From NCBI RefSeq assembly GCF_016735695.1, contig NZ_JAERQD010000026.1:1-64000 (forward strand): DNA of 64,000 bases, written 5' to 3'. Positions 1 through 64,000 of the stretch are shown piece after piece. The stretch comes from Microvirga zambiensis WSM3693 (lineage in GTDB: Bacteria; Pseudomonadota; Alphaproteobacteria; Rhizobiales; Beijerinckiaceae). Within the stretch, counting starts at the first letter, position 1, and each line of letters begins with the position of its first letter. The position numbers and the translations under genes are program-made. A model generated the notes under the pieces. It worked only from the letters and a program-made list of their open reading frames with translations, searched no databases and had not been told where the DNA came from.

Positions 1-54
1 ACCCCACGCAGCGCGGCTGCGCAACCCGGGCCAGCTCCGCCGCGCTGCTTCCCC

Positions 55-360
55 ATGTACTACGGCAGCGAATTCGTCTCGCGCGCTCTTGACCTATGGG
101 CGTATCGGAATGGAGTTGTTCTGGATTTCTCCCGTCCTGGCAAGCCCACCGACAACAGCTTCGTGGAGGCGTTCAACGGCAAGGTTCGGGCCGAATGCAT
201 TGATCAGAACTGGTTCTTGTCTCTGGCCGACGCCAGGCTAAAATGTGAGGCGTTCAGACACGAGTACAATTGTGAAAGACCGCACAGCTCGATCGGGCAT
301 AAGACCCCGGTCGAGTTCATGAAATCCATCGGAGCTCCCAGCCAGCCGATGGGGTCATGA
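55..360 (+). pseudogene. IS3-family transposase (OrfB), C-terminal remnant
   Basis: The 101-residue frame is the C-terminal part of an IS3-family DDE integrase: GSEFVSRALDLWAY, then SRPGKPTDNSFVEAFNGKVR (with the catalytic Glu region) and the ending RPHSSIGHKTPVEF. The N-terminal helix-turn-helix, the first catalytic Asp and OrfA are absent. The usual DNGSEF motif reads YYGSEF, so the second catalytic Asp is also lost. The 54 bases upstream do not continue the gene, so the element was cut here. It is a dead remnant at the edge of an IS-rich stretch. Confidence 0.85.
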
Positions 361-916
361 GGCCGGAAGTTCCGCTCGGCCATGGTCCAGCGTTCGGGGC
401 AGGTCCAGCAGGTCCAAAACCATCACTCCATTAACATTCCAACCGGACCAATCGGCGGGGGCGGGTCAGGCACGAGCGGCCGAAGCATGGATTTCCGATA
501 AGCCTGTGAAGCTGCTCTGAAGCAGCAATCGCCCGCGTGTCACGGCACTGGAAACGACAACCGACAGACGAGAGAGCTGACCATCCCGGCGAGAGCGGCA
601 CGCCGACGCGGACTATTCTCTCATGCTGCAAGAGCGGCGAGTTGGCGGCTTTCAGCCCCTGCTTGAGGTCGCTCCAATCGCGGGTCCGAGTGTCATGCAG
701 GCCCCAGTCTGAGGGCCTTAACATTCTCGCGCGTGCGCGAAAATGAGAACCGATGCCGCACAATTCCGAAGCGGCAAGCTAGGAGATAGCTGCGATCCAA
801 CGTCTCCTTGGCCCCCGTGACGTCTGGGGCGATCCGCAGCTGATGCTGCCCGTAAGGGTTGTTGCGCTCCTCCTGAAACCAACTAGGCTGAGCAGTAACC
901 GCAAGGATCTGTCGTC
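361..916. other. Non-coding stretch with probable IS3 right end
   Basis: The first ~108 bases resemble the terminal region of an IS3 element. GGACCA followed by a G-run and GGTCA near 445-468 looks like the usual right inverted repeat, so the remnant probably ends near 468. From 469 to 916 I see no convincing gene. The open frames on both strands there have no recognisable domain and no good ribosome binding site. Confidence 0.4.
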
Positions 917-1171
917 ATGGAACGGATTGTGGTGAACCACATACGAGACGATCTCTCCCTAGTCTCGCATCAGGACCAGACAGTATCATCCCATACCACC
1001 GAGCATGAGGCGCTCTCAGCGGCTTTCGCTTTCGCCTCGCGCTGCATCGAGAACGGCAACGAGACCGTGGTTGTTCTCACAAGAGAGCAAGGCCCCGGAC
1101 GAGCCTCGCGCAGGCGAGCCGTCGGTGGATGCTCGCTCGGTGGTCGCTGGTGGCACCACAGCCCTCGTTAG
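917..1171 (+). CDS. Small hypothetical protein
   Basis: An 84-residue frame starting MERIVVNHIRDD. The first ~60 residues look protein-like, with a beta-strand start, an amphipathic Ala-rich helix and a VVVLTRE strand. They resemble short single-domain proteins that are common in Rhizobiales. The C-terminal ~25 residues are Arg/Gly-rich and may be read-through of a lost stop codon. It lies just upstream of, and on the same strand as, the membrane protein at 1181. No function can be assigned. Confidence 0.4.
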   Translation: MERIVVNHIRDDLSLVSHQDQTVSSHTTEHEALSAAFAFASRCIENGNETVVVLTREQGPGRASRRRAVGGCSLGGRWWHHSPR

Positions 1172-1180
1172 GGGAACACG

Positions 1181-1432
1181 ATGATGCAAAGCATGGGACA
1201 AAAGTCCAAGGCGAAGCATCGGTGGGATACCCCAAGCCTGATCCTCCTTGGAGGGCTTTTGGGCCTGTTCGCCGCCGTCATGCATAACTTCTACGACGCG
1301 TTCCGGGACGCAATTCCGGAGGACAATCTATTGGTTCATGTTGTGTCAGGAGTGGTGATTTTCGTACTCGCCGGCGCATTGGTGCTCGGTGTGATTTCCG
1401 CCATCCGCAACTGGCTCACACAGCACAGGTAA
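1181..1432 (+). CDS. Small two-helix membrane protein
   Basis: An 83-residue protein with a charged N-terminus, a hydrophobic helix (about residues 19-35, LILLGGLLGLFAAVMH), a short polar loop and a second helix (about 52-74, VSGVVIFVLAGALVLGVIS). The topology suggests an inner-membrane protein with both ends in the cytoplasm. A GGGGAACACG stretch before the ATG is a weak ribosome binding site. I do not recognise the family. It follows the 917 frame closely and precedes the IS110 insertion. Confidence 0.6.
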   Translation: MMQSMGQKSKAKHRWDTPSLILLGGLLGLFAAVMHNFYDAFRDAIPEDNLLVHVVSGVVIFVLAGALVLGVISAIRNWLTQHR

Positions 1433-1770
1433 GTTCGCATAACGACCAGTATGGCACACGAAGGAGAGCCCCACCGCGAATTTCGCGGAAGGCCGTGTGT
1501 GGACGGCGCCTTGTGTGGACGGCGCCTGCGTGGCAAGAGGGTTTTGGTCTTTTGACGCTTTGGTCGGGTGCAGCCATGTGTTCGGCCTTGTCGTGCGGCC
1601 ACATGACCGCTGGCCCTGATGAAGTTCGCGGATCAGGTCCCTATCGTTTATGCTGCGTCTGAGCGCAACGGCCTTCGCGGGCTGCTCTGATCCCCGGCTC
1701 GACCGGTTCGTCATCACACCATCACCACCTCACCAATCCTGCAAATGTCTCGTCCAGATCCCATGACCGC
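1433..1770. other. Non-coding flank downstream of the IS110 transposase
   Basis: About 340 bases without a convincing gene lie between the membrane protein and the 3' end of the minus-strand IS110 transposase. The stretch contains a near-perfect palindrome at 1474-1488 and a 16-bp tandem duplication at 1496-1527. IS1111-group elements of the IS110 family carry their structured non-coding RNA on this side of the gene, so part of it may belong to the element. I could not locate the element's end. Confidence 0.4.
1496..1527. repeat. 16-bp tandem duplication
   Basis: TGTGTGGACGGCGCCT occurs twice head to tail (1496-1511 and 1512-1527). It is a simple local duplication, directly downstream of a palindrome at 1474-1488. 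Confidence 0.85.
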
Positions 1771-2799
1771 CTATGCGGCCGCAGCAGCCGGAGCGCGATA
1801 TCCTTGCTCGTCCTGGAGGACCGCCCAGGCGATCCGTGCCAGCTTGTTAGCAATGGCGGTTCTGACCACGCTGGCTGGGCGGCGTGCCAGAAGCCCGTTG
1901 ATCCACCCCGCCGTAACTGAGGTCCGGCCGCGCGCATGTCGCATCAGTGTGGAGGCTCCCAACACCAGAAGCCGTCGCAGATACCGATCACCCTGCTTGG
2001 AGATGTGTCCCAACCGCACCTTGCCGCCAGTGCCGCTCTGCCGTGGCACCAGCCCGATCCAGGCCGCCAAGTGCCGGCCTGAGCGGAAGGAGCTCGGATC
2101 CGGGATAGTAGCCGCCAAGGCACTGGCGGTGATCAGGCCGATGCCGGGGATGGTCTCCAGGCGCTGGCTCAGCTCATTCGTGCGATGCCACGCTAGGATC
2201 TCCTGCTCGACCTGGCCAATGCGGCCATGGACGTCCTCGATCTGAGCGAGGATCAAACGGATGCAGCGCCATGCCAGCTCCGGTAAGGCCATGCCGCGTG
2301 CCTTCTCGGCCAGCTCGATGAGCTTGGGAACGCTGGGAAGCCCCTGAGGGGCAATGACGCCGTACTCGGCCAAGTGACCTCGTAGAGCATTAACCAGCAT
2401 GGTCCGCTGCCGCACAAGTAGGTCACGGGTGCCGTGGAGCATGAGCGCGGCCTGCTGCTCAGGGTTCTTGATCGCAACAAAGCGCATGGTCGGGCGGGTC
2501 ACCGCCTCGCAAATGCCTTCAGCATCGAGTGCATCACTTTTGCTGCGTTTGACATATGGCTTCACATAGGCCGCAGGCATGAGCCGGACCTCGTGCCCGA
2601 GAGCCGCCAGCTCTCGCGCCCAGAAGTGGGCGGTGGAACACGCCTCCATGCCAATCAGGCAGGGCGGCAAGCGCCGGAAGAAGCCAATGAGCTCACTTCG
2701 GCGGAGCTGCCGGCGGATCAGAATCTGTCCATCCTGGTCAATGCCGTGGACCTGGAAGACGTGCTTGGCGAGATCGAGACCAACAGTCGTGACATGCAT
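1771..2799 (-). CDS. IS110-family transposase (IS1111-like)
   Basis: A full-length 342-residue RuvC-like DEDD recombinase. The N-terminal domain begins VGLDLAK, and the acidic residues fall at D9, E52 (IGMEAC), D89 and D92 (SDALDAE). The C-terminal transposase_20 domain has IPGIGLITASALAATI and GLVPRQSGTGGK with the serine-containing active loop. The close match to IS1111-type sequences (GLDLAKxVFQVHG, LPPCLIGMEA) suggests that subgroup. Nothing in the frame looks broken. Members of this family work with an element-encoded bridge RNA, so the flanks matter. Terminal repeats were not resolved. Confidence 0.93.
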   Translation of the reverse strand: MHVTTVGLDLAKHVFQVHGIDQDGQILIRRQLRRSELIGFFRRLPPCLIGMEACSTAHFWARELAALGHEVRLMPAAYVKPYVKRSKSDALDAEGICEAVTRPTMRFVAIKNPEQQAALMLHGTRDLLVRQRTMLVNALRGHLAEYGVIAPQGLPSVPKLIELAEKARGMALPELAWRCIRLILAQIEDVHGRIGQVEQEILAWHRTNELSQRLETIPGIGLITASALAATIPDPSSFRSGRHLAAWIGLVPRQSGTGGKVRLGHISKQGDRYLRRLLVLGASTLMRHARGRTSVTAGWINGLLARRPASVVRTAIANKLARIAWAVLQDEQGYRAPAAAAA

Positions 2800-2948
2800 T
2801 GGAGCGGCTCCCTGTCTGGCGCTGAGGCAATCACCCTATCTCATAGGGCGCTGCCGGGAGCAGGCGCCGTCCACTCCATCATTTATGGAACTGGCCTCGT
2901 CAAGCCCAGCGAAAAGGGTATAGAATTGGCCTTTCAGAGGGGGCTTCC

Positions 2949-3197
2949 ATGAGCCGCGTCCCCGCTTTTGCCAGGGCCATTTGTCTCCCGCTGACCTGCC
3001 TCGCTGCGGCCCAGCCGTCGACGAAGAGCGCCCGCATCAGGATGCTGTGCCCCGTCCGTTGCGCTGGACCGGGCTACACCGCCTTAGTAGACGAACTGCG
3101 CAAACTTGGCTGGATCGAGGGAAAACGGACTATTGCCGGTTGGCCTCCATCGGACACCCGACAGACAAGGCTCATGCCCCTACTTTCGCTTGATTGA
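2949..3197 (+). pseudogene. N-terminal remnant of an ABC_sub_bind-type substrate-binding protein
   Basis: The 82-residue frame starts MSRVPAFARAICLPLTCLAA like a signal peptide. It continues with RIRMLCPVRC and YTALVDELRKLGWIEGKRTI, which fits the start of ABC_sub_bind proteins (usual form FRDGLRELGYVEGKN). These proteins are normally about 320 residues, and here the reading stops shortly after the first strand-helix unit. It sits directly beside the IS110 element and is probably a decay product of that insertion. Confidence 0.55.
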
Positions 3198-3368
3198 GAA
3201 AACTCAACAGGGGGGCACGGATGACTGCGCGAACACTGACGCTTGTAAATCCTTGCGCGTCGGATGCCGACCTTTTTCAAGCGCCTCGGATGGACAGCGC
3301 CGGAACGCTCAGCATCGCTGGGGCATTACCGCACACCACAACCCGCTCGTTCAGGAATTACGGCACGT

Positions 3369-3752
3369 ATGTTCGACAATCTGCCCTCCGCGCTGCTTGC
3401 ACTCTTCCTCGCCTTCTGTGTCCTGTGGCTGATCTGGCAGGTGCTCCGACGGCTCCGGCCATCCCGCAGAGGGAGGCAAGAGTCCTACAGGGAAGCGCAG
3501 CCCGAGCCTCGCACGCGCCTCGATGAGTCAGCCCCGCTACAGGCAGCAGGCACAGTCTCCACCATTCCAGACGCGGCTGATGTTCTCGCTCTTAAAGCAG
3601 CCATCGACAATCTGGCACGGCAAATTGCTGCCTTGGAGAAACGTCTGGCATCCGGACCGATCGATCATCAACCAGCCTCGGCTTCAGCGAGCGTGACGAG
3701 CGTCGAGCCGAGGCCTGAGCTCCCTGCTGTGACCCCGGATCATCGGATCTAA
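3369..3752 (+). CDS. Single-pass membrane protein with coiled coil
   Basis: About 127 residues from the ATG at 3369 (the frame is open from 3264, but the upstream part is not protein-like). An N-terminal transmembrane helix, SALLALFLAFCVLWLIWQVL, is followed by an Arg-rich stop-transfer segment. A short helix then follows, VLALKAAIDNLARQIAALEKRL, with heptad spacing typical of a coiled coil, and a Pro/Ala tail ends the protein. It is probably an inner-membrane protein with a cytoplasmic coiled coil. The family is not recognised. Confidence 0.5.
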   Translation: MFDNLPSALLALFLAFCVLWLIWQVLRRLRPSRRGRQESYREAQPEPRTRLDESAPLQAAGTVSTIPDAADVLALKAAIDNLARQIAALEKRLASGPIDHQPASASASVTSVEPRPELPAVTPDHRI

Positions 3753-3871
3753 GGCGGGTCTGGCCGCTCGGCTGCACTTCGGCCCGACATGGGTGGTTAC
3801 TCCGCAGCATCACAGGTGCGCCTGTCTGATACAGATTGCTGTTTCCGAGCCGAGTTACAGGCAAAGCCTGT

Positions 3872-4081
3872 TCAACCTGCCACCCTTGAGCAGGCTGAGG
3901 CCGGCAGGAGATCGGCCTCACGCACAACGCGCTGGCCTGGTCCGCTTGCAGCTTTGATGCGGTAGAGCGGCTCGCCATCCGGTCCGCTCGGAAGCTGGCG
4001 CAGGATCTCGTAGATCCCGGTATTCTCGAGAAGCTTGTCCCGCGGCCGCACAAGTTGGCCGATCTGGAACCTGTGATCCAT
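3872..4081 (-). CDS. Conserved small hypothetical protein
   Basis: A 69-residue protein (MDHRFQIGQLVRP, then IYEILRQLPSGPDGEPLYRIK, ending RVVREADL). This layout, a short beta-barrel-like fold with VRP and YRIK motifs, is common in Rhizobiales small proteins of unknown function. The start is well supported by an AGGAGG ribosome binding site seven bases before the ATG. It has no operon partner. I know of no function for the family. Confidence 0.7.
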   Translation of the reverse strand: MDHRFQIGQLVRPRDKLLENTGIYEILRQLPSGPDGEPLYRIKAASGPGQRVVREADLLPASACSRVAG

Positions 4082-4402
4082 GGCACTTCCTCCTGCTCAC
4101 TGGGTGTGGTTCTGCTAAGGCAGTCCGCCCATTGATCAAACAACCACATGGCTGTGCTCAACGTTCCTAATCCGGATGGGCAGTGCCTTGGACAAGCAGG
4201 CCGTGCGATCTATTGAGGGCAAACGTGGATGTGAGTTGGGCTGATGAAGGATCGGAACCTTCGGCGATCGCTGTTCCCGAAACACGTTGATCCGCGATTA
4301 GGTTACCTGCGAGGTGCAAGCCGTGGCTGAAGGCCGGCAAGTTCAACATGATTCATAGAGGATTTGCCCCAGGCGTGAAGTTACACGGAGCCCGCCATCG
4401 CC
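4082..4402. other. Intergenic, nothing recognised
   Basis: Frames on both strands are short and lack domains or ribosome binding sites. The stretch contains the likely promoter of the minus-strand gene ending at 3872 and the 3' side of the ankyrin gene. No repeat or hairpin stands out. Confidence 0.4.
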
Positions 4403-5095
4403 CTAGCGGTCGGAGGCCCCTCGCAGCAAGGACACCATGCCGCCGTACCCGCGGGCCTGTGCGAGCTGGAGTGGTGTCGCTCCGTTGCGGTCAGGGATCC
4501 TGGCGTCGGCGCCGGCTGCGAGGAGGGCCCGCACGGTTTCGGTGTGACGAGTCCCGCCGTCCCCGAGGATCACCGCCTCGATCAGGGCAGTCCAACCAAG
4601 GTTGTTGACATGGTTGAGCGGCGCGCCGGCTTGGATGAGTTCGCGGACAATGCCGTCGTGGCCGAGATGGGCCGCGGCGATGAGGGCCGTGCCGTCGTAG
4701 ACGCTGGTGATCAGCTTCGCGCTGGCACCAGACGCGAGCAGAGCTTTCAGTGTCGGAATATCGTCCCTGACGGCCGCGATGGTCACGGCATCATAACGCT
4801 GGTTGTCGAGGAGACTGGGATCTGCCCCGGCGGCGACCAGGGCTCGCGCTGCTGCGCCGTGACCCTGGAAAGCCGCCACATGCAGCGGCGTGCGGCCATT
4901 CTGGTCACGGCTGTTCGGATCGACGCTCACCTTTCCGAGGCGCCGGACGTCATCAACAGAGCCTTGGGCCGCGGCCGCGTGCAAGCCGCGGTAGGCGGAG
5001 AGTTCAGCCTGTGTAGGCGGCGTTTGCGCCGAGGCAGCGCCCCCGGCGAGCCCCAGGATTACGAGCAATCCGACCGGTGCAAGTGGATTGGCCAT
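4403..5095 (-). CDS. Secreted ankyrin-repeat protein
   Basis: A 230-residue protein from the ATG at 5095. That start is preferred over an upstream in-frame one because it begins a clear signal peptide, MANPLAPVGLLVILGLAGGA, with a likely cleavage at ASAQ. About five ankyrin repeats follow, with the consensus pieces GRTPLHVAAFQGHGAAARAL, YDGTALIAAAHLGHDGIVRE, LGWTALIEAVILGDG and GATPLQLAQARGYGGMVSLL. It is probably a periplasmic protein-protein interaction module. Ankyrin genes like this often neighbour catalase or stress genes, but none is present here. Confidence 0.9.
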   Translation of the reverse strand: MANPLAPVGLLVILGLAGGAASAQTPPTQAELSAYRGLHAAAAQGSVDDVRRLGKVSVDPNSRDQNGRTPLHVAAFQGHGAAARALVAAGADPSLLDNQRYDAVTIAAVRDDIPTLKALLASGASAKLITSVYDGTALIAAAHLGHDGIVRELIQAGAPLNHVNNLGWTALIEAVILGDGGTRHTETVRALLAAGADARIPDRNGATPLQLAQARGYGGMVSLLRGASDR

Positions 5096-5151
5096 GGTCT
5101 GCCTCCATGTGGCGCAGTGGCCAGTAGAATTGCCGGCCACCGCGTTGGTGA

Positions 5152-5320
5152 TCACTTCAGTTTCGGTTGGATCTTGGCAAGACCCGCGTTCGCGCATTCC
5201 TCATCAAGGTGCCCGCCTGGGGCGCCGCCAACGCCCACAGCCCCGATCACCTCATCACCAGCCTTCACCGGCACGCCGCCGCCCAGCAGCAGAAAGCCTT
5301 CAATGGCCGCCAAGTGGCGG
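5152..5320 (-). pseudogene. C-terminal remnant of a GlcG/HbpS-like (DUF336) protein
   Basis: The last ~55 codons of this frame read LAAIEGFLLLGGGVPVKAGD, then EVIGAVGVGGAPGGHLDEEC and a final AGLAKI. This is the C-terminal signature of the GlcG/HbpS haem-binding family (GGVPI, GxVIGAxGVSGA). The N-terminal two thirds are missing, and upstream sequence in all frames is unrelated. It lies immediately upstream of the ankyrin gene on the same strand, so it may once have shared its transcript. Confidence 0.7.
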
Positions 5321-5375
5321 GAGGGTGAACCGCTCCGAGCTTGGGAGAAGGCGGCCCGATCCCTATATACAGCCC

Positions 5376-5810
5376 ATGCCGCATAAGGGAACTTCGCCTC
5401 GTACCCTCGAGCTGTTCGAGTACACGCTGACCATCCCGACGCCCGCGTCCGAACCGGCTTCCGTCGCCCCCAAGCCGCCGGCGCTTGCGAGCCTGTCGGA
5501 TGCGCAACTGGCTCAGCAGCTTGGCGGCCTCCTCGAAGAGGTGCAACGCCGCCTGAAGACGGGCAGGGGCAGCCGGTCGGAGTTGGAGACCGCAGCGAGG
5601 CAAGCCATCCTGTCCCTAAAGAGCCTCGCCCCGAGCCCGCAGAAGCAGTCCAGGTCGTCAGGATCGAGCAAGGCATCAGCGCAGTTGCAGGAGGGGCAGC
5701 GGAAAGCGGTGCGGGCTGCTCTTTTGGCCGGGGTGACCCCCAATCAGGTGGCGAAGCACTTTGGCCTCTCGCTGACCACAATCCGCAAGGTGCTGGACGA
5801 GAGCACATAG
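5376..5810 (+). CDS. Hypothetical protein with C-terminal helix-turn-helix
   Basis: A 144-residue protein from the ATG at 5376 (MPHKGTSPRTLELFEYTL). The middle is helical (LSDAQLAQQLGGLLEEVQRR). The last ~37 residues form a resolvase-like helix-turn-helix: GQRKAVRAALLAGVTPNQVA followed by KHFGLSLTTIRKVL. It is probably a DNA-binding protein of a mobile or accessory region. The start is chosen because upstream in-frame codons overlap the GlcG-like remnant on the other strand. It ends 89 bases before the tRNA-Lys fragment. Confidence 0.6.
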   Translation: MPHKGTSPRTLELFEYTLTIPTPASEPASVAPKPPALASLSDAQLAQQLGGLLEEVQRRLKTGRGSRSELETAARQAILSLKSLAPSPQKQSRSSGSSKASAQLQEGQRKAVRAALLAGVTPNQVAKHFGLSLTTIRKVLDEST

Positions 5811-5898
5811 GTTGCAGCAATCAGGTTGAATGCTCGCGCCAAGGTGAGATTTCCGCAGTGGCTGTGCCGCGGAGTGTCCTGCGAGGTGGAGATAAGTC

Positions 5899-5954
5899 GG
5901 AGCACCTGACTTTTAATCAGAGGGTCCTGGGTTCGAGTCCCAGCGCGCTCACCA
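5899..5954 (+). pseudogene. tRNA-Lys(UUU) 3' fragment, probable attachment-site relic
   Basis: The sequence reads the anticodon arm (CCTGACTTTTAATCAG, anticodon TTT), the variable loop, the T arm (GGTTCGAGTCC) and the acceptor 3' strand CGCGCTC followed by encoded ACCA. The 5' half is missing. The acceptor partner GAGCGCG and a D arm with GCTCAG are not found in the bases upstream, so this cannot fold as a tRNA. Integrases of genomic islands commonly recombine into the 3' half of tRNA genes and leave exactly such a duplicate. No integrase gene remains nearby. Confidence 0.8.
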
Positions 5955-6273
5955 TATTTCCCAAAGGTTTAGAGCCTATGTGGTCGTCCGGCAGGCCACA
6001 TGCATCACTCTCAGTAATCACATAGTAAGCACGCGGAACCGTTTCGCCGTGGGTGTGCCTCGCGGCCTTCTGGCCATCAGCCACGATCATCTCACAGCTG
6101 ATTCCTCGGTCATCTGCGAGCTGCGAGGCTAGATCAAGTCCTCATTCCTGAATGGCGGCTTAGGGCAGGAACAGCTGACGTTCCTGGAGGGTAGGGATGC
6201 TTCAGGGTTTGACCCTGGCTGTGTCAAAACGCGGTTGGTGGTAGGATTGCCTCAGCCATGTTTGGGGGATCCG

Positions 6274-7713
6274 ATGAGACGCTTTGTTGAAGGCGTGGAT
6301 CGCAGCCAGACCACCCTGTTTCCCGAAAGCTTGGACGACTGGATCAGTGAGAACAACCCGGTGCGCGTCATCGATGCTTTTGTCGATGCCCTGGATCTGC
6401 GGGCGCTAGGCTTTGATGGTGTCGTGCCCGAGGCAACCGGACGTCCGTCCTACCATCCCGCCATCCTGCTCAAGCTTTACATCTACGGCTATCTCAATCG
6501 GGCGCAGTCGAGCCGGCGCCTGGAGCGCGAGGCCGGCCGCAATGTCGAGCTGATGTGGCTGACCGGCCGCCTGATGCCGGACCACAAGACCATCGCCAAT
6601 TTCCGCAGGGACAGCGGCCGGGCCATCCGTCAGGTCTGCACCCAGTTCGTCACCCTGTGCCGCAAGCTGGGGCTGTTGAACACCGCCAGCGTGGCCATCG
6701 ACGGCTCCAAGTTCAAGGCGGTCAACAACCGCGACAAGAACTTCACCCGGGCCAAGGTCGAGCGCCGCCGGGCGCAGATGGAGGAGAGCGTGGCGCGCTA
6801 TCTCCGGCAACTCGACACGGCCGATCGGCATGACCCGACAGAAGCGCTGGCGGCCAGGACCACCCGGCTGAAAGAGAAGATCGCCCGGCTCGAGCAGGAG
6901 ATGCAGCGCCTGGCTGAGTTGGAGGCGCAGATGCTGGCCTCGCCCGACCAGCAGATCTCGCTGACGGACCCGGATGCCCGCTCGATGGCAACCAGCGGGC
7001 GCGGCTCCGGCGTGGTGGGCTACAATGTGCAGGTGGCGGTGGAGACACAGCACCATCTCATCGTGGCGCATGAGGTGACCAATGATGGCTGCGACCGTGC
7101 TCAACTGTTCGCCACGGGCAAGGAAGCCAAGGCTGTCCTGGAGGTGGAGAGGCTCGAGGCTGTTGCTGATCGCGGTGACTTCGATAGCGAGGAGATCCTG
7201 GCCTGCGACCAGGCGGGAGTGACCGTCACCTTGCCCAAGCCGATGACCTCCGGCTCGAAAGCGGATGGCTGGTTCGGCAAGCCCGACTTCGTCTACCTGC
7301 CCGAGGAGGACGCCTACCGCTGTCCGGCCGGCGAGAAGCTGCGGTACTACTACAGCAACGTCGAGCGCGGGCTGACGCTGCGGCGCTACTGGACCACCGC
7401 CTGTCACACCTGTCCGCTGAAGAGCCGCTGCACCACCGCCAAGGAGCGGCGGATCGTGCGCTGGGAGCATGAGGATGTGCTGGAGGCGGTGCAGCGCCGG
7501 CTCGATCTGAACCCAGGGGCGATGCGCCAGCGGCGGAAGGTGGTCGAGCATCCGTTTGGCACGATCAAGCTGCGCATGGGCGCCACCCACTTCCTGCTGA
7601 AGACCTTGCCGAAGGTGGCCAGCGAGATGGCGCTGCACGTGATGGCCTACAATCTCACCCGAGTGCTGAACATCCTGGGCATCCAGCCGCTGATGGCCGC
7701 CCTCAGGGCCTAA
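6274..7713 (+). CDS. IS1182-family transposase
   Basis: An intact 479-residue DDE transposase from the ATG at 6274, MRRFVEGVDRSQTTLFPESL. This is the usual IS1182 start and is preferred to an earlier in-frame codon. Domains in order are an N-terminal DUF772-like region (RPSYHPAILLKLYIYGYLN), the first catalytic region VAIDGSKFKAVN, a long coiled coil, the second catalytic region ADRGDFDSEEI, a zinc-like cysteine cluster (CHTCPLKSRC), and the Glu region VEHPFGTIKLRMG. The left end may lie near 6216; the right end was not resolved. Confidence 0.93.
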   Translation: MRRFVEGVDRSQTTLFPESLDDWISENNPVRVIDAFVDALDLRALGFDGVVPEATGRPSYHPAILLKLYIYGYLNRAQSSRRLEREAGRNVELMWLTGRLMPDHKTIANFRRDSGRAIRQVCTQFVTLCRKLGLLNTASVAIDGSKFKAVNNRDKNFTRAKVERRRAQMEESVARYLRQLDTADRHDPTEALAARTTRLKEKIARLEQEMQRLAELEAQMLASPDQQISLTDPDARSMATSGRGSGVVGYNVQVAVETQHHLIVAHEVTNDGCDRAQLFATGKEAKAVLEVERLEAVADRGDFDSEEILACDQAGVTVTLPKPMTSGSKADGWFGKPDFVYLPEEDAYRCPAGEKLRYYYSNVERGLTLRRYWTTACHTCPLKSRCTTAKERRIVRWEHEDVLEAVQRRLDLNPGAMRQRRKVVEHPFGTIKLRMGATHFLLKTLPKVASEMALHVMAYNLTRVLNILGIQPLMAALRA

Positions 7714-7967
7714 GGGCATGCTATCCTTCCTGCAGATTGGTAGAGGTGCGCAGCCTCATTGCACCATCAATGTCGAGGCGCGAGGGCTCGGCTGGTTGCG
7801 GCTTGATTCATCGGTGCATCGCGTGGGCGCGTCCAAGATTCTCCCAAGCATCATCCAGAATTTGTCACAAAGCATCACGATGAATTGCTGAAACAAATCC
7901 CGGGTTGTCTCTAAACTTAATCGTCCGAAGGGACGCCTGCCTCTCCACGACCTTGTTGAGCGCGAGC

Positions 7968-8244
7968 ATGCGCTTCTATTTCCACCTCGTTGGGACCATC
8001 GGGTGCGATCCCCGATGACACCGGTTTTGAGGCCGTGAACCTTGAGGTGGCCGAAGCGGAATCGCGGCTAGCCCTTGAGGAGATCCGAAATGACAGCCTG
8101 TACGCCGATGATGATTGGCAAGGCTGGCAATTGGAGATCACCGATGCATCACATCGGGTTCTCCGCACGATCCCGCTTGATCAAAGCCGCCAAGACTACA
8201 GAACAGAAGAACTCTGGCTCATTGCCAAAAAGCGGGTGACATGA
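7968..8244 (+). pseudogene. DUF6894-family protein, frameshifted
   Basis: The ATG at 7968 gives MRFYFHL, the invariant start of DUF6894 proteins, then the frame hits a stop at 8016. The rest of the domain continues in the +1 frame from about 7990: GAIPDDTGFEAVNLEVAEAE and DDDWQGWQLEITDASHRVLR, ending TIPLDQS. One base gained or lost between about 7990 and 8005 explains this. A second, intact DUF6894 gene is at 47093. DUF6894 proteins are short Rhizobiales proteins of unknown role. Confidence 0.75.
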
Positions 8245-8482
8245 ATCAACAGCGTGCTTCTGGCTGTTGGGTGTACCATCGACTGGCACGCCCCACTAAC
8301 AATGCTCTAAGCTCACGCTGCATCAGGCGCTGATGATCTAAGCCAGTCGAGCATGTACGCCCCTCATGACATTTCTTGCGTCACGCATGAGTTCCAGTGC
8401 GCAAGTCAGCATTCCTCAGATGGCTTGCCTTTCCCAAGGACGTCGTTCGGGAGTTGCTCAGGTGCGGAGCCGAAGAAGAACG

Positions 8483-8507
8483 ACGGGCGGCCGCTAGGGC
8501 CGCCCGT
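8483..8507 (-). terminator. Hairpin terminator after the DUF1236 gene
   Basis: A perfect 10-bp stem (ACGGGCGGCC / GGCCGCCCGT) with the 5-base loop GCTAG. On the minus strand it is followed by a T-rich tract (TTCTTCTT). It lies 23 bases after the stop of the minus-strand DUF1236 gene. Confidence 0.7.
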
Positions 8508-8529
8508 GCTTAGTCTGGAAGCTCGTTCC

Positions 8530-8934
8530 TTAGCGGATGACCTGCACGACCTTCCGGCTGCTCGGCTCGACCAGAACCGGGGTGTTGTTCACAACGGTGT
8601 ACTTATAGCCCTTCACCTTATACTCGGCCGGCACCTCGTGATAAGTCACGCCGGACTCCGGCAGGACGGCGCCGACACGCACCTCTTCCTTGTAGGTGTA
8701 GGACGGCACCTTCTGGGTCGTCACGTAGGTACGAAACTCCGGCTGCTGCTGATCAGCGATACCACCCACGATGGCGCCCGTCACGCCGCCCACGGCCGCG
8801 CCCACCGGGCCGCCGACAACCGCGCCGCCGACTGCACCTGTCGCCGCACCGGCCGCAGCGCCGCCCTGAGCAAAAGCTGCCGCGGGAGCAAGGGATGCAA
8901 GCACGGCGCCAGCAAGAAGAAGCTTCTTCGACAT
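8530..8934 (-). CDS. DUF1236 protein with glycine-zipper segment
   Basis: A 134-residue exported protein from the ATG at 8934, which has an AGGAGA ribosome binding site and opens a signal peptide (MSKKLLLAGAVLASLAPAAA, cut after FAQ). A glycine-zipper segment follows (AAGAATGAVGGAVVGGPVGA), then the DUF1236 domain ending YKYTVVNNTPVLVEPSSRKV and VQVIR. DUF1236 proteins are periplasmic or surface proteins of unknown function, common in Rhizobiales. Three DUF1236 proteins occur in this window. Confidence 0.88.
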   Translation of the reverse strand: MSKKLLLAGAVLASLAPAAAFAQGGAAAGAATGAVGGAVVGGPVGAAVGGVTGAIVGGIADQQQPEFRTYVTTQKVPSYTYKEEVRVGAVLPESGVTYHEVPAEYKVKGYKYTVVNNTPVLVEPSSRKVVQVIR

Positions 8935-9168
8935 GGACTTTCTCCTGAATTCATGGCGAGCTTCGCGCCCGCTGCTCAGATAACGTCCTTTCAGGAGAAC
9001 GGTTTCCAATATTCTGATAAATATAAGTAGATTTACCTATTATTCAGTAAGATGAACGGTTCATTAACGGCGGAAACTGTATTGTATATCTGGTCGCAAA
9101 GTCGTGCGGCAGACGTGCAATGACGCATCACGATCTAAAATTTCTAGTGTGAGTTACCTGATGTCTTA

Positions 9169-10075
9169 GAGTCCGTCCCGTAAATCATGAGCACCGTCCC
9201 AAACGTCGGATGAGGAGCATGACGGATGCTGCGTAGAGGAACGCTCGAGCTGAAGTCAGCGTCGCCTCGGGGTCTTTCCAGAGCCGACGATTGCGGCTGA
9301 TCCAGGCGAAGAACCGTTCGACGACCCAGCGGCGAGGATGCACCGCAAAGCCAACCTGATCAGGAGGTTTCTTGACGATCTTGATGGCAATCGAGGTGGC
9401 TTGGGCTGGGGTCTCGCCGGCATAGCCGCTGTCGGCAAACGCTTTGATGATGAACGGGAACGCGCGCCGCGACAGACGCAGAACCCCACAGGCAACATCG
9501 CGGTCCTGAACGTCCGCCGGCTGCGGCTCCAGGATCAGACCACGCCCATCGGTGTCGACCATCACCTGGCGCTTGCGGCCCTTGACCTTCTTGCCGGCGT
9601 CATAGCCTCGTGGGCCGCCGCTCTCGGTGGTCTTCACGCTTTGGCTGTCGAGCACAGCGGCGGTGGGCGAGGCCTCCCGTCCCACCCGCTCACGGTCGGC
9701 CATGACCAGGAGGTGGTTGATGGTCTCGAACACGCCGGTGTCGCGCCATAGGCTGAACCAGCGAAAGACCGTACTCTTGGGTGGCAGATCCGAGGGCAAC
9801 AGCCGCCAGGCAATACCGCCGCGCAGCACGTAAAAGATCGCGTTCAGGATCTCCCGAGTGGGCCAGCGGCGTGGCCGTCCTCGGGCGCAGGCCTCGGGGA
9901 GGAGCGGCTCAATCAGCGCCCATTCGGCATCGGTCAAATCGGTTTCGTAACGCAGGCCGTCGCGGCTATACTGCCGCCGGGTGGTCGAGGTCCACATTGC
10001 GGTTCCAGGTCAGGCTTCAGCACCCTCCTGGAATCATAGGTATCTCGGCCACTCAACCCAGTTCGGGACGGGCTC
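9169..10075. mobile_element. Complete IS5-family element (IS1031-type), 907 bp
   Basis: The ends are inverted repeats beginning GAGTCCGTCCCG (9169-9180) and, at the other end read inward, GAGCCCGTCCCG (10075-10064). TTA flanks both sides (9166-9168 and 10076-10078). The GAG terminus, the 3-bp TNA target duplication and the ~900-bp length are the marks of the IS1031 group of IS5. The single transposase gene is intact, so the insertion is probably recent. It landed in the region between two minus-strand DUF1236 genes. Confidence 0.85.
9185..9997 (-). CDS. IS5-family transposase
   Basis: A 270-residue DDE transposase in one frame. The DUF4096-type N-terminus is LTDAEWALIEPLLPE. The first catalytic Asp is in AVLDSQSVKTTE, the second in FADSGYAGE, and the Glu is in the WVVERFFAWISRNRRL signature with the Y/R-rich spacing typical of IS5. 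No stop codon or shift interrupts it. It fills the element whose ends are described at 9169-10075. Confidence 0.95.
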   Translation of the reverse strand: MWTSTTRRQYSRDGLRYETDLTDAEWALIEPLLPEACARGRPRRWPTREILNAIFYVLRGGIAWRLLPSDLPPKSTVFRWFSLWRDTGVFETINHLLVMADRERVGREASPTAAVLDSQSVKTTESGGPRGYDAGKKVKGRKRQVMVDTDGRGLILEPQPADVQDRDVACGVLRLSRRAFPFIIKAFADSGYAGETPAQATSIAIKIVKKPPDQVGFAVHPRRWVVERFFAWISRNRRLWKDPEATLTSARAFLYAASVMLLIRRLGRCS

Positions 10076-10144
10076 TTAGCTGGGAAGGAGCACGGCATCG
10101 GTGACGCGACCATCGCAACTTGTCCCACCCACCACCTAAACGGG

Positions 10145-10177
10145 CTGGTCGGAGGGAGGCAAACTCCCTCCGACCAG
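10145..10177 (-). terminator. Strong hairpin terminator after the double DUF1236 gene
   Basis: A perfect 13-bp stem (CTGGTCGGAGGGA / TCCCTCCGACCAG) with a 7-base loop lies 6 bases past the stop of the minus-strand gene at 10183. The IS5 insertion ends 70 bases further on, so the gene kept its terminator. Confidence 0.75.
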
Positions 10178-10182
10178 ATGGC

Positions 10183-11364
10183 TTACTCGATGACCTCGAT
10201 CACGCGGCGGGTCTCGGGCTCGACCACGGCGATCTCATCGCCGACCACCACGTAGCGGTAGGTGCGCAACTCCGGGACCTCGGTGATGATGGTTTCCGGC
10301 ACCTCCATGATCTCGACGTCCTGCGGCAGCGTCACGCCTTCGCGGATCTCAACCTTGGATGTGGTGGACGGGCGCGTCGAACCGGTGGTCTCGACCGTGG
10401 TCTTGAACTTCTTGCGCTGCTCGCTGCTCAGACCGACCGAAGCCGACTTGCGCGATCCGCCCGACTTGTGGATCACCTCCACGATCTTCTTTGTCCTGGG
10501 CTCGACGATCACGATCTCATCACGCACCACGACGTACTGGTAATTCCGGTACTGCGGCACGATGCGAATGACTTCCGCCGGCAGAGGTGCCAGGCGAACC
10601 TCGTCCGTGATGGTCGTGCCGACCGACACGTTGAAGGTCACGTTCGACACCGTGTTGACGCTGGTGCTGCTGAAGGCCTGCGTCACTTCTGAGCGCTGCT
10701 CGGTGCCCAGGTTGGCAACAGCATTCGTTGTCGTGTTGGCGGTGCTGTTCGACGATGTAGACGACGAGTTGTTCTGCTGTGCGGCGGAATCCGATTGCTG
10801 CGCGCCCGAAGTCGATCCCGACTGGATGCTCTGCTGCTGCGACGAGCCGGTGGTCGAGCGCTGCTGGCTGTCCGTGGCCGTGGAGGTCGAGCCGGAGCCG
10901 GTCTTCTGGTTGTCCTGCGAACCGGTGGCCGACTGCGACGGGCCCTGCTGCGGACGCTTCTGGCTGTCGGACGCCTGGGCCGGGTTCTGGGAGCCGCTGG
11001 CACCCGCTGCGGCCGGGCGCTGGCCCTGATCGGCCGAGTTCGTGGACGACGTGCTCGATGTTCCCTGCGCGGGCGGGCCCTGACGCGGAGCCTGGCTGGG
11101 CTGCTCCGCCGACGAGGTGGTCGAGCTCTGGCTGCGGCCAGGAGCCGTCTCGGATTTGCCAGGGGCCTCAGACGAAGCGCCGGGGCGGTTCCGGCTCTGC
11201 CCAGGCGCGCTCTCGGACTTGCCTGGCGTCTCCGACGAAGTGGCCGGAGGCTTGATCTGTCCAGGCGCGGTGTCCGACGAACCCGGGGATTGAGTTTGGG
11301 CGAGAGCCGGTACTGCGAAGGCCAGGGCCACCGCGGCGGCCGTCGAAAGCAGAGTCGTACGCAC
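10183..11364 (-). CDS. Large secreted protein with two DUF1236 domains
   Basis: A 393-residue protein from a GTG start with the ribosome binding site AAGGAG. The signal peptide (LLSTAAAVALAFAVPALAQ) is followed by ~180 residues of Ser/Gln/Pro-rich low-complexity sequence. That stretch includes an imperfect repeat of the form SSEAPGKSETAPGRS and long runs of S, Q, T and N. Two DUF1236 domains close the protein, each with a paired motif (RNYQYVVVRDEIVIVEPRTK and LRTYRYVVVGDEIAVVEPET). The layout suggests a surface or periplasmic protein with a flexible stalk and a duplicated C-terminal domain. The function of the family is unknown. Confidence 0.85.
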   Translation of the reverse strand: MRTTLLSTAAAVALAFAVPALAQTQSPGSSDTAPGQIKPPATSSETPGKSESAPGQSRNRPGASSEAPGKSETAPGRSQSSTTSSAEQPSQAPRQGPPAQGTSSTSSTNSADQGQRPAAAGASGSQNPAQASDSQKRPQQGPSQSATGSQDNQKTGSGSTSTATDSQQRSTTGSSQQQSIQSGSTSGAQQSDSAAQQNNSSSTSSNSTANTTTNAVANLGTEQRSEVTQAFSSTSVNTVSNVTFNVSVGTTITDEVRLAPLPAEVIRIVPQYRNYQYVVVRDEIVIVEPRTKKIVEVIHKSGGSRKSASVGLSSEQRKKFKTTVETTGSTRPSTTSKVEIREGVTLPQDVEIMEVPETIITEVPELRTYRYVVVGDEIAVVEPETRRVIEVIE

Positions 11365-11612
11365 GAACTGTTCTCCTTGGATGTTTTCAAACTGCAGAGC
11401 TCCAACGAAGCGTGACGGCTTCCGTTCCCACGCCGTGGGAGGACATCAGGCCCAGGGCGCAGCCCACTCGCTGCCCTTCGCCTTCAGTCTGCGCCGGCGC
11501 CAAGGAGCATGCGTCGGCTTCGTCGCAGCGGCACAAGGAACGAAGCCGCCGTTCACGGGCATGATCCAGGAGGACACAGAAAGGTCGCACTCGACCTGTG
11601 AGTTCCTCCTCC

Positions 11613-11855
11613 ATGGTGGAAATGGGTTCGAGTGGAGATTGGTCCCCGGTCAGCGCCGCACCGCGGGACGGCATACCAGTGATCCTTTGGCTATCCGAGG
11701 AGAACGAACCACCTGATTTTCCGCTGACGGTTGGGTTCTGGACGGCCAATCCCGCAACAGGCGCCGACCGCTGGCAGATCTTTGGCCGGGACGACAACCT
11801 GCGGTTCGTTTCCGATGGTGAGATCCACGGCTGGAAGGCACTCCTGCGCGGCTGA
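11613..11855 (+). CDS. Small conserved hypothetical protein
   Basis: About 80 residues. The core WSPVSAAPRDGIPVILWLSE, then VGFWTANPATGADRWQIFG and a final IHGWKALL, resembles DUF551-like proteins (WxPIxxAPxDGTxVxLW). That family is frequent in phages and Rhizobiales. The start is uncertain: the ATG codons at 11613 and 11622 are both possible, and neither has a strong ribosome binding site. No function is known. Confidence 0.55.
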   Translation: MVEMGSSGDWSPVSAAPRDGIPVILWLSEENEPPDFPLTVGFWTANPATGADRWQIFGRDDNLRFVSDGEIHGWKALLRG

Positions 11856-11968
11856 GTCGACCGTTCGTGTGTCCCAATAGGCACCCTTGGAGCTCAGACC
11901 TTCGGGTCAACGCTTGCCTCAGAACGGCCAAGCTCAATAATGGCTTCCTCCGCCAGGCAAAGGCTTCG

Positions 11969-12199
11969 ATGAAAACCATCTCGGACTGCCGGAAACACGC
12001 CGAGGAATGCCGAGTGCTGGCCAAGCAAGTGCCGGCGGGCGTACCGCGCGACCAGCTTCTGGAAATGGCGAGTACCTGGAACCGGCTGGCCGAAACTCGC
12101 GAGGGGCTGGTGCGCAATCAACCCAGCGGCGATCCGGGGCAGACGGCGGGCCAGGACATACCATCCTCCGGGTCATCCAGAACCAGCGCCGGAACATAA
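11969..12199 (+). CDS. Small hypothetical protein with helical core
   Basis: A 76-residue protein from MKTISDCRKHAEECRVLAKQ. The Cys-xx-Ala-xx-Cys spacing and the following helix (LLEMASTWNRLAETREGLVR) match short Rhizobiales proteins that begin with a CxxHAxxCxxxA pattern. It is on the same strand as the 11613 gene, 113 bases downstream. The start is chosen because upstream in-frame sequence is not protein-like. Confidence 0.6.
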   Translation: MKTISDCRKHAEECRVLAKQVPAGVPRDQLLEMASTWNRLAETREGLVRNQPSGDPGQTAGQDIPSSGSSRTSAGT

Positions 12200-12534
12200 G
12201 CTTGGCGGGAGCGTTGGAGGCTGTCCTTGCGCGAGCGGCGATCATGACGGCGTCCGACACTGCCATGGCTCTCACGGACAACACGCAAGCGGCACGGGTG
12301 CGGGCCCATGTGCAGGCCATGCTCGCCCGGCTCAAAGCCTGCCTTCAGAAGCAGGCGAAGCAGCCGGTGTAACGCCCTGTGATCTCCCAAGGCTTATCCT
12401 GTTCGGACGCCGGTCTTCTTGCATGCCCTTGTTCGGGCCCGCGCTCACGACGATCGGAACAAGCCTGGCTAGAGACAAAACACCGCCTGGACCAGCAACA
12501 TAGGTTAATGGCGAAGAAGGGGGGCTGCTGCTAC
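12200..12534. other. Intergenic, little recognised
   Basis: A frame from the ATG at 12244 could encode 42 residues (helical, ending LKACLQKQAKQPV) but has no ribosome binding site. Nothing else is recognisable until the palindrome at 12535. Confidence 0.3.
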
Positions 12535-12557
12535 TGGGTAAGAACCTTTCTTACCCA
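12535..12557. promoter_or_regulatory. Palindromic operator before the ParD-like gene
   Basis: A perfect inverted repeat, TGGGTAAGAA / TTCTTACCCA, with the 3-base spacer CCT ends 10 bases before the antitoxin ATG. Ribbon-helix-helix antitoxins typically bind such palindromes to repress their own operon. The position between gene and promoter suits that, and the short loop also allows an RNA hairpin. Confidence 0.65.
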
Positions 12558-12567
12558 CCGTCCTGCC

Positions 12568-12768
12568 ATGCCCTCAAAATCCACGATCACCGCGTCCCTG
12601 ACCCCTGAACTGACTGCCTTCATCGCCGCCAAGGTGCAGACCGGCCACTACCGCAGCGCCAGCGAGGTGGTGCGTGCCGCCCTACGCCTGCTGGTGGAGC
12701 AGGACCGTCGTCAACCTGACAGCGTCGACCGGGAGAAGCCCACCGCCGGTGAGCCCGATGCACGGTAA
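12568..12768 (+). CDS. ParD-like ribbon-helix-helix antitoxin without toxin
   Basis: A 66-residue protein: STITASLTPELTAFIAAKVQ then TGHYRSASEVVRAALRLLVE, the N-terminal ribbon-helix-helix of ParD/CC2985-type antitoxins. The tail is short and polar, as in toxin-binding regions. A ParE toxin gene normally follows at once. Here the next gene is a histidine kinase whose start codon overlaps this gene by 11 bases. A palindrome lies just upstream, so autoregulation is likely. It may control the kinase or be an orphan antitoxin. Confidence 0.8.
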   Translation: MPSKSTITASLTPELTAFIAAKVQTGHYRSASEVVRAALRLLVEQDRRQPDSVDREKPTAGEPDAR

Positions 12769-14917
12769 GCCGGCTGCCGCCGTGCGCTCCTCCTCCGGCT
12801 CTCCGATAGATCGCCTCTGGCCTTTCTTCCAGCAGGCGCCGGGCATGATCGCCATCGTCAGCGGTCCTGGGCACGTCTTCGAGTTCGCCAACCCTGCCTA
12901 TCTCGACCTCGTCGGTGGACGCGACGTGATCGGACAGCGGGTGCGTGACGCGCTCCCCGAGCTGGAGGAGCAAGGCGTCGTGGCGCAGCTCGACCAAGTC
13001 TACGCCACGGGTGAGCCGTTTACCGGGCGCCGGATGCCTGTCGCCTTCCAGCGCCAGGCCGATGCCCCGCCCGAAACCCGGTACGTCGATTTCGTGTATC
13101 AGCCAGTGACGGACGACCAGGGGCAGGTGAGCGGCATCTTTGCCCAAGGTTTCGATGTCACCGACCAGGTCGAGGCGGAAGCTGCCTTCCGGGAGAGTGA
13201 GGCCCGCTACCGGCTGTTCTCGGAGGAAACCCGGGAGGGCGTGGTCATCCACGATGGCGGTGTGATCCTCGACTGCAATCCCGCCTACGCCCGCATGTTC
13301 GGCTACGATGATGTGGCGGATGTAGTCGGGCGCCCCAGCATCGCATTCGTGATACCCGAGAGCGCGGCTCTGCTTCAGGAGAAGAATGCCCTTGGCCAAG
13401 AGGGGCCATACGAGATCCTCGCCTGCCGCAAGGATGGCTCGGTCTTCCCCGCGGAGTTCGTCGGCCGCGAAACCACCTGGAAGGGCCGGAAGGTCCGTAT
13501 TGGCTTGGCCCGAGATCTCACGCAGCGCAAGCGGCGCGAGGCCGCCTTGCGCGAGAGCGAGGCTCATCTCGCCGCCATCTTCGACCAGACCGCAGCCGGG
13601 TTCTCCGAAGGCGATCTCTCAGGACGGTTCCTCCGGGTGAACGACCGCTTCTGCGAGATCACGGGTTACACCCGCGAGGAACTGCTGAACGGCCTGCGCA
13701 TGCAGGACGTCACCCATCCTGACGATCTGCCGGAGAACCTTCGCCTGTTCCGGCGAGCGGTCGGGGCGGGCGAGCCGTTCCTGATCGAGAAGCGCTACAT
13801 CCGGCCGAACGGGTCCGAGGTCTGGGTCAGCAACACGGTGACCGTGATCCACGACGAAGCCGGGCAGCCGCGGTCCGTCGTGTCGGTCAGCATCGACGTC
13901 ACGGCACGCCGGGAGGCGGAAGTGGCCCTGCGCCGGAGCGAGGCCCGCCTCCGGGTGGCGCTGGATGCCGGCCGCATGGGCGTGTGGGCCACCGACACCC
14001 GGACTAACTCCGTCACCACTTCCCCCGAGTTCAACCGTCTCTTCAGCTTCCCCGAGAACGCAACCCCGACCCTCGGCGAGATCCAGTCACGCTATGCGCC
14101 GGGTGCCAAAGAGCGTCTCCATGCGGCGGCCTATGCCGCGCTCGGCCGGGGGGAGCGCCATGCCGAGGACGAGCTTGAGGTGATCTGGCCCGACGGCTCC
14201 CGCCACTGGCTGCTCCTGCGCTCCGACATGGAGGTCACGGCCGGATCGGATGGTGGGACTTACGTCACGGCGACGGGCGTGGCCCTGGACATCACCGAGC
14301 GCAAGCTCTGGGAGGAGCGCCAGCGCATGCTGATCAATGAGTTGAACCATCGCGTGAAGAATACCCTCGCGACGGTTCAGTCCATCGCGGTCCAGAGCTT
14401 CCGCGAGGTGGGCGCGGCCAGCGGCCCGAGCTTCACGGCCTTCCAGGACCGTCTCTTCGCCCTGGCACGGGCGCATGACCTGCTCACCCGCGACACCTGG
14501 GAGGGAGCCGAGTTGCGCGAGGTCATCGGTGAAGTCGTCGCGCCCTACTGCCGCGAAGCTCGTGGACGCTGCCAGGCCAATGGGCCCCGTGTCCGGCTAA
14601 CACCCAACATGGCACTGGCCCTGTCCATGGCCGTTCATGAGCTGGCGACGAACGCCGCGAAATACGGGGCGCTGTCGGTGCCGTCAGGGCAGGTCTCGAT
14701 CTCGTGGACGGTCACGCCCGGCGAGCCGCGATGCCTGCACCTGTGCTGGAGGGAGCAGGGCGGTCCTGCCGTCGCTCCGCCGACGCGCAAGGGGTTCGGC
14801 ACCCGACTGATCGAGCGCAGCTTGGCACTGGAACTCGCGGGCGAGGTCGATCTCGCCTATGACCCTGCAGGCGTGTTCTGCACTATCAAGGCTCCGTTGC
14901 AGGAACTTGGGACTTAG
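12758..14917 (+). CDS. Soluble multi-PAS HWE histidine kinase
   Basis: A 719-residue protein from the ATG at 12758 (MHGKPAAAVRSS). Four PAS-type units follow in order: FFQQAPGMIAIVSGPGHVFE, YRLFSEETREGVVIHDGGVI, LAAIFDQTAAGFSEGDLSGR and a PAS_3-like unit (LRVALDAGRMGVW). The HWE/HisKA_2 dimerisation box is LINELNHRVKNTLATVQSIA. The ATPase domain has HELATNAAKYGAL, the family W-x-E in CWREQGGP, and GFGTRLIERSL. There is no membrane helix, so it is cytoplasmic. HWE kinases often feed the PhyR/NepR general stress pathway. No partner regulator is adjacent. It overlaps the ParD-like gene. Confidence 0.92.
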   Translation: MHGKPAAAVRSSSGSPIDRLWPFFQQAPGMIAIVSGPGHVFEFANPAYLDLVGGRDVIGQRVRDALPELEEQGVVAQLDQVYATGEPFTGRRMPVAFQRQADAPPETRYVDFVYQPVTDDQGQVSGIFAQGFDVTDQVEAEAAFRESEARYRLFSEETREGVVIHDGGVILDCNPAYARMFGYDDVADVVGRPSIAFVIPESAALLQEKNALGQEGPYEILACRKDGSVFPAEFVGRETTWKGRKVRIGLARDLTQRKRREAALRESEAHLAAIFDQTAAGFSEGDLSGRFLRVNDRFCEITGYTREELLNGLRMQDVTHPDDLPENLRLFRRAVGAGEPFLIEKRYIRPNGSEVWVSNTVTVIHDEAGQPRSVVSVSIDVTARREAEVALRRSEARLRVALDAGRMGVWATDTRTNSVTTSPEFNRLFSFPENATPTLGEIQSRYAPGAKERLHAAAYAALGRGERHAEDELEVIWPDGSRHWLLLRSDMEVTAGSDGGTYVTATGVALDITERKLWEERQRMLINELNHRVKNTLATVQSIAVQSFREVGAASGPSFTAFQDRLFALARAHDLLTRDTWEGAELREVIGEVVAPYCREARGRCQANGPRVRLTPNMALALSMAVHELATNAAKYGALSVPSGQVSISWTVTPGEPRCLHLCWREQGGPAVAPPTRKGFGTRLIERSLALELAGEVDLAYDPAGVFCTIKAPLQELGT

Positions 14918-14996
14918 CAAAGCCCGGGTCGGATCCGAACAAGCTCGTCGACGGCTCGCCCTGGCCCATTCAAATACGACTAGACATCGCGCCAGC

Positions 14997-15248
14997 TCAG
15001 CTTTCAGCGAAGCGGACAAAGGCACAGAGCCCTCTGATCAGATGTGTCCTCTGATCATTGGGCAGACCGGGGCAGGCCGCATCGATCAAGTCCGTCAGTT
15101 CCTCGTGACCGGGGCGGCGCTCTCGGATCTCGTTCGCCCACATGACGATCTCGGATGCCGTGCCTGCGCAGGACGGGCACTCGTCGATGATCTCGTTGGC
15201 GAGTTCAATGATCTGGTCGAGCGTGGCAGCGTCGGAAGCCAGCAGCAT
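14997..15248 (-). CDS. Hypothetical protein
   Basis: About 83 residues, MLLASDAATLDQIIELANEI followed by a CPSC pair and helices (VMWANEIRERRPGHEELTDL, ACPGLPNDQRTHLI). It is all-helical, with three Cys in the ORF. An alternative GTG start at 15296 would overlap the next gene upstream. Neither start has a clear ribosome binding site. The family is not recognised. It lies directly downstream of the secreted protein gene on the same strand. Confidence 0.5.
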   Translation of the reverse strand: MLLASDAATLDQIIELANEIIDECPSCAGTASEIVMWANEIRERRPGHEELTDLIDAACPGLPNDQRTHLIRGLCAFVRFAES

Positions 15249-15267
15249 CGTCCGTCCGGAGGCTAGG

Positions 15268-15598
15268 TCACTTCGGTTCAACGGTCTGATCCCCACCAGG
15301 CGTACCCGGGGGCGGAATGACCCGCGTCGTGCCGGGGTTCGGCATCGGCGGACGAACCGACATGTCCGGGGCGATGTCGGCCGGCGGACGGATCACGCCG
15401 TCCGTGCTGTCGAGCTTGTCGCTTAGAGGCTGGTTCGAGCGGCCGACGGAGCCGGTGGACCGGGGATCCTGCGGGCCGGTGCTGTCGGTCTTAAGGCTCT
15501 CGGAGGATTGAGGCTGGCCCTGGGCCTGGGCTCTTTGCTCCATGCCGGCCACCAAGCTGGCCAGGGCAACGCCGACGATCAGGAGCTCTCTCTGTCAT
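15268..15598 (-). pseudogene. Small secreted Pro-rich protein, signal-peptide region frameshifted
   Basis: The mature part (LSDKLDSTDGVIRPPADIAP, then PNPGTTRVIPPPGTPGGDQT, ending VEPK) is a well-marked Rhizobiales small secreted protein of unknown function. The in-frame sequence before it encodes a signal peptide, ELLIVGVALASLVAGMEQRA. That frame meets a stop codon and has no ATG of its own. An ATG at 15596-15598 is one base out of frame. A single base deletion after it would restore M-Q-R-E-L-L-I. Either the gene has lost its export signal or it starts internally at GTG or ATG. Confidence 0.65.
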
Positions 15599-15683
15599 AG
15601 GGCGGTGAATACTACCTGATTGTGGGCTTCGAAAATTCCCTAGCTGATGCCCCTGCCTTCGCGTCCTGAGACCTGCTCCGGCC

Positions 15684-17009
15684 GTGCAGGCGCTCCCGCT
15701 GTCGCCGATGATCCTGTCCGAGATAGTGCGGACGGGAGCGGCGCCGGTGATCCAGCTTGGAGAAGTGCCTATGATCCTCGATCTCCATCGTCAGGGATTG
15801 TCCATCTCAGCCATCGCCCGCCGCACCGGCCGCGATCCCAAGACCGTCCGCAAGTACATCGCCCGCGGCCTCGAGCCTCCTGTCTACGGCCCACGCCGGG
15901 CCGGTCGCCCCGGCAAGCTGGCGCCGTATCTCGATTACCTGCGCGAGCGCATCACGGCCTTTCCCGACCTGAGCGCGGTGCGGCTCACGCGAGAGATCCG
16001 CGAGCGCGGGTATGAGGGCGCCTACACGGCCGTGAAGCGCTTCCTGTCCGCCATCCGCCCAGCTGATCGGCCCAAGCCCTTCGAGATCCGCTTCGAGACG
16101 CCTGCCGGCTAGCAGGCTCAGGTCGACTTCGCCCGCTTCGTCACCGTCTTCACCGACCAGCCGGAGATCACCCGCATCGTCTGGCTGTTCTCCCTGGTGC
16201 TCGGCCACTCGCGCTACATCTTCGCCCGCTTCGTCCTGCACCAGGACCTGCAGACCCTGCTGCGCTGTCACATGCTGGCCTTCGAGAGCCTCGGCGGCGT
16301 GCCGCTCGAGATCCTCTATGACCGCATGAAGACCGCGGTGACCGGCGAGGATGGCGAGGGCCAGATCATCTACAATCGGGCCCTGCTGACCATGGCACAG
16401 CACTACGGCTTCCTGCCCAAAGCCTGCCGGCCGTACCGGGCCAAGACGAAGGGAAAGGTCGAGCGGCCCTTCAGCTACATCCGGCAGGACTTCTTCCTGG
16501 CGCGCCGCTTTTGTAATCTCGACGACCTCAACGCCCAACTGCGCGACTGGCTCGACACGGTCGCCAATGCCCGTCTGCACGGCACGACCCAGCGCATCGT
16601 CGCAGAGGCCTTTGCCGCTGAACGGTCGGAGCTGCAGCCTCTGCCGGCCTTTCCGTTCGATGCCCTGCTCAAGCTCGAGCGCCGGGTCAGCCATGACGGG
16701 CTCGTGTCGATCGGCGGCAATTACTACAGCGTTCCGGATCGCACCCGGCGCATTGTCGAGGTGCATCAACTCCCCGACCGGATCCGCATTCTCGAGCAGG
16801 GCCGGGTGGTGGCCGAGCATCCGGTGCTCGAAGGCCGGCGTCAGTCGCGGGTCGACCCTGCCCATCGCCAGGGGCTCATCGCGAAGGCATCGCGCTCCGC
16901 GCCCGAAGCGATTGTGGTCGGACGCCTGGGTGATCACGTCGCGCGTCGCCCGCTGGCCTTCTATCAAGCGGTCGCGGATCATCTGGCCGCCACGGGAGGT
17001 CAGTCATGA
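15684..17009 (+). pseudogene. istA: IS21 transposase istA with internal amber codon
   Basis: The frame reads a helix-turn-helix (LSISAIARRTGRDPKTVRKY), then ETPAG, a TAG stop at 16110-16112, and QAQVDFARF in the same frame. IstA proteins normally have ETPPGEQAQVDF here, so one G-to-T change (GAG to TAG) explains the stop. The rest is intact: the catalytic Asp in VDFA, YDRMKTAV, and the Glu in KGKVERPFSYIRQDFF. Translation could restart inside, but without the DNA-binding domain. The 3' end overlaps istB by the ATGA pattern typical of IS21. Confidence 0.9.
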
Positions 17010-17864
17010 CAGGCCATGGCCACACCCCTCTCGAGAGCATCCGCACAAGCCTGGTTGGCCTGCGGATGCCGCGTGCCCTGGAGATGCTCGATGCGACGCT
17101 GCGGCGCATCGAGCAGGGCGAGATCGACGGGATCGAGGCGCTCGATCACTTGCTTCTGGAAGAGCTCACGTTGCGGGAGAGCCGCCGCATCAAGGCCGCC
17201 CTGCTGATGGCGCGGCTGACGACGGTCAAGACCCTGGCGAGCTTTGACTTCGCCTTCCAGCCTTCGCTCGACCGCAATCGCATTCTGGCGCTGGCCGAGC
17301 TCAAGTTCATCGATCGGGCTGAGGCGCTACATCTCCTGGGGCCACCCGGCACGGGCAAAAGCCATCTCGCGACAGCCCTGGCGGTGGAGGCGGTGAAAGC
17401 CGGCAAGAGCGTCTACTTTGCGACCCCTGGCGGAGATTGTTGCCTCGTTGGCGAAGGCGGAGCGGGAGGGGCAACTGCGCGAGCGCATCCGCTTTCTGTC
17501 GCGGGCCGCGCTGCTGGTGGTGGATGAGATCGGCTATCTGCCGGTCACGTCCGGCGGCGGCAATCTGTTCTTCCAGTTGGTCAACGCCCGCTATGAGAAA
17601 GGCGCCATGATCCTGACCTCCAATCGCGGCTTTGCGGAATGGGGCGAGGTGTTCGGCGATCCGGTTGTGGCCACGGCGCTGTTGGATCGCCTTCTTCACC
17701 ATGCGGTTGTGATCCAGATCGAGGGCTCGAGCTACCGGTTGCGTCAGCATGCCGAACTTGTCCCCGAGCACGTGCGTTCGAAAGCCTTGATTACACCGCC
17801 GCCGGCACCAAAGCGCCGCGGCCGACCACTTGGAGGGACATCGACGGATCATCCGGCCGGCTGA
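17006..17864 (+). pseudogene. istB: IS21 helper ATPase istB, one-base frameshift
   Basis: The first frame encodes the N-terminus and the Walker A motif (GPPGTGKSHLATAL), then leaves the family sequence after VYFAT. The family continues in another frame with LAEIVASLAKAEREGQLRER, Walker B (LLVVDEIGYLP) and the C-terminus. The break is a run of four C at 17424-17427; removing one C restores VYFATLAEIV exactly. IstB is an AAA+ ATPase that directs IstA to target DNA. Unless there is frameshift suppression at the C-run, no functional IstB is made. Confidence 0.9.
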
Positions 17865-18176
17865 TCACCGGAGAACGTCCTCGCCTATCAGGTCGGGAAA
17901 ATTGAAGGCCCACAAATGCGGAGGCTTCAACGCCCGTTGACACTCTCGGACTGAGGCGCATGAGCGGCCTCCCTTAACCTCGGTTACGCTCTGCAAGCCA
18001 ACGCGGGCTTGTCCGCTGCCGTTCCGCTCATTCACGCGCCTGCGGCGGGCTCCTGACCCTGGAAGCAGGACCGCCTCTCGGGATGCTTTCCTCTTCGGCT
18101 AGTCCATGCGTTTGAACAGTCCAAGGCCGCCAGAGTTGTCGGGGTGACCCCGTGTCGGGTCGGTTGGAGAAAGTTC

Positions 18177-18401
18177 ATGCAGAAACTTGTGTTCGTGACC
18201 GCACTGTGTCTCCTGGCGGGCGCCTGTGCCACGCGGCAACAGAGCACCAGCACGGCCGTTGGAGCCACCGCCGGCGCGGTAGTCGGAGGACCGGTGGGAG
18301 CTGTGGTTGGGGCCGGCGCCGGCGCGGTCGCCGGAGCTCCGGGTGGCGTTGTTGATGAGGTTCAGGGCGACAACCGGCGCCGCACCGTGCGGCGGCGGTA
18401 G
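18177..18401 (+). CDS. Small glycine-zipper lipoprotein-like protein
   Basis: A 74-residue protein from the ATG at 18177 (ribosome binding site GGAGA). The signal sequence MQKLVFVTALCLLAGACATR has a Cys at a near-lipobox (LAGAC). A glycine-zipper repeat follows (VGATAGAVVGGPVGAVVGAG) and a short Arg-rich end. Such proteins sit in the outer-membrane or periplasmic space. The glycine-zipper closely resembles that of the DUF1236 protein at 8530, but the DUF1236 domain is absent. Confidence 0.75.
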   Translation: MQKLVFVTALCLLAGACATRQQSTSTAVGATAGAVVGGPVGAVVGAGAGAVAGAPGGVVDEVQGDNRRRTVRRR

Positions 18402-18454
18402 CACCTCCCCAAGGTGCCGGTCCCAGCCCGCTCCACGGGCGGGGCCGTCAGCGT

Positions 18455-18680
18455 TCATCCCTGCCGGGGACGGAACGGGACCACGGTGCTCGCGCTAACC
18501 GGCTTCAGGCCCTCGCTCCTCGCACGGGCGAGGGTGGTCTGTTCAAACCGCTTGTTGAGCCTGATCAGGTCCGGATGCGCGCTTGACGGCATGTCGCCAA
18601 AGCTGGTGGCCAAGATGATCGGCGGGTCGGCTTCTGGGCTTTGATGCGCTGGACCAGAACGCCACGCCCATGGCCCGCCA
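18455..18680 (-). pseudogene. Remnant of a hybrid-kinase C-terminal receiver domain
   Basis: The minus-strand frame ends with PPIILATSFGDMPSSAHPDL, then RLNKRFEQTTLARARSEGLK and VVPFRPRQG. This matches the last ~60 residues of the MHYT hybrid kinase at 23443 ([20 protein letters not shown] ... ALPFRPRQG). Further upstream the match continues in another frame (VLVQRIKAQKPD against [12 protein letters not shown]), so the copy is frameshifted as well as truncated. It is a decayed paralogue fragment about 5 kb from its intact relative. Confidence 0.75.
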
Positions 18681-18782
18681 GCAGGCCCAGGTGCGACCAC
18701 CACGCAAGCTTGGGTCACTAGGCTCACATCGGGTGCTTTGATAACAAGCCCATCCCTCGCGAGTGGAAGTCAGGCTGAATTC

Positions 18783-20888
18783 ATGCTGGAAGATGAGAGG
18801 CAGGTGGCGTCGAACCCAGGCGCACCCCGCCCAGGTTCGGTTCGCCCCTCGTCCGATGTGATCCTTGCCAAGATCCTGGTCGTCGATGACGATCACCGGA
18901 ATCTCCTCGCGGTGGAAGAAGTGCTGCGCTCGCCGGGGATCGAGATCGTCACGGCTGATTCCGGCGAGGCGGCCTTGCGACAAGTGTTGCAAGACGATTT
19001 CGCCCTGATCCTCCTCGACGTGCAGATGCCGCGGCTCGACGGCTATGAGGTCGCCGGCCTGATCCGGGCCCGGCCGCGCTCGGCGCGGGTGCCGATCCTG
19101 TTCCTCACAGCCGTCAACAAGGACGACGTGCATGTCTTCAAGGGGTACTCGGCAGGCGCAGTGGACTACGTGTTCAAGCCGGTCGAGCCGCTGATCCTGA
19201 AATCCAAGGTCGAGATCTTCGTCGACCTCTACCGCAAGACAGAAGAGATCCGCCGGAAGGGCGAGGAGGAGCGGCGGCTTCTGATGGAAAACCTGCGGGT
19301 CCGCGGTGAGAAGCTGAAGGCGGAGCAGGCCCTGCGGCGGCGCGAGGAGCACCAGTCCCTCGTCCTCCAGTCGCTGCCAATCGCGCTCTATACCGCCTCC
19401 GTGACGGAGGATCACCGGCAACTCCATTTTACGAACGAGAGCATCGAGCGGATCACCGGCTTCGGGCCGGAGGCCTTTCTCGAACGGCCGGATTTCTGGT
19501 CGTCCCGGCTCCACCGGGAGGATCGCGACCGGATCCTGGCTCAGCTTCACGATCTGGCGGAGGACGGCACCGTTAGCCTGGAGTATCGCTGGCGCTGCGC
19601 CGATGGGACGGAACGCCATGTCCTCGACCAGACCATGCTCATGCGCGACGACGAGGGACGCCCGCGGGAGTTCTTCGGCATGTGGTTCGATATCACCGAG
19701 CGCAAGCAGATGGAGCAGAACCTGCTCCACGCCAGCAAGCTCGAAGCTGTCGGCCGCCTCACGGGCGGCATCGCCCACGATTTCAACAACATGCTCAGTG
19801 TCGTGGTCGGCAATCTCGACCTGCTGCGGAAATCCATCCAGGGCGACGAGAAAGCCGAGCGACGCGTTCGGATGGCGATGGAGAGCGCTCAGCATTGTGC
19901 CGATCTCACCTACAGGCTTCTCACCTTCTCGCGGCGTCAGCCGCTGCAGGTCTCAACCATCGACCTGAAGACCCTTATGCCTGGGCTGCTCGATCTGATG
20001 GGGCGGACCTTGGGCGAGCGTATTCATGCGAAGCTGCATCTGGACCAGGATGTCTGGTCCATCCAGGCCGACCGGGCCCAACTGGAGGCTGCGCTCCTGA
20101 ACCTGGCGGTCAATGCCCGTGACGCTATGCCCGAGGGCGGTGACCTGACCATCACCGTCGAGAACCAGGTGATGGAAGACGGCAAGGCTGTCCCGGCCGG
20201 CGCATACGTCATGATCGCGGTCGGCGATACGGGAACCGGCATGCCTCCCGAAGTGCTGAAGCGCGTGTTCGAGCCGTTCTTCACGACCAAGGAAAGCGGC
20301 AAAGGGACGGGCCTCGGGCTCAGCATGGTCTACGGTTTCGTTCAGCAATCACAGGGCCATGTGGAGGTGGACAGCGTGCCGAACGTCGGCACGACGATCC
20401 GGATCTACCTGCCCCGCGCGGAAGGAGCCGGCGAGCGACCACAGGACATTCACCCGACCATCGCGGAGCCCTTTGGGGCCGGACGGACCGTGCTCGTCGT
20501 CGAGGACAATCCGGCAGTCCGGCAGGTGGCGGTCTCGACGATCCGCTCCCTGGGTTTCGAGGTGATCGAGGCTGCAACCGCCGACGAGGCGCTCCGACTG
20601 CTGAAGGCGAACGGACGCGTATGCCTCGTGTTCTCCGACGTGCGCATGCCAGGTGAGCGCACCGGCATCGATCTTGCCCACGTCATCAAGCACGAGATGC
20701 CGGACGTCCGGGTGCTTCTGACGACCGGCTATGTGGACGGCGACGGGACGGTCGAGGACGTCGACCTTCTCTACAAACCTTACCAGATCAGCGACCTCGC
20801 AGAAAAGATCCAATCAATCATGGCAACTCCCCATATCCCTGAAGTCGGATCGCCTCCGGCTCCTGCCCCAGCATCCGCCGCGGAGTGA
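18783..20888 (+). CDS. Hybrid histidine kinase REC-PAS-HisKA-HATPase-REC
   Basis: About 701 residues from the ATG at 18783 (the frame is open from a TTG at 18738). The first receiver domain has ILVVDDDHRN and LILLDVQMPRLDGYE with the phospho-Asp, and FKPVEP. A coiled coil (KTEEIRRKGEEERRLLMENL) and a PAS domain follow. The HisKA box is VGRLTGGIAHDFNNMLSVVV, and the ATPase has [23 protein letters not shown] and [13 protein letters not shown] second receiver (VLVVEDNPAVR, LVFSDVRMPGE) ends in LLYKPYQ. It is cytoplasmic. The N-terminal receiver suggests input from another kinase. Confidence 0.93.
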   Translation: MLEDERQVASNPGAPRPGSVRPSSDVILAKILVVDDDHRNLLAVEEVLRSPGIEIVTADSGEAALRQVLQDDFALILLDVQMPRLDGYEVAGLIRARPRSARVPILFLTAVNKDDVHVFKGYSAGAVDYVFKPVEPLILKSKVEIFVDLYRKTEEIRRKGEEERRLLMENLRVRGEKLKAEQALRRREEHQSLVLQSLPIALYTASVTEDHRQLHFTNESIERITGFGPEAFLERPDFWSSRLHREDRDRILAQLHDLAEDGTVSLEYRWRCADGTERHVLDQTMLMRDDEGRPREFFGMWFDITERKQMEQNLLHASKLEAVGRLTGGIAHDFNNMLSVVVGNLDLLRKSIQGDEKAERRVRMAMESAQHCADLTYRLLTFSRRQPLQVSTIDLKTLMPGLLDLMGRTLGERIHAKLHLDQDVWSIQADRAQLEAALLNLAVNARDAMPEGGDLTITVENQVMEDGKAVPAGAYVMIAVGDTGTGMPPEVLKRVFEPFFTTKESGKGTGLGLSMVYGFVQQSQGHVEVDSVPNVGTTIRIYLPRAEGAGERPQDIHPTIAEPFGAGRTVLVVEDNPAVRQVAVSTIRSLGFEVIEAATADEALRLLKANGRVCLVFSDVRMPGERTGIDLAHVIKHEMPDVRVLLTTGYVDGDGTVEDVDLLYKPYQISDLAEKIQSIMATPHIPEVGSPPAPAPASAAE

Positions 20889-20955
20889 GTGGATGCGCTC
20901 CCCGTCCGGAGAGCGGATGGGCCGCAGCGATGTCAGGTTGGAACAGTCGTCAAAA

Positions 20956-20982
20956 GAAAGGCCCCGCAAAACGAGGCCTTTC
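20956..20982 (+). terminator. Hairpin terminator after the hybrid kinase
   Basis: An 8-bp stem (GAAAGGCC / GGCCTTTC) with an 11-base loop lies 68 bases after the kinase stop codon. The right arm ends in a short T-run, so it would end plus-strand transcription. Confidence 0.55.
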
Positions 20983-21134
20983 CCAACGTGGGCGACAGGG
21001 TGGGGGTAACCAGCGCCACACGCTCAAGCTTGAGCTAGCGCTTGTCTCATGCCGCACAAGTCATTTACCCCCTAGGCGCTGGACACTGCTTTCCTATGCC
21101 GGGACGTTGTACCCACGATGCTCGGGAGTACCTC

Positions 21135-21527
21135 CTACCAGCCACCGTAATAGCCGTAGGCCGGGCCGCCCCACGAATAGCCGTAGCGCGCGGGTGCATA
21201 GCCATAATCGTACGTGACCGGCGCCGAGTACCGGACCACCCGCCTGGTGCGGTAGACCGGGGGCGGCGCATAATCGTAATCGTCATAGGTGCGCACCACA
21301 CGGGTCGTCGTGACGGGCGCATAGCCGTAGCTCGGATAGCCATAGGCGGGAGTCGCATAGGCATTCGAGGCTGCCGCCCCGATCAAGCCGCCGACGGCGA
21401 GGCCGGCCACGCCTGCCGCGACCACGGCTCCGGTGTTGCGGCGCGAGCGCGCTTCCGAATCCGTGCTAGCCGCCAGGGATCCAAACCCGACCAGGGCCAC
21501 CGCTGAGAGAACTGCCAGCTTACGCAT
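21135..21527 (-). CDS. Tyr/Gly-rich secreted protein
   Basis: A 130-residue exported protein. The signal peptide MRKLAVLSAVALVGFGSLAA is followed by a glycine-zipper helix (VVAAGVAGLAVGGLIGAAAS) and a Tyr/Pro/Gly-rich C-terminal half (GYPSYGYAP, YDDYDYAPPPVYRTRRVVRY, YGYSWGGPAYGYYGGW). This composition is typical of Rhizobiales envelope proteins of unknown function. A TAAGG ribosome binding site precedes the ATG. Confidence 0.8.
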   Translation of the reverse strand: MRKLAVLSAVALVGFGSLAASTDSEARSRRNTGAVVAAGVAGLAVGGLIGAAASNAYATPAYGYPSYGYAPVTTTRVVRTYDDYDYAPPPVYRTRRVVRYSAPVTYDYGYAPARYGYSWGGPAYGYYGGW

Positions 21528-21674
21528 GACCTTACTCCTACCGAGTGGGACAAGACTCGAAGGAGCTAACGGTGCTTGGCGGGCATGGTTTCAGCGGGGC
21601 TGTTCCTGGCGGAGCGGCTGCGCATGCCTGGGATTGCGCGAGACCTGACGGGGGCATCCCCTCGCCAGGGCTCT

Positions 21675-21854
21675 CTATGCCAGCCGGCCTTGCTCCCGTT
21701 CCTTCCGCCGCAGGGCCAAGATCAGGTCGATGCAGTCGTCGGGGATCGGCTCGCCCACGAGGGGGCGGTAGACCTGTCGCAATCTCCGACCGATCCGGAC
21801 CTGAGCGGACTTACCGAGTTGTCCTCTTCCAGGTTTCTGTCGATTAGGAACCAT
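21675..21854 (-). CDS. NepR-like anti-sigma factor
   Basis: A 59-residue protein from the ATG at 21854, chosen for its GGAG ribosome binding site (an upstream in-frame TTG and ATG are weaker). The core QVRIGRRLRQVYRPLVGEPI and PDDCIDLILALRRKE matches NepR (IGRxLRxxYDDVVxEPVPDxFLDLLxxL). NepR holds the EcfG sigma factor of the alphaproteobacterial general stress response until phosphorylated PhyR removes it. No phyR or ecfG is in the window, so this is a dispersed paralogue. The usual acidic DD after the Tyr reads RP here. Confidence 0.7.
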   Translation of the reverse strand: MVPNRQKPGRGQLGKSAQVRIGRRLRQVYRPLVGEPIPDDCIDLILALRRKEREQGRLA

Positions 21855-22122
21855 GACTTCTCCAGGCTTCATCGAGGACAAGGATGTAAATGCATGGTTA
21901 ACAGTTGGTTAAAGCTTCGCGGCTCCGGAGAGGAATAGCCCACCCTATCTGAGATTTAGCTTGGCTATTGAAGCGCGTCTGGTCTGTTCTGGCCTAAGGC
22001 TCCAAGCTTCTGCCGAGGCTTTTCTTAGGTGACAAGCGGCTCTCAGAAGCAGGGCTGACGGAACGAACATGACGTTGCACCCGTTGCCGAGGTGATTTGC
22101 AGCGTGCCCGTGTAATGTCTGA

Positions 22123-22470
22123 ATGAGTAATGGTCCCACCCCAGCGAGCCTGAGTGCCGTCCAGAGCCGGATCGATGACCTCGCCGACCAGGCTGGAGTT
22201 GAAGGGGCCGCGCGCATGAGCGTGGCCGAGACGTTGGCTGCTCTTCCATGGCCCTTCCGGCGCCGGCTGGTGCTGACCCTGCAGAGCCTGAAAGCTTTCT
22301 CGCCTGATCCAGGCATGCAGGACGCGGCTGACTTCTTCCAGCTGAAGGCTGCCGAGGTGTGGGCCGCGATGCCTTTCGAAGGCCACCGGGATGGGACGAC
22401 CTCCGAGACCGCGGTCCTCATCGAGCGTGAAGCGGAGCGCCGGTTGGCAGCCCGCCCCAAGAAACCCTGA
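22123..22470 (+). CDS. Hypothetical protein
   Basis: A 115-residue protein, MSNGPTPASLSAVQSRIDDL then LAALPWPFRRRLVLTLQSLK and a polar C-terminus (VLIEREAERRLAARPKKP). It looks helical and soluble. Codon use on this strand is more convincing than that of the opposing frames over the same bases. I do not recognise a family. It stands alone between convergent minus-strand genes. Confidence 0.55.
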   Translation: MSNGPTPASLSAVQSRIDDLADQAGVEGAARMSVAETLAALPWPFRRRLVLTLQSLKAFSPDPGMQDAADFFQLKAAEVWAAMPFEGHRDGTTSETAVLIEREAERRLAARPKKP

Positions 22471-22559
22471 CCACCGGGGCTCGTCAGCGGCCATCTGTGA
22501 TCAGGGGCCACGCCTGTCGCCGGGGCTGTTTGGGCGGGAGACTCCGCTCCCGCTGATGC

Positions 22560-22700
22560 CTAATGCTTGGACGAGTCCGTCCGCGCCTCGACGATCTCGC
22601 TCACCGCCCACTTCGAGGACTGGGCTGTCGTAGACCCTTTGGGTTTGTCTTTCTTCGGCTTCTTCGCCTCGCGGTTTCCATGCTGTTCGCGGTGCGCCAT
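22560..22700 (-). CDS. Small Lys-rich conserved protein
   Basis: A 46-residue protein from the ATG at 22700 (ribosome binding site GGAGA): MAHREQHGNREAKKPKKDKP, then SSKWAVSEIVEART. The basic N-terminal half and MAHREQHGNRE opening are familiar from small Rhizobiales proteins of unknown function. It could bind nucleic acid by charge, but nothing shows that directly. Confidence 0.6.
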   Translation of the reverse strand: MAHREQHGNREAKKPKKDKPKGSTTAQSSKWAVSEIVEARTDSSKH

Positions 22701-22764
22701 GACCGTCTCCTTCCACATCGCGGATCTCACGGACCCAGCCGATCCCGCGGTCAAATTCTGCCCG

Positions 22765-23109
22765 TCAGTTCGGAATGATCTGGATCACCTTCCGGCTGTC
22801 CGGGTCGACAACCGCAATGGTCTTGCCGGTGAGCAGGAATTTGTAGCTCGTGGTCGCCGGCACTTCGGTGACGCTGTCCTGGGGCAGGCCCCAGAGCTCC
22901 ACGCTCTCTGGAACCGTCATCCCCACGGTAACGGGGCCGCCCGTCCGCGCTTCAGGCGGGTGCTCCCGTTGCACGTGCTGCCTTACGGTGGCCTGTTTCT
23001 CCGGGGAGAGCTGCACGGGCGATGTTTCCACCGGCGTGCCGCCCGTCTGGGCTGATGCCGATGTCCCAAGCAGGGCCGTGAGCAGCAGGGCCCGCGCCAA
23101 TCCCGTCAT
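22765..23109 (-). CDS. DUF1236 protein, coupled to CsbD
   Basis: A 114-residue exported protein from the ATG at 23109: signal peptide MTGLARALLLTALLGTSASA, a spacer with VQLSPEKQATVRQHVQREHP, and a C-terminal DUF1236 domain (VPESVELWGLPQDSVTEVPA, then SYKFLLTGKTIAVVDPDSRK and VIQIIPN). Its start codon overlaps the stop of the CsbD gene (ATGA), so the two are translated together. The pairing suggests an envelope-stress role. Confidence 0.85.
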   Translation of the reverse strand: MTGLARALLLTALLGTSASAQTGGTPVETSPVQLSPEKQATVRQHVQREHPPEARTGGPVTVGMTVPESVELWGLPQDSVTEVPATTSYKFLLTGKTIAVVDPDSRKVIQIIPN

Positions 23110-23294
23110 AGATTGCGCCGGCCGTCGTCGCGCAGGCTGTCCTTCAGCCCGCCGACGGTGTTCTGGATCCGGCCTTCCGCCTGATCTATCTTGTCCTCGG
23201 TGCGCAGCTTCGTGTCGCCAAACATGCGCCCGAAGAACTCCTTCACACGGCCACCCAGGGTCTTGGCGCTGCCTTCGATGCGATCTTGGTCCAT
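23106..23294 (-). CDS. CsbD-family stress protein
   Basis: A 62-residue protein, MDQDRIEGSAKTLGGRVKEF then DKIDQAEGRIQNTVGGLKDS. This is the CsbD signature (GxxKxxxGxxKExxGxxxxD), with the second half repeating the first. CsbD proteins are small, hydrophilic and controlled by general stress sigma factors in many bacteria; their molecular role is unclear. It is the first gene of a two-gene operon with the DUF1236 protein at 22765. Confidence 0.88.
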   Translation of the reverse strand: MDQDRIEGSAKTLGGRVKEFFGRMFGDTKLRTEDKIDQAEGRIQNTVGGLKDSLRDDGRRNL

Positions 23295-23442
23295 GATAAT
23301 GCTCCTGCAACAATGTTTGCAGGATCAACGTTTGGTGCCCCGGACCGTTCCGGATTCGGGCCTTAGGGAGACGCTGCTTCCTCTACGATCCGCACTGCTG
23401 CCGCCCGATGGCTCATCCGGAGGTGGCAGGCATTGACGGCTT

Positions 23443-25752
23443 TCATCCTTGCCGAGGACGGAACGGCAGGGCCGCCCTTCGATCCGCCGGCTTCAGGCCT
23501 TCGCCGATGGCGTGGGCGAGGGTGGTCTGATCAAACGGCTTGCTGAGCCTGCGAAGATCCGAGGGCGCACTCTGTGGCATGTCGGCGAACCCGGTGGCCA
23601 GGATGATCGGCAGGTCGGGCCGCTCGGTGTTGATGCGCTCGGCCAGCTGGACTCCGGTCATGGCCGGCATGGCCTGATCTGTGAGCACCAGATCGACATT
23701 CCTGCCGCTCGCGAGAATGGTCAACGCCTCCTGGCCGGAGCCGGTCTCGATGACGTGATGCCCGAGGTCCTCCAGCATCGCTGCTGTGTTGGCCAGCACC
23801 AGGGCATCGTCGTCGACCACGAGAATGGTGAGCGGCCGGAGGGCCATCGATGGGCCCCTCGGGGCAGGGACGGGCGATGAGATAGGCTCCGAGGAGGCCC
23901 GTTTCTGGACAGCGGGGAGCCAGATTTCGGCGGTGGTGCCTTCACCCGCCCGGCTTCGCAGGATGAGTTTCCCGCCGGACTGCGCTGCAAGGCCATGCAC
24001 CATGGACAGCCCTAGGCCCGTGCCCTTGCCGACGCCCTTGGTCGTGTAGAATGGCTCCATCGCCCGCGCGAGGGTCGCCTCGTCCATGCCTTCGCCTGTG
24101 TCCGTGACGGACAGGCACACGTAACGGCCTGGCAGGAGATCGCTGCCATCGTCCGGGGTGTTAGTCTGTTCGCGGGCTGCAATGACAACGCTTCCGCCTT
24201 CCGGCATCGCGTCACGCGCGTTGACGACTAGGTTCAGCAGCGCGAGTTCGAGCTGGTGCGCGTCGACATGGGCGCAAGCCATGCCGAGCGGAAAGCGCGT
24301 CTCGATCTGCACCATCGGCCCGATGGAGCGCTGGAGCAGGTCGGTCATGTCCTTCACGAGATCGGGGATGTCGACGGGCTCTGCCGCGAGCTCCTGCCGG
24401 CGCGCGAAGGCCAGCAGGCGCTGGGTCAGGGCCGCGCCCCGCTGGGCCCCCTGGACCGCGCTGTCGAGCAGGCGCGTGGCCTTGGGATCATCCGGCAGAC
24501 GCTTGCGCAGAAGTTCCAGGTTGCCCAGCACCACCGCCAGCAGGTTGTTGAAGTCATGCGCCACACCACCGGTGAGATGGCCGAGAGCCTCGATCTTTTG
24601 CGCTTGGCGCAGCGCCTCCTCGGTTTTCTTGCGGTCGGTCACATCGACGACGCCGCCAAGTATGTGGAGAATTCGTCCTTCTTCGTCGCCTACAACGTTG
24701 CCGGACACGAGCACGTCGAGAATACGGCCGCTCTTGGTGATGAACTGATAATCGATGTCCCTTGCCTTGCCTTGCGCGAGGAACTTCGGCCAGATCAGCT
24801 CCTTCTGACGCTGAGCTGACTCCTCCGTCATGAAGTCCGAGACCCGGCGGCCGATGACCTCGTCACGGGGGTAGCCCAGGAGATCAAGCCAGGCATCGCT
24901 GACGTGTTCAATCGTCCGGTCCTCGCCCAAAGAGTGCAGGGGCAGGGGCGTCTTCTTGTAGAGCCGGCGGAAGCGTTCCTCGCTGACGCGAAGGGCCATT
25001 GCCTCTCGGTCCGCCAGAACGGCAAAGTGGCGGTCGAACATGGACCCAATCAGGGCCAGGAACAGGATCAGGAAAGTAGTGCCGGCCACCGCCAGCGCGA
25101 GGCCGGTCTGCCCGATGGTGGCATGCGACGGGATCGCATCGAACATGGGATCTTTGGGATGGGCGGTGAAGGTCGCCGCTCGCATCGCGGCATAGTGCAT
25201 GCCGGAGATAGCCACTCCCATCGCAATGGATGCGACAAGCCGTTGGATGAGATCTGTGTTCCGGAGTGCAAGCCAGAGTGCGACGATGGCGGCTCCGATG
25301 GCAATCAGGACCGAGATTGCGACCCAAAGGCTATCGTAGCTCAGGTCCGCATCCACGTGCATCGCCGCCATACCGGTGTAATGCATGGCGACGATCCCGA
25401 GGCCGACGAGCAGGCCGCTCGCCGCGAGCACTTTTGGGCCGACAGGTCTGCGGCTCACGATGAAGAAACCGGCGCCGGTCGCCAGGATCGGCAGTGCCAG
25501 CGACAGCAGCGTGAGATCCGCATGGTAGTGCACGGGCAAGTCCGGCAAGCTGTAGGCCAACATGGCCACAAAGTGCATGGACCAGATACCGCCCCCCATT
25601 GCGACGGCCGCCGCGGCCAGCCAGGCATGGCTCCTCCAGCCTCTGTCGGAACCAACCCGGCTGGCAAGATCCAGGGCGGTGTAGGATGCGAAGGCCGCCA
25701 AAACAAACGACAGGGTGACCAGGGCGTGATCGTGCGCTCCCACGAGCGTCAT
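23443..25752 (-). CDS. MHYT-domain hybrid histidine kinase
   Basis: A 769-residue inner-membrane sensor. The N-terminal ~240 residues form an MHYT domain of about seven helices, with the conserved [19 protein letters not shown] and GMHYAAMRA motifs thought to bind a metal and sense a diatomic gas. A PAS domain with its C-terminal motif ([20 protein letters not shown]) and a HisKA box ([20 protein letters not shown]) follow. The ATPase has [14 protein letters not shown] and [12 protein letters not shown]. The C-terminal receiver has [10 protein letters not shown] and [13 protein letters not shown]. It follows the LuxR gene at 25870 on the same strand, a likely partner. Confidence 0.93.
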
Positions 25753-25869
25753 CGGTTACAGTCCGAGTGGGAGATGATCCATCGGCGAGGCAGCGACATT
25801 GTTATTCCTTTTGGTTCGCTTGTAGCTCCATAGCGTTCTGAAGCTTACAGGGAAACGGTTTTGGCCGGT

Positions 25870-26610
25870 TCACTCGGCTGCAATCATGATGTCATCATGA
25901 GAGCTGGCGCGCATGTGCTGCTGTGCCCACAAGGCGGCTTGGGTCCGGTTGGACACCTTGACCTTCCTCAGAATGGCTTTGACATGGACTTTGACTGTCG
26001 CCTCAGCCAATCCCAGATCCCGCGCGATCACCTTGTTCGATGCGCCTTGGGTAATGAGATGCAGGATCTGGGCTTCGCGACCGGACAAGCTCTTTCCGCC
26101 GAGACCATCGTTAGCCGGCACGGCGGCAACAGATCCTCCGAAGCCACCTTCGTAGCTCCGGTCCCCTGCATCCAACAGGGCCCGGCTAACGTCTGCGGGG
26201 ATAAACCGCTCACCGAGCATGACCAACTCAAGCGCCAAGACGAGAACCTTACCGCTCATGGTTGTCGGACAAAGTCCGTCGAGGCCTGCTTGGAGAGCAC
26301 GGGTGGCAGCGATGGGATCCAAGTGATCGCTCAAGTGGACCATCCGTGCGGAAGGCCATCGCGTCTTCAGGTGGGAAATGACCTCGCAGACGTCATCGCC
26401 AGCTTGGTCGGTGTAGATCAAGCAGAGGGCAGGCGCCTCCGATGCCTGTTCGTCGGCCTCTGCCGAGACGATGAACGGCGTGCCCGCAAGGATGTGGTCG
26501 ATGCCGCTGCGGATAAGGCTGTTACGGCAAATCAGTTTGGTCGCAATGTAGGCGCATGCTTGTACTGCAAGAGGGAGGGTTTTCTCACTGCAGACAGTAT
26601 CCTGGTCCAT
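25870..26610 (-). CDS. LuxR-family response regulator-like protein
   Basis: About 246 residues. The C-terminal LuxR/GerE helix-turn-helix is clear: SLSGREAQILHLITQGASNK, then VIARDLGLAEATVKVHVKAI. The N-terminal part has receiver-like strands (ALCLIYTDQAGDD) but no clean acidic pocket, so phosphorylation is doubtful. The ATG at 26610 is preferred to one at 26619 because AGGAGGG lies too close to the latter. It precedes the MHYT kinase by 117 bases on the same strand and may be its output or regulator. Confidence 0.85.
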   Translation of the reverse strand: MDQDTVCSEKTLPLAVQACAYIATKLICRNSLIRSGIDHILAGTPFIVSAEADEQASEAPALCLIYTDQAGDDVCEVISHLKTRWPSARMVHLSDHLDPIAATRALQAGLDGLCPTTMSGKVLVLALELVMLGERFIPADVSRALLDAGDRSYEGGFGGSVAAVPANDGLGGKSLSGREAQILHLITQGASNKVIARDLGLAEATVKVHVKAILRKVKVSNRTQAALWAQQHMRASSHDDIMIAAE

Positions 26611-26667
26611 GATTTGCATTCCCTCCTATGTTCAAACATGTGCGTTGGAAGGCACGTACATTTGCGC

Positions 26668-26916
26668 TCAGATGCTGGCCAGCAGGAGACCTGCCCCAAT
26701 AAAGGAGCTGACGGAGGCGACAAAGAGGAGCGCTGCGCATCTCAGCGAAGGGCCCGAACTCGGGAAGTCTGAAGGATTCGGCGCCAGTGCTTGAGGCGCT
26801 ACTGTTACGTGGGGGCGATGCATGGCTGACCCTGCCTCGTCGGTTGACGTCACATGAATGTCAAACGGAGGCAGCCGCGGGCTTATTCCTTCACGAATCA
26901 TATAGAAGCGTTTCAA
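26668..26916 (-). CDS. Hypothetical protein with C-terminal membrane helix
   Basis: Up to 82 residues. A later ATG at 26823 would give 51. The C-terminal segment CAALLFVASVSSFIGAGLLL is a good single transmembrane helix, and the N-terminal part is polar and Pro-rich. No family is recognised and the ribosome binding site is weak. It precedes the LuxR gene on the same strand. Confidence 0.4.
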   Translation of the reverse strand: MKRFYMIREGISPRLPPFDIHVTSTDEAGSAMHRPHVTVAPQALAPNPSDFPSSGPSLRCAALLFVASVSSFIGAGLLLASI

Positions 26917-27116
26917 TCCCCTGCGCGGCTCCGGCCGGGACGATGGCGCCCATCAAGCACCTAGTCCTCTGTTTTCGAATGCTCCGTGAAAGCAGGGTTT
27001 CTGCTGCCACGCTGAAACCAGCCCGCGTGTCGCCGGTTGCCCTCGTTAAAGTATGTTAGCCCGGGTTGCCCAGCGGCATCGCCGCGGTCTGACGACCATG
27101 AGCAAGGAGAGAACCC

Positions 27117-27293
27117 ATGTCCCGCGACCGTTCGGTCGAGGTGCGCCTGCCGCGCGTCGATGAAATCCACCCCGATGTCGCCACCTTCATGATCGCCCGG
27201 GCCTTTGCGGAGGTGTACCGGGACGTGCTGGAGGAGCCAGTCCCCGGACCGCTTGTCGCCATTCTGCGGCGGATGGACAGCCGCGGAGGCTGA
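27117..27293 (+). CDS. NepR-like anti-sigma factor, paired with a response regulator
   Basis: A 58-residue protein (MSRDRSVEVRLPRVDEIHPD, then FMIARAFAEVYRDVLEEPVP and GPLVAILRRMD). The second and third pieces match NepR (IGRxLRxxYDDVVxEPVPDxFLxLLxxLD). It has an excellent ribosome binding site (AAGGAGAG, 6 bases from the ATG). Its stop is two bases before the start of the receiver-only response regulator at 27296, so the two are coupled. NepR inhibits the EcfG stress sigma factor. This pairing with a receiver but no sigma-like domain is unusual. Confidence 0.7.
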   Translation: MSRDRSVEVRLPRVDEIHPDVATFMIARAFAEVYRDVLEEPVPGPLVAILRRMDSRGG

Positions 27294-27295
27294 CC

Positions 27296-27691
27296 ATGGA
27301 CGACAGCCAATTCGAACCCCACGCTCTCGTCGTCGAGGACGATCCGGACGTCCGTGACCTTGCTGCAGCCTTGCTAGAGGAAACCGAACTCGACGTGGTG
27401 GACGTTGAGAGCGCAGAAGGGGCCTTGGCCTACCTGCAGGAACATGGCAGCAACGTGGCGCTGATCTTCGCCGACATCCGCTTGGCCGGCCCGATGGACG
27501 GGGTCCAGCTCGCCAAAGCCGTGTGCACGCTGTGGCCGACGATCCGGATCGTGCTCACCTCGGGCGCCGCAGGTGGCCGGCTGAACGAGATGCCGGACTG
27601 CGTCACCTTCATGCCGAAGCCCTGGCGCGGCCTCGATATCTTGGTCGAGGCGGAACGGGCCATCCGCCAGCCCAAGGCGCCAGTTGCCTGA
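27296..27691 (+). CDS. Single-domain response regulator
   Basis: A 131-residue receiver domain only: ALVVEDDPDVRDLAAALLEE (acidic pair), LIFADIRLAGPMDGVQLA with the phospho-Asp, VLTSGA with the switch Ser, and FMPKPW with the conserved Lys. There is no output domain. Such proteins carry phosphate between kinases and targets, and in alphaproteobacteria several tune the general stress response. It is translationally linked to the NepR-like gene upstream. Confidence 0.9.
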   Translation: MDDSQFEPHALVVEDDPDVRDLAAALLEETELDVVDVESAEGALAYLQEHGSNVALIFADIRLAGPMDGVQLAKAVCTLWPTIRIVLTSGAAGGRLNEMPDCVTFMPKPWRGLDILVEAERAIRQPKAPVA

Positions 27692-27813
27692 AACGAGCCT
27701 TTCCGCTCTACCTTCCCCAAGCCCCAAGAGCCGTTGGATGGCTGATCCGACCAGAGCAGCTGACCCAATCGAACAGAAGCCGGGGCGAGCTTGGTCAACC
27801 GGGAGGGTTGTTG

Positions 27814-28086
27814 ATGACCTTCGAGATCGATCCCGTGATCGCCTTGGGCGTGGTCCTGGCGACCGCCACGACTGATGCAGCCTATGTGTTCTTCAATGCG
27901 GCCGTGGTGGCCCGGCACCGGATACGGGCGGCGAACTGGAGCGCCATCTGGTACCTGCTCTCGGCCTTCGCGGTCATCAGCTACACGGAACACGCGGTGT
28001 ATGTGGCCTTTGCCGCCCTTGGGTCCTGGATAGGGGCCTTCGCGTCGATCACCTGGTTGGTGCGGGTCCCACGCCGGACGGCATGA
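27814..28086 (+). CDS. Small membrane protein
   Basis: A 90-residue protein, MTFEIDPVIALGVVLATATT then YVFFNAAVVARHR, WYLLSAFAVISYTEHAVYVA and a last helix (AALGSWIGAFASITWLV), giving about three membrane helices. GGGAGGG lies 6 bases before the ATG. It lies 122 bases downstream of the response regulator on the same strand. It resembles small Hyphomicrobiales membrane proteins of unknown function. Confidence 0.7.
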   Translation: MTFEIDPVIALGVVLATATTDAAYVFFNAAVVARHRIRAANWSAIWYLLSAFAVISYTEHAVYVAFAALGSWIGAFASITWLVRVPRRTA

Positions 28087-28195
28087 TGCGGAATGTCAGC
28101 TCCAGCGGGGAGCACCAGACTTTCCGAGAAGTTGGCGAACTTCACTGCATGACCCTTTCCAGACCTTCCGTGATTTCAGTCCGGTCAGCCCGTGC

Positions 28196-28294
28196 TCATA
28201 GCTCCAGTAGTTTGATCGTTCGCTGGCCGATAGAGCGGGTGACGGCCTCTGCCAGCTTCTGCTTCAGGCTTTTAATTTCCTCGAGCCGGGACAT
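28196..28294 (-). CDS. Possible 32-residue helical microprotein
   Basis: The frame MSRLEEIKSLKQKLAEAVTR then SIGQRTIKLLEL is a plausible amphipathic helix with heptad leucines. It is too short for statistical support and has a weak GAGG ribosome binding site directly before the ATG. It lies between the membrane protein and the UPF0303 gene. Confidence 0.35.
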   Translation of the reverse strand: MSRLEEIKSLKQKLAEAVTRSIGQRTIKLLEL

Positions 28295-28360
28295 GCCTCA
28301 GTCCAATGGGCTGGGCCTTATGGAACAAACCTCCATCTCCTTGAGATACTACATTGTCGA

Positions 28361-28825
28361 TTAAGCGATGATCGCTCGTACTGACTCCGTCACCAGGCGG
28401 TGGTCCTCAAGTTGAGGTAGGCCACTCACAACCACCGCACCGACACAACCCGTATCCTTGACGAATATGGGAAACCGGCCTCCGGCTGCCGCATAGTCCT
28501 GTTCGGAAAGCCCGTAACGCTGCAAGAACGGGCGCCCCTTCACGTCTGCCTCGACGGACATGTATAGGAAGCTGTGATGGAAGCGTTGTACGACAGTCCG
28601 CTTCCGGCGAATCCACTCGGCGTTGTCTGGTGTTGGCCCAGGCAACGCTGCGAAGAACAATTGCTGACCGTTCCTGGAAATCTCGATCGCTATAGGCAGG
28701 GCGCCGGCCTTCGCACGCTGGTAGATGTGGCTGCCCAGTGTCCACGCGACATCGGCACCGAAGGACGAGAACTGCAAGTCCCGTTCCTCTGCCAAGAGCG
28801 CATCAAGATTGTTGCTGTCGTTCAT
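28361..28825 (-). CDS. UPF0303-family haem-degrading-like protein
   Basis: A 154-residue protein of the DUF336/HbpS-like fold. It has LDALLAEERDLQFSSFGADV, the family W in AWTLGS, LPIAIEISRNGQQLFFAALP, and a C-terminal GGRFPIFVKDTGCVGAVVVS that forms the binding-loop strand. The length is normal for UPF0303 (about 155-165). The family is related to GlcG/HbpS, but its substrate is not settled. It is a single gene in minus orientation. Confidence 0.85.
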   Translation of the reverse strand: MNDSNNLDALLAEERDLQFSSFGADVAWTLGSHIYQRAKAGALPIAIEISRNGQQLFFAALPGPTPDNAEWIRRKRTVVQRFHHSFLYMSVEADVKGRPFLQRYGLSEQDYAAAGGRFPIFVKDTGCVGAVVVSGLPQLEDHRLVTESVRAIIA

Positions 28826-28874
28826 CCTAGGTCTCCAAGCCGCTGAAGCCGATCGTCCCCGCCCTTGAGTTCAA

Positions 28875-29003
28875 TTACCTGATCAGAATGGCGCGGAAGT
28901 CGTTGCCGTTGGTCAGCGTAGGTCCGGTCACGCCAAGCCAACCTAACTTGGGAAAGTACCCGTAGGCATCATTGTTCGCTAAGAACGCGGAGGCGTTCAG
29001 GGA
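28875..29003 (-). pseudogene. C-terminal remnant of a MOFRL hydroxypyruvate reductase/glycerate kinase
   Basis: The last ~42 codons read AFLANNDAYGYFPKLGWLGV then TGPTLTNGNDFRAILI. This is the C-terminal signature of MOFRL/TtuD proteins (NDAYGFF, TGPTxTNVNDFRxIL). The other ~380 residues are missing. It lies just upstream of the first copy of the 46-bp element, which may mark an old rearrangement boundary. Confidence 0.75.
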
Positions 29004-29067
29004 CGGGACGGTGGAAGAGGGGCTGTCATGGTCGAACTGACGAAGTGCCAGTACTGACGCGCGCTTA

Positions 29068-29113
29068 TTGATATATTTACCCAATCATAAAGCCTAAAAC
29101 AATATATTGGACC
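29068..29113 (+). promoter_or_regulatory. 46-bp regulatory element, copy 1 (patatin locus)
   Basis: This copy reads TTGATATATTTACCCAATCA, then TAAAGCCTAAAAC and AATATATTGGACC. It shares AATC at positions 16-19 and ACAATATATT at positions 32-41 with all other copies. CCAAT and ATTGG form a dyad around position 28.5, and CAATATATTG is itself palindromic. The TTGGACC end points to the patatin gene, as the equivalent end points to the downstream gene in every copy. Confidence 0.75.
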
Positions 29114-29128
29114 CGGATAAATCCGGCA

Positions 29129-29365
29129 ATGTATGCACTGGCGGCAGTCTACACGCATACGGAGACCGGAATGCTGCTGCAACCGAGGGCCCTGACGCTG
29201 CCCGGCATCCTGCCGATGGGCCGTCGTCGCGAGGCCACATCAAACCAAGGGCTCGAGCCCTGGCCGGACCGCACGATCACCCAGACCGCCAGCCGCACGA
29301 GGACTGCGCCGGGGGCCCGCACGGCGGCGTCCACCGACCGTCGAGGCGAAGGATCACTGCTATGA
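29129..29365 (+). CDS. Possible leader ORF overlapping patatin
   Basis: A 78-codon frame from the ATG 16 bases past the 46-bp element ends in a TGA that overlaps the patatin ATG (ATGA). The predicted protein is Arg/Thr-rich and has no domain. The overlap and position suggest a translated leader rather than a functional protein. Copy 4 of the element is also followed by a leader frame overlapping its gene. Confidence 0.35.
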   Translation: MYALAAVYTHTETGMLLQPRALTLPGILPMGRRREATSNQGLEPWPDRTITQTASRTRTAPGARTAASTDRRGEGSLL

Positions 29366-30534
29366 ACATCCAAGTCCAGCCGCGTCTGGCCGACGTCAGA
29401 CGACACCTCCCGTTCGAATGCATCGCGCTCGTGCTGCAGGGTGGCGGTGCGCTCGGGGCCTACCAGGCCGGCGTCTACGAGGCTCTCGCGGAGGCCGGCA
29501 TTCATCCTGACTGGGTCGCCGGCGTCTCGATCGGCGCCATCAACTCGGCCATCATCGCGGGGAACGAGCCGGCCGAACGGGTCGCCAAGCTGCGCACCTT
29601 CTGGCAGGAGATCTCCGCAAATCCGCTGCTCGACTGGTCCACTGCCCTCGATGCCGTCGCCCCCAAAGGGGATCTCGCGCGTGCCTTCTTCAACCAGGTG
29701 AGCGCGACCTGCGCCCTCGTCGGCGGGGCCGCGAGCTTCTTCACGCCCCGGCTGCCGTTTCCCTGGCTGCACCCGGATGGCGCCCAGGAGGCAACGAGCT
29801 TCTACGAGACCAAACACCTGAAAAGCACCTTGGAGCGGGTTGTCGATTTCGACCGGATCAATGCCGGCGTGATGCGCTTCAGTGTCGGCGCGGTCAACGT
29901 GCGCACCGGCAACTTCGTCTATTTCGATAACACCAGGCACACAATCCGACCTGAGCACGTGATGGCGAGCGGATCGCTGCCGCCCGGTTTCCCGGCGGTG
30001 GAGATCGAAGGCGAATTCTACTGGGACGGAGGCCTCATCTCGAACACGCCGCTGGATTGGGTGGTCGATGCCGGCCCGCGGCAGGACACGCTCGCGTTCC
30101 AGGTCGATCTGTGGAGTGCCCACGGCGAACTGCCCCGCAACCTGGCCGAGGTCGCGACGCGCCACAAGGAAATCCAGTATTCCAGCCGGACACGCTCCAG
30201 CACCGACCAGTTCAAGCGCGTGCAGCGCCTGCGCCACGCGCTCGCAAGCCTCCTGTCGAACCTGCCGGACGACCTGCGGACGACCGAAGAGGCGAAGCTC
30301 CTCAGCTCGGAGGCCGATCGCAAGGCGTACAACATCATCCAGATGATCTACCGCTCGAAACACTACGAAAGCCATTCGAAGGACTACGAGTTCTCCCGGC
30401 GGTCCATGGAGGAGCACTGGCGTGCCGGCTATCACGACGCAATGCGCACGTTGCGCCATCCCGAGGTGTTGCAGCGGCCCGACAACCAGGATGGGGTCCA
30501 CACGTTCGACTTCCTCAAGGACGGGCGGGAATAG
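29362..30534 (+). CDS. Patatin-like phospholipase (DUF3734)
   Basis: A 390-residue protein from the ATG at 29362 (ribosome binding site AAGGA). The patatin domain has the oxyanion loop LQGGGALGAYQAGVYE, the nucleophile elbow GVSIGAI (GxSxG) and the catalytic Asp in YWDGGLISNTP. The C-terminal ~110 residues are the DUF3734 domain (IQYSSRTRSS, QMIYRSKHYESHSKDYEFSR). It has no signal peptide, so it acts in the cytoplasm or on storage granules. It heads a run with acetoacetate decarboxylase and 3-hydroxybutyrate dehydrogenase, a grouping associated with PHB or ketone-body turnover. Confidence 0.92.
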   Translation: MNIQVQPRLADVRRHLPFECIALVLQGGGALGAYQAGVYEALAEAGIHPDWVAGVSIGAINSAIIAGNEPAERVAKLRTFWQEISANPLLDWSTALDAVAPKGDLARAFFNQVSATCALVGGAASFFTPRLPFPWLHPDGAQEATSFYETKHLKSTLERVVDFDRINAGVMRFSVGAVNVRTGNFVYFDNTRHTIRPEHVMASGSLPPGFPAVEIEGEFYWDGGLISNTPLDWVVDAGPRQDTLAFQVDLWSAHGELPRNLAEVATRHKEIQYSSRTRSSTDQFKRVQRLRHALASLLSNLPDDLRTTEEAKLLSSEADRKAYNIIQMIYRSKHYESHSKDYEFSRRSMEEHWRAGYHDAMRTLRHPEVLQRPDNQDGVHTFDFLKDGRE

Positions 30535-30603
30535 CGCGCGAAGGGGCTGGAGCAGTCGTTCAGCCCCGGCGACCACTCTATCAAGCACAGGAGAACTTCA
30601 GGT

Positions 30604-31389
30604 ATGCACGAGGACACCGTCCGGACCAGAGCATTCGCGATGCCTCTGAACAGTCCGGCCTACCCGATCGGGCCTTACCGCTTCCGCAATCGGGAGTATC
30701 TGATCATCACCTATCGGACCGACTTGAGGAAGCTCCGGGAGCTCGTCCCGGAACCGCTTCAGGTCGACGAGCCGCTGGTGAAGTTCGAGTTCATCCGCAT
30801 GCCGGACTCGAATGGGTTCGGCGACTACACCGAGAGCGGACAGGTCATCCCCGTCTCGTTCCGCGGCCGCAAGGGGAGCTACACCCACTGCATGTTCCTC
30901 GATGACCATTCGCCCATCGCCGGGGGGCGCGAGCTGTGGGGCTTTCCCAAGAAGCTCGCGAATCCCACTCTGCGCACGGAGGTCGACGCCCTTGTCGGCA
31001 CACTCGACTACGGACCGGTTCGCGTCGCGACCGCCACGATGGGCTACAAGCACCAGGCTGCCGAACCCGGAAGGGCCATGGCCTCGCTCCGCGAGCCCAA
31101 CTTCCTGCTCAAGATCATTCCTCATGTCGACGGCACCACGCGCATCTGCGAGCTCGTCGAGTACCACCTCGAGGACATCGACCTGAAAGAGGCCTGGACC
31201 GGTCCGGCATCCCTGGACCTGCGGTCGCATGCCCTGGCGCCGGTCGCGGAACTGCCGATCCTGGAGGTGGTCTCGGCAACGCACATCGTGGCCGACCTGA
31301 CGCTCGGGCTCGGCAATGTCGTCCATGACTATCTGGCGGCATCCGAGCCGTCCCACCGGAAGCAGAGACGCTATGAGGCGGCGGAATGA
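30604..31389 (+). CDS. adc: Acetoacetate decarboxylase
   Basis: A 261-residue ADC-family protein. It has the family opening [20 protein letters not shown], the Glu/Arg pocket ([12 protein letters not shown]) and the Schiff-base lysine segment [15 protein letters not shown]. Length and motifs fit true acetoacetate decarboxylases, which turn acetoacetate into acetone and CO2. It lies 69 bases after the patatin gene with an AGGAGA site upstream, so probably on the same transcript. Other ADC-fold enzymes act on related keto acids, but the ketone-body neighbours favour acetoacetate. Confidence 0.93.
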
Positions 31390-31535
31390 CGGCGGGCCGA
31401 TTTCCGGTTCCGCCATCATCACCAGGGGGTCGCATGCGGAGCGGGGTGGCAAGCATGCATCCCGGAACCGCGACGGAAAGCGAAAGAGGGTGCGCTGATG
31501 GGCGAAAGAGCTCTCTGCGTGCTCCGGAGAGCACC

Positions 31536-31940
31536 ATGATCACGATCAAACGACAACGGATCCTCATTGCCGACGACAACCCGATCATGCGGGAGACACT
31601 CGCGCGGTGGCTGCGCGCCCAGGCCCATGAAGTCATCACGGCGGATACCGGCGAGAAGGCCTTTCTGGCCTTGCGCGACTGGAGCCACCCCGTCAGCTGG
31701 CTGTACACGCGTGCCGTGCTGCCCGGGCTGATCGACGGCTGGATCCTCGCTGACCAGTATCACGAGGTGCACGAGAACAGGGCCGTGATCCTGGCTGGCG
31801 CGGAGCAGCGAACGTCGTCACGCGGCGATCGTGTCTTGAAGCAGCCGACCGCGGCTGCGGTATTCAACGCCATCCATCAGGCCCTGGCGGTCGCGGAGGC
31901 GGCGACTTTCAAATCGGCCGAGGCGGGCCGGGCGGCCTGA
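31536..31940 (+). CDS. Pseudo-receiver domain protein
   Basis: A 134-residue protein from the ATG at 31536 (ribosome binding site GGAGA). The receiver fold is visible: ILIADDNPIMRETLARWLRA with the acidic pair. Where the phospho-Asp should be, the strand reads SWLYTRAVLPGLIDGW, so the Asp is replaced by Arg and there is no acceptor at that site. The C-terminal Lys region reads VLKQPT. It probably signals by binding rather than phosphorylation, or is allosteric. It sits between the decarboxylase and dehydrogenase genes. Confidence 0.8.
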   Translation: MITIKRQRILIADDNPIMRETLARWLRAQAHEVITADTGEKAFLALRDWSHPVSWLYTRAVLPGLIDGWILADQYHEVHENRAVILAGAEQRTSSRGDRVLKQPTAAAVFNAIHQALAVAEAATFKSAEAGRAA

Positions 31941-32024
31941 GAAGCCGTGTCGCCGGCGCAGGCCCAGGAACCGAGATCTCATCGACGTGACGGCTCGCAA
32001 GGGTGGCCGACGCGTTCAGGAGGC

Positions 32025-32105
32025 ATGACAGGCAGCGCGGTGTCTTTTGTCCTGGGAGCCGTTGCCCCGCTCGCACTGGTCGGGTGGGCCTTGTTCTTCC
32101 ACTGA
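32025..32105 (+). CDS. Possible 26-residue membrane microprotein
   Basis: The frame reads MTGSAVSFVLGAVAPLALVG then WALFFH, a single hydrophobic helix. AGGAGG is present but only one base from the ATG, which is closer than usual. It lies in the 367-base gap between the pseudo-receiver and the dehydrogenase; nothing else is seen in that gap. Confidence 0.4.
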   Translation: MTGSAVSFVLGAVAPLALVGWALFFH

Positions 32106-32307
32106 CGACGCCCTGGAAGAGCCCGGGACGATGCGGAAGATGAAACCTGGTTCCGTCGGGAGAACATGCGGGGGAGGGCAGACGAGCGATGGTCGGCCGT
32201 CGGTTCGTACCACGTGCCACGCTCGATGGGTCGAGGACCGCAGCGAGATTCCTGCTCGGGACGAGTGCTTCAGACTGAACGATCAAACACAGCACAAGGA
32301 GACTTCG

Positions 32308-33093
32308 ATGACACTTCACTCCGGATCCGCCGTCGTGACCGGCTCGACCAGCGGCATCGGCCTCGCCATCGCCAGGGCCCTCGCCAAGGAAGGCGCCAAT
32401 GTGGTGATCAACGGCTTCGGCGATGCGGGCGAGATCGAGACAGCCCGCGCCGGCATCGAGAGCGAGTTCGGCGTCAAGGCGATCCATTCGCCGGCCGACA
32501 TGTCGAAGCCGCACGAGATCGAGGAGATGATCCGTCTTGCCGAGCGGACATTCGGCAGCGTCGACATCCTCGTCAACAATGCGGGCATCCAGTTCGTCTC
32601 GCTGGTGGAGAACTTCCCGGTCGAGAAATGGGACCAGATCATCGCCATCAATCTCTCCTCTGCGTTCCATGCCATCCGCGCCGCCGTGCCGGGCATGAAG
32701 GCGCGCAAGTGGGGCCGCATCATCAACACGGCCTCGGCCCATTCGCTCGTGGCCTCGCCGTTCAAATCCGCCTATGTGGCGGCCAAGCACGGGATCGCGG
32801 GCCTCACCAAGACGGTGGCGCTGGAAGTCGCCACGCATAGCATCACCGTGAACTGCATCAGCCCCGGCTATGTCTGGACGCCCCTCGTCGAGAAGCAGAT
32901 CCCCGACACGATGAAGGCGCGCAACCTGACCAAGGAGCAGGTGATCAACGACGTGCTCCTGGAAGCGCAGCCGACGAAGCAGTTTGTGACCGTCGATCAG
33001 GTCGCGGCTCTTGCGGTGTACCTGTGCTCGGATGCGGCGAGCCAGATCACCGGCGCCAACCTGTCGATGGATGGCGGCTGGACGTCGGTGTGA
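32308..33093 (+). CDS. bdhA: 3-hydroxybutyrate dehydrogenase (SDR family)
   Basis: A 261-residue classical short-chain dehydrogenase from the ATG at 32308 (AAGGAG, 7 bases upstream). It has the NAD-binding TGSTSGIG, DILVNNAGIQFVSLVENFPV, the catalytic Ser region NTASAHSLVAS, YVAAKHG (YxxxK), and the ending SMDGGWTSV. These match BdhA, which interconverts D-3-hydroxybutyrate and acetoacetate. Its product is the substrate of the decarboxylase at 30604, so the locus can take hydroxybutyrate to acetone. Confidence 0.93.
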   Translation: MTLHSGSAVVTGSTSGIGLAIARALAKEGANVVINGFGDAGEIETARAGIESEFGVKAIHSPADMSKPHEIEEMIRLAERTFGSVDILVNNAGIQFVSLVENFPVEKWDQIIAINLSSAFHAIRAAVPGMKARKWGRIINTASAHSLVASPFKSAYVAAKHGIAGLTKTVALEVATHSITVNCISPGYVWTPLVEKQIPDTMKARNLTKEQVINDVLLEAQPTKQFVTVDQVAALAVYLCSDAASQITGANLSMDGGWTSV

Positions 33094-33264
33094 GGGCCGG
33101 CCTGGAACCCGAATGGGGTGCCCCGCCGCTTCGCAGGGCTGGGGACGGATCGAAAGGGGGTTCCTGTCCGAAGCCACGACCCGCAACACCGGGAGTCATG
33201 ATCCAGGCCCGGATGGGAGCGCTCCGCCGGCGAACCTTGAGGTCTCTTCGGTTTCCCGGATGAA

Positions 33265-34191
33265 TCACGTGCCTCGGTGTCGCTTTCCCTTGGCATCATG
33301 CTGATCGGGCCGGACGATCTCCAGGAAGTTGACCACGGCCGGATCGTCCGCGTCCCGGCGGAACACGACGTCGGTTCCGACCTGCATCGTGCTGCCGGAG
33401 ATGGGCCTGTAGACGACGTGCTCGCCGATGCTGACGGAGCTGACCGACGAAGGAACGACGGCCACACCCAGTCCGGCGCCGACAAGGCTCACGAGAGAAA
33501 ATCCGCTGCGCACTTCGTATGCGACACGTGGCACGAACCCGACCACCGACTGGATCAACGAGCGGTCCTGCTCGATGTCCGATCCGACGTAGACGATGAA
33601 CGGCTCGTCCGCGAGCGACTCCCGCGGAATCCGGCTCCGCTTGGCGAGGGGATGGTCCGCTGGAAGCGCCACCCTCAGCGGCCATTCCGCCAGGCGGATC
33701 GCATCCAGCTCCGGCGGCAGCTTCCCGGCAGGACCGGCGGCAAAGCTGGCGATGAATCCGACATGGATCCGGCCTTCCAGGAGCTGTGCGATCTGCGTGC
33801 TCGGATGCAGCTCGTGAAGCCCGAGTTCGACATCGGGAACCCGTCGCTTGTACTGCCGCAGGACCTCTGACAGGACCCCGGAGTAGGACGTGTCTACGGA
33901 GTAGCCGATCTCGATGCGGCCGATCTCGCCGCGTCCGGCCCGGCGGGCCACGACGGCGGCATGCTGCGCCTGATCAAGGGTGCGGTAGGCCTCCTTGAGG
34001 AACAGGCGGCCTGCCTCTGTCAGGGTCACCACCCGGTTGGTCCGGCTGAGGAGCTGGACACCCAGCGTGTCCTCCAGGGCCTTGATCTGGATGCTCAGGG
34101 CTGGCTGCGCGATGTGAACCCGCTCGGCTGCCCGGCCAAAATGCAGTTCCTCGGCGGTGGCGACGAAGTACCGGAGCTGGCGCAGATCCAT
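33265..34191 (-). CDS. LysR-family regulator, candidate controller of the 46-bp element
   Basis: A 308-residue LysR regulator. The N-terminal helix-turn-helix is MDLRQLRYFVATAEELHFGR then LHFGRAAERVHIAQPALSIQ and LEDTLGVQLLSRT. The C-terminal two-lobed effector domain has IEIGYSVDTSYSGVL, VGFIASFAAGPAG and LVGAGLGVAVVPS. Its ATG is the first base of copy 2 of the 46-bp element, which it shares with the divergent HWE kinase gene. LysR proteins usually bind dyads of this size beside their own gene. This makes it the best candidate regulator for all five copies. Confidence 0.93.
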   Translation of the reverse strand: MDLRQLRYFVATAEELHFGRAAERVHIAQPALSIQIKALEDTLGVQLLSRTNRVVTLTEAGRLFLKEAYRTLDQAQHAAVVARRAGRGEIGRIEIGYSVDTSYSGVLSEVLRQYKRRVPDVELGLHELHPSTQIAQLLEGRIHVGFIASFAAGPAGKLPPELDAIRLAEWPLRVALPADHPLAKRSRIPRESLADEPFIVYVGSDIEQDRSLIQSVVGFVPRVAYEVRSGFSLVSLVGAGLGVAVVPSSVSSVSIGEHVVYRPISGSTMQVGTDVVFRRDADDPAVVNFLEIVRPDQHDAKGKRHRGT

Positions 34192-34236
34192 TGATATGTT
34201 TCTCTAATCGTAGTGCCAAAAACAATATATTAGATC
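34191..34236 (+). promoter_or_regulatory. 46-bp regulatory element, copy 2 (LysR/HWE kinase intergenic)
   Basis: Reads TTGATATGTTTCTCTAATCG, then TAGTGCCAAAAAC and AATATATTAGATC. This is the most divergent copy, and it has a paired change: the dyad arms read CTAAT and ATTAG instead of CCAAT and ATTGG, so symmetry is kept. It begins at the LysR start codon and ends 50 bases before the kinase ATG. Confidence 0.75.
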
Positions 34237-34286
34237 TGGACCATACGGGCAACTAATCCCTATCCCTGCCTTCACAGGATAGATTG

Positions 34287-35819
34287 ATGTCCATGATCTC
34301 CCGCTCACTCACCGACGACAACAAGCCCGTTGCACTACCAGCTAAAGAAAGCTTGACCGGCCAGAGCGTCATCGACACCTCAAAGCTCGCTCATATTGAT
34401 GGTGACAAGGGGATCCTGCTCTCTCGCAGCGACCCGATCGACCTGCTCTCGAAGCAGGGTGACTTCGTTGACAAAAGCGAGTCTCGTTTCCGTTCCCTTG
34501 CCAACATGATCCCGTCGATCGTCTGGACCGCGGCTCCGGACGGCACGACGACCTTCGTCAACGACCAGTGGTACCGCTTCTGCGGCATCACGCCCGGACA
34601 GAATGCCCGCCGCTGGCCGCTGTCGGTGCTCCATCCCGATGATCAGACCCGCTGCTGGGAGGCGTGGACGGCCGCGCGGCAGAGCGGACGGAACTTCGAG
34701 ATCGAGACCCGCATCCGTCGCCACGACGGCGAGCACCGCTGGTTCCTGACCCGGGCCATCCCGGTACGGAATTCCGAAGGCGCCATCACGGCGTGGTCCG
34801 GGACGACCACCGACATCCATGACCGCAGGCTCGCCGAAGAGGCCCTGCGTGCCAGCGAGGCGCGTTTCCGCACCATTGTCGAGACCGCCAACGAGGGGAT
34901 CTGGCTGATCGGCGCCGATGCCCGGACGCAGTTTGTGAATGCCCGCATGGCGGCCATGCTGGGCTGTACCCCGGACGAGATGACCGGGCGTCCGGCGCTG
35001 GAGTTCACCTTCCCCGAGGACGAGCCGAACCACCGCGAGCGGGTCGGCCGCAATCTTGCCGGCGAGACCGAGCAGTTCGAGATCCGCTTCCGGCGCAAGG
35101 ACGGTACGGCCATCCCTGTCCTGGCCGCCACCAGCGCCCTGCGTGACGAGTCAGGGCAGGTCTCTGGTGCATTGGGCATGTTCTCCGACATGAGCGAGAA
35201 GAAGCATCTGGAGGAGCAGCAGGCCCTGCTCATGCGCGAGCTCCATCACCGGGTGAAGAACACCCTGAGCACGGTGCAGGCCCTGGTGAACTCCACGGCC
35301 CGCAACGCGCCCTCGGTCAAGAACTTCAGGGACTCCCTGACCCAGAGGATCATGTCCCTCGCAAAGACCCACACGCTCCTGTTCGACAACGAAATGGCAG
35401 GCGTGCAGCTACGGGATATCCTGCGCAGTGAGCTCGAGCCTTATGACGATCAGACCGGCACACGCGTCATCCTCACCGGACCGGACCTGGACGTGCCTGC
35501 CCATCTGACACTGGCTGTTGGGATGGCGGTGCATGAGCTGACGACAAACGCGGCCAAGTATGGAGCACTGTCCAGTCCGCAGGGACGCGTTCAGGTCACA
35601 TGGAGCTTGCCTGCCGCGGACGTCGGGGAGAGCAAGATCCGGTTGGAGTGGGTGGAGCAAGGCGGGCCCCCTGTAGCGGTGCCAGACCGCAAGGGCTTCG
35701 GAACAACGCTGCTGGAGCGCGTGCTCAGCCGTCAACTCGGCGGTGAGGTTGAGGTGGCCTTCGCACCGGAAGGATTGCGCGTTCGGGTGGAGGCTGCCTT
35801 GGTGGGTGTGGCGCGGTGA
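34287..35819 (+). CDS. PAS-PAS HWE histidine kinase
   Basis: About 510 residues from the ATG at 34287 (AGGA 7 bases upstream). The first PAS domain (PSIVWTAAPDGTTTFVNDQW, PAS_3 type) and its PAC segment are followed by a second PAS (FRTIVETANEGIWLIGADAR). The HWE box is LLMRELHHRVKNTLSTVQAL, and the ATPase has HELTTNAAKYGALS, LEWVEQGGPPV (the W-x-E) and GFGTTLLERVL. There are no membrane helices. It is divergent from LysR across copy 2 of the 46-bp element, so its expression is probably set by that site. A partner regulator is not adjacent. Confidence 0.92.
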   Translation: MSMISRSLTDDNKPVALPAKESLTGQSVIDTSKLAHIDGDKGILLSRSDPIDLLSKQGDFVDKSESRFRSLANMIPSIVWTAAPDGTTTFVNDQWYRFCGITPGQNARRWPLSVLHPDDQTRCWEAWTAARQSGRNFEIETRIRRHDGEHRWFLTRAIPVRNSEGAITAWSGTTTDIHDRRLAEEALRASEARFRTIVETANEGIWLIGADARTQFVNARMAAMLGCTPDEMTGRPALEFTFPEDEPNHRERVGRNLAGETEQFEIRFRRKDGTAIPVLAATSALRDESGQVSGALGMFSDMSEKKHLEEQQALLMRELHHRVKNTLSTVQALVNSTARNAPSVKNFRDSLTQRIMSLAKTHTLLFDNEMAGVQLRDILRSELEPYDDQTGTRVILTGPDLDVPAHLTLAVGMAVHELTTNAAKYGALSSPQGRVQVTWSLPAADVGESKIRLEWVEQGGPPVAVPDRKGFGTTLLERVLSRQLGGEVEVAFAPEGLRVRVEAALVGVAR

Positions 35820-35916
35820 TGATCGCCTGCACAGGGTGAGCTACGGCTCCCCGGCGCTGTCGCCTTTGGACGACAGATCCAGCAGGCAAGCGAATACCGG
35901 CTTCAACCTCAGCTGA

Positions 35917-35962
35917 TCGATATATTTTTCCAATCATAAACAAAAAAACAATATATTGGACC
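35917..35962 (+). promoter_or_regulatory. 46-bp regulatory element, copy 3 (efflux operon)
   Basis: Reads TCGATATATTTTTCCAATCA, then TAAACAAAAAAAC and AATATATTGGACC. The CCAAT/ATTGG dyad is intact. It lies 70 bases before the first adaptor gene of the TriABC-like operon, in the same orientation as the other copies. Confidence 0.75.
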
Positions 35963-36032
35963 GGCACCTGTAACAAGCCTATCCCATCCTTATGGGCAAT
36001 GGTTCCCGAGGACATCAGGGAAAGAGCACGCC

Positions 36033-37130
36033 ATGGCAGGCAGTCGTCAATGGCATCAATCAGTCTGTTGCTTGGCAATGGTTGCCGTGACAGGCCTGGC
36101 CGGCTGCCAGCAGCAGACCAGCCGACCGGAGAATCCTCCGATTGTGGTTCAGGTCGAGACGGCCAAGTTGACCGATTATGCCCCGATGGTGCAGCTGACC
36201 GGCGAAATTCGCGCACAGGTCGAGAGCGACCTGTCGTTTCGGGTGGGTGGCCGCATCACCGAGCGCCTGGTCAACGTCGGCGACCACGTGACCGCCGACC
36301 AGGTGCTGGCCCGGCTCGATCCGCAGCAGCAACAGGCGACGCTGACCGCCGCCGAGGCCGCCGTCCAGTCCGCCGAGGCCGTTCTTCGCGAAGCGACCTC
36401 CACCTACCAGCGCCAGAAGGCGCTGCTCGTCCAAGGCTTCACAACCAAGCGGGAGCACGATCAGGCGCAGGAAGCGTCCCGTACGGCGCAGGCTGCACTC
36501 GATACCGCCCGGGCCCAGCTCGGCACCGCCCGCGACCACCTGTCCGATACGGTGCTGCGGGCCGGCGTTTCCGGGGTCATCACCGCCCGCAAGGCCGAGA
36601 CCGGGCAGGTCGTGCAGGTGGCCCAGACCATCTTCTCCATCGCCCAGGACGGGCCGCGCGATGCGGTGTTCAATGTCTACGAATCGATCTTCACCCGCGA
36701 ACTCGCTGATCCCGCCATTGCGCTGACGCTGGTGTCCGACCCGGCCGTGATGGCAACGGGCACCGTCCGAGAGATCTCCCCGACCGTGGACCGGGCCACC
36801 GGAACTGTCAGGGCCAAGGTCGCCATCAAGCATCCGCCGGCAGATATGACACTCGGCGCCGCCGTCATCGGCGAGGGCCGGTTCCAGACCCGCAGGCTCG
36901 TCGTGATCCCGTGGGGCGCGCTTTCCAGCGGGAACGGTCGACCGGCCGTGTGGACCGTCGATCCCCGGAGCAAGTCCGTGTCGCTGAGGCCAATCACCGT
37001 TGAAGCCTACGAGACCGGAAAGGTGGTCGTGCGTGGGGGACTCCAACCTGGAGAGATCATCGTGACCGGTGGAGCGCAGTTCCTGCGGCCCAACCAAGTT
37101 GTTGCATTCCCCGAAGGAGCGGCCTCATGA
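36033..37130 (+). CDS. RND efflux adaptor lipoprotein, first of two (TriA-like)
   Basis: A 365-residue periplasmic adaptor (HlyD/MFP family). The signal sequence ends in a lipobox (VTGLAGC), so it is anchored to the inner membrane by lipid. The biotinyl-lipoyl hairpin has LSFRVGGRITERLVNVGDHV and VLARLD. The alpha-hairpin is LTAAEAAVQSAEAVLREATS to TARDHLSDTVLRAG, and the beta-barrel contains VISPTV-like and AVIGEG segments. Its stop overlaps the next start (ATGA). Copy 3 of the 46-bp element lies just upstream and probably sets operon expression. Confidence 0.92.
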   Translation: MAGSRQWHQSVCCLAMVAVTGLAGCQQQTSRPENPPIVVQVETAKLTDYAPMVQLTGEIRAQVESDLSFRVGGRITERLVNVGDHVTADQVLARLDPQQQQATLTAAEAAVQSAEAVLREATSTYQRQKALLVQGFTTKREHDQAQEASRTAQAALDTARAQLGTARDHLSDTVLRAGVSGVITARKAETGQVVQVAQTIFSIAQDGPRDAVFNVYESIFTRELADPAIALTLVSDPAVMATGTVREISPTVDRATGTVRAKVAIKHPPADMTLGAAVIGEGRFQTRRLVVIPWGALSSGNGRPAVWTVDPRSKSVSLRPITVEAYETGKVVVRGGLQPGEIIVTGGAQFLRPNQVVAFPEGAAS

Positions 37131-38206
37131 ACCCTATTCTGATATCCGTGGCCGCCCTGAGTGTGGTCGGCCTGCTCGCCGCCTGCCAGGAAGAGCACCA
37201 TCCCGAGGCGCCGGCACCCCGACCCGTGCTCACCGTCGTTGTTGCCCCGCAGACTGTGCGGACCGTGGGCTTCGCCGGAACGGTCGAGCCCCGGTACAAG
37301 TCCGACCTGGGCTTTCGGGTGCTCGGGCGCATCGTCAGCCGAGATGTCAATGTGGGCGACGTGGTCAAGAAGGGGCAGCGCCTGGCCACGCTCGACCCCC
37401 TTGCCTATCAGCTGGCGGTGAGATCGGCGCAGGCTGACCTCTCCAGCGCGACCGCCCGCCTCGAGAATGCTGCCGCGGCGGAGACCCGTCAGCGCATGCT
37501 GCTGCAGCAGAGCATTGCCAACCAGGCCCAGTATGATGCCGCCCGGCAGGCCCGCGAGTCTGCGGAGGCCGGCGTCACGAGCGCCCGAGCAAACCTCGAC
37601 AAGGCCGAGGAGCAGCTCGGATACACCGAGCTTCGCGCCGACTTCGCCGGTGTGGTCACCGCCACCGCGGCGGAACTCGGGCAGGTGGTCCAGCCGGGAC
37701 AAACGGTCGCCTCGGTGGCTCGCCCGGACATCCGGGAGGCGGTCGTCGATCTGCCCGAGAGCATCGGGCGGGATCTCAGGCCGGAGGCCCGCTTCGATGT
37801 CGCTCTTCAGCTCGATCCCTCGGTGCAGGCGGCCGGGTCGGTGCGGGAGATCGCGCCACAGGCGGATCCGGCCACCCGGACGCGGCGGGTGAGGGTCACC
37901 CTCGATAAACCACCCGAGAGCTTCCGTCTCGGAACAACGATCACCGCCTCGGTTACGACAGAGGCGGTCGCGGGGATCGAGCTGCCCGACTCGGCCCTGC
38001 TGGAGCGGGACGGCAAGACGATGGTCTGGGTCGTCGATCCGGTCACTGGGACGGTGTCGACCCGGGACGTGACGATCGTCGCCCGGGACGGATCCTCCAT
38101 CAGGGTTCTGAACGGGCTCACCCGCGGTACGCGCGTGGTCAGCGCCGGCGTGAACAGCCTGACCCCCAACCAAACCGTCAAGATCGCAGACCAGGCCTCG
38201 CAATGA
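37127..38206 (+). CDS. RND efflux adaptor lipoprotein, second of two (TriB-like)
   Basis: A 359-residue adaptor paralogous to the previous gene. The lipobox is VGLLAAC. The lipoyl half has LGFRVLGRIVSRDVNVGDVV and LATLDP, the hairpin runs LSSATARLENAAAAETRQRM to EEQLGYTELRADFAG, and the barrel includes TIVARDG. It overlaps both neighbours by ATGA. Two different adaptors beside one pump is the layout of TriABC in Pseudomonas aeruginosa, where both are needed. Confidence 0.92.
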   Translation: MNPILISVAALSVVGLLAACQEEHHPEAPAPRPVLTVVVAPQTVRTVGFAGTVEPRYKSDLGFRVLGRIVSRDVNVGDVVKKGQRLATLDPLAYQLAVRSAQADLSSATARLENAAAAETRQRMLLQQSIANQAQYDAARQARESAEAGVTSARANLDKAEEQLGYTELRADFAGVVTATAAELGQVVQPGQTVASVARPDIREAVVDLPESIGRDLRPEARFDVALQLDPSVQAAGSVREIAPQADPATRTRRVRVTLDKPPESFRLGTTITASVTTEAVAGIELPDSALLERDGKTMVWVVDPVTGTVSTRDVTIVARDGSSIRVLNGLTRGTRVVSAGVNSLTPNQTVKIADQASQ

Positions 38207-41200
38207 ACAGCCGCTTCAACCTGTCCGACTGGGCGCTCGAGCACCGCTCCCTCGTCTGGTACTTCATGATCATCTCCGCCGTTGCTGGCTTCCTTGCCTA
38301 CGTCAACCTGGGGCGCGAGGAGGATCCTTCCTTCACCATCAAGACCATGGTGATCGCTGCCCAATGGCCCGGCGCCACGGTCGGGGATACGGCCCGCCAG
38401 GTCACCGAACGGATCGAGAAGAAGCTCGAGGAACTCGACTCGCTCGACTACACCCGCAGCCAGACCACGCCGGGCCAGAGCGTGATCTATGTCAACCTGA
38501 AGGACACGGTCAGAAGCCGCGACGTACCGGGCGTGTGGGTGAGAGTGCGGAACATGGTCAACGACATCAAACGGGAGCTTCCCCAAGGTGTCGTGGGTCC
38601 TGTCTTCAACGACGACTTCGGCGACGTGTACGGCAACGTCTATGCCTTCACCGCGGACGGGCTGACGCAGCGCCAGCTGCGCGACTATGTCGAGGACGTG
38701 CGGACCAAGGTTCTCACGGTGCCGAACGTTGGCAAGGTCAACCTGATCGGCGCCCAGGACGAGGTGATCTTCCTGGAGTTCTCGACGCGCGAGATGGCCG
38801 CCCTCGGCATCAGCCAGCAGGACGTCATGCAGACGCTCCAGGCCCAGAACGCGATCACGCCTTCCGGCGTCATCCAGGCTGGTCCCGAACGCATCAGCGT
38901 CCGGGTGACGGGACAGTTCACCTCGGAGGAGAGCCTGCGCAACCTCAACCTGCGCATCAACGACCGCTTCTTCCGCCTCAGCGATGTTGCCGCCATCAGC
39001 CGCGGCTACCTCGACCCGCCGCAGGCGCTGTTCCGGTTCAACGGCCAGCCCGCCATTGGCTTGGCCATCGGCATGAAGACCGGTGCCAACCTGCTGCAGT
39101 TCGGCGAGGCGCTGCACGAGCAGATGGCCAAGATCACCGCCGAACTGCCCATCGGTGTCGGGGTCCACCTCGTGGCCGATCAGCCCGTCGTGGTCGAGGA
39201 GGCGGTTGGCGGCTTCACCAAGGCACTGTTCGAGGCCGTGGTGATCGTGCTGGTGGTCAGCTTCGTGAGCCTCGGTGTGCGGGCCGGCCTCGTGGTCGCG
39301 CTGTCGATCCCGCTCGTGCTGGCCATGACCTTCGTGGTCATGCAGTATACCGGCATCTCCTTGCAGCGCATCTCGCTTGGCGCCCTCATTATCGCGCTCG
39401 GCCTTCTCGTTGACGATGCGATGATCGCCGTCGAGATGATGGTGGCGCGGCTGGAGGCCGGCGACACGCTGCGCAAGGCGGCCACCGCCGTCTACACCTC
39501 TACGGCGTTCCCGATGCTCACCGGCACGCTCGTCACCGTCGCAAGCTTCATCCCGGTCGGCCTCAACACCAGCAACGCGGGCGAGTACACCTTCACCCTG
39601 TTCGTGGTGATCGCAACCTCGCTGTTGCTGTCGTGGATCGTCGCGGTGCTGTTCGCGCCCCTGCTCGGCGTGACGCTGCTGCCGAAGACGATGAAGAAGC
39701 ATCACGACGAACCGGGCCGCCTCGGAAAGATGTTCTCGCGCATCCTCGACGGTGCCATGCGCTGGCGCTGGCTGACCATTGGTGTGACGGTGGTGATGTT
39801 CGGTGTCTCGCTTTACGGCATGAAGTTCGTCGAGCAGCAGTTCTTCCCGTCCTCGGACCGCAACGAGCTCCTGGTCGACTTCAACCTGCCGCAGAACGCG
39901 TCGATCACCGACACGAAGGCGCAGATGGACCGCTTCGAGGCCAAGCTCGCGGGCGATCCCGACATCGAACACTGGTCGTCCTATGTCGGCCAGAGCGCGG
40001 TGCGGTTCATTCTCTCCTTCGACCCGCAGCCGTCGAATGCATTTTATGGTCAGATGGTCATCGTGACCAAGAGCATCGAGGCCCGTGAGCGCCTCAGGGC
40101 CAAGATCAAGACCTGGGCCCGGGAGGAGTTTGCCGGCCTCGACGTGTACGTGGACCTGCTGGCGATGGGGCCGCCGGCCGGGCGCCCAGTGCAGTACCGG
40201 CTCAGCGGGCCGGACGTCCAGAAGGTGCGGGACCTGGCCCAGCAGCTCGCGGCTGTCGTAGGCGAGCACCCTCGGGTCACCAACATCGGCTTCAACTGGA
40301 ACGAGCCCGCCCGGGTGGTGAAGGTCGACGTGCTCCAGGACAAAGCCCGCCAGCTCGGCGTGACCTCGCAGGACATCGCCGGCGCCCTGAATGGCGTTGT
40401 GGGCGGCACGAGCATCACCCAGGTGCGCGATTCGATCTATCTGGTCGACGTGGTGGCCCGGGCCCGTGCCGCCGAGCGGCGGTCCATCGAGACGCTCCAG
40501 AACCTGCAGCTGCCGGGCAAGAATGGCCAGTCGGTGCCGCTGGCGGCGGTCGCGACCTTCCATTACGAGCTCGAGCAGCCGGTGATCTGGCGCCGCAGCC
40601 GCCTGTCGACGATCACGATCCGGGGCAGCATCGTCGATGCCACCCAGCCGGCGACGGTCGTCCAGCAGCTCGAGCCCAAGGTGCAGGAGTTCATCCGCAC
40701 GCTCCCGGCCGGTTACCAGGTGGCCGTGGGCGGCCCGGTGGAGGAGAGCGCCAAGTCTCAGGGGCCGATCATGGCGGTGGTCCCGCTCATGCTGTTCATC
40801 ATGGCGACGATCCTGATGGTTCAGTTGCAGAGCTTCTCGCGGCTATTCCTGGTGGTGGCGGTGGCCCCGCTCGGGCTGATCGGCGTGGTGGCGGCGATGC
40901 TGCCGAGCGGGGCTCCCATGGGCTTCGTGGCCATCCTCGGCGTGCTGGCGCTGGTCGGCATCCTGATCCGCAACTCGGTGATCCTGATCGTGCAGATCGA
41001 CGACCACCTGCGGGAGGGCTGGGATCCATGGGAGGCCGTGGTCGACGCCACCATGCACCGGACGCGGCCCATCCTGCTGACGGCGGCAGCGGCGAGCCTG
41101 GCGCTGATCCCGATCGCATCCGAAGTGTTCTGGGGACCGATGGCCTTCGCCATGATGGGGGGCATCATCGTGGGCACGCTGCTGACCCTTCTGTTCCTGC

Positions 41201-41310
41201 CGGCGCTGTACGTGGCCTGGTTCCGCATCAAGGCGCCCTCCGGACCCCATACGACGGTGCCAGCCCCTGAGGCGGCGCATGAATCAGAGAAGACGCATGC
41301 GCCGGCATAG
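38203..41310 (+). CDS. RND efflux permease (TriC-like)
   Basis: A 1035-residue inner-membrane proton-driven pump with the RND layout of 12 helices and two large periplasmic loops. The N-terminal helix is WYFMIISAVAGFLAYVNLGR, followed by EEDPSFTIKTMVI. The proton-relay helix IIALGLLVDDAMIAVEMMVA carries the DD pair. The second half has LLFLPALYVAWF and GFVAILGVLALVGILIRNSV. The two adaptors upstream and the opening FNLSDWALEHRSLVWYFM point to the TriC type. No outer-membrane channel gene is present, so a TolC-like protein from elsewhere must serve it. Confidence 0.94.
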   Translation: MNSRFNLSDWALEHRSLVWYFMIISAVAGFLAYVNLGREEDPSFTIKTMVIAAQWPGATVGDTARQVTERIEKKLEELDSLDYTRSQTTPGQSVIYVNLKDTVRSRDVPGVWVRVRNMVNDIKRELPQGVVGPVFNDDFGDVYGNVYAFTADGLTQRQLRDYVEDVRTKVLTVPNVGKVNLIGAQDEVIFLEFSTREMAALGISQQDVMQTLQAQNAITPSGVIQAGPERISVRVTGQFTSEESLRNLNLRINDRFFRLSDVAAISRGYLDPPQALFRFNGQPAIGLAIGMKTGANLLQFGEALHEQMAKITAELPIGVGVHLVADQPVVVEEAVGGFTKALFEAVVIVLVVSFVSLGVRAGLVVALSIPLVLAMTFVVMQYTGISLQRISLGALIIALGLLVDDAMIAVEMMVARLEAGDTLRKAATAVYTSTAFPMLTGTLVTVASFIPVGLNTSNAGEYTFTLFVVIATSLLLSWIVAVLFAPLLGVTLLPKTMKKHHDEPGRLGKMFSRILDGAMRWRWLTIGVTVVMFGVSLYGMKFVEQQFFPSSDRNELLVDFNLPQNASITDTKAQMDRFEAKLAGDPDIEHWSSYVGQSAVRFILSFDPQPSNAFYGQMVIVTKSIEARERLRAKIKTWAREEFAGLDVYVDLLAMGPPAGRPVQYRLSGPDVQKVRDLAQQLAAVVGEHPRVTNIGFNWNEPARVVKVDVLQDKARQLGVTSQDIAGALNGVVGGTSITQVRDSIYLVDVVARARAAERRSIETLQNLQLPGKNGQSVPLAAVATFHYELEQPVIWRRSRLSTITIRGSIVDATQPATVVQQLEPKVQEFIRTLPAGYQVAVGGPVEESAKSQGPIMAVVPLMLFIMATILMVQLQSFSRLFLVVAVAPLGLIGVVAAMLPSGAPMGFVAILGVLALVGILIRNSVILIVQIDDHLREGWDPWEAVVDATMHRTRPILLTAAAASLALIPIASEVFWGPMAFAMMGGIIVGTLLTLLFLPALYVAWFRIKAPSGPHTTVPAPEAAHESEKTHAPA

Positions 41311-41449
41311 ACCGCGCTAACCCGATTGGCGGGCGTTCCGGACTGCGGCCCTGTCCCGCGCACCCGGCCCATGCGAACGCCTCCCCGCCCCGGCGGCTTG
41401 CGGCCGCCGGGGCCACCCTCCACTGCATGCCAAAGAGGAGCAAAGCCCC

Positions 41450-42118
41450 GTGCCCAACGACAATCCGCCTCACAGCGATAAACGCCCGCATGATCTCAGG
41501 AGCACGCTCACGAAGCGTCAGATCCTGGACGGCGCGCGTCAGGTCTTTCTCCTGAACGGCTATGCGGGCACCAGCATCGACCAGATCATCAATCAGTCCG
41601 GCGTCTCGAAAGGATCGATCTATCACCACTTCGACAGCAAGGACGCCCTGTTCAGAGCGCTGATCGCCGCGGAAGCGGAGAGGATCGCACGGGCATTGCC
41701 GTCCGTCGACCAGGACGACCCTGACCCGTGCTCCGCCCTGCGTCAGATCGGGCTGGCCGTTCTCGAAACCCTGAACAATCCGGCCACCATCGCCACCCTG
41801 CGCCTGATCATCGGAGCCCTCGGCCGGTTTCCCGGGCTCGGAGAAGAGTTCCTTCGGAACAGTCTGGGCCAGACTGCGAAGCAGATCGCAGCTTATCTCG
41901 ATCTCCGAGCGACTGCCGGCAACCTTCGGATCCGCAGCAGCCGTGCCGCGGCAGAGGAGTTCGCGAGGCAGTGCATGGCGCACGTGATGGAGCGCGTTCT
42001 GGTGCCCCACAAACCTTGCCTGACAGAAGCGGAATGCACGGCCGTGGTCGAGGACATTCTCCGAAACTCGGACATCCGGCGGGATACCGGCCGCACGGCG
42101 GGGGAGCAGGCCTCATGA
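41450..42118 (+). CDS. TetR-family regulator
   Basis: A 222-residue protein from a GTG start with AGAGGAG upstream. The N-terminal helix-turn-helix is TKRQILDGARQVFLLNGYAG then TSIDQIINQSGVSKGSIYHH and FDSKDALF. The C-terminal domain resembles TetR_C_7/AcrR types (TLRLIIGALGRFPGLGEEFL). It lies 139 bases after the pump gene on the same strand and is a natural candidate for local control of the efflux operon. Confidence 0.93.
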   Translation: MPNDNPPHSDKRPHDLRSTLTKRQILDGARQVFLLNGYAGTSIDQIINQSGVSKGSIYHHFDSKDALFRALIAAEAERIARALPSVDQDDPDPCSALRQIGLAVLETLNNPATIATLRLIIGALGRFPGLGEEFLRNSLGQTAKQIAAYLDLRATAGNLRIRSSRAAAEEFARQCMAHVMERVLVPHKPCLTEAECTAVVEDILRNSDIRRDTGRTAGEQAS

Positions 42119-42137
42119 GCCGCTATGACTGAGACGC

Positions 42138-42215
42138 ATGATGTCCAGGTGGTTTGCGCTCATCATCACCATGTCAATCTCTTGCGGCACGCTCTATGTC
42201 GCGTTCTTCCGCTAG
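42138..42215 (+). CDS. Possible 25-residue membrane microprotein
   Basis: MMSRWFALIITMSISCGTLY then VAFFR: one hydrophobic helix with a basic N-terminus and a final Arg. There is no strong ribosome binding site. It lies 19 bases after the TetR stop, on the same strand. It is similar in size and shape to the frame at 32025. Confidence 0.4.
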   Translation: MMSRWFALIITMSISCGTLYVAFFR

Positions 42216-42282
42216 CCAACGCCGAGGTCCAGGCTGAGGGGACAAGTGTTAGAAGCCTGTACACAACCTCCGTAGCGAGACC

Positions 42283-44151
42283 ATGACGCTGGAAGCCCTT
42301 GCCCGGTCCGCTCCGTTGGAGCAACAATCCCCCTGTCAAAAACCCGAGATCCGCATGCGACAGCGTATCTCCCCACGCTATTTCTCTCTCAGCACGCTTC
42401 TGGCGATCAGTTTCGGGGGCTTGATGCTCCTCGCCGTCGGCTCCGTTCTCGTGGTAAGCCTCGGGGGCGCAGGGCGAAACACGGGCGAGCTTCTGGCCGA
42501 TAAGGCCGACCTGATTCTGTCCTCCATCGAGCAGCGCGTCCGGCAACATCTTGGCCACGTCGTGGCCCAAGCCGAGTATCTGAAGACCTCGATTGATCGG
42601 GGGCAGCTCGACATCAAGGATGCCAGAGCGCTCGAAACCGCCCTCAGATCTGCCCTTGCCGCAACACCGCAGGTAACCGGCATCGGCTTCATTCGGGCCA
42701 ACCTGGAGGTCGTGCGGGTGGAGCGACGAGATGGCAGTCTCATCATCGAGGATTGGTCCGGCCCGCCCGAGATCATCAAGCTCTTCGCGGATGTGCGCGC
42801 CGGCAAGGATGCCGGATGGAGGGACCCCGTCTGGAGCCATCCGTTTCAGCAGACAATCATCCCGTTTATCGTCCCCGTGCATCGTGACGGAGACCTCATC
42901 GGACTCCTGGTCCCGGCCATTGAGGTCACCGAGCTCTCCCGATACGTCGCCGAGATCTCCTCGCCCGTGCAGAGAGCATTCATCCTCCACGGCGAGGACG
43001 CGGTGCTGGCTCACCCTGCCCTGGCCAGCAGATCCCCACCAGGGGCACGCGAGCGCCCATTGCCGCTCCTCAGCGAGGTCGACGACGCCGTTCTGCAAGC
43101 GATATGGTCGGCTGAGCGACAACCGCTGAATCTGCCTCTGAGGTCGACGGACCAGGGGCATATCGTTCCATTCTCAGGCGATTACTTCATCTACATGTAC
43201 CGCCGGATCGCAGGGTTCGGTGACAAGCCCTGGATCATTGGCGCCGCTTTGCCCGGTTCAGACGCCGGGCAGGAGGCGGAGCGACTGCAGACGATGGTGC
43301 TGACCGGCTTAGGGCTCCTGCTCGTCTCCGTGCTCAGCGCGATCGCGGTCGGTCGGCGCCTCGCCCATCCGATCCGTGATTTCGTTCGCGTGACAGAAGC
43401 CGTCCGGATGCTCGAGTTCGACCGAGCCCCCGTTCTCTCACGCAGCCGGATCCTGGAACTCGACACAGCGAGCCAGGCGCTAAACGCCATGGTTGCAGCT
43501 CTTCGCTGGTTTGAACTGTATCTGCCCAAACGCCTTGTTCATCGCCTTATCGCGCAGGGGCAGGACGATCTCGCCAACGCCTATGAGCGTGATGTTACCG
43601 TCATGTTCACGGATCTGAGCGGCTTCACACGAATGGCATCGCGGCTGTCCCCTTCCGAAACGGCAAAGTTCCTGAACTCGCACTTCGCTCTGGTCGGCGC
43701 CTGTGTCGAGGCCGAGGGAGGCACGATCGACAAGTACATCGGCGACAGCCTCATGGCGTTTTGGGGGGCACCGGAGGAGCAACCCGACCACGTTGAACGG
43801 GCCTGCCGGGCCGCACGGGCGATCGCCTCCAAGGTTCACGCCGACAACCGAGCCCGATTGGCAAGCGGCCTCGCTCCTCTCCGGGTGAGGATCGGCATCA
43901 GCACGGGCCCTGCTCTCGTGGGGAATATCGGGGCTCCCAGCCGGATGAACTACACGCTCGTCGGTGATGCCGTTAACATCGCGCAGCGCCTGGAGCAGGT
44001 TGGGAAAGACGTCCAAGATGACAGCGACGTGATCACATTGATCACTGAGAGTGTTCACTCTGGCATGGCTGAACCCGGGCAGGCCGTATTCTGGGCCCGA
44101 CGCGAGGTGCGGGAGAGAGATGGCACAATGGGGATCTACCGGCTCACTTAA
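42283..44151 (+). CDS. Membrane class III adenylate/guanylate cyclase
   Basis: A 622-residue protein (a start at 42355 is also possible). A first membrane helix (LLAISFGGLMLLAVGSVLVV) is followed by a ~260-residue periplasmic Cache/CHASE-like sensor, a second helix (TMVLTGLGLLLVSVLSAIAV), and a HAMP-like linker. The catalytic domain has VTVMFTDLSGFTRMASRLSP (metal Asp), YIGDSLMAFWGAP (second Asp) and VRIGISTGPALVGNIGAPSR then MNYTLVGDAVNIAQRLE. This is a complete class III active site, so cAMP (or cGMP) production in response to an outside signal is expected. Confidence 0.92.
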   Translation: MTLEALARSAPLEQQSPCQKPEIRMRQRISPRYFSLSTLLAISFGGLMLLAVGSVLVVSLGGAGRNTGELLADKADLILSSIEQRVRQHLGHVVAQAEYLKTSIDRGQLDIKDARALETALRSALAATPQVTGIGFIRANLEVVRVERRDGSLIIEDWSGPPEIIKLFADVRAGKDAGWRDPVWSHPFQQTIIPFIVPVHRDGDLIGLLVPAIEVTELSRYVAEISSPVQRAFILHGEDAVLAHPALASRSPPGARERPLPLLSEVDDAVLQAIWSAERQPLNLPLRSTDQGHIVPFSGDYFIYMYRRIAGFGDKPWIIGAALPGSDAGQEAERLQTMVLTGLGLLLVSVLSAIAVGRRLAHPIRDFVRVTEAVRMLEFDRAPVLSRSRILELDTASQALNAMVAALRWFELYLPKRLVHRLIAQGQDDLANAYERDVTVMFTDLSGFTRMASRLSPSETAKFLNSHFALVGACVEAEGGTIDKYIGDSLMAFWGAPEEQPDHVERACRAARAIASKVHADNRARLASGLAPLRVRIGISTGPALVGNIGAPSRMNYTLVGDAVNIAQRLEQVGKDVQDDSDVITLITESVHSGMAEPGQAVFWARREVRERDGTMGIYRLT

Positions 44152-44253
44152 GCATCACTTTAGCCCTATTAGACCCGCAAACACCTAGGCCCTGAATCGG
44201 CTTGCCGTGCGCTCGCGCTTTACAGTCTGGATCGCGAAAGCTGGATCCATCTG

Positions 44254-44299
44254 TTGATATATTTTCACAATCATTAGGCCAAAAACAATATATTGGACC
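44254..44299 (+). promoter_or_regulatory. 46-bp regulatory element, copy 4 (leader and membrane protein)
   Basis: Reads TTGATATATTTTCACAATCA, then TTAGGCCAAAAAC and AATATATTGGACC. One dyad position (the first C of CCAAT) is A here. It lies 51 bases before the leader ATG at 44351. The leader region also shares a ~22-base stretch with the one after copy 2. Confidence 0.75.
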
Positions 44300-44350
44300 G
44301 GGAATTTGTCCCCGTCTATTCCTCTCCATGCCTTTGCACAGGATGGATTG

Positions 44351-44431
44351 ATGTCCATAACCACGAGCACCGTCACCTTGGATCCGGTCGTGACCATTAC
44401 CACGAGAGAGGCGGATGGCCATGGATCTTAA
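44351..44431 (+). CDS. 26-codon leader peptide
   Basis: MSITTSTVTLDPVVTITTRE then ADGHGS. An AGGA ribosome binding site lies 7 bases before the ATG. The stretch CACAGGATGGATTGATGTCC is repeated, with one change, before the HWE kinase start at 34287. The leader stop lies inside the next gene (17-base overlap with the ATG at 44415), so coupling of translation is likely. The Thr-rich content might allow attenuation, but no hairpins were seen to support that. Confidence 0.5.
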   Translation: MSITTSTVTLDPVVTITTREADGHGS

Positions 44432-44915
44432 CCCGCAATGGATCACCCTCATTTCGGCCTCGACGGCAATGATCGCGTCGATCGCTGGGCCATTCGTCAA
44501 CACGCGGATCGCCAAGTTCGAGTTCAAGGCCAACGTGCTGTCGGTCAATCGCCAGAAATGGATCGACGCAATGCGGGACCTTGTGGCGAGCCTTAACTCG
44601 CAGCTTCTGATCGCGGCCGCGTTCCGCCAGACGCTGGAGGAGCCGACGGGTCTCATCATCGCACGGGATCCCGAGCTTTCCAGGCGCGTGGAGAACTTGT
44701 TGCGGACCGTTTCCAAGATCGAGCTCATGCTCAACCCGCTCGAGCAGGACCATCAGCAGCTCAATACCTTGATGAAGGAGGGGATCGACCAGCTTCGCTC
44801 TCCATTGCTGGACGATGGCGTCGAGGACCGCATCGAGGCCATCAGCCGCGATATCACACAAGTCCTGCAAGGTATCCTTAAGCACGAATGGATTCGTGTG
44901 AAGCGCGGCGAGTAG
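44415..44915 (+). CDS. Membrane-anchored helical protein
   Basis: A 166-residue protein. An N-terminal hydrophobic stretch (WITLISASTAMIASIAGPFV) is followed by a soluble, mostly helical domain with VNRQKWIDAMRDLVASLNSQ and VSKIELMLNPLEQDHQQLNT. The RQKWIxxLRxxxA-type motif after the membrane helix is seen in phage- and plasmid-associated proteins of unknown function. It follows copy 4 of the 46-bp element and the leader peptide. No function is known. Confidence 0.75.
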   Translation: MAMDLNPQWITLISASTAMIASIAGPFVNTRIAKFEFKANVLSVNRQKWIDAMRDLVASLNSQLLIAAAFRQTLEEPTGLIIARDPELSRRVENLLRTVSKIELMLNPLEQDHQQLNTLMKEGIDQLRSPLLDDGVEDRIEAISRDITQVLQGILKHEWIRVKRGE

Positions 44916-45065
44916 CCGTAAAGTCGCGGGTCGCCTTCACCGCGTATCTGGGCAGCGGCATAGGAGCCCGGATCACGCCGGCGATGCGGCAATGGGTTTT
45001 CATTTTTTGCTCAATCCCCAAAAGGCCGGGTGGGGCACGGACAGGTATTCGGAATGCAATTGTTC

Positions 45066-45470
45066 ATGAGGCGACATCGCGAGGATGCTAATCCATCCAT
45101 CCGCTCTCCCAAGACTGGCTGGCGCGTTGGATTTCTCGTCTGCTCCATGATCGCCTCACTGGTTGCAGGGCCTCCTGTCTTTGCCGACGAATTCGATCCC
45201 CTCGTCGTCTATGAGGAAGCAAGGACTCTGAACGACCAATGGCAGGCTTGCGCCGCCTCGTTCGTTAGAGACAGGATCCATTTGCGGCAGGATTCAGAGG
45301 TTCTTGCAATGGCTGCCTTTGAGCGCTGCCAGACACGGGAGGATAGGCTAAGCAGCTTTCTGGTTGGGAGAATTGGGAGAACAGGAGCAGGCAACGTGAT
45401 GGCGCTGCTGCTCGAAAAGTACCGAGTGGGTCTGTCTGCCGCCGTCACGGAACTGCGCACTCGCCGCTAG
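45066..45470 (+). CDS. Secreted hypothetical protein
   Basis: About 134 residues from the ATG at 45066. The signal peptide WRVGFLVCSMIASLVAGPPV ends FADE. The mature part is helical with three Cys (WQACAASFVRDRIHLRQDSE, FERCQTREDRLSSFL). It could form one or more disulphides in the periplasm. The upstream in-frame ATG codons at 45030 and 45057 are possible but give a poorer signal peptide. The family is not recognised. Confidence 0.6.
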   Translation: MRRHREDANPSIRSPKTGWRVGFLVCSMIASLVAGPPVFADEFDPLVVYEEARTLNDQWQACAASFVRDRIHLRQDSEVLAMAAFERCQTREDRLSSFLVGRIGRTGAGNVMALLLEKYRVGLSAAVTELRTRR

Positions 45471-45532
45471 AGCATCGGGCATACAGAGGAGTCCACTTTT
45501 TGCTGACGCGGATCGCCAGCTCCGCACGATGG

Positions 45533-45772
45533 CTAGACCCGCTCCGTCGCCCGCCTGAGAGCGTCCATTCCTTCCGGCGTGATGGCATAGAGAGCAGGTC
45601 CGTTCAGGTCGGATGAACTCGCGCCTTCACTTGGAGTTCGTGCGCACCAGCCTCTCTTGAGACACAGGCCCAAAGGTCCCCTGATGACAGTCCTGGGGCC
45701 GCGGGCAAGTTCTCTCAAAAACTCTATTTCGTTGTCGCGCGGATCACGACAGGGCTTTTTCCGCTGATACAT
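45533..45772 (-). CDS. Small winged-helix-like protein
   Basis: A 79-residue protein, MYQRKKPCRDPRDNEIEFLR then a middle with two Cys and the ending ALYAITPEGMDALRRA. The last piece is the wing strand and helix usual for winged-helix proteins (LTxxGxxAL). It may be a divergent DNA-binding protein. An ATG at 45805 would add 11 residues. No ligand or partner is evident. Confidence 0.5.
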   Translation of the reverse strand: MYQRKKPCRDPRDNEIEFLRELARGPRTVIRGPLGLCLKRGWCARTPSEGASSSDLNGPALYAITPEGMDALRRATERV

Positions 45773-45871
45773 CGAAGACCTTTTGGATTGCGGGAATGAC
45801 AGCACTATGATGCTTAGTGGGCCAAGTCACTTCCTGAACCTATCAGCAAAATTTTGAGCGTGACAAAACGA

Positions 45872-47068
45872 TCAGCGGAGACTGAACAAGTTAGCGGCAC
45901 TTTTTACCGTCTGTGATGCTCCCGCCGTCATGATCCCGAACTGCTCACCGACGCCAATCTTCCCATCCGTAATTGTCTGCCCGGACACGAGTCGCTCGCC
46001 AAGCAGCCTGACCACCTCAGGACGTTCCGCGAACTTGCCATGGTTGAGGGGATCGCCGCTCTTGAGGGCTGTCAGATCAAGGACCGTTACACCGGCCTTC
46101 TCCAGTTCGGACCGATAGGGCTCGGCCGCCGGGTTGATCTGGCCGAGCCGATCGACATCGCCGCCAATATAGCGCGACAGCCCAAGGGCTTGGTCGTCCT
46201 GGGATACGAAGAGCGTGAGCTTCGGGCGGGACGGACCCAATTCCTGCGACTGACGGCGAAAGACATCGATGTCGAGATCCGGCGACGCCAGAATCACGTT
46301 CCTGATCTTTGGCGCGACGCGGCCGCCCCGGATCGCCATCTGACGCAGGGCCTCGGTCACCAGCCAGCTTCCCATCGAGTGGGCCATGATCGTGACATCA
46401 CCGACGGACGGATCCTGAGCGGCACGCCGCAGAACCTCTTCGAGCTGCGTCCGGGAATAGTTTGTGCTTTCCCGGTCATAGGCATAATCGAGGGCATTGG
46501 CCCGCGAGGGCCAGGTGAACAGGATTGGCGCGACATCAGCGTGGGAGTCGTGCACGATCTGAGCGAAGCGGTACACCGCGTCTTCATAGCGGTTGTTGAA
46601 TCCATGCACGAAGATCAGGACGCGACGGCTGCGCGGGAGATGCTGCTTCAACCATCCACGAACCTCGCCGAGGTCGGCCAGGTTCCTGACCTTTGTCGTC
46701 GCGAACTCTGTCGAAGGATCTGGAGGCAGGCGCTTCGGCCATTGCACCTGTCCGACCTGCCGGTTCCCCTCCGGAGGGATGGAGACCGTGATCTCGGTCG
46801 TGTACAATCCCTGACCACGCTCTCCAGAAAACAGAACCGCTGGATCCGACGCTGGCGCCCGCGTGGTCGCGACAAGAAGGTTCACTTGTGAGGCGCCTGG
46901 AATGGTTGCCGGAACCGGCGCCAGAACCCCTTTGGGCAAGCCCGCGCATCCCATCACACCCATGCAAAGGGCAATGATGGCGGCAAGGCGCAGGGTTTGC
47001 TGCAGGACGCCTGGCGTTGGGAACGCCCCTGAGGCTTTGACCATCGGTGTCATTATCTGCTGTTTCAA
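45872..47068 (-). CDS. DUF900 alpha/beta-hydrolase lipoprotein
   Basis: A 398-residue protein. The N-terminal segment LAAIIALCMGVMGCAGLPKG has a lipobox, so it is probably lipid-anchored in the envelope. The hydrolase core has VNLLVATTRAPASDPAVLFS, the oxyanion strand VLIFVHGFNNRYEDAVYRFA, the nucleophile elbow IMAHSMGSW (Ser), an Asp region (LASPDLDIDVF) and a late His (NHGKFAERPEV). DUF900 proteins are esterase/lipase-like, with substrates mostly unknown. It is a single gene. Confidence 0.9.
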   Translation of the reverse strand: MKQQIMTPMVKASGAFPTPGVLQQTLRLAAIIALCMGVMGCAGLPKGVLAPVPATIPGASQVNLLVATTRAPASDPAVLFSGERGQGLYTTEITVSIPPEGNRQVGQVQWPKRLPPDPSTEFATTKVRNLADLGEVRGWLKQHLPRSRRVLIFVHGFNNRYEDAVYRFAQIVHDSHADVAPILFTWPSRANALDYAYDRESTNYSRTQLEEVLRRAAQDPSVGDVTIMAHSMGSWLVTEALRQMAIRGGRVAPKIRNVILASPDLDIDVFRRQSQELGPSRPKLTLFVSQDDQALGLSRYIGGDVDRLGQINPAAEPYRSELEKAGVTVLDLTALKSGDPLNHGKFAERPEVVRLLGERLVSGQTITDGKIGVGEQFGIMTAGASQTVKSAANLFSLR

Positions 47069-47092
47069 ATGATCAGGTTACGCGGGCGTGTC

Positions 47093-47356
47093 TTAGTTCA
47101 GGCACGAGGTTAATCTACTCGCCAGGTCCGACTGCACTGATCCCCCGAGAGGAAGTGACAGGAGAGACTTTCCTGCACCGTCTGCAACAACCAAGCTCCA
47201 GCCGATCAAGTCATGCTCCAGCGATGGATCTTCCTGCCGCAGTTCCTGAATCGCCCGGAGAGCCTCAGCATGCGCCATCGCGAGGTCTGTGACCTCAATG
47301 CCGTATGAATCGGCTAAGAGTTCCTGGTCATTTACAAGATGGAAATAGCAGCGCAC
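47093..47356 (-). CDS. DUF6894-family protein
   Basis: An 87-residue protein from a GTG start that gives VRCYFHLVNDQELLADSYGI, the standard DUF6894 opening. It continues GIEVTDLAMAHAEALRAIQE and LIGWSLVVADGAGKSLLSLP. The frame is open further upstream, but the GTG matches the family start and has AGGATC before it. It is the intact relative of the frameshifted gene at 7968. Function unknown. Confidence 0.75.
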   Translation of the reverse strand: MRCYFHLVNDQELLADSYGIEVTDLAMAHAEALRAIQELRQEDPSLEHDLIGWSLVVADGAGKSLLSLPLGGSVQSDLASRLTSCLN

Positions 47357-47524
47357 GGACTGATCCTGGCAATCGGCTAATTGGGCTGTGCTTGAAGAAG
47401 CAAAGTCGCTTGGTTCTGAGACTGAAGCCGAACACGGAAAAAACAAGCATTCGGCCTGGAATATGCAAGCCGGGTGCAACGGTCGGCTCAGCGACGGGCG
47501 CCGCTCCTGCTGCACGTGAGTCGT

Positions 47525-48205
47525 TCAGTAGGTGCTGAACCTGTAGTTCAGGCCGGCGCGGATCACGCCGATCTCGGTCTCGTCACTGCCCGCGATGACG
47601 GGAAGGTCGTCGTCATCCTGCTCGAGATTGACGTACAGACCTTCGACCTTGGCAGTCAGGTTGTCGGTGAAGGCGTACTCGACACCGGTACCGAGGGTCC
47701 AGCCGACACTCGTGTCATCCGACTTGCCGAGGTCATTGCTGATCTTGCCATAAGCCAGGCCACCGGTGGCGTAGACCAGAGCGCGATCGAACGCGTAACC
47801 TGCGCGGGCGCGCACGGTGCCGAACCAGTTCTCATCATCGTCGTCGCTGTCGAGGCCGGGGATGCTGGTGTCGCCCCCGATGTCGGCGTACTGGATGTCC
47901 GTCTCGAGACCGAGGACGAAGGAGCCGATCTGGTAGTTGTAGCCGATCTGACCACCGCCGACGAAGCCACCCTCGTCGTCGACTTCGTACGTCGCTCCGT
48001 TGATCACCACATCATCGTCATTGGCGTTCCAACCGTAGCCGGCATTCACACCAACGTAGAAGCCGGTCCAGGTGAAGACCGGAACAGCCGCCACGGCCGG
48101 AGCCGGAGGAGCCATGCGGCCCGGCAGGTCGGCCGCGTGAGCCGCGGTTCCGAGGGTGCCCGCAACAGCCAGGGCGGCGAGGTGAGCGTTGGGTCCCCGT
48201 CTCAT
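47525..48205 (-). CDS. Omp25/Opa-like outer-membrane beta-barrel protein
   Basis: A 226-residue protein. A short signal peptide ends AAHAADLP, then VFTWTGFYVGVNAGYGWN starts an 8-stranded barrel of the Omp25/OmpA-like porin family. Strands include GGFVGGGQIGYNYQIGSFVL, NWFGTVRARAGYAF, VYATGGLAYGK, and the final GVIRAGLNYRFSTY with its C-terminal aromatic. The Asp-rich loop (LDSDDDDEN) may bind divalent metal. Copy 5 of the 46-bp element lies 102 bases upstream, so it probably belongs to the same regulon. Confidence 0.92.
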   Translation of the reverse strand: MRRGPNAHLAALAVAGTLGTAAHAADLPGRMAPPAPAVAAVPVFTWTGFYVGVNAGYGWNANDDDVVINGATYEVDDEGGFVGGGQIGYNYQIGSFVLGLETDIQYADIGGDTSIPGLDSDDDDENWFGTVRARAGYAFDRALVYATGGLAYGKISNDLGKSDDTSVGWTLGTGVEYAFTDNLTAKVEGLYVNLEQDDDDLPVIAGSDETEIGVIRAGLNYRFSTY

Positions 48206-48307
48206 TTCTTATCCTTTCAGTGAGATGGACTGACATCAGGAGGTGCGGGTGCGCTGGGCATCGACCTCATTCAGATGCCAGGCAAACTTCGCCGCAAACG
48301 CTATTCG

Positions 48308-48353
48308 GGTCCAATATATTGTTTTTCACCTTACGATTGGGAAATGACATCAA
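48308..48353 (-). promoter_or_regulatory. 46-bp regulatory element, copy 5 (porin)
   Basis: On the minus strand it reads TTGATGTCATTTCCCAATCG, then TAAGGTGAAAAAC and AATATATTGGACC. The CCAAT/ATTGG dyad is intact. It is the only copy on the minus strand, and the porin it precedes is also on the minus strand, so the orientation rule holds. Confidence 0.75.
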
Positions 48354-48357
48354 TGAT

Positions 48358-48420
48358 TCAGACCTTGCTGATCGCCAGCATGAGGGCCATGCCATAGAGA
48401 AAGGCGATCTGAGAGAACAT
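48358..48420 (-). CDS. Possible 20-residue microprotein
   Basis: MFSQIAFLYGMALMLAISKV, a short hydrophobic helix ending 4 bases before copy 5 of the 46-bp element. There is no good ribosome binding site. It may be chance. Confidence 0.25.
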   Translation of the reverse strand: MFSQIAFLYGMALMLAISKV

Positions 48421-48772
48421 TTCGTATATTTCGGTCGTCAGGATACGCTTGAACGACCGAACAGGCGGTTGGTCTCTGCTCTTAAATTGTCAATGGCCCG
48501 CGGTGAGAGATCACAACAGAGGCGTCGGTGGCGTAGCAACCATCCGGCGATGCCCGAATGACCGCTAATGGCACGGGGCTGACCTTAGCCTTACTTCCGC
48601 ACTACTGGGATGAGCGGACCTTCGCACCGATATCCGCTACTACTCAGGTTGACCCGATGCAGAAGTTGGGGGGCCGTCACTTATTTCCGCCGACACGGCG
48701 GTGAAGGTGTCCAATCCCAACCTCAAGCGGTAGGGATGCTGCTGAACCTAGGATGTTGTCCATGGTACGGCG
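48421..48772. other. Intergenic with part of a dispersed repeat
   Basis: No gene is recognised. Positions 48594-48623 read ACTTCCGCACTACTGGGATG then AGCGGACCTT, which recurs with small changes at 56479-56509. The rest shows nothing clear. Confidence 0.4.
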
Positions 48773-49177
48773 TCAGGATGTTCTTAAACCCTCATCGCTA
48801 TCTTCATAAAGTTCCAGGGGCATCCCGTCAGGGTCGGCGAAGAAGGTGAAACGCTGCTGTGTGTGCTCGTCGATGCGGATCGGCTCGACGACGATCCCAA
48901 ATTCTTCCAGACGTGCAATGATCGGCTCCAGGGATTGCACACGGAAGGCGAGGTGGCGCAGGCCGCGGGCCTCCGGTCGGGACGGGCGGGGCGGCGGGTC
49001 TGGAAACGAGAAAAGCTCAATTTGGGCCGAGCCGATCTGAAGATCGCACTTCCAGGATTGCCGCTCTGCGCGCCAGATCTCGCGAATGACCGGGAGTCTC
49101 AGGATCTGAGAATAGAACTGCTTCGAGCGCTCGTAATCCGAGCAGATGATCGCGACATGGTGAATGGCGTTCAGCAT
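48773..49177 (-). CDS. YaeR-like VOC-family protein (glyoxalase superfamily)
   Basis: A 134-residue protein highly similar in pattern to E. coli YaeR. It has AIHHVAIICSDYERSKQFYS, ERQSWKCDLQIGSAQIELFS, FPDPPPRPSRPEARGLRHLA and TQQRFTFFADPDGMPLELYE. The His and Glu residues of the four-ligand metal site (HHVAII, IELFSF, LRHLAF, LELYE) are all present. YaeR-type proteins are glyoxalase-fold enzymes of uncertain substrate. The ATG has GAGG upstream. Confidence 0.9.
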   Translation of the reverse strand: MLNAIHHVAIICSDYERSKQFYSQILRLPVIREIWRAERQSWKCDLQIGSAQIELFSFPDPPPRPSRPEARGLRHLAFRVQSLEPIIARLEEFGIVVEPIRIDEHTQQRFTFFADPDGMPLELYEDSDEGLRTS

Positions 49178-49244
49178 GAATACCTCGGATGCGTGGCTGT
49201 CGATCAGTGAAGTGGGGACATGGCCTCATGCTTGTCGCACGAGC

Positions 49245-50372
49245 CTATCCCGCGACCGCTTTCGCAACCGGCCGGGACTTTACCTTCTTCTCGTCATCCT
49301 GAGGAGCGGGCGGTGCGCCGACCGACTGCCGTTCGATCAGTTCCGTGGCAAGCACCAGTCGCTTCGGCGCCCCGACTGCTCCGGTGATGCGCTTGATCAG
49401 GATCTGCGCGCTCTCGACGCCGAGATTGTAGACCGGCTGTGAGATGACCGTGATTGGCGGACTTGTTACGCTGGTCCAGTCTGCATCGTGGAAGGCGATG
49501 AGAGAAAGATCGGCGGGGATTGACATGCCCAGGTTGCGGATGACTTTGAATACCTCAAGCCCGACCACGTTGTCCGATGCCAGGATGGCAGTCGGACGAT
49601 GTGGCATCGAGAGAAGATCGGCGATGATTCGCCCCGAAGCTCCCTGACGCGATGCTCCCAGGCGGATATATTGCTCGGGATGTTTGATCCCCACCGCGGC
49701 GGACGCTGCCAGAAAACCGTTGATGCGATCCATCACGGTTGTCAAGCTGATCTGCTGAGGTCCCCTGTAGATCGGATCATCGGAAGCCGTCGCCGTGATG
49801 TAGGCGATCCGCCTGTGTCCTGCCTCGATCAGCATGCGCGTGGCCAGTGCGGCTGCGGCCTTGTCGTCCGTGATGACGCTGTCGACCTTCAGCTTTGGAA
49901 TGGCGCGGTCCAGCAGAACGAGGGCCCTGCCTGATCTCTGCACAGCTTCCAGATGCTGGATATCGGACATAGATGCAGGTGTGATGATCAGGCCGTCAAC
50001 CCGCTTGCCGAGAAGCACCTGGACTGCGGCCTGCTCCCTGCCGACCTCTTCCCCGGAATTGGCCAGGATGACGTCGAACCCTGCGGCGCTCGCCACTTCG
50101 CTGATGCCACGGACGGCCTGCCCGAAATAAGGGTTCTCGATGTCACCGACGATAACACCGATTGTTCGCGAGCGGCCCGTCGTCATGCTGCGGGCGAGTT
50201 CATTCGGCTGATAGCCCAGAACACGCGCCGCATTAAGAACCTTTTCCTTCATCTCTGGGCTAGCCGTTCCGTAGCTGCCCAGCACCCTGGCGGCCGTAGC
50301 CTTGGAGACGCCCGCCTCACGGGCGACGTCTTGGAGGGTGACCAACCGCTTCTGGACTATTTTGTTGCTCAT
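49245..50372 (-). CDS. LacI-family repressor
   Basis: A 375-residue protein from the ATG at 50372 (an upstream TTG is less likely). The helix-turn-helix and hinge read VTLQDVAREAGVSKATAARV then LGYQPNELARSMTTGRSRTI. The periplasmic-binding-like effector domain follows (IGVIVGDIENPYFGQAVRGI, ILASDNVVGLEVFKVIRNLG). It is divergent from a catabolic gene set. Two palindromes in the shared intergenic region (50430-50465) are its likely operators, so it probably represses that operon until a substrate-derived ligand binds. Confidence 0.94.
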   Translation of the reverse strand: MSNKIVQKRLVTLQDVAREAGVSKATAARVLGSYGTASPEMKEKVLNAARVLGYQPNELARSMTTGRSRTIGVIVGDIENPYFGQAVRGISEVASAAGFDVILANSGEEVGREQAAVQVLLGKRVDGLIITPASMSDIQHLEAVQRSGRALVLLDRAIPKLKVDSVITDDKAAAALATRMLIEAGHRRIAYITATASDDPIYRGPQQISLTTVMDRINGFLAASAAVGIKHPEQYIRLGASRQGASGRIIADLLSMPHRPTAILASDNVVGLEVFKVIRNLGMSIPADLSLIAFHDADWTSVTSPPITVISQPVYNLGVESAQILIKRITGAVGAPKRLVLATELIERQSVGAPPAPQDDEKKVKSRPVAKAVAG

Positions 50373-50421
50373 GGACGCCGACCTAAGAGGCAATCTGTTG
50401 AATCGTCAAGCAGAGCGCCTG

Positions 50422-50465
50422 TTGACAAATGAGACCGGTCTCAAATAGCATTGAAACCGGTCTCA
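50422..50465 (+). promoter_or_regulatory. Promoter with double LacI-type operator
   Basis: A -35 TTGACA (50422-50427) and a -10-like TAGCAT (50446-50451) are separated by 18 bases. The perfect palindrome TGAGACCGGTCTCA (50430-50443) fills the spacer. A second, TGAAACCGGTCTCA (50452-50465), begins right after the -10. The centres are 22 bases apart, two helical turns. The central CG and overall symmetry are typical of LacI-family operators, and repression by the adjacent LacI protein is expected. Confidence 0.85.
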
Positions 50466-50727
50466 TACTACCAGTTTGTCTAGTTCATCGGAAATGGAAA
50501 CCCAGATGAGTGTGGATCAAGGTCGTAACGTGAGTACAGGACAGAGCGGCCGTGACGCTGGTGCCAGAGCGGTATGGCGGCTTCAGCATGGCCGTGCGTT
50601 TTCCCTCGCACCCGGGCGGCTTGCCGCGTCAATGGGGCTTCTGACCGCCTCCAGCCGCCAATTCGCTCAGCGCTACGCAGCAGCCGTGCTGTTTGGCTCG
50701 TTCTCCCTCTGCAAAGGTGCATGATCC
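50466..50727 (+). other. 5' leader of the LacI-controlled operon
   Basis: A plus-strand frame from 50476 to 50724 could encode 82 residues, ending 3 bases before the oxidoreductase start. The sequence is not protein-like and no domain is seen. It is more likely an untranslated leader. No riboswitch fold was recognised. Confidence 0.3.
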
Positions 50728-51735
50728 GTGTCGAAGAAAGTCAGGTGGGGTGTGCTGAGCACCGCCCAAATCGCCAGGAAGCACGTCATTCCGGCCATGA
50801 AGGCAGGAGCCTTCACGGAGATTGTGGCGATTGCGTCCCGAGACGAAGAGCGGGCCCGCGAAGCCGCCGTGGATCTCGGGATTCCCAAGGCCTATGGGTC
50901 GTATGAGGCACTGCTCGCAGATCCGGACATCGACGCGATCTACAATCCGCTTCCGAACCATCTGCATGCGCCTCTGACCATCAAGGCGCTCGAGGCCGGC
51001 AAGCATGTCCTGTGCGAAAAACCGATTGCTCTCAATGCCGAGGAGGCGCGGCAGATTGAGGCTACTCAGAAGAAGAGCGGCTTGCTCGTGGGCGAAGCCT
51101 TCATGGTGCGCTTCCATCCGCAATGGCAGCGTGTGCGCGAGATCGTTCGCAGCGGACGCCTGGGAGAGGTACGTGCCATCCAGACAATCTTCTCCTATTT
51201 CCTGACGGATCCGAGCAACATCCGCAATCAGGCCGATATCGGCGGCGGAGGGCTCTACGATATCGGCTGCTATGCCATCAACACGGCCCGTTTCGTGTTT
51301 GACGCCGAGCCGGAGCGCGTGATCGGCCTGTTTGACAGGGATCCCCAGATGGGAACGGACCGCTTGAGCAGCGGCTTGGCGGAATTTTCTGGCGGCCGGC
51401 AGCTGACCTTCACCTCCGCGACCCAGCTTGTACCATGCCAGCGCGTGCAGATCCTCGGTACCCGTGGGCGCATTGAAATCCAGATTCCGTTCAATGCGCC
51501 TGCCGGCATGGAAGCCGTTATCGTGGTCGATGACGGGCGGGATCTCTCCGGCAGCGGCAGGGACGTCATCACGATACCCGCCAGTGATCAGTACACCTTG
51601 CAGGGCGATGCCTTCTCGCAGGCAGTGCTCGGCGAGAAGCCTCTCGAATGGGGAACTGCCGACGCCGTGTCGAACATGCGTGTGATTGACGCTCTCTTCC
51701 GCTCGGCGCGTACCGAGAAATGGGAGCGCCCCTGA
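50728..51735 (+). CDS. Gfo/Idh/MocA-family oxidoreductase
   Basis: A 335-residue NAD(P)-dependent dehydrogenase from a GTG start (AAAGG upstream). The Rossmann part has VRWGVLSTAQIARKHVIPAM, YNPLPNHLHAPLTIKALEAG and HVLCEKPIALN (the E-K-P motif). The C-terminal substrate domain has GGGGLYDIGCYAINTARFVF. The family oxidises sugars, inositols and related polyols. It is the first gene after the LacI operators and is probably co-transcribed with the oxidase at 51821. Confidence 0.92.
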   Translation: MSKKVRWGVLSTAQIARKHVIPAMKAGAFTEIVAIASRDEERAREAAVDLGIPKAYGSYEALLADPDIDAIYNPLPNHLHAPLTIKALEAGKHVLCEKPIALNAEEARQIEATQKKSGLLVGEAFMVRFHPQWQRVREIVRSGRLGEVRAIQTIFSYFLTDPSNIRNQADIGGGGLYDIGCYAINTARFVFDAEPERVIGLFDRDPQMGTDRLSSGLAEFSGGRQLTFTSATQLVPCQRVQILGTRGRIEIQIPFNAPAGMEAVIVVDDGRDLSGSGRDVITIPASDQYTLQGDAFSQAVLGEKPLEWGTADAVSNMRVIDALFRSARTEKWERP

Positions 51736-51820
51736 TCGCCTTCCAACAACTCGGCCTGGCGGTCTCCTGGGCTGACAGATTGAACCACTCAACGAGCACA
51801 ACCACAGAAGGAACTATCTG

Positions 51821-52945
51821 GTGAACTCTCCATCCTCATCTTTGCGGGTTGCTGTCATCGGCGGTGGGATTCTCGGGGCGTCCTCAGCCGTACACCTTGC
51901 GCGCTTGGGCGCTCGCGTGACGTTGGTAACCGAAGGCGGATTGTCGAGCGAAGCCTCGGGCCGCTCGCTCGCCTGGCTGAACTCGGCTCGTTTCCGCTCC
52001 GCCGAATACCACAAGCTGCGCATGATCGGCATCGATCGCTATCGCACCCTGGCGGCCCGGTATCCCGCCGCGCCCTGGCTGCGCTTCGACGGAGGTCTGA
52101 CGTGGGATGCCGATGACAGTTCGAACAGGATCACCGACGCGTTCGCGCACGAACAGAGCATCGGCTACCACGCGCAGCTTCTTGCTCCCGAACAGGTCGC
52201 GGCCATGACGCCGGGCGTCGATGTGCGTGCGATCACGCGCCAGGGCGCGATTTTCAATCCCGGAGAGGGCTGGGTGGACCTGCCGTCCCTGATCCGCGTG
52301 CTGCTCGACGAGTTTGCCACGCTGGGTGGCGAGATCGTCACGCATGCCGGTCGGGCCAGCGTCGATGTCAAAGGCGGGCGAGCAACAGGAGTGTCGACGT
52401 CGAGCGGCAGGCAGATTGTGGCCGATGCCGTTCTGGTGGCCGCTGGCGCTGCCGTCCCCAAGATGGTCGCAGATGTCGGCGTTGCCATTCCGGACGCAAC
52501 CCCGATCTCGCTTCTGGTCCGCTCGAAGCCGCTCAAAACTGGTCTGCGGGCTGTTCTCAACACGCCGCGTGTGGCTGTGCGGCCCACGCCTGACGGCGCC
52601 ATCGTGTTCGACTCTGCCTGGTCGGAGGATGAGGTGGTCCGCCATGCGGATGGGACCTACGAGGTGCGGGAGGCGACCGTCCAGAAGCTCGCGGAGGAGG
52701 CCTCTGCGGTGCTCGCCGACAATCCTAAGATCGAAATCGCCTCATATGGAGTTGGGCCGAAGCCCGTGCCGAAGGATGGCGAACCGGTTCTCGGCGCTCT
52801 CAAGGCGGTTCCGGGTTATTTCGTAGCCTTTACCCACAGCGGTGCCACGATGGGTCTGATCACGGGCGAATTGCTGGCCCGGGCAATTGTCACGGGGGAG
52901 GCGAGCCCTCTGCTCGCCACGTTCCGGCCCGACCGGTTTGCGTAA
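51821..52945 (+). CDS. FAD-dependent DAO-family oxidoreductase
   Basis: A 374-residue protein from a GTG start with AAGGA upstream. The FAD dinucleotide-binding motif VAVIGGGILGASSAVHLARL (GxGxxG) and the second acidic VTLVTEGGLSSEASGRSLAW are at the N-terminus. The C-terminal signature is KDGEPVLGALKAVPGYFVAF then THSGATMGLITGELLARAI. Substrates in this family are D-amino acids, glycine, sarcosine or opine-like imino acids. The neighbouring amino-acid ABC transporter favours an amino compound. Confidence 0.92.
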   Translation: MNSPSSSLRVAVIGGGILGASSAVHLARLGARVTLVTEGGLSSEASGRSLAWLNSARFRSAEYHKLRMIGIDRYRTLAARYPAAPWLRFDGGLTWDADDSSNRITDAFAHEQSIGYHAQLLAPEQVAAMTPGVDVRAITRQGAIFNPGEGWVDLPSLIRVLLDEFATLGGEIVTHAGRASVDVKGGRATGVSTSSGRQIVADAVLVAAGAAVPKMVADVGVAIPDATPISLLVRSKPLKTGLRAVLNTPRVAVRPTPDGAIVFDSAWSEDEVVRHADGTYEVREATVQKLAEEASAVLADNPKIEIASYGVGPKPVPKDGEPVLGALKAVPGYFVAFTHSGATMGLITGELLARAIVTGEASPLLATFRPDRFA

Positions 52946-53032
52946 CGGCGACAGCCTGCGGCTCTCCGCGTGAGGCGGAGAGCCAACCTTTGAGCAAAGC
53001 TGAACGTAGGACAACACGCCCGGGAGACTGAC

Positions 53033-53803
53033 ATGGGACAGGCCAGCAATCATGCGACCGGCGGCAGCCAAGATGTCTGCGTCGAGTTCAGCAACGTCGA
53101 CAAATGGTTCGGCACGGTGCAGGTTCTGCACGGCATCAATCTGACAGTGGGGAAAGGCGAGAAGGTCGTCGTCTGCGGTCCATCCGGATCGGGAAAGTCC
53201 ACGATGATCCGCTGCATCAATCATCTTGAGACGCACCAGAAGGGCCGGATCATCGTCAACGGGATTGAGCTCACGGAGAACAAGCGCAGCATCGATCGTA
53301 TCCGGCAGGATATCGGCATGGTGTTTCAGAGCTTCAACCTTTATCCGCACCTGACCGTTCTGGAGAACTGCACCCTCGCGCCCCGGTGGGTTAAGGGGGT
53401 GTCGCGGAAGGATGCGGAGGCGTTGGCGCTGCGCTATCTCGAGCGCGTGCGCATTCCGGACAAGGCGAATTTTTATCCGAGCCAACTGTCCGGCGGACAA
53501 CAGCAGAGAGCTGCCATTGCACGTTCGCTCTGCATGAGCCCGAAGATCATGCTGTTTGATGAGCCGACTTCAGCACTCGACCCTGAACTCGTGCGCGAAG
53601 TTCTGGACACGATGGCGCAGCTTGCCAGCGACGGGATGACCATGGTGTGCGTCACGCACGAAATGGGCTTCGCCCGGCAGGTCGCCGATCGCGTGATCTT
53701 CATGGATGCGGGCCGGGTCGTGGAGACGGCACCTCCTGACGAGTTCTTCCGCAACCCTCGGGAAAGCCGCACCCGGGCCTTCCTGAGCCAGATCCTGCAC
53801 TAG
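53033..53803 (+). CDS. Polar amino-acid ABC transporter ATPase
   Basis: A 256-residue ATPase of the GlnQ/HisP type. Walker A is GPSGSGKST, the Q-loop is [20 protein letters not shown], the signature [15 protein letters not shown], and Walker [15 protein letters not shown] with the H-loop [27 protein letters not shown] lies 4 bases before the ATG. With the binding protein and two permeases downstream it forms a complete importer. Confidence 0.95.
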
Positions 53804-53905
53804 GAGATCAACCGCCCTTCCGCGGACGGCCGAGTTCCGCAGCAATAAGTCGACGAACGGTCAACGTTCGCACCTCCAGACCCAGAAATCCAAAGGGAAA
53901 TATCC

Positions 53906-54760
53906 ATGAACCGACAGATCAGCATGCTTCGTTACGCTATCGCATCATTGGGCTTCATCGCCGCCATCGCATCTCAGCCGACGGCAGCCTCGGCGCAGGA
54001 TCTTCCAGCCTTGCCGAAGTCGATCAAGGATGCGGGCGTCATCCGCATCGGTGTCAAGTGCGACTCCCCGCCCTTCGGCTCCTCCGGCCCTGACGGCAAG
54101 CCGGTCGGCGTGGAGGTCGAGATGGCGAAGAAGATCGGCACCTATGCCTTCGGCTCCCCGGACAAGGCGGAGCTGAGCTGCGTCGCCACCGACGCGCGCA
54201 TTCCATCTCTGACCGGCGGCAAGATCGACCTGATCCTCGCGACCCTCGGCAAGACCCCGCCGCGCGAGCAGGTGATCGATTACTCCGACATCTATTACTG
54301 GGGCGGCAGCAACGTCATCGTGCCGAAGGACAGCCCGGTCCAGAAGCTCGCTGATCTCGAGGGAAAGTCGATCCTGATCGTGAAGGGCGGCAATCAGCTC
54401 AAATGGTTGCGTGACCGCATTCCCGGCATCCAATTCGTGCAGCTCAACACCAATGCAGATAACATCCAGGCCCTACAGCAGGGTCGGGCCGATGGGTATG
54501 TGGGCGATGCGGTCACGATTGCGACCCTGATCAGCAACTATCCCACTTTCCGTATTCTCAAGGAGGAGGTCGATCTCGGGTTCAACGGCGTCGGCATCCG
54601 CAAGAACGAGCCTGAGCTTAAGGCCTTTGTGAATGCCGCCCTGAAGAAAATGAAAGAGGAGAAGTTCTTCTCGCAGGTGGTGCCCAGCCACGTCTCCGAC
54701 CCGATCGTCGCCAAGGAGATGATCAAGTCCTTCGAGACCGATCCGCCGGCCACGAACTGA
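53906..54760 (+). CDS. Polar amino-acid ABC transporter binding protein
   Basis: A 284-residue periplasmic protein. The signal peptide (LRYAIASLGFIAAIASQPTA, cut near ASAQ) is followed by a type II two-lobed fold (SBP_bac_3). Ligand-site segments include IRIGVKCDSPPFGSSGPDGK, GVEVEMAKKI, TLGKTPPREQVIDYSDIYYW and GRADGYVGDAVTIATLI. Binding proteins of this type take amino acids or opines. GGGAAA lies 7 bases upstream of the ATG. Confidence 0.93.
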   Translation: MNRQISMLRYAIASLGFIAAIASQPTAASAQDLPALPKSIKDAGVIRIGVKCDSPPFGSSGPDGKPVGVEVEMAKKIGTYAFGSPDKAELSCVATDARIPSLTGGKIDLILATLGKTPPREQVIDYSDIYYWGGSNVIVPKDSPVQKLADLEGKSILIVKGGNQLKWLRDRIPGIQFVQLNTNADNIQALQQGRADGYVGDAVTIATLISNYPTFRILKEEVDLGFNGVGIRKNEPELKAFVNAALKKMKEEKFFSQVVPSHVSDPIVAKEMIKSFETDPPATN

Positions 54761-54851
54761 GCGGCTGAGAGAGGCCGGGTGGAGGCCAAATCCTCCACCC
54801 CGTAAGCACCTCGCATGCTCGGTCGACCATCTTCAGCAAGGGCGGAATGTG

Positions 54852-55511
54852 ATGGATTTCAATTATATTCTCGATGCGCTGCCGGACCTGATGAGGGGGC
54901 TCAAAATGACCCTCATGGTCAGCGGTCTCGCCATCCTGCTTTCATGCATCATCGGTGCCGTCGGCGCTGCGCTGCGCACGAGCGGCTTCAAGCCGGCTGA
55001 ATATCTCGTCACCGGCTATGTCGAGTTCATCCGCGGCACGCCGTATCTCGTGCAGATCTTCTTCATTTTTTATGGCCTGCCGAGCCTTGGTCTGCGCCTG
55101 TCGGTCTTCTGGTCGGGCGTCGTGGCGCTGACCCTATGGGCAAGCGCCTTCCAGATCGAGAACTTCCGCGGAGGGCTTGCTGCCGTCAGCCATGGTGTTC
55201 GTGATGCATCCGCATCCCTTGGCCTGAAACGCTGGCATCATGCTCTTCTGGTTGTTTTCCCGCTGGCGGCCCGGGCGGCGCTGCCGTCCTCGATGAACAC
55301 CATCGTGGCCACGGTCAAGAACTCCGCCTATCTCCAGGCCATCGGCCTCGTGGAACTGACCTTCGTGGCCGTCGATCGCATTGCCTATGATTTCCGCGCC
55401 ATCGAGATGTTTTTCTCCATCTGCGTGATCTACCTGCTCTGCGTCTTTGCTCTGTCCGGTCTGGGGCACGCACTGGAGCATCGCCTCAATCGGCCTTTTG
55501 CAGGGAGATAG
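54852..55511 (+). CDS. Polar amino-acid ABC transporter permease 1
   Basis: A 219-residue HisM/HisQ-type permease from the ATG at 54852 (the GTG just before is in frame too). It has MRGLKMTLMVSGLAILLSCI, the LVQIFFIFYGLPSL segment and the EAA loop AVSHGVRDASASLGLKRWHH (GxxxxxxLG). It has about five membrane helices. It is followed after 3 bases by its partner permease. Confidence 0.93.
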   Translation: MDFNYILDALPDLMRGLKMTLMVSGLAILLSCIIGAVGAALRTSGFKPAEYLVTGYVEFIRGTPYLVQIFFIFYGLPSLGLRLSVFWSGVVALTLWASAFQIENFRGGLAAVSHGVRDASASLGLKRWHHALLVVFPLAARAALPSSMNTIVATVKNSAYLQAIGLVELTFVAVDRIAYDFRAIEMFFSICVIYLLCVFALSGLGHALEHRLNRPFAGR

Positions 55512-55514
55512 TCA

Positions 55515-56255
55515 ATGCTTCTTCTTGAGTTTCGGTCTTTCCTGTTCGACGGCCTCCTGAACACGCTGCTCCTGTCGCTGGTGATGATCCTGGGCGGAAC
55601 CCTGTTCGCGATCCTCTTTGCGGCCGGCCTGTCGCTGCCGTCCCGATGGCTTAGCCGCCCCGTCTTCCTCATCGTGGAATGTCTGCGGGACATCCCCCTG
55701 ATGGTGACGGTGCTGCTCGTCTACTTCATCCTGCCCAATATCGGGATCTCGCTGAATCCGTTCTGGTCGAGCGCACTCAGCGTATCGGTCTGGGGTGGCG
55801 CAAACGGCGCGCATATCATTCGTGCAGGCCTCGCCGCGGTCCCCAAAGGACAATGGGAGACGGTTCAGGCTTTTGGGCTCGGCGGCTGGAAGGGACTTCT
55901 TCTGGTGGTTGTGCCTCAAGCCATGCCCGTTATCCTACCGCCTTACATCAGCCTCGTGACCGGATTGGTGCAGGCGAGCTCGCTTGGCGCGGTCCTCGGT
56001 GTCAATGAGCTCCTGCGCTCGGCACAAGTCCTCATTGAACAGACGACGATCGCCCGCGGCGGGAGCCCTGCTTACCTCGTTTACGGCGCCATTCTGGTTG
56101 TCTACTTCGTGCTGTGCTGGGCAATCGCGTTTGTTGGACGTCGTCTCGAAGCGCATTTTGCGAAGCCATACCGCCGCGATAGGCCAAGCGTCGATCGCGG
56201 GAAGGACCCCTCCCAGGTTCTGGCCCCAACAGCTCCGTTGGACATCAGGACCTGA
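55515..56255 (+). CDS. Polar amino-acid ABC transporter permease 2
   Basis: A 246-residue permease of the same family. It has LLNTLLLSLVMILGGTLFAI, ECLRDIPLMVTVLLVYFI, the EAA loop AVPKGQWETVQAFGLGGWKG and PPYISLVTGLVQASSLGAVL. About five helices and a polar C-terminal tail. It ends the LacI-controlled gene set, and the gap after it holds no gene. Confidence 0.93.
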   Translation: MLLLEFRSFLFDGLLNTLLLSLVMILGGTLFAILFAAGLSLPSRWLSRPVFLIVECLRDIPLMVTVLLVYFILPNIGISLNPFWSSALSVSVWGGANGAHIIRAGLAAVPKGQWETVQAFGLGGWKGLLLVVVPQAMPVILPPYISLVTGLVQASSLGAVLGVNELLRSAQVLIEQTTIARGGSPAYLVYGAILVVYFVLCWAIAFVGRRLEAHFAKPYRRDRPSVDRGKDPSQVLAPTAPLDIRT

Positions 56256-56663
56256 GCGAGGATCTGCCGGACGCACGCGCATTCCAGAGCAGATTGCATT
56301 CTGACGGGATCAGAATGCTTGCCCGACCTCTTTGATGAAGCTTCATTCTTCGCGAAGAACCGGTTCCCACTTCCTCGCACGACGCTCTCGGTGCCTCAAG
56401 AGGGCAACGTCACATGAACAGGGTCGTAGCGTTCTGTGCGTTGAATGTCTCTTGTTGGCACGAGGCAGACGAAAGCCGAACTTCCGCAACGCTGGGATGA
56501 GCGGACCTTTGCGCGATAGCGCTTAAAGACCGTGCCTGACTCGTAGGAGAGTCTCGCAGGTAATGGCTCAACGCAAGGGATGCGTGAATGGGAGTGCATT
56601 GACTAACAAGCCGAGGTCCGGCGGCGGGATCAGTGAATTGGTCAGGTAGGATTGTCCCAGAGA
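56256..56663. other. Intergenic with part of a dispersed repeat
   Basis: No convincing gene. Positions 56479-56509 carry the second copy of a ~30-base sequence also found at 48594-48623 (both contain CTGGGATGAGCGGACCTT). Short frames across this stretch have no ribosome binding site. Confidence 0.4.
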
Positions 56664-56690
56664 AACGACCGGCTGCTTCGGCCGGTCGTT
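56664..56690 (-). terminator. Hairpin terminator after the RraA-type gene
   Basis: A perfect 10-bp stem (AACGACCGGC / GCCGGTCGTT) with a 7-base loop, 14 bases past the stop of the minus-strand RraA-type gene. On that strand it is followed by a short T-containing tract. Confidence 0.7.
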
Positions 56691-56704
56691 CAGATAGGGG
56701 AGTC

Positions 56705-57379
56705 TTAGACCCCTTCGCATCCCAGGCGCTTCAGGGTCTCGTCGACCCAAGGCTTCGAAACATTGCCCTCCTGAGTCGCCGCCATGGTCTTGGCCTCGGC
56801 CGCCTGCTTTGCCTTGGCATCGGCATAGATCGTGGATGTGTCACCGAAGGGCACGCAGAGCAGACCATCGTCGTCCCCAATGATGAGGTCGCCGGGCTCG
56901 ACGACCATTCCATCGATGGCAATCGGCACGTTGATCTCGCCCGGGCCATCCTTGTACGGACCACGGTGCGTCACGCCCGCCGCGAAGACGGGAAACTCGT
57001 GGGTGCGGATGTAACCGTAGTCGCGCACCGCACCATTGATCACGATGCCTGCGAGGCCGATCTTCTCGGCGTGGGCGAGCATGAGTTCGCCGATGATGGC
57101 ATTGGTCAGGTCGCCGCCGGCATCGACCACGATGACGTCGCCCGGCTCCGCGATCTGGAGAGCCTTGTGCACCATGAGGTTGTCACCGGGGCGGGTCTTC
57201 ACGGTCAGCGCTGGGCCTGCGAGGATCCCGACTGCGTGGAGCGGGCGCAGCCGCGAACCGGCAGCCGTCATGCGCGACATCACATCGCTAACGTTGGCGA
57301 CGGGCAATTCGCGAAACTGCTGCACGACGTCCGCATTGACCTTTCGCTGGCGGGGTAGAACTCTGAATCCGATGGTCAA
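56705..57379 (-). CDS. RraA-family aldolase-like protein
   Basis: A 224-residue protein from a TTG start, supported by GGGAG 7 bases upstream. It has the family motifs VANVSDVMSR, GPALTVKTRPGDNLMVHKAL, GDVIVVDAGGDLTNAIIGEL and the catalytic loop GIVINGAVRDYGYIRTHEFP (GxxxxGxxRD). Relatives are 4-hydroxy-4-methyl-2-oxoglutarate/oxaloacetate lyases or the RNase E inhibitor RraA. The catabolic setting points to a lyase. It lies 84 bases after the 2-hydroxyacid dehydrogenase on the same strand, probably in one operon. Confidence 0.9.
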   Translation of the reverse strand: MTIGFRVLPRQRKVNADVVQQFRELPVANVSDVMSRMTAAGSRLRPLHAVGILAGPALTVKTRPGDNLMVHKALQIAEPGDVIVVDAGGDLTNAIIGELMLAHAEKIGLAGIVINGAVRDYGYIRTHEFPVFAAGVTHRGPYKDGPGEINVPIAIDGMVVEPGDLIIGDDDGLLCVPFGDTSTIYADAKAKQAAEAKTMAATQEGNVSKPWVDETLKRLGCEGV

Positions 57380-57463
57380 GTTAGTGCTCCCTTTTCACAC
57401 TGTTGAATGGTTCCGGACGCGACACGGGAACCGGCATGAGTGGGCCGCGTCGTGTCGGTTCGG

Positions 57464-58531
57464 TTAGCGCGCAGCGGATGCTGCATCTTGGAAGGTCGGG
57501 TTGGCGACGCTTCTGAGATCGGGTCCATCGCCATCCAGGACGCTGATGATGTGGCGTGCGGCGGTCTCCGCCATAGCCCGCATGGCGCCTCTTGCCGCTC
57601 CGCCCGTATGCGGCGTCACGATGATGTTCGGCAGTGACCAGAGTGGGCTGTCCTTCGGCGGCGGCTCCTCGGCGAAGCTGTCGAGACCCGCTCCCGCGAT
57701 GGTTCCGTTTCGCAAGGCAGCCGCCAGGGCTGCCTCATCGACGATTTCCCCACGGGCGGTGTTCACGAGGAAGGCGTCCCGCTTCATTCGGCCGAGGCGT
57801 TCCGCATTGATGAGATGACGTGTCTCCTTCGTCAGCGGACAGTGCAGGCTGACGATATCCGACGTTGCCAGGAGATCGTCGAGATCGGTTTCACGGCTGA
57901 CACCCTGCGGCAGGCCGGTAGTGTATGGATCGAAGACCGAAACGGACATCCCGAGCCCCCGCGCCAGCGTGGCGACTTCCTGTCCGATGGCGCCGAAGCC
58001 CACCAGTCCCAGCTTTGCCCCCGCAAGATCGCGTCCGACGTAGCTGGCCTTGGGCCATTCGCCGCCTTTGACGGCGTGGTCGAGCGGCACGAGGTCCTTC
58101 AGCAAGGCAATCGACAGGGCAACGGCGTGCTCGGCCACCGACCGTGCATTTGCACCGAGCGCCCGGAGAACCGGAATGCCGCGCCGAGCTGCGGCCTCGA
58201 GATCGATGTTGTTGACGCCCGTGCCATGCTTCGCGATGACCTTGAGGCGGGACGAGGCCGCGATGACGGTCTCATCGATCTGTCCCTGCCGGACGATCAA
58301 CCCCTCGATCTGAAGGTCCGCCGCGAGCTGCGCGATGTCTTCTGCCGACGCATAGGGCTTGCAATAATGGGCCTTTAGACCGTGCGCCTCCAAGTTGGCG
58401 GTAGCGTCCCCGGCAAGGGTCGAGCCAGTGACGAGCACGGCCCGGCTTCGGATTGATGGCAGCGTGTCTGACGCTTCTTCCTTTGGCTGATTTCCCAGCA
58501 CTTCCGTCTCCCATATCGCGGCCTGTCCCAT
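57464..58531 (-). CDS. D-2-hydroxyacid dehydrogenase
   Basis: A 355-residue NAD-dependent enzyme of the D-isomer 2-hydroxyacid family (SerA/GhrB type). It has LKVIAKHGTGVNNIDLEAAA, the nucleotide motif LGLVGFGAIGQEVATLARGL, the catalytic Arg region LVNTARGEIVDEAALAAALR, the Glu (GLDSFAEEPP) and the His in VTPHTGG. There is no ACT domain. With the RraA-type lyase it could convert a hydroxy acid to a keto acid and split it. It is divergent from IclR across a short intergenic region. Confidence 0.92.
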   Translation of the reverse strand: MGQAAIWETEVLGNQPKEEASDTLPSIRSRAVLVTGSTLAGDATANLEAHGLKAHYCKPYASAEDIAQLAADLQIEGLIVRQGQIDETVIAASSRLKVIAKHGTGVNNIDLEAAARRGIPVLRALGANARSVAEHAVALSIALLKDLVPLDHAVKGGEWPKASYVGRDLAGAKLGLVGFGAIGQEVATLARGLGMSVSVFDPYTTGLPQGVSRETDLDDLLATSDIVSLHCPLTKETRHLINAERLGRMKRDAFLVNTARGEIVDEAALAAALRNGTIAGAGLDSFAEEPPPKDSPLWSLPNIIVTPHTGGAARGAMRAMAETAARHIISVLDGDGPDLRSVANPTFQDAASAAR

Positions 58532-58621
58532 GAACGGTTCCGCAACGCGGGACCGCGGCCCTTAAAAGCTGATCGACTAAAGAATACCGCCTCGCGAAAT
58601 TTTCTTGCTTGACGGAGCGCT

Positions 58622-58650
58622 TTGACAAAAGCACATTTCCGGGATATTTC
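58622..58650 (+). promoter_or_regulatory. Candidate promoter for the IclR gene
   Basis: TTGACA (58622-58627) and TATTTC (58645-58650) are 17 bases apart, a good sigma-70-type spacing. The start codon of IclR is 36 bases further on. The same 155-base region must also serve the divergent dehydrogenase. Confidence 0.5.
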
Positions 58651-58686
58651 ATAGTGGCAAATAGCGTTACGCAGAGTGAAACGATC

Positions 58687-59448
58687 ATGCCACGACAGGC
58701 CTTGGACATCGAAGCGCGGGAAGAGGGTGGCGTGATCGCCGTCGAGCGGGCCTTGGCCGTGCTCGATGCCTTCACCGCCGATGACCGATCCTTGAGCTTG
58801 GCGGAGCTGGCACGTCGCGTTGGCCTGTCCAAGCCAACGGTCCTGCGGTTTACGAAGTCGCTCGCCCGGGCCGGCTACCTGGTCCGCAACGACGACGCAA
58901 CCTTCCGCCTCGGACCGAAGCTTGCCCGGTTGGGCGCTATGTACCAGGCCAGCTTCCGGATCGAGGATTACGTCCAGCCGGCCCTGCGCCGGCTCGCTCA
59001 GGAGACCGGGGAAAGCGCCGCGTTCTATGTTCAAGAGGGTGACAAGCGACTTTGCCTGTTCCGCGTGGATTCACCGCAATCCATCGGCCACCGCGCACGG
59101 ACCGGCGATCTGCTGCCGCTTGACCGCGGCGCGCCGGGACGCGTGCTCCTCGCCTTCAGCGGCGAACCCGGAGAGCCTTACGATCAGATCCGTCGCGACG
59201 GCTTCTACGCGACGTTCGGCGAGCGCGACCCGCAGGTTGCCAGCATTGCCTGTCCGGTATTCGGGCATGGCCAGGAAGTCATCGGGGTCCTTGGCGTGGC
59301 GGGCCCGACAGGCCGCATCGACACCCACGCCGTCGCCCGCCATCTCGAGCCGCTGCGATCCATCGCGGACGAACTCACACGACAGCTCGGCGGCAAGACC
59401 GAGAGCCACCATTCGACCCGCAGGCTACGCGCATCAACCCGCGCCTGA
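58687..59448 (+). CDS. IclR-family regulator
   Basis: A 253-residue protein from the ATG at 58687 (upstream in-frame codons overlap the promoter). The winged helix is VIAVERALAVLDAFTADDRS then SLAELARRVGLSKPTVLRFT. The effector domain has GPKLARLGAMYQASFRIEDY, VDSPQSIGHRARTGDLLPLD, PGRVLLAFSG and SIACPVFGHGQEVIGVLGVA. It lies between the dehydrogenase/RraA operon and tctCBA and probably controls both. Confidence 0.94.
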   Translation: MPRQALDIEAREEGGVIAVERALAVLDAFTADDRSLSLAELARRVGLSKPTVLRFTKSLARAGYLVRNDDATFRLGPKLARLGAMYQASFRIEDYVQPALRRLAQETGESAAFYVQEGDKRLCLFRVDSPQSIGHRARTGDLLPLDRGAPGRVLLAFSGEPGEPYDQIRRDGFYATFGERDPQVASIACPVFGHGQEVIGVLGVAGPTGRIDTHAVARHLEPLRSIADELTRQLGGKTESHHSTRRLRASTRA

Positions 59449-59491
59449 GGCGAATAAACCCGATCACCAGTGATCATAAGGAGAGGAAACT

Positions 59492-60451
59492 GTGTTGAAG
59501 GTTCTTAAAACGCTTTGTGTCGGCGCGCTCGCCGTGAGCGCCACCGCGAGTGCCGCTCATGCCGAGTGGCCGAAAGACCGTCCCATCGAGATCGTCGTGG
59601 CGTTCGCGCCGGGCGGGAGCACCGACGTCATGGCTCGCGCGATGCAGCCGTTCCTGGAGAAGGAGCTCGGCGCGAAGACCGTGATCGTCAACAAGCCCGG
59701 TGCTTCGGGCGAGATCGCCTATACCTATCTCTCCCAGGCCAAGCCGGACGGCTATACCTTCTCGTTCATCAACACGCCCGGCTACCTGTCGATGCAGGTG
59801 CAGCGCAAGCTGCGGTATGACCCGAAGAGCATCCAGGCCGTGGCGCGCATTGTCGACGATCCGACGGCCTTTGTCGTGAAGTCCGACTCCTCGATCAAGT
59901 CGGTCAAGGACCTGGTTGAGCAGGCCAAGGCGAAACCAGGGTCTGTGTCGGTCGGCAGCTCCGGCGTCGGCACCGATGATCACCTTGCGATGATCCTGCT
60001 TGAGCAGGCGGCCGGTGTGACGCTGACCCACGTCCCGTTCCCCGGTGCTGGCGAGACAAGAACGGCTCTTCTCGGCGGCCATATCACGACGGGCGGCCTG
60101 AACGTCAGCGAGTTCGCTGGTGGCGACCTGACCACCATTCGTCCATTGGTCACGTTCGGCGACAAGCGGTCGCCCGAGGCGCCGGACGTTCCGACCGCCA
60201 AGGAGCAGGGCTTCGAGGTGTTCATGAGCTCGGAGCGCGGTCTGGCGGCACGCCGGGACGTGCCGGCGGACATCCGTGCCAAGTTCTCGGCAGCGGTGAA
60301 GAAGGTCGTCGAGAGCCCTGAGTTCAAGGAAGAGGCCAAGAAGCTCGCCCTTCCGCTCGCTTATCTGTCGGGCGAGGAATGGGAGCAGCAGATGCCGAAG
60401 CGCCTGCAATCGTTCCAGGACATCTGGAACAAGACACCCTGGGTGCAGTAA
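59492..60451 (+). CDS. tctC: Tripartite tricarboxylate transporter receptor (Bug family)
   Basis: A 319-residue periplasmic receptor from a GTG start with AAGGAGAGG upstream. The signal peptide (LKTLCVGALAVSATASAAHA) is followed by the Bug signature WPKDRPIEIVVAFAPGGSTD and VNKPGASGEIAYTYLSQAKP. Also seen are VDDPTAFVVKSDSSIKSVKD and HVPFPGAGETRTALLGGHI. Bug proteins bind organic acids such as citrate, malate or aromatic acids. The TAA stop overlaps the tctB ATG by one base. Confidence 0.92.
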   Translation: MLKVLKTLCVGALAVSATASAAHAEWPKDRPIEIVVAFAPGGSTDVMARAMQPFLEKELGAKTVIVNKPGASGEIAYTYLSQAKPDGYTFSFINTPGYLSMQVQRKLRYDPKSIQAVARIVDDPTAFVVKSDSSIKSVKDLVEQAKAKPGSVSVGSSGVGTDDHLAMILLEQAAGVTLTHVPFPGAGETRTALLGGHITTGGLNVSEFAGGDLTTIRPLVTFGDKRSPEAPDVPTAKEQGFEVFMSSERGLAARRDVPADIRAKFSAAVKKVVESPEFKEEAKKLALPLAYLSGEEWEQQMPKRLQSFQDIWNKTPWVQ

Positions 60452-60915
60452 TGGCCAACCGCTCGGAACTCGGGCGGAAGGGTAACCATCCTGATCTTCT
60501 TGCTGGCATGATTTTCATCGTCGTGGGAGCGCTCGGCCTTTGGGCCGGGCGCGACCTGAGGATGGGAACGGCCGCCATGATGGGTCCGGGTTACCTTCCG
60601 CTGATCGTCTCAGGCCTGATCCTGCTGATCGGCCTCGCGGTGACAATCATGGGACTGCTGCGCTCCCGCGAACCGCTCGGTGTCGTTCGCCTGCGCCCGC
60701 TCCTGATCATTCTCGTCGCGGTGGGCGGATTTGCCTACGCAGCGGGATCTCTGGGCTTTGTCATCGCGGCCGCGTGGCTCATCGGCATCGGCAGCCTGGC
60801 TGATCCCGAGTCGCGCCTTCGCGAGATTGCTGCCTCCATCGTGGTGCTGACGATTTTCGGCATCCTCGTTTTCATCGTTGGACTTGGCGTCCAGATGCAG
60901 TTGGGGCCGTTCTGA
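60451..60915 (+). CDS. tctB: Tripartite tricarboxylate transporter small subunit
   Basis: A 154-residue protein from the ATG at 60451 with about four membrane helices: LLAGMIFIVVGALGLWAGRD, MGPGYLPLIVSGLILLIGLA, LLIILVAVGGFAYAAGSLGF and a last one near FGILVFIVGLGVQM. MGPGYLP is the family motif. It is coupled on both sides (TAATG overlap with tctC, TGATG with tctA). Confidence 0.92.
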   Translation: MANRSELGRKGNHPDLLAGMIFIVVGALGLWAGRDLRMGTAAMMGPGYLPLIVSGLILLIGLAVTIMGLLRSREPLGVVRLRPLLIILVAVGGFAYAAGSLGFVIAAAWLIGIGSLADPESRLREIAASIVVLTIFGILVFIVGLGVQMQLGPF

Positions 60916-62423
60916 TGGAATTCCTTGATTCACTCATTCTCGGGTTCAGCACCGCTGCCACCCCGACCAATCTCCTGTTTTGTCTCATTGGCGCCCTGCT
61001 GGGCACGCTGATCGGCGTGCTTCCGGGCATCGGCCCGACGGCCACCCTGGCGATCCTCCTGCCGATCACCTTCTTCCTGCCGCCGCTGGCGGCACTGATC
61101 ATGCTCGCGGGCATCTTCTATGGCGCGCAATATGGAGGATCGACGACCGCGATCTTGGTGAACCTGCCAGGCGAAGCATCATCGGTCGTGACCGCGCTCG
61201 ACGGCTATCAGATGGCCAAGCAGGGCCGGGCGGGCGCGGCTCTGGCCATCGCTGCACTCGGGTCGTTCTTCGCCGGGACGGTGTCGACCATCGGCCTAGC
61301 GATCGCGGGGCCGACGCTGGCAGGCTTCGCGCTTTCGTTCGGGCCTGCCGAATACTTCTCGCTCACGATCTTCGGCTTGCTGTGCGCGACGGTTCTCGCC
61401 AGCGGCTCGGTGATCAAGGCCATCGGCATGATCGGCATTGGCCTTCTCCTCGGCTGGGTCGGCACCGACGTGAACAGCGGTTCCGAGCGCCTTACCTTCG
61501 GGGCTGTCGAGCTTTTCGACGGCATCGAGTTCGTCGTCATCGCCGTCGGTCTCTTCGGCATCTCCGAGATCATCGTCAACCTGGAGAGCCCGGAATCCCG
61601 GGGCCTGATCGCATCCAAGATCACGCGCCTCTGGCCGACGCGCGAGGACTTCCGCCAGGCATGGCCTGCGGTCATCCGCGGCACGGCTCTCGGCACGTTC
61701 CTCGGCATTCTTCCCGGTGGCGGGGCGACGCTGAGTGCGTTCAGCGCCTACACCCTCGAGAAGAAGGTCTCGCGTCAGCCGCAACAATTCGGCAGGGGCG
61801 CCATTCAAGGGGTGGCTGGCCCGGAAGCGGCCAACAATGCTGGCGCCCAATCGTCGTTCATTCCGTTGCTGACCCTCGGGATTCCCTCAAATGCGGTGAT
61901 GGCCATGCTGCTGGGCGCCATGACGATCCACGGCATCACGCCTGGGCCTTCCGTCATGCACAACCAGCCGGATCTGTTCTGGGGGCTGATCGCCAGCATG
62001 TGGATCGGCAACCTCATGCTGCTGGTCATCAACCTTCCGCTGATTGGCCTGTGGGTCAAGCTGCTGACGGTGCCGTACCGTCTCCTGTACCCGGCGATCC
62101 TTCTGTTCTGCTGCGTCGGCGTCTACAGCGTCAGCAACCGGGCCTTCGATGTCGCCCTTGCCGTCGGCTTCGGCTTCCTGGGGTATCTCTTCCGCAAGGC
62201 GAAGTGCGAGCCGGGACCGCTCCTGCTCGGTTTCGTCCTTGGGCCTCTGCTGGAAACGAACCTGCGGCGGGCGATGCTGATCTCGCAGGGAAGCCCGAGC
62301 GTTTTCATCGAGCGGCCGATAAGCCTTGCCCTGCTGATTGCCTCCGCGGCCCTGTTCGTCCTGCTGCTGGTCCCAGCCATCCGCAAGACTCGTGAGGAAG
62401 CTTTCGTCGAAGAGGAAGTCTGA
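60915..62423 (+). CDS. tctA: Tripartite tricarboxylate transporter large subunit
   Basis: A 502-residue membrane protein with about 12 helices. The first signature GTLIGVLPGIGPTATLAILL and the segment YGAQYGGSTTAILVNLPGEA are the standard TctA motifs. The internal repeat appears again as GTFLGILPGGGATLSAFSAY and GVAGPEAANNAGAQSSFIPL. With TctC and TctB it forms a cation-coupled organic-acid importer. Confidence 0.94.
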   Translation: MEFLDSLILGFSTAATPTNLLFCLIGALLGTLIGVLPGIGPTATLAILLPITFFLPPLAALIMLAGIFYGAQYGGSTTAILVNLPGEASSVVTALDGYQMAKQGRAGAALAIAALGSFFAGTVSTIGLAIAGPTLAGFALSFGPAEYFSLTIFGLLCATVLASGSVIKAIGMIGIGLLLGWVGTDVNSGSERLTFGAVELFDGIEFVVIAVGLFGISEIIVNLESPESRGLIASKITRLWPTREDFRQAWPAVIRGTALGTFLGILPGGGATLSAFSAYTLEKKVSRQPQQFGRGAIQGVAGPEAANNAGAQSSFIPLLTLGIPSNAVMAMLLGAMTIHGITPGPSVMHNQPDLFWGLIASMWIGNLMLLVINLPLIGLWVKLLTVPYRLLYPAILLFCCVGVYSVSNRAFDVALAVGFGFLGYLFRKAKCEPGPLLLGFVLGPLLETNLRRAMLISQGSPSVFIERPISLALLIASAALFVLLLVPAIRKTREEAFVEEEV

Positions 62424-62604
62424 AGCACTCGGCCATGGTGCGTTCAGCTTGAGACCTGGCCCGGCAAGGCGATCAGTGGTTGGATTCGACTTGCCGGACC
62501 ATTCAATCGGTCCCGGAAAATCAGACACGTCTCGGTTCGGTCCGTATGAAGGCACTGCGTCTCCCGTGTGCCTGTGGAGTCTCCGCATTGGAGCGGGTGT
62601 AGTG

Positions 62605-63831
62605 ATGCGAAACGGATGGCATGGCGTCCGCGCGGCATTGGGCGAGCCCAACTATCGCATTTTCACAATCGGCAATGTCTTCTCGCTCGTCGGCACATGG
62701 GTTCAGCGGGTCGCGCTCGCATGGCTCGTCTGGGAACTGACTGGCTCGGGGGCATGGCTCGGCGCCGTTGCCTTCGCCGACCTGTTTCCGATGGTTCTCG
62801 TCACGCCGCTGGCTGGCGCCATGGCCGACCGCTCCGATCGGCTCAGGGTCACGAGAATCAGCCAGGCCCTGCTCATGGTGCATGCGGGCTTGCTCACCGG
62901 CCTCAGCGCCCTTGGGTCGCTCTCGCCTTGGCTGATCCTGGTGCTAGCCCTGATCGGCGGAGTTATCACGGCCTTCAACCAGCCTTTCCGGATGGCGCTC
63001 CTCCCCGGTCTGGTCGGACGCGAAAACCTGGTCAGCGCCGTTGCCGTCAATTCCATTGTATTCAACACCGCCCGTTTCATCGGTCCTGCCATCGCTGGCC
63101 TCGTGATCGCGAAGGGCAGCCTCACGCTGGCGTTCGTGATCAATTTCGGGACATTCGCGGTCTTCTCATGGACGCTTGCCCGCATTCGCCTGGCCTCCAT
63201 AGACCAGATCCCGTCCACCAGCCGCGGCCTGATGACGTCCGTTGTCGAGGGCTGGCGCTTCGCGGTCGGGCATGTCGGCCTTGGCGCAATGCTCCTGATG
63301 CTGACGGTGGTCTCTTTGTGCGTCCGGCCCATTCTCGAACTCATGCCGGGCTACGCAGCCCTGTTCGGGTCCGACGCGACCGGGTTTGCCCTCATGACAT
63401 CCACGACCGGTCTCGGCTCCCTGGTGGGCGCGATCTGGCTCAGCCGACAGGCTGACCCCAGGGCTCTGGCCACGATGGCGCTGTTCATTGGATTGGTGAT
63501 GGGCGTGGCACTGCTCGTTGCAGCTCTCGCACATCAAGTGTGGCTCGGGCTCCTTGCCCTGTTTGCGTTGGGTTTCGGTATGGTCGTGAGCGGGATCGCC
63601 AATCAGACCGTGATCCAGCTCGCCGTGCCTGACCATCTGCGGGGCAGGCTTCTCGCCCTTCACAGCATGATCTTCCGCGGCGCGCCCGCTCTCGGCGCCC
63701 TAGCTATCGGGACACTATCCGATCTGACAGGGCTGCGGGAGCCATTGTCGGTCGGAGCGGCCGTGACCTTTGCCTTCAGCGGGATCGTTTATGCCCGCGG
63801 CAAGGTCATCCTGAAGAGCCTCGATCCATGA
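62605..63831 (+). CDS. MFS transporter (MFS_3, EntS-like)
   Basis: A 408-residue transporter from the ATG at 62605 (GGAG at a slightly long spacing). It has NYRIFTIGNVFSLVGTWVQR, the loop motif LAGAMADRSDRLRVTRI, and FNQPFRMALLPGLVGRENLV with about 12 helices. Members of this group export small molecules such as siderophores or drugs. It follows tctA by 181 bases on the same strand, but whether it shares the operon is not clear. Confidence 0.9.
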   Translation: MRNGWHGVRAALGEPNYRIFTIGNVFSLVGTWVQRVALAWLVWELTGSGAWLGAVAFADLFPMVLVTPLAGAMADRSDRLRVTRISQALLMVHAGLLTGLSALGSLSPWLILVLALIGGVITAFNQPFRMALLPGLVGRENLVSAVAVNSIVFNTARFIGPAIAGLVIAKGSLTLAFVINFGTFAVFSWTLARIRLASIDQIPSTSRGLMTSVVEGWRFAVGHVGLGAMLLMLTVVSLCVRPILELMPGYAALFGSDATGFALMTSTTGLGSLVGAIWLSRQADPRALATMALFIGLVMGVALLVAALAHQVWLGLLALFALGFGMVVSGIANQTVIQLAVPDHLRGRLLALHSMIFRGAPALGALAIGTLSDLTGLREPLSVGAAVTFAFSGIVYARGKVILKSLDP

Positions 63832-63928
63832 GCACGACAACGGAACGTCAGGCACTCGAAGTGCCACGGTTCTTCGCCAGGACATTGTGCCATTCCTCAT
63901 TCATCAGTGATTGGAGAGAAAACTTCCA

Positions 63929-64000
63929 TGGCAACTTCTGACACGCCGCGCGGCATGGAGCGTTCCTCGACGGACCTGGAATCGACCCCGGTCAAGGGAA
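63929..64000 (+). CDS. Partial gene running off the window
   Basis: An ATG with GGAGAG 9 bases upstream opens MATSDTPRGMERSSTDLEST then PVKG at the window end. Only 24 codons are visible. The polar N-terminus gives no family. The ribosome binding site makes a real start likely. Confidence 0.5.

Follow-up and report, generated by a model that had tools for sequence, protein, structure and literature searches.

A 46-bp intergenic element as the probable site of a LysR-type regulator in Microvirga zambiensis

Five copies of a 46-bp element precede genes in a 64,000-nucleotide stretch of the Microvirga zambiensis WSM3693 genome (contig NZ_JAERQD010000026.1, positions 1 to 64,000; here, the window), and each copy very probably serves the LysR-type regulator encoded at 33265..34191 on the minus strand as a combined binding site and promoter. 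The element likely joins five transcription units in one regulon, with patatin-ADC-BDH, lysR/HWE kinase, a TriABC-like pump, a small protein, and an outer-membrane protein as its likely members. The sequence of the copies, their anatomy, and their inheritance together with the LysR gene were observed directly and are described below.

RESULTS

Five ungapped copies of the element

A sequence-only reading of the window had claimed five gap-free 46-bp copies, and all were recovered, ungapped, at 29068..29113, 34191..34236, 35917..35962, and 44254..44299 on the plus strand and at 48308..48353 on the minus strand (copies 1 to 5, respectively). The blocks it took to be invariant, AATC (positions 16 to 19) and ACAATATATT (positions 32 to 41), are indeed identical in 5/5 copies, whereas the TTGGACC end it described is present in four of the five, the copy at 34191 ending in TTAGATC. 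All five copies are intergenic and have a start codon ahead of them, as expected from the placement and direction toward the downstream gene that had been proposed. Pairwise identity among the copies averages 0.80 over positions 1 to 46. It drops to 0.33 to 0.46 in the spacer, in the -10 box, and in the 6 bases immediately left of the element, and beyond these to 0.23 to 0.27, the same as in shuffles. In a set of 39 sites (see below), some likeness extends 6 bases further left of position 1, with A at position 0 in 37/39 sites and C at positions -2 and -1 in 27/39 each; this extension matches the start of lysR itself.

Copy 1 is the candidate promoter of a patatin-ADC-(response-regulator-like)-BDH unit. 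A 248-nt leader follows it, and the patatin/DUF3734 gene (29362..30534) starts at an ATG near 29362 rather than at the TTG at 29107. Also on the plus strand are genes for acetoacetate decarboxylase (ADC; 30604 to 31389), a response-regulator-like ORF (31386 to 31940) whose 24.1 bits fall below the Pfam cutoff of 30.2, and a short-chain dehydrogenase by Pfam that is putatively BDH-like (32047 to 33093). Copy 2, which contains the T5-N11-A17 box and the AT palindrome described below, lies between divergent genes. On one side, the gene for the proposed cognate LysR (HTH_1 and LysR_substrate, both above the Pfam cutoff) reads away from copy 2 and overlaps it by one base of its start codon; on the other is a plus-strand PAS-PAS-HWE histidine kinase gene (34287..35819), whose product resembles the start of citrate synthase over its N-terminal ~60 amino acids.

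Copy 3 is the candidate promoter of a TriABC-like RND pump made up of two adaptor genes (36033 to 37130 and 37127 to 38206) and a transporter gene (38203 to 41310), all on the plus strand. Among solved structures, the transporter is most similar to 6vej (1476 bits), which we take to be TriABC. A gene for a TetR-family regulator of the pump cluster (41450..42118, plus strand) is also present; judged by co-occurrence, it does not encode the element's cognate regulator. Copy 4 precedes a 26-codon leader ORF (44351..44431, plus strand), a probable remnant of a citrate synthase 5' end that overlaps the start of orf166 (44415..44915, plus strand). The 166-amino-acid orf166 product has no Pfam match, and the gene is kept beside the pump in relatives both with and without LysR. 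Copy 5 is the candidate promoter of an outer-membrane beta-barrel gene (OMP_b-brl; 47525..48205, minus strand), downstream of which is a DUF900 hydrolase gene (45872 to 47068, minus strand). In Bosea, the DUF900 hydrolase gene has an element of its own.

Anatomy of the site

The T5-N11-A17 arrangement is kept in 39/39 sites and falls within a candidate recognition box, GATAT-N7-NAATC (positions 3 to 19), whose center would fall near -65 if TTGGAC serves as the -35 hexamer. The dyad is imperfect: the outer pair 3-19 matches in 32/39 sites, and the inner pairs 6-16 and 7-15 match in 9/39 and 8/39, respectively. A second AT-rich site, the short palindrome CAATATATTG (positions 33 to 42), abuts the putative -35 TTGGAC. 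Exactly 17 bp past TTGGAC, 24/39 sites have a CTAWYC-like hexamer (CTATCC type), which occurs at any other spacing in at most 7/39; given that the -10 letters were derived from these same 39 sites, the spacing alone is a fair test. At this 17-bp spacing, TTGGAC is followed by CTATCC in copy 3 and CTATTC in copy 4, and TTAGAT is followed by CTAATC in copy 2. The -10 is poor in copy 1 (TGTATG, 17 bp past TTGGAC) and in copy 5 (CGAAGT at 17 bp).

Genome-wide scans

The 15-mer AAACAATATATTGGA, with up to 3 mismatches allowed, matched five times in the window, against a mean of 0.11 and a maximum of 1 in 100 shuffles. A 31-base pattern, also with up to 3 mismatches, found only the five copies in the whole 7,364,131-base draft genome, where the reversed pattern, run as a control, gave 0 matches. 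A matrix built from 34 sites of other genomes scored the five copies at 73 to 83; the next-best place in the window scored -7 and was itself one of the five sites read backwards. R1, a sequence-only model of the same 34 sites, returned exactly five genome matches (E 3.1e-14 to 5.2e-12). Chance as the origin of the copies was ruled out by the shuffles and the R1 genome scan. Both whole-genome scans agree with the earlier impression that nothing outside 29 to 48 kb matches, and the dispersed copies lacking positional bias that would have pointed to a neutral repeat were sought genome-wide with the opposite outcome, there being no sixth copy. Rfam gave no family above threshold at the elements; its sole match in the window was a tRNA at 5883.

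Since R1 and the matrix were built on the 34 relatives' sites, their recovery of those sites is by construction. The independent finds are the five in the window, four on contigs C41 and C32 of Bosea (two being weak sites, E 0.026 to 0.029), and two weak ones in Paraburkholderia. The 39-site set, which contains many orthologues, excludes the Gulbenkiania hit discussed below and nine other hits: a chance hit in the window, a site read in reverse, a hit within a gene, two hits in G049, and four that recovered the same DNA again from loci that overlap.

Co-inheritance of the element and LysR

The LysR was found at at least 73% identity in 5/119 relatives, and the element was found in the same 5, which may represent few independent events. 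Among the other 114 relatives, the sole exception to the absence of the element was a 3-mismatch match in G049, in which the left box is absent. All nine LysR genes of this type that were examined (one each in G000, G009, G015, G026, and G032, two in G047, and two in Bosea) have an element at their start, although a Bosea copy among these sites is weak (R1 E 0.026). In Bosea Tri-44, seven sites accompany two LysR copies. Two Paraburkholderia genomes have one R1 site each (E 0.031 and 0.0187), abutting a LysR gene that is 37 to 38% identical and divergent from ilvD.

At 28 to 54% LysR identity, 14/15 loci (L036 to L049 and L056) had no site at the LysR start, with a matrix score below 0 around it, among them G046 (L056), with a LysR at 54% and no element; the fifteenth, in Gulbenkiania (L040), has a weak site (matrix score, 22.6) where R1 found none at E 0.5. 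The exact motif is therefore confined to close relatives. At E 1e-60, a class-wide LysR search of 385 genomes, M. zambiensis included, found M. zambiensis alone.

In four related Microvirga genomes (G001, G017, G018, and G021), a TetR gene instead fills the LysR slot next to this pump, and the element is absent. Three of the four show the full set of patatin, ADC, and BDH; the stretch of G021 examined shows BDH alone from this set. Seven genomes have the pump transporter at at least 80% identity and neither this LysR nor the element. Taken together, the co-inheritance of LysR and element and the TetR-slot genomes without the element point to LysR, and away from TetR or a mobile repeat. The element also stays with its downstream gene even where the upstream flanks are unrelated, as read by eye in the relatives' sites. 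The sequence-only reading had suspected the LysR at 34191 and a shared operator/promoter; both hold up, given the lack of any further genomic copy, the element-LysR co-occurrence in relatives, and the downstream linkage.

Alternative explanations

The element might instead be the operator of the TetR encoded at 41450 to 42118 or of a different regulator in the cluster, for example the HWE kinase paired with a response regulator. TetR does neighbor the pump in the 7 compared pump loci that carry an element, and the core CAATATATTG is a short palindrome, but G018 has the pump, this TetR (81%), and the patatin operon while lacking both LysR and the element, and we reject TetR as the cognate regulator on this ground. 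TetR relatives (E 1e-40 or better, 53 to 82% identity), several of which may be paralogues, also occur in 6 element-free relatives (G017, G018, G020, G028, G038, and G041). M. lupini and Bosea carry LysR and the element with no HWE kinase close by, and a second Bosea contig, just 5 kb long, carries LysR and elements and no TetR. We consider this explanation very improbable.

Even less credible is the idea that the copies belong to a miniature mobile element or a neutral dispersed repeat and came to lie between genes by chance. In many copies the left end (GGTCCA/GATCCA) is the reverse complement of the right-end TGGACC, resembling short terminal inverted repeats, and copies have clearly been duplicated together with adjacent DNA. 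However, the left-end sequence corresponds to the region around the lysR start codon, some copies carrying more of lysR there, and the ends therefore need not be those of a transposon. All copies lie within 20 kb of a 7.36-Mb genome, orientation relative to the gene is identical in 5/5, the outer flanks are unrelated (identity at chance level), and the longest flanking word common to copies is 4 bases at most, with no target duplications; the element is also tied to LysR in 5/5 relatives. Given the local confinement, the unrelated flanks, and the left end that matches lysR, we reject a mobile repeat. A promoter class that an alternative sigma factor reads and that lacks a dedicated activator would account for the conserved block reaching the -35 region and for the fixed -10 spacing, but conservation extends to about -75, which is long for a sigma site, and the element goes with the LysR gene, abutting its start codon 9/9 times, making this explanation just as hard to credit.

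DISCUSSION

For the LysR-site reading, we infer binding, activation, and an effector as follows. A LysR tetramer would sit on the recognition box (positions 3 to 19) and on the second AT-rich site against the -35; effector binding would shift LysR, and RNA polymerase would then use TTGGAC-17 bp-CTATCC. At the copy overlapping the lysR start codon, LysR would also repress lysR.

The site resembles the LysR-family box, whose consensus is CTATA-n9-TATAG/T-n11-A (PMC5002191), in its T-N11-A and in its candidate recognition box, which a second putative site reaching the -35 would complement. It differs in its imperfect dyad and in its half-sites, GATAT and, for the most part, AATC or TATC. The nearest system that we found is the WatR regulon of Methylomonas sp. 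DH-1, which responds to acetate and has 22 peaks across the genome (PMC10355033). WatR is likewise a LysR-type regulator with self-repression (here, proposed), its targets include an RND pump, citrate synthase, and small ORFs, and its T-N11-A type sites lie near or over -35 boxes (PMC10355033). In contrast, the WatR motif is ATTGTT-N11-AACAA, unlike the Microvirga element, one pump gene only is called a membrane fusion protein there, versus two adaptor genes here, and the WatR targets are spread genome-wide rather than in one local cluster (PMC10355033). The pump itself is like TriABC-type pumps in having two adaptor genes followed by a transporter and differs in lying beside LysR and its candidate sites.

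The best NCBIfam model for this LysR, matched over its whole length, is AlsR, but the score of 234.6 bits is below the cutoff of 430, and this LysR is therefore not AlsR. AlsR is a LysR-family regulator of Bacillus subtilis linked to acetoin genes; unlike AlsR, the regulon described here has no acetoin genes that we could see among its targets. Acetate regulates AlsR, according to the WatR paper (PMC10355033), and by analogy with WatR and AlsR, the inducing signal could, tentatively, be a weak organic acid or acetyl-CoA overflow.

Some relatives' sites carry lysR stubs on one side and citrate synthase stubs on the other, based on comparisons of adjoining DNA at a chosen 21 and 37 of the sites; a full citrate synthase gene stands behind an element in G047 only. 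Since such stubs flank the sites, the regulon may have grown by promoter capture. On this evidence, we regard it as evenly balanced whether copies with stubs, derived from an ancestral lysR-element-citrate synthase divergent region, joined new genes, one such join producing the histidine kinase, which would retain a citrate synthase fragment at its start.

The earlier claim that the regulon is undescribed agrees with searches of an open-access library, which yielded no paper on this Microvirga regulon or description of these sites: none of the 20 papers listed, out of 205 matching one search, names Microvirga, and another search led to the WatR paper only. LysR-type regulons as a kind are well known. 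Genome sequences alone suffice to identify the regulator, site, and targets, with LysR plus element versus TetR without element as natural controls within Microvirga, and they offer a ready motif for a LysR branch without a described site in the open-access literature searched. They also suggest a testable link that would tie an RND pump and the metabolism of lipids and ketones to stress from weak acids or acetyl-CoA. If promoter capture is true, the lysR and citrate synthase stubs could illustrate how new members are drawn into a local regulon.

Anatomy and distribution of the element

A sequence-only reading had placed five ungapped 46-bp copies at 29068-29113 (patatin), 34191-34236 (lysR/HWE kinase), 35917-35962 (pump) and 44254-44299 (orf166, a 166-aa protein without a Pfam match) on the plus strand and at 48308-48353 (outer-membrane protein) on the minus strand, and all of these positions were confirmed. 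Both a matrix and R1, a sequence-only model of the element, each made from 34 sites in other genomes, recovered all five copies. No further site was found by the matrix in the window or by R1 in the 7.36-Mb draft genome (257 contigs); the copies are confined to 20 kb of one contig. Their pairwise identity is 74 to 89% within the element; past the -10 box on one side, and more than a few bases out on the left, it is no higher than in shuffled DNA.

In 39 sites (5 from the window and 34 from relatives), GATAT predominates at positions 3-7, and positions 16-19 read AATC, TATC or TATT; T5 and A17, the T-N11-A box of LysR-type regulators, are kept in 39/39. Positions 33-42 are mostly CAATATATTG, and positions 40-45 mostly TTGGAC. 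A CTAWYC-like hexamer matching at 5 or 6 of 6 letters lies exactly 17 bp past TTGGAC in 24 of the 39 sites, compared with at most 7 at any other spacing; in the window, the -10 hexamer is poor at the patatin and outer-membrane protein copies, two of the five. Provided that TTGGAC is the -35 box, arithmetic would put the centre of the first box near -65, the usual arrangement for LysR-type activators (PMC5002191).

The element is co-inherited with a LysR-type regulator

The window lysR gene (33265-34191, minus strand) starts on the element; counting it, all nine LysR genes of this type that were examined start at an element, including two in Bosea sp. Tri-44 (one of these two sites is weak, R1 E 0.026). 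Among 119 relatives, all searched for the element pattern, LysR at ≥73% identity occurs in five, and the element occurs in the same five. The R1 scan covered 32 of the 47 remaining genomes of the genus, plus 18 from the same order. One further genome (G049) had a single 3-mismatch pattern match that lacked the left box, and another (G046) had a LysR at 54% identity and no element. Near LysR relatives among named records come from M. sesbaniae, M. arvi, M. lupini, Microvirga strain KLBC 81 and Bosea sp. Tri-44. The earlier proposal of a shared operator/promoter with LysR as the suspected regulator is supported, the regulator now being linked to the site via co-inheritance.

Seven Microvirga genomes (G001, G003, G007, G017, G018, G021 and G035) carry the pump transporter at ≥80% identity without this LysR. 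They gave zero pattern matches, and the stretches of them that were examined lacked the element (best matrix score, -18). Patatin, acetoacetate decarboxylase (ADC) and the BDH-like short-chain dehydrogenase (BDH) adjoin the pump in G001, G017 and G018, as in the window; the G021 stretch ends at BDH. In these four genomes, the LysR slot is occupied by a TetR-family gene (Pfam TetR_N; loci L092 8350-9240, L093 9757-10401, L094 5132-5803 and L096 11919-12542) adjoined by one GACTATATAGTC palindrome, a possible regulator swap. The window's own TetR (41450-42118, plus strand) is retained in G018 at 81%. Since the LysR-less pump clusters lack the element and G018 has the window's TetR, the element follows LysR rather than its would-be target genes or that TetR.

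Beyond Microvirga, the Bosea genome has seven R1 sites, namely, two at lysR starts, two ahead of HlyD genes, and one each ahead of DUF900, patatin and a citrate-synthase-like stub. The second Bosea LysR (84%) is on a 5-kb contig (C32, locus L091), which also bears an element pair ahead of patatin-ADC plus a BDH-like gene (37%); one more element there lies upstream of a second HlyD gene. In each of two Paraburkholderia genomes (L081 and L082), the sole R1 site is weak (E 0.031 and 0.0187) and adjoins a LysR gene, 37 to 38% identical to the window's, that is divergent from ilvD. These weak sites, unpredicted beforehand, are as expected from an inherited LysR site. Among 15 loci with LysR at 28 to 54% identity, 14 lacked such a site.

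Gene stubs flank some elements

In G047, an element is followed by a complete gene for citrate synthase (430 aa, Pfam 471 bits). The start of this gene aligned with the DNA past the -10 box at 10 of 21 other elements examined (scores of 44 to 153 versus a shuffled maximum of 21) and was not matched behind the other 11. The ten matches span 60 to about 330 nt with varying end points; a contig edge cuts one of them short, and several are copies of a single event (three for HWE, two for orf166). The HWE kinase N terminus is 48 to 53% identical to citrate synthase residues 1-121 in G015 and G047, and that of the window (34287-34550) resembles residues 1-85, at 42% identity across an 85-column alignment that includes a 23-residue gap. 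By R1, no element accompanies the citrate synthase genes of the window genome itself (contigs C88 and C215).

Of 32 elements with no intact lysR alongside, aligned to the lysR 5' end (100 shuffles each), five matched clearly and in exact register (23 to 34 versus 15 to 19 for shuffles): two patatin sites and a citrate-synthase stub in G047, and a citrate-synthase stub and a glycine-rich-protein site in G015. A sixth match, at a G047 HlyD site, was marginal (16 versus 14), and the remaining 26 had none, save one out of register (17 versus 16); none of the four window sites passed. Both kinds of stub occur together at two sites (L067 10171 and L060 5111). Stubs on both sides of the element suggest that a lysR-element-citrate synthase region was copied, in a direction that we infer; no such intact arrangement was seen.

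Putative targets and candidate signal

The pump is encoded by two adaptor genes plus a transporter gene; among solved structures, the transporter's best relative is 6vej, which we take to be TriABC. A 248-nt leader (29114-29361) containing a 64-codon open reading frame precedes the patatin start; six loci show conservation of its first part, which was aligned as far as about +120 relative to the element. An adenylate/guanylate cyclase-domain protein (42283-44151) lies between the pump and the fourth element and was not found in one of two G047 cluster copies, the M. lupini locus or the Bosea locus. Elements in G015 and G047 (L060 1959 and L070 17244) precede the gene for a glycine-rich protein whose start is signal-like and which is absent from the window's targets. 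Elsewhere in the window, a tRNA match (5883-5951) scored 30.3 bits, barely above the Rfam threshold of 29.

Patatin, acetoacetate decarboxylase and short-chain dehydrogenase together suggest lipid or ketone-body metabolism. WatR of Methylomonas is a LysR-type regulator that answers acetate and targets an RND pump, a citrate synthase and small open reading frames (PMC10355033). Its site sequence is unlike ours, and the likeness is one of regulator type and target kinds. On this parallel, our first guess for the signal is weak acid or acetyl-CoA overflow, albeit a tentative one that we consider somewhat doubtful. The proposed regulon would itself be new, and its kind is already known.
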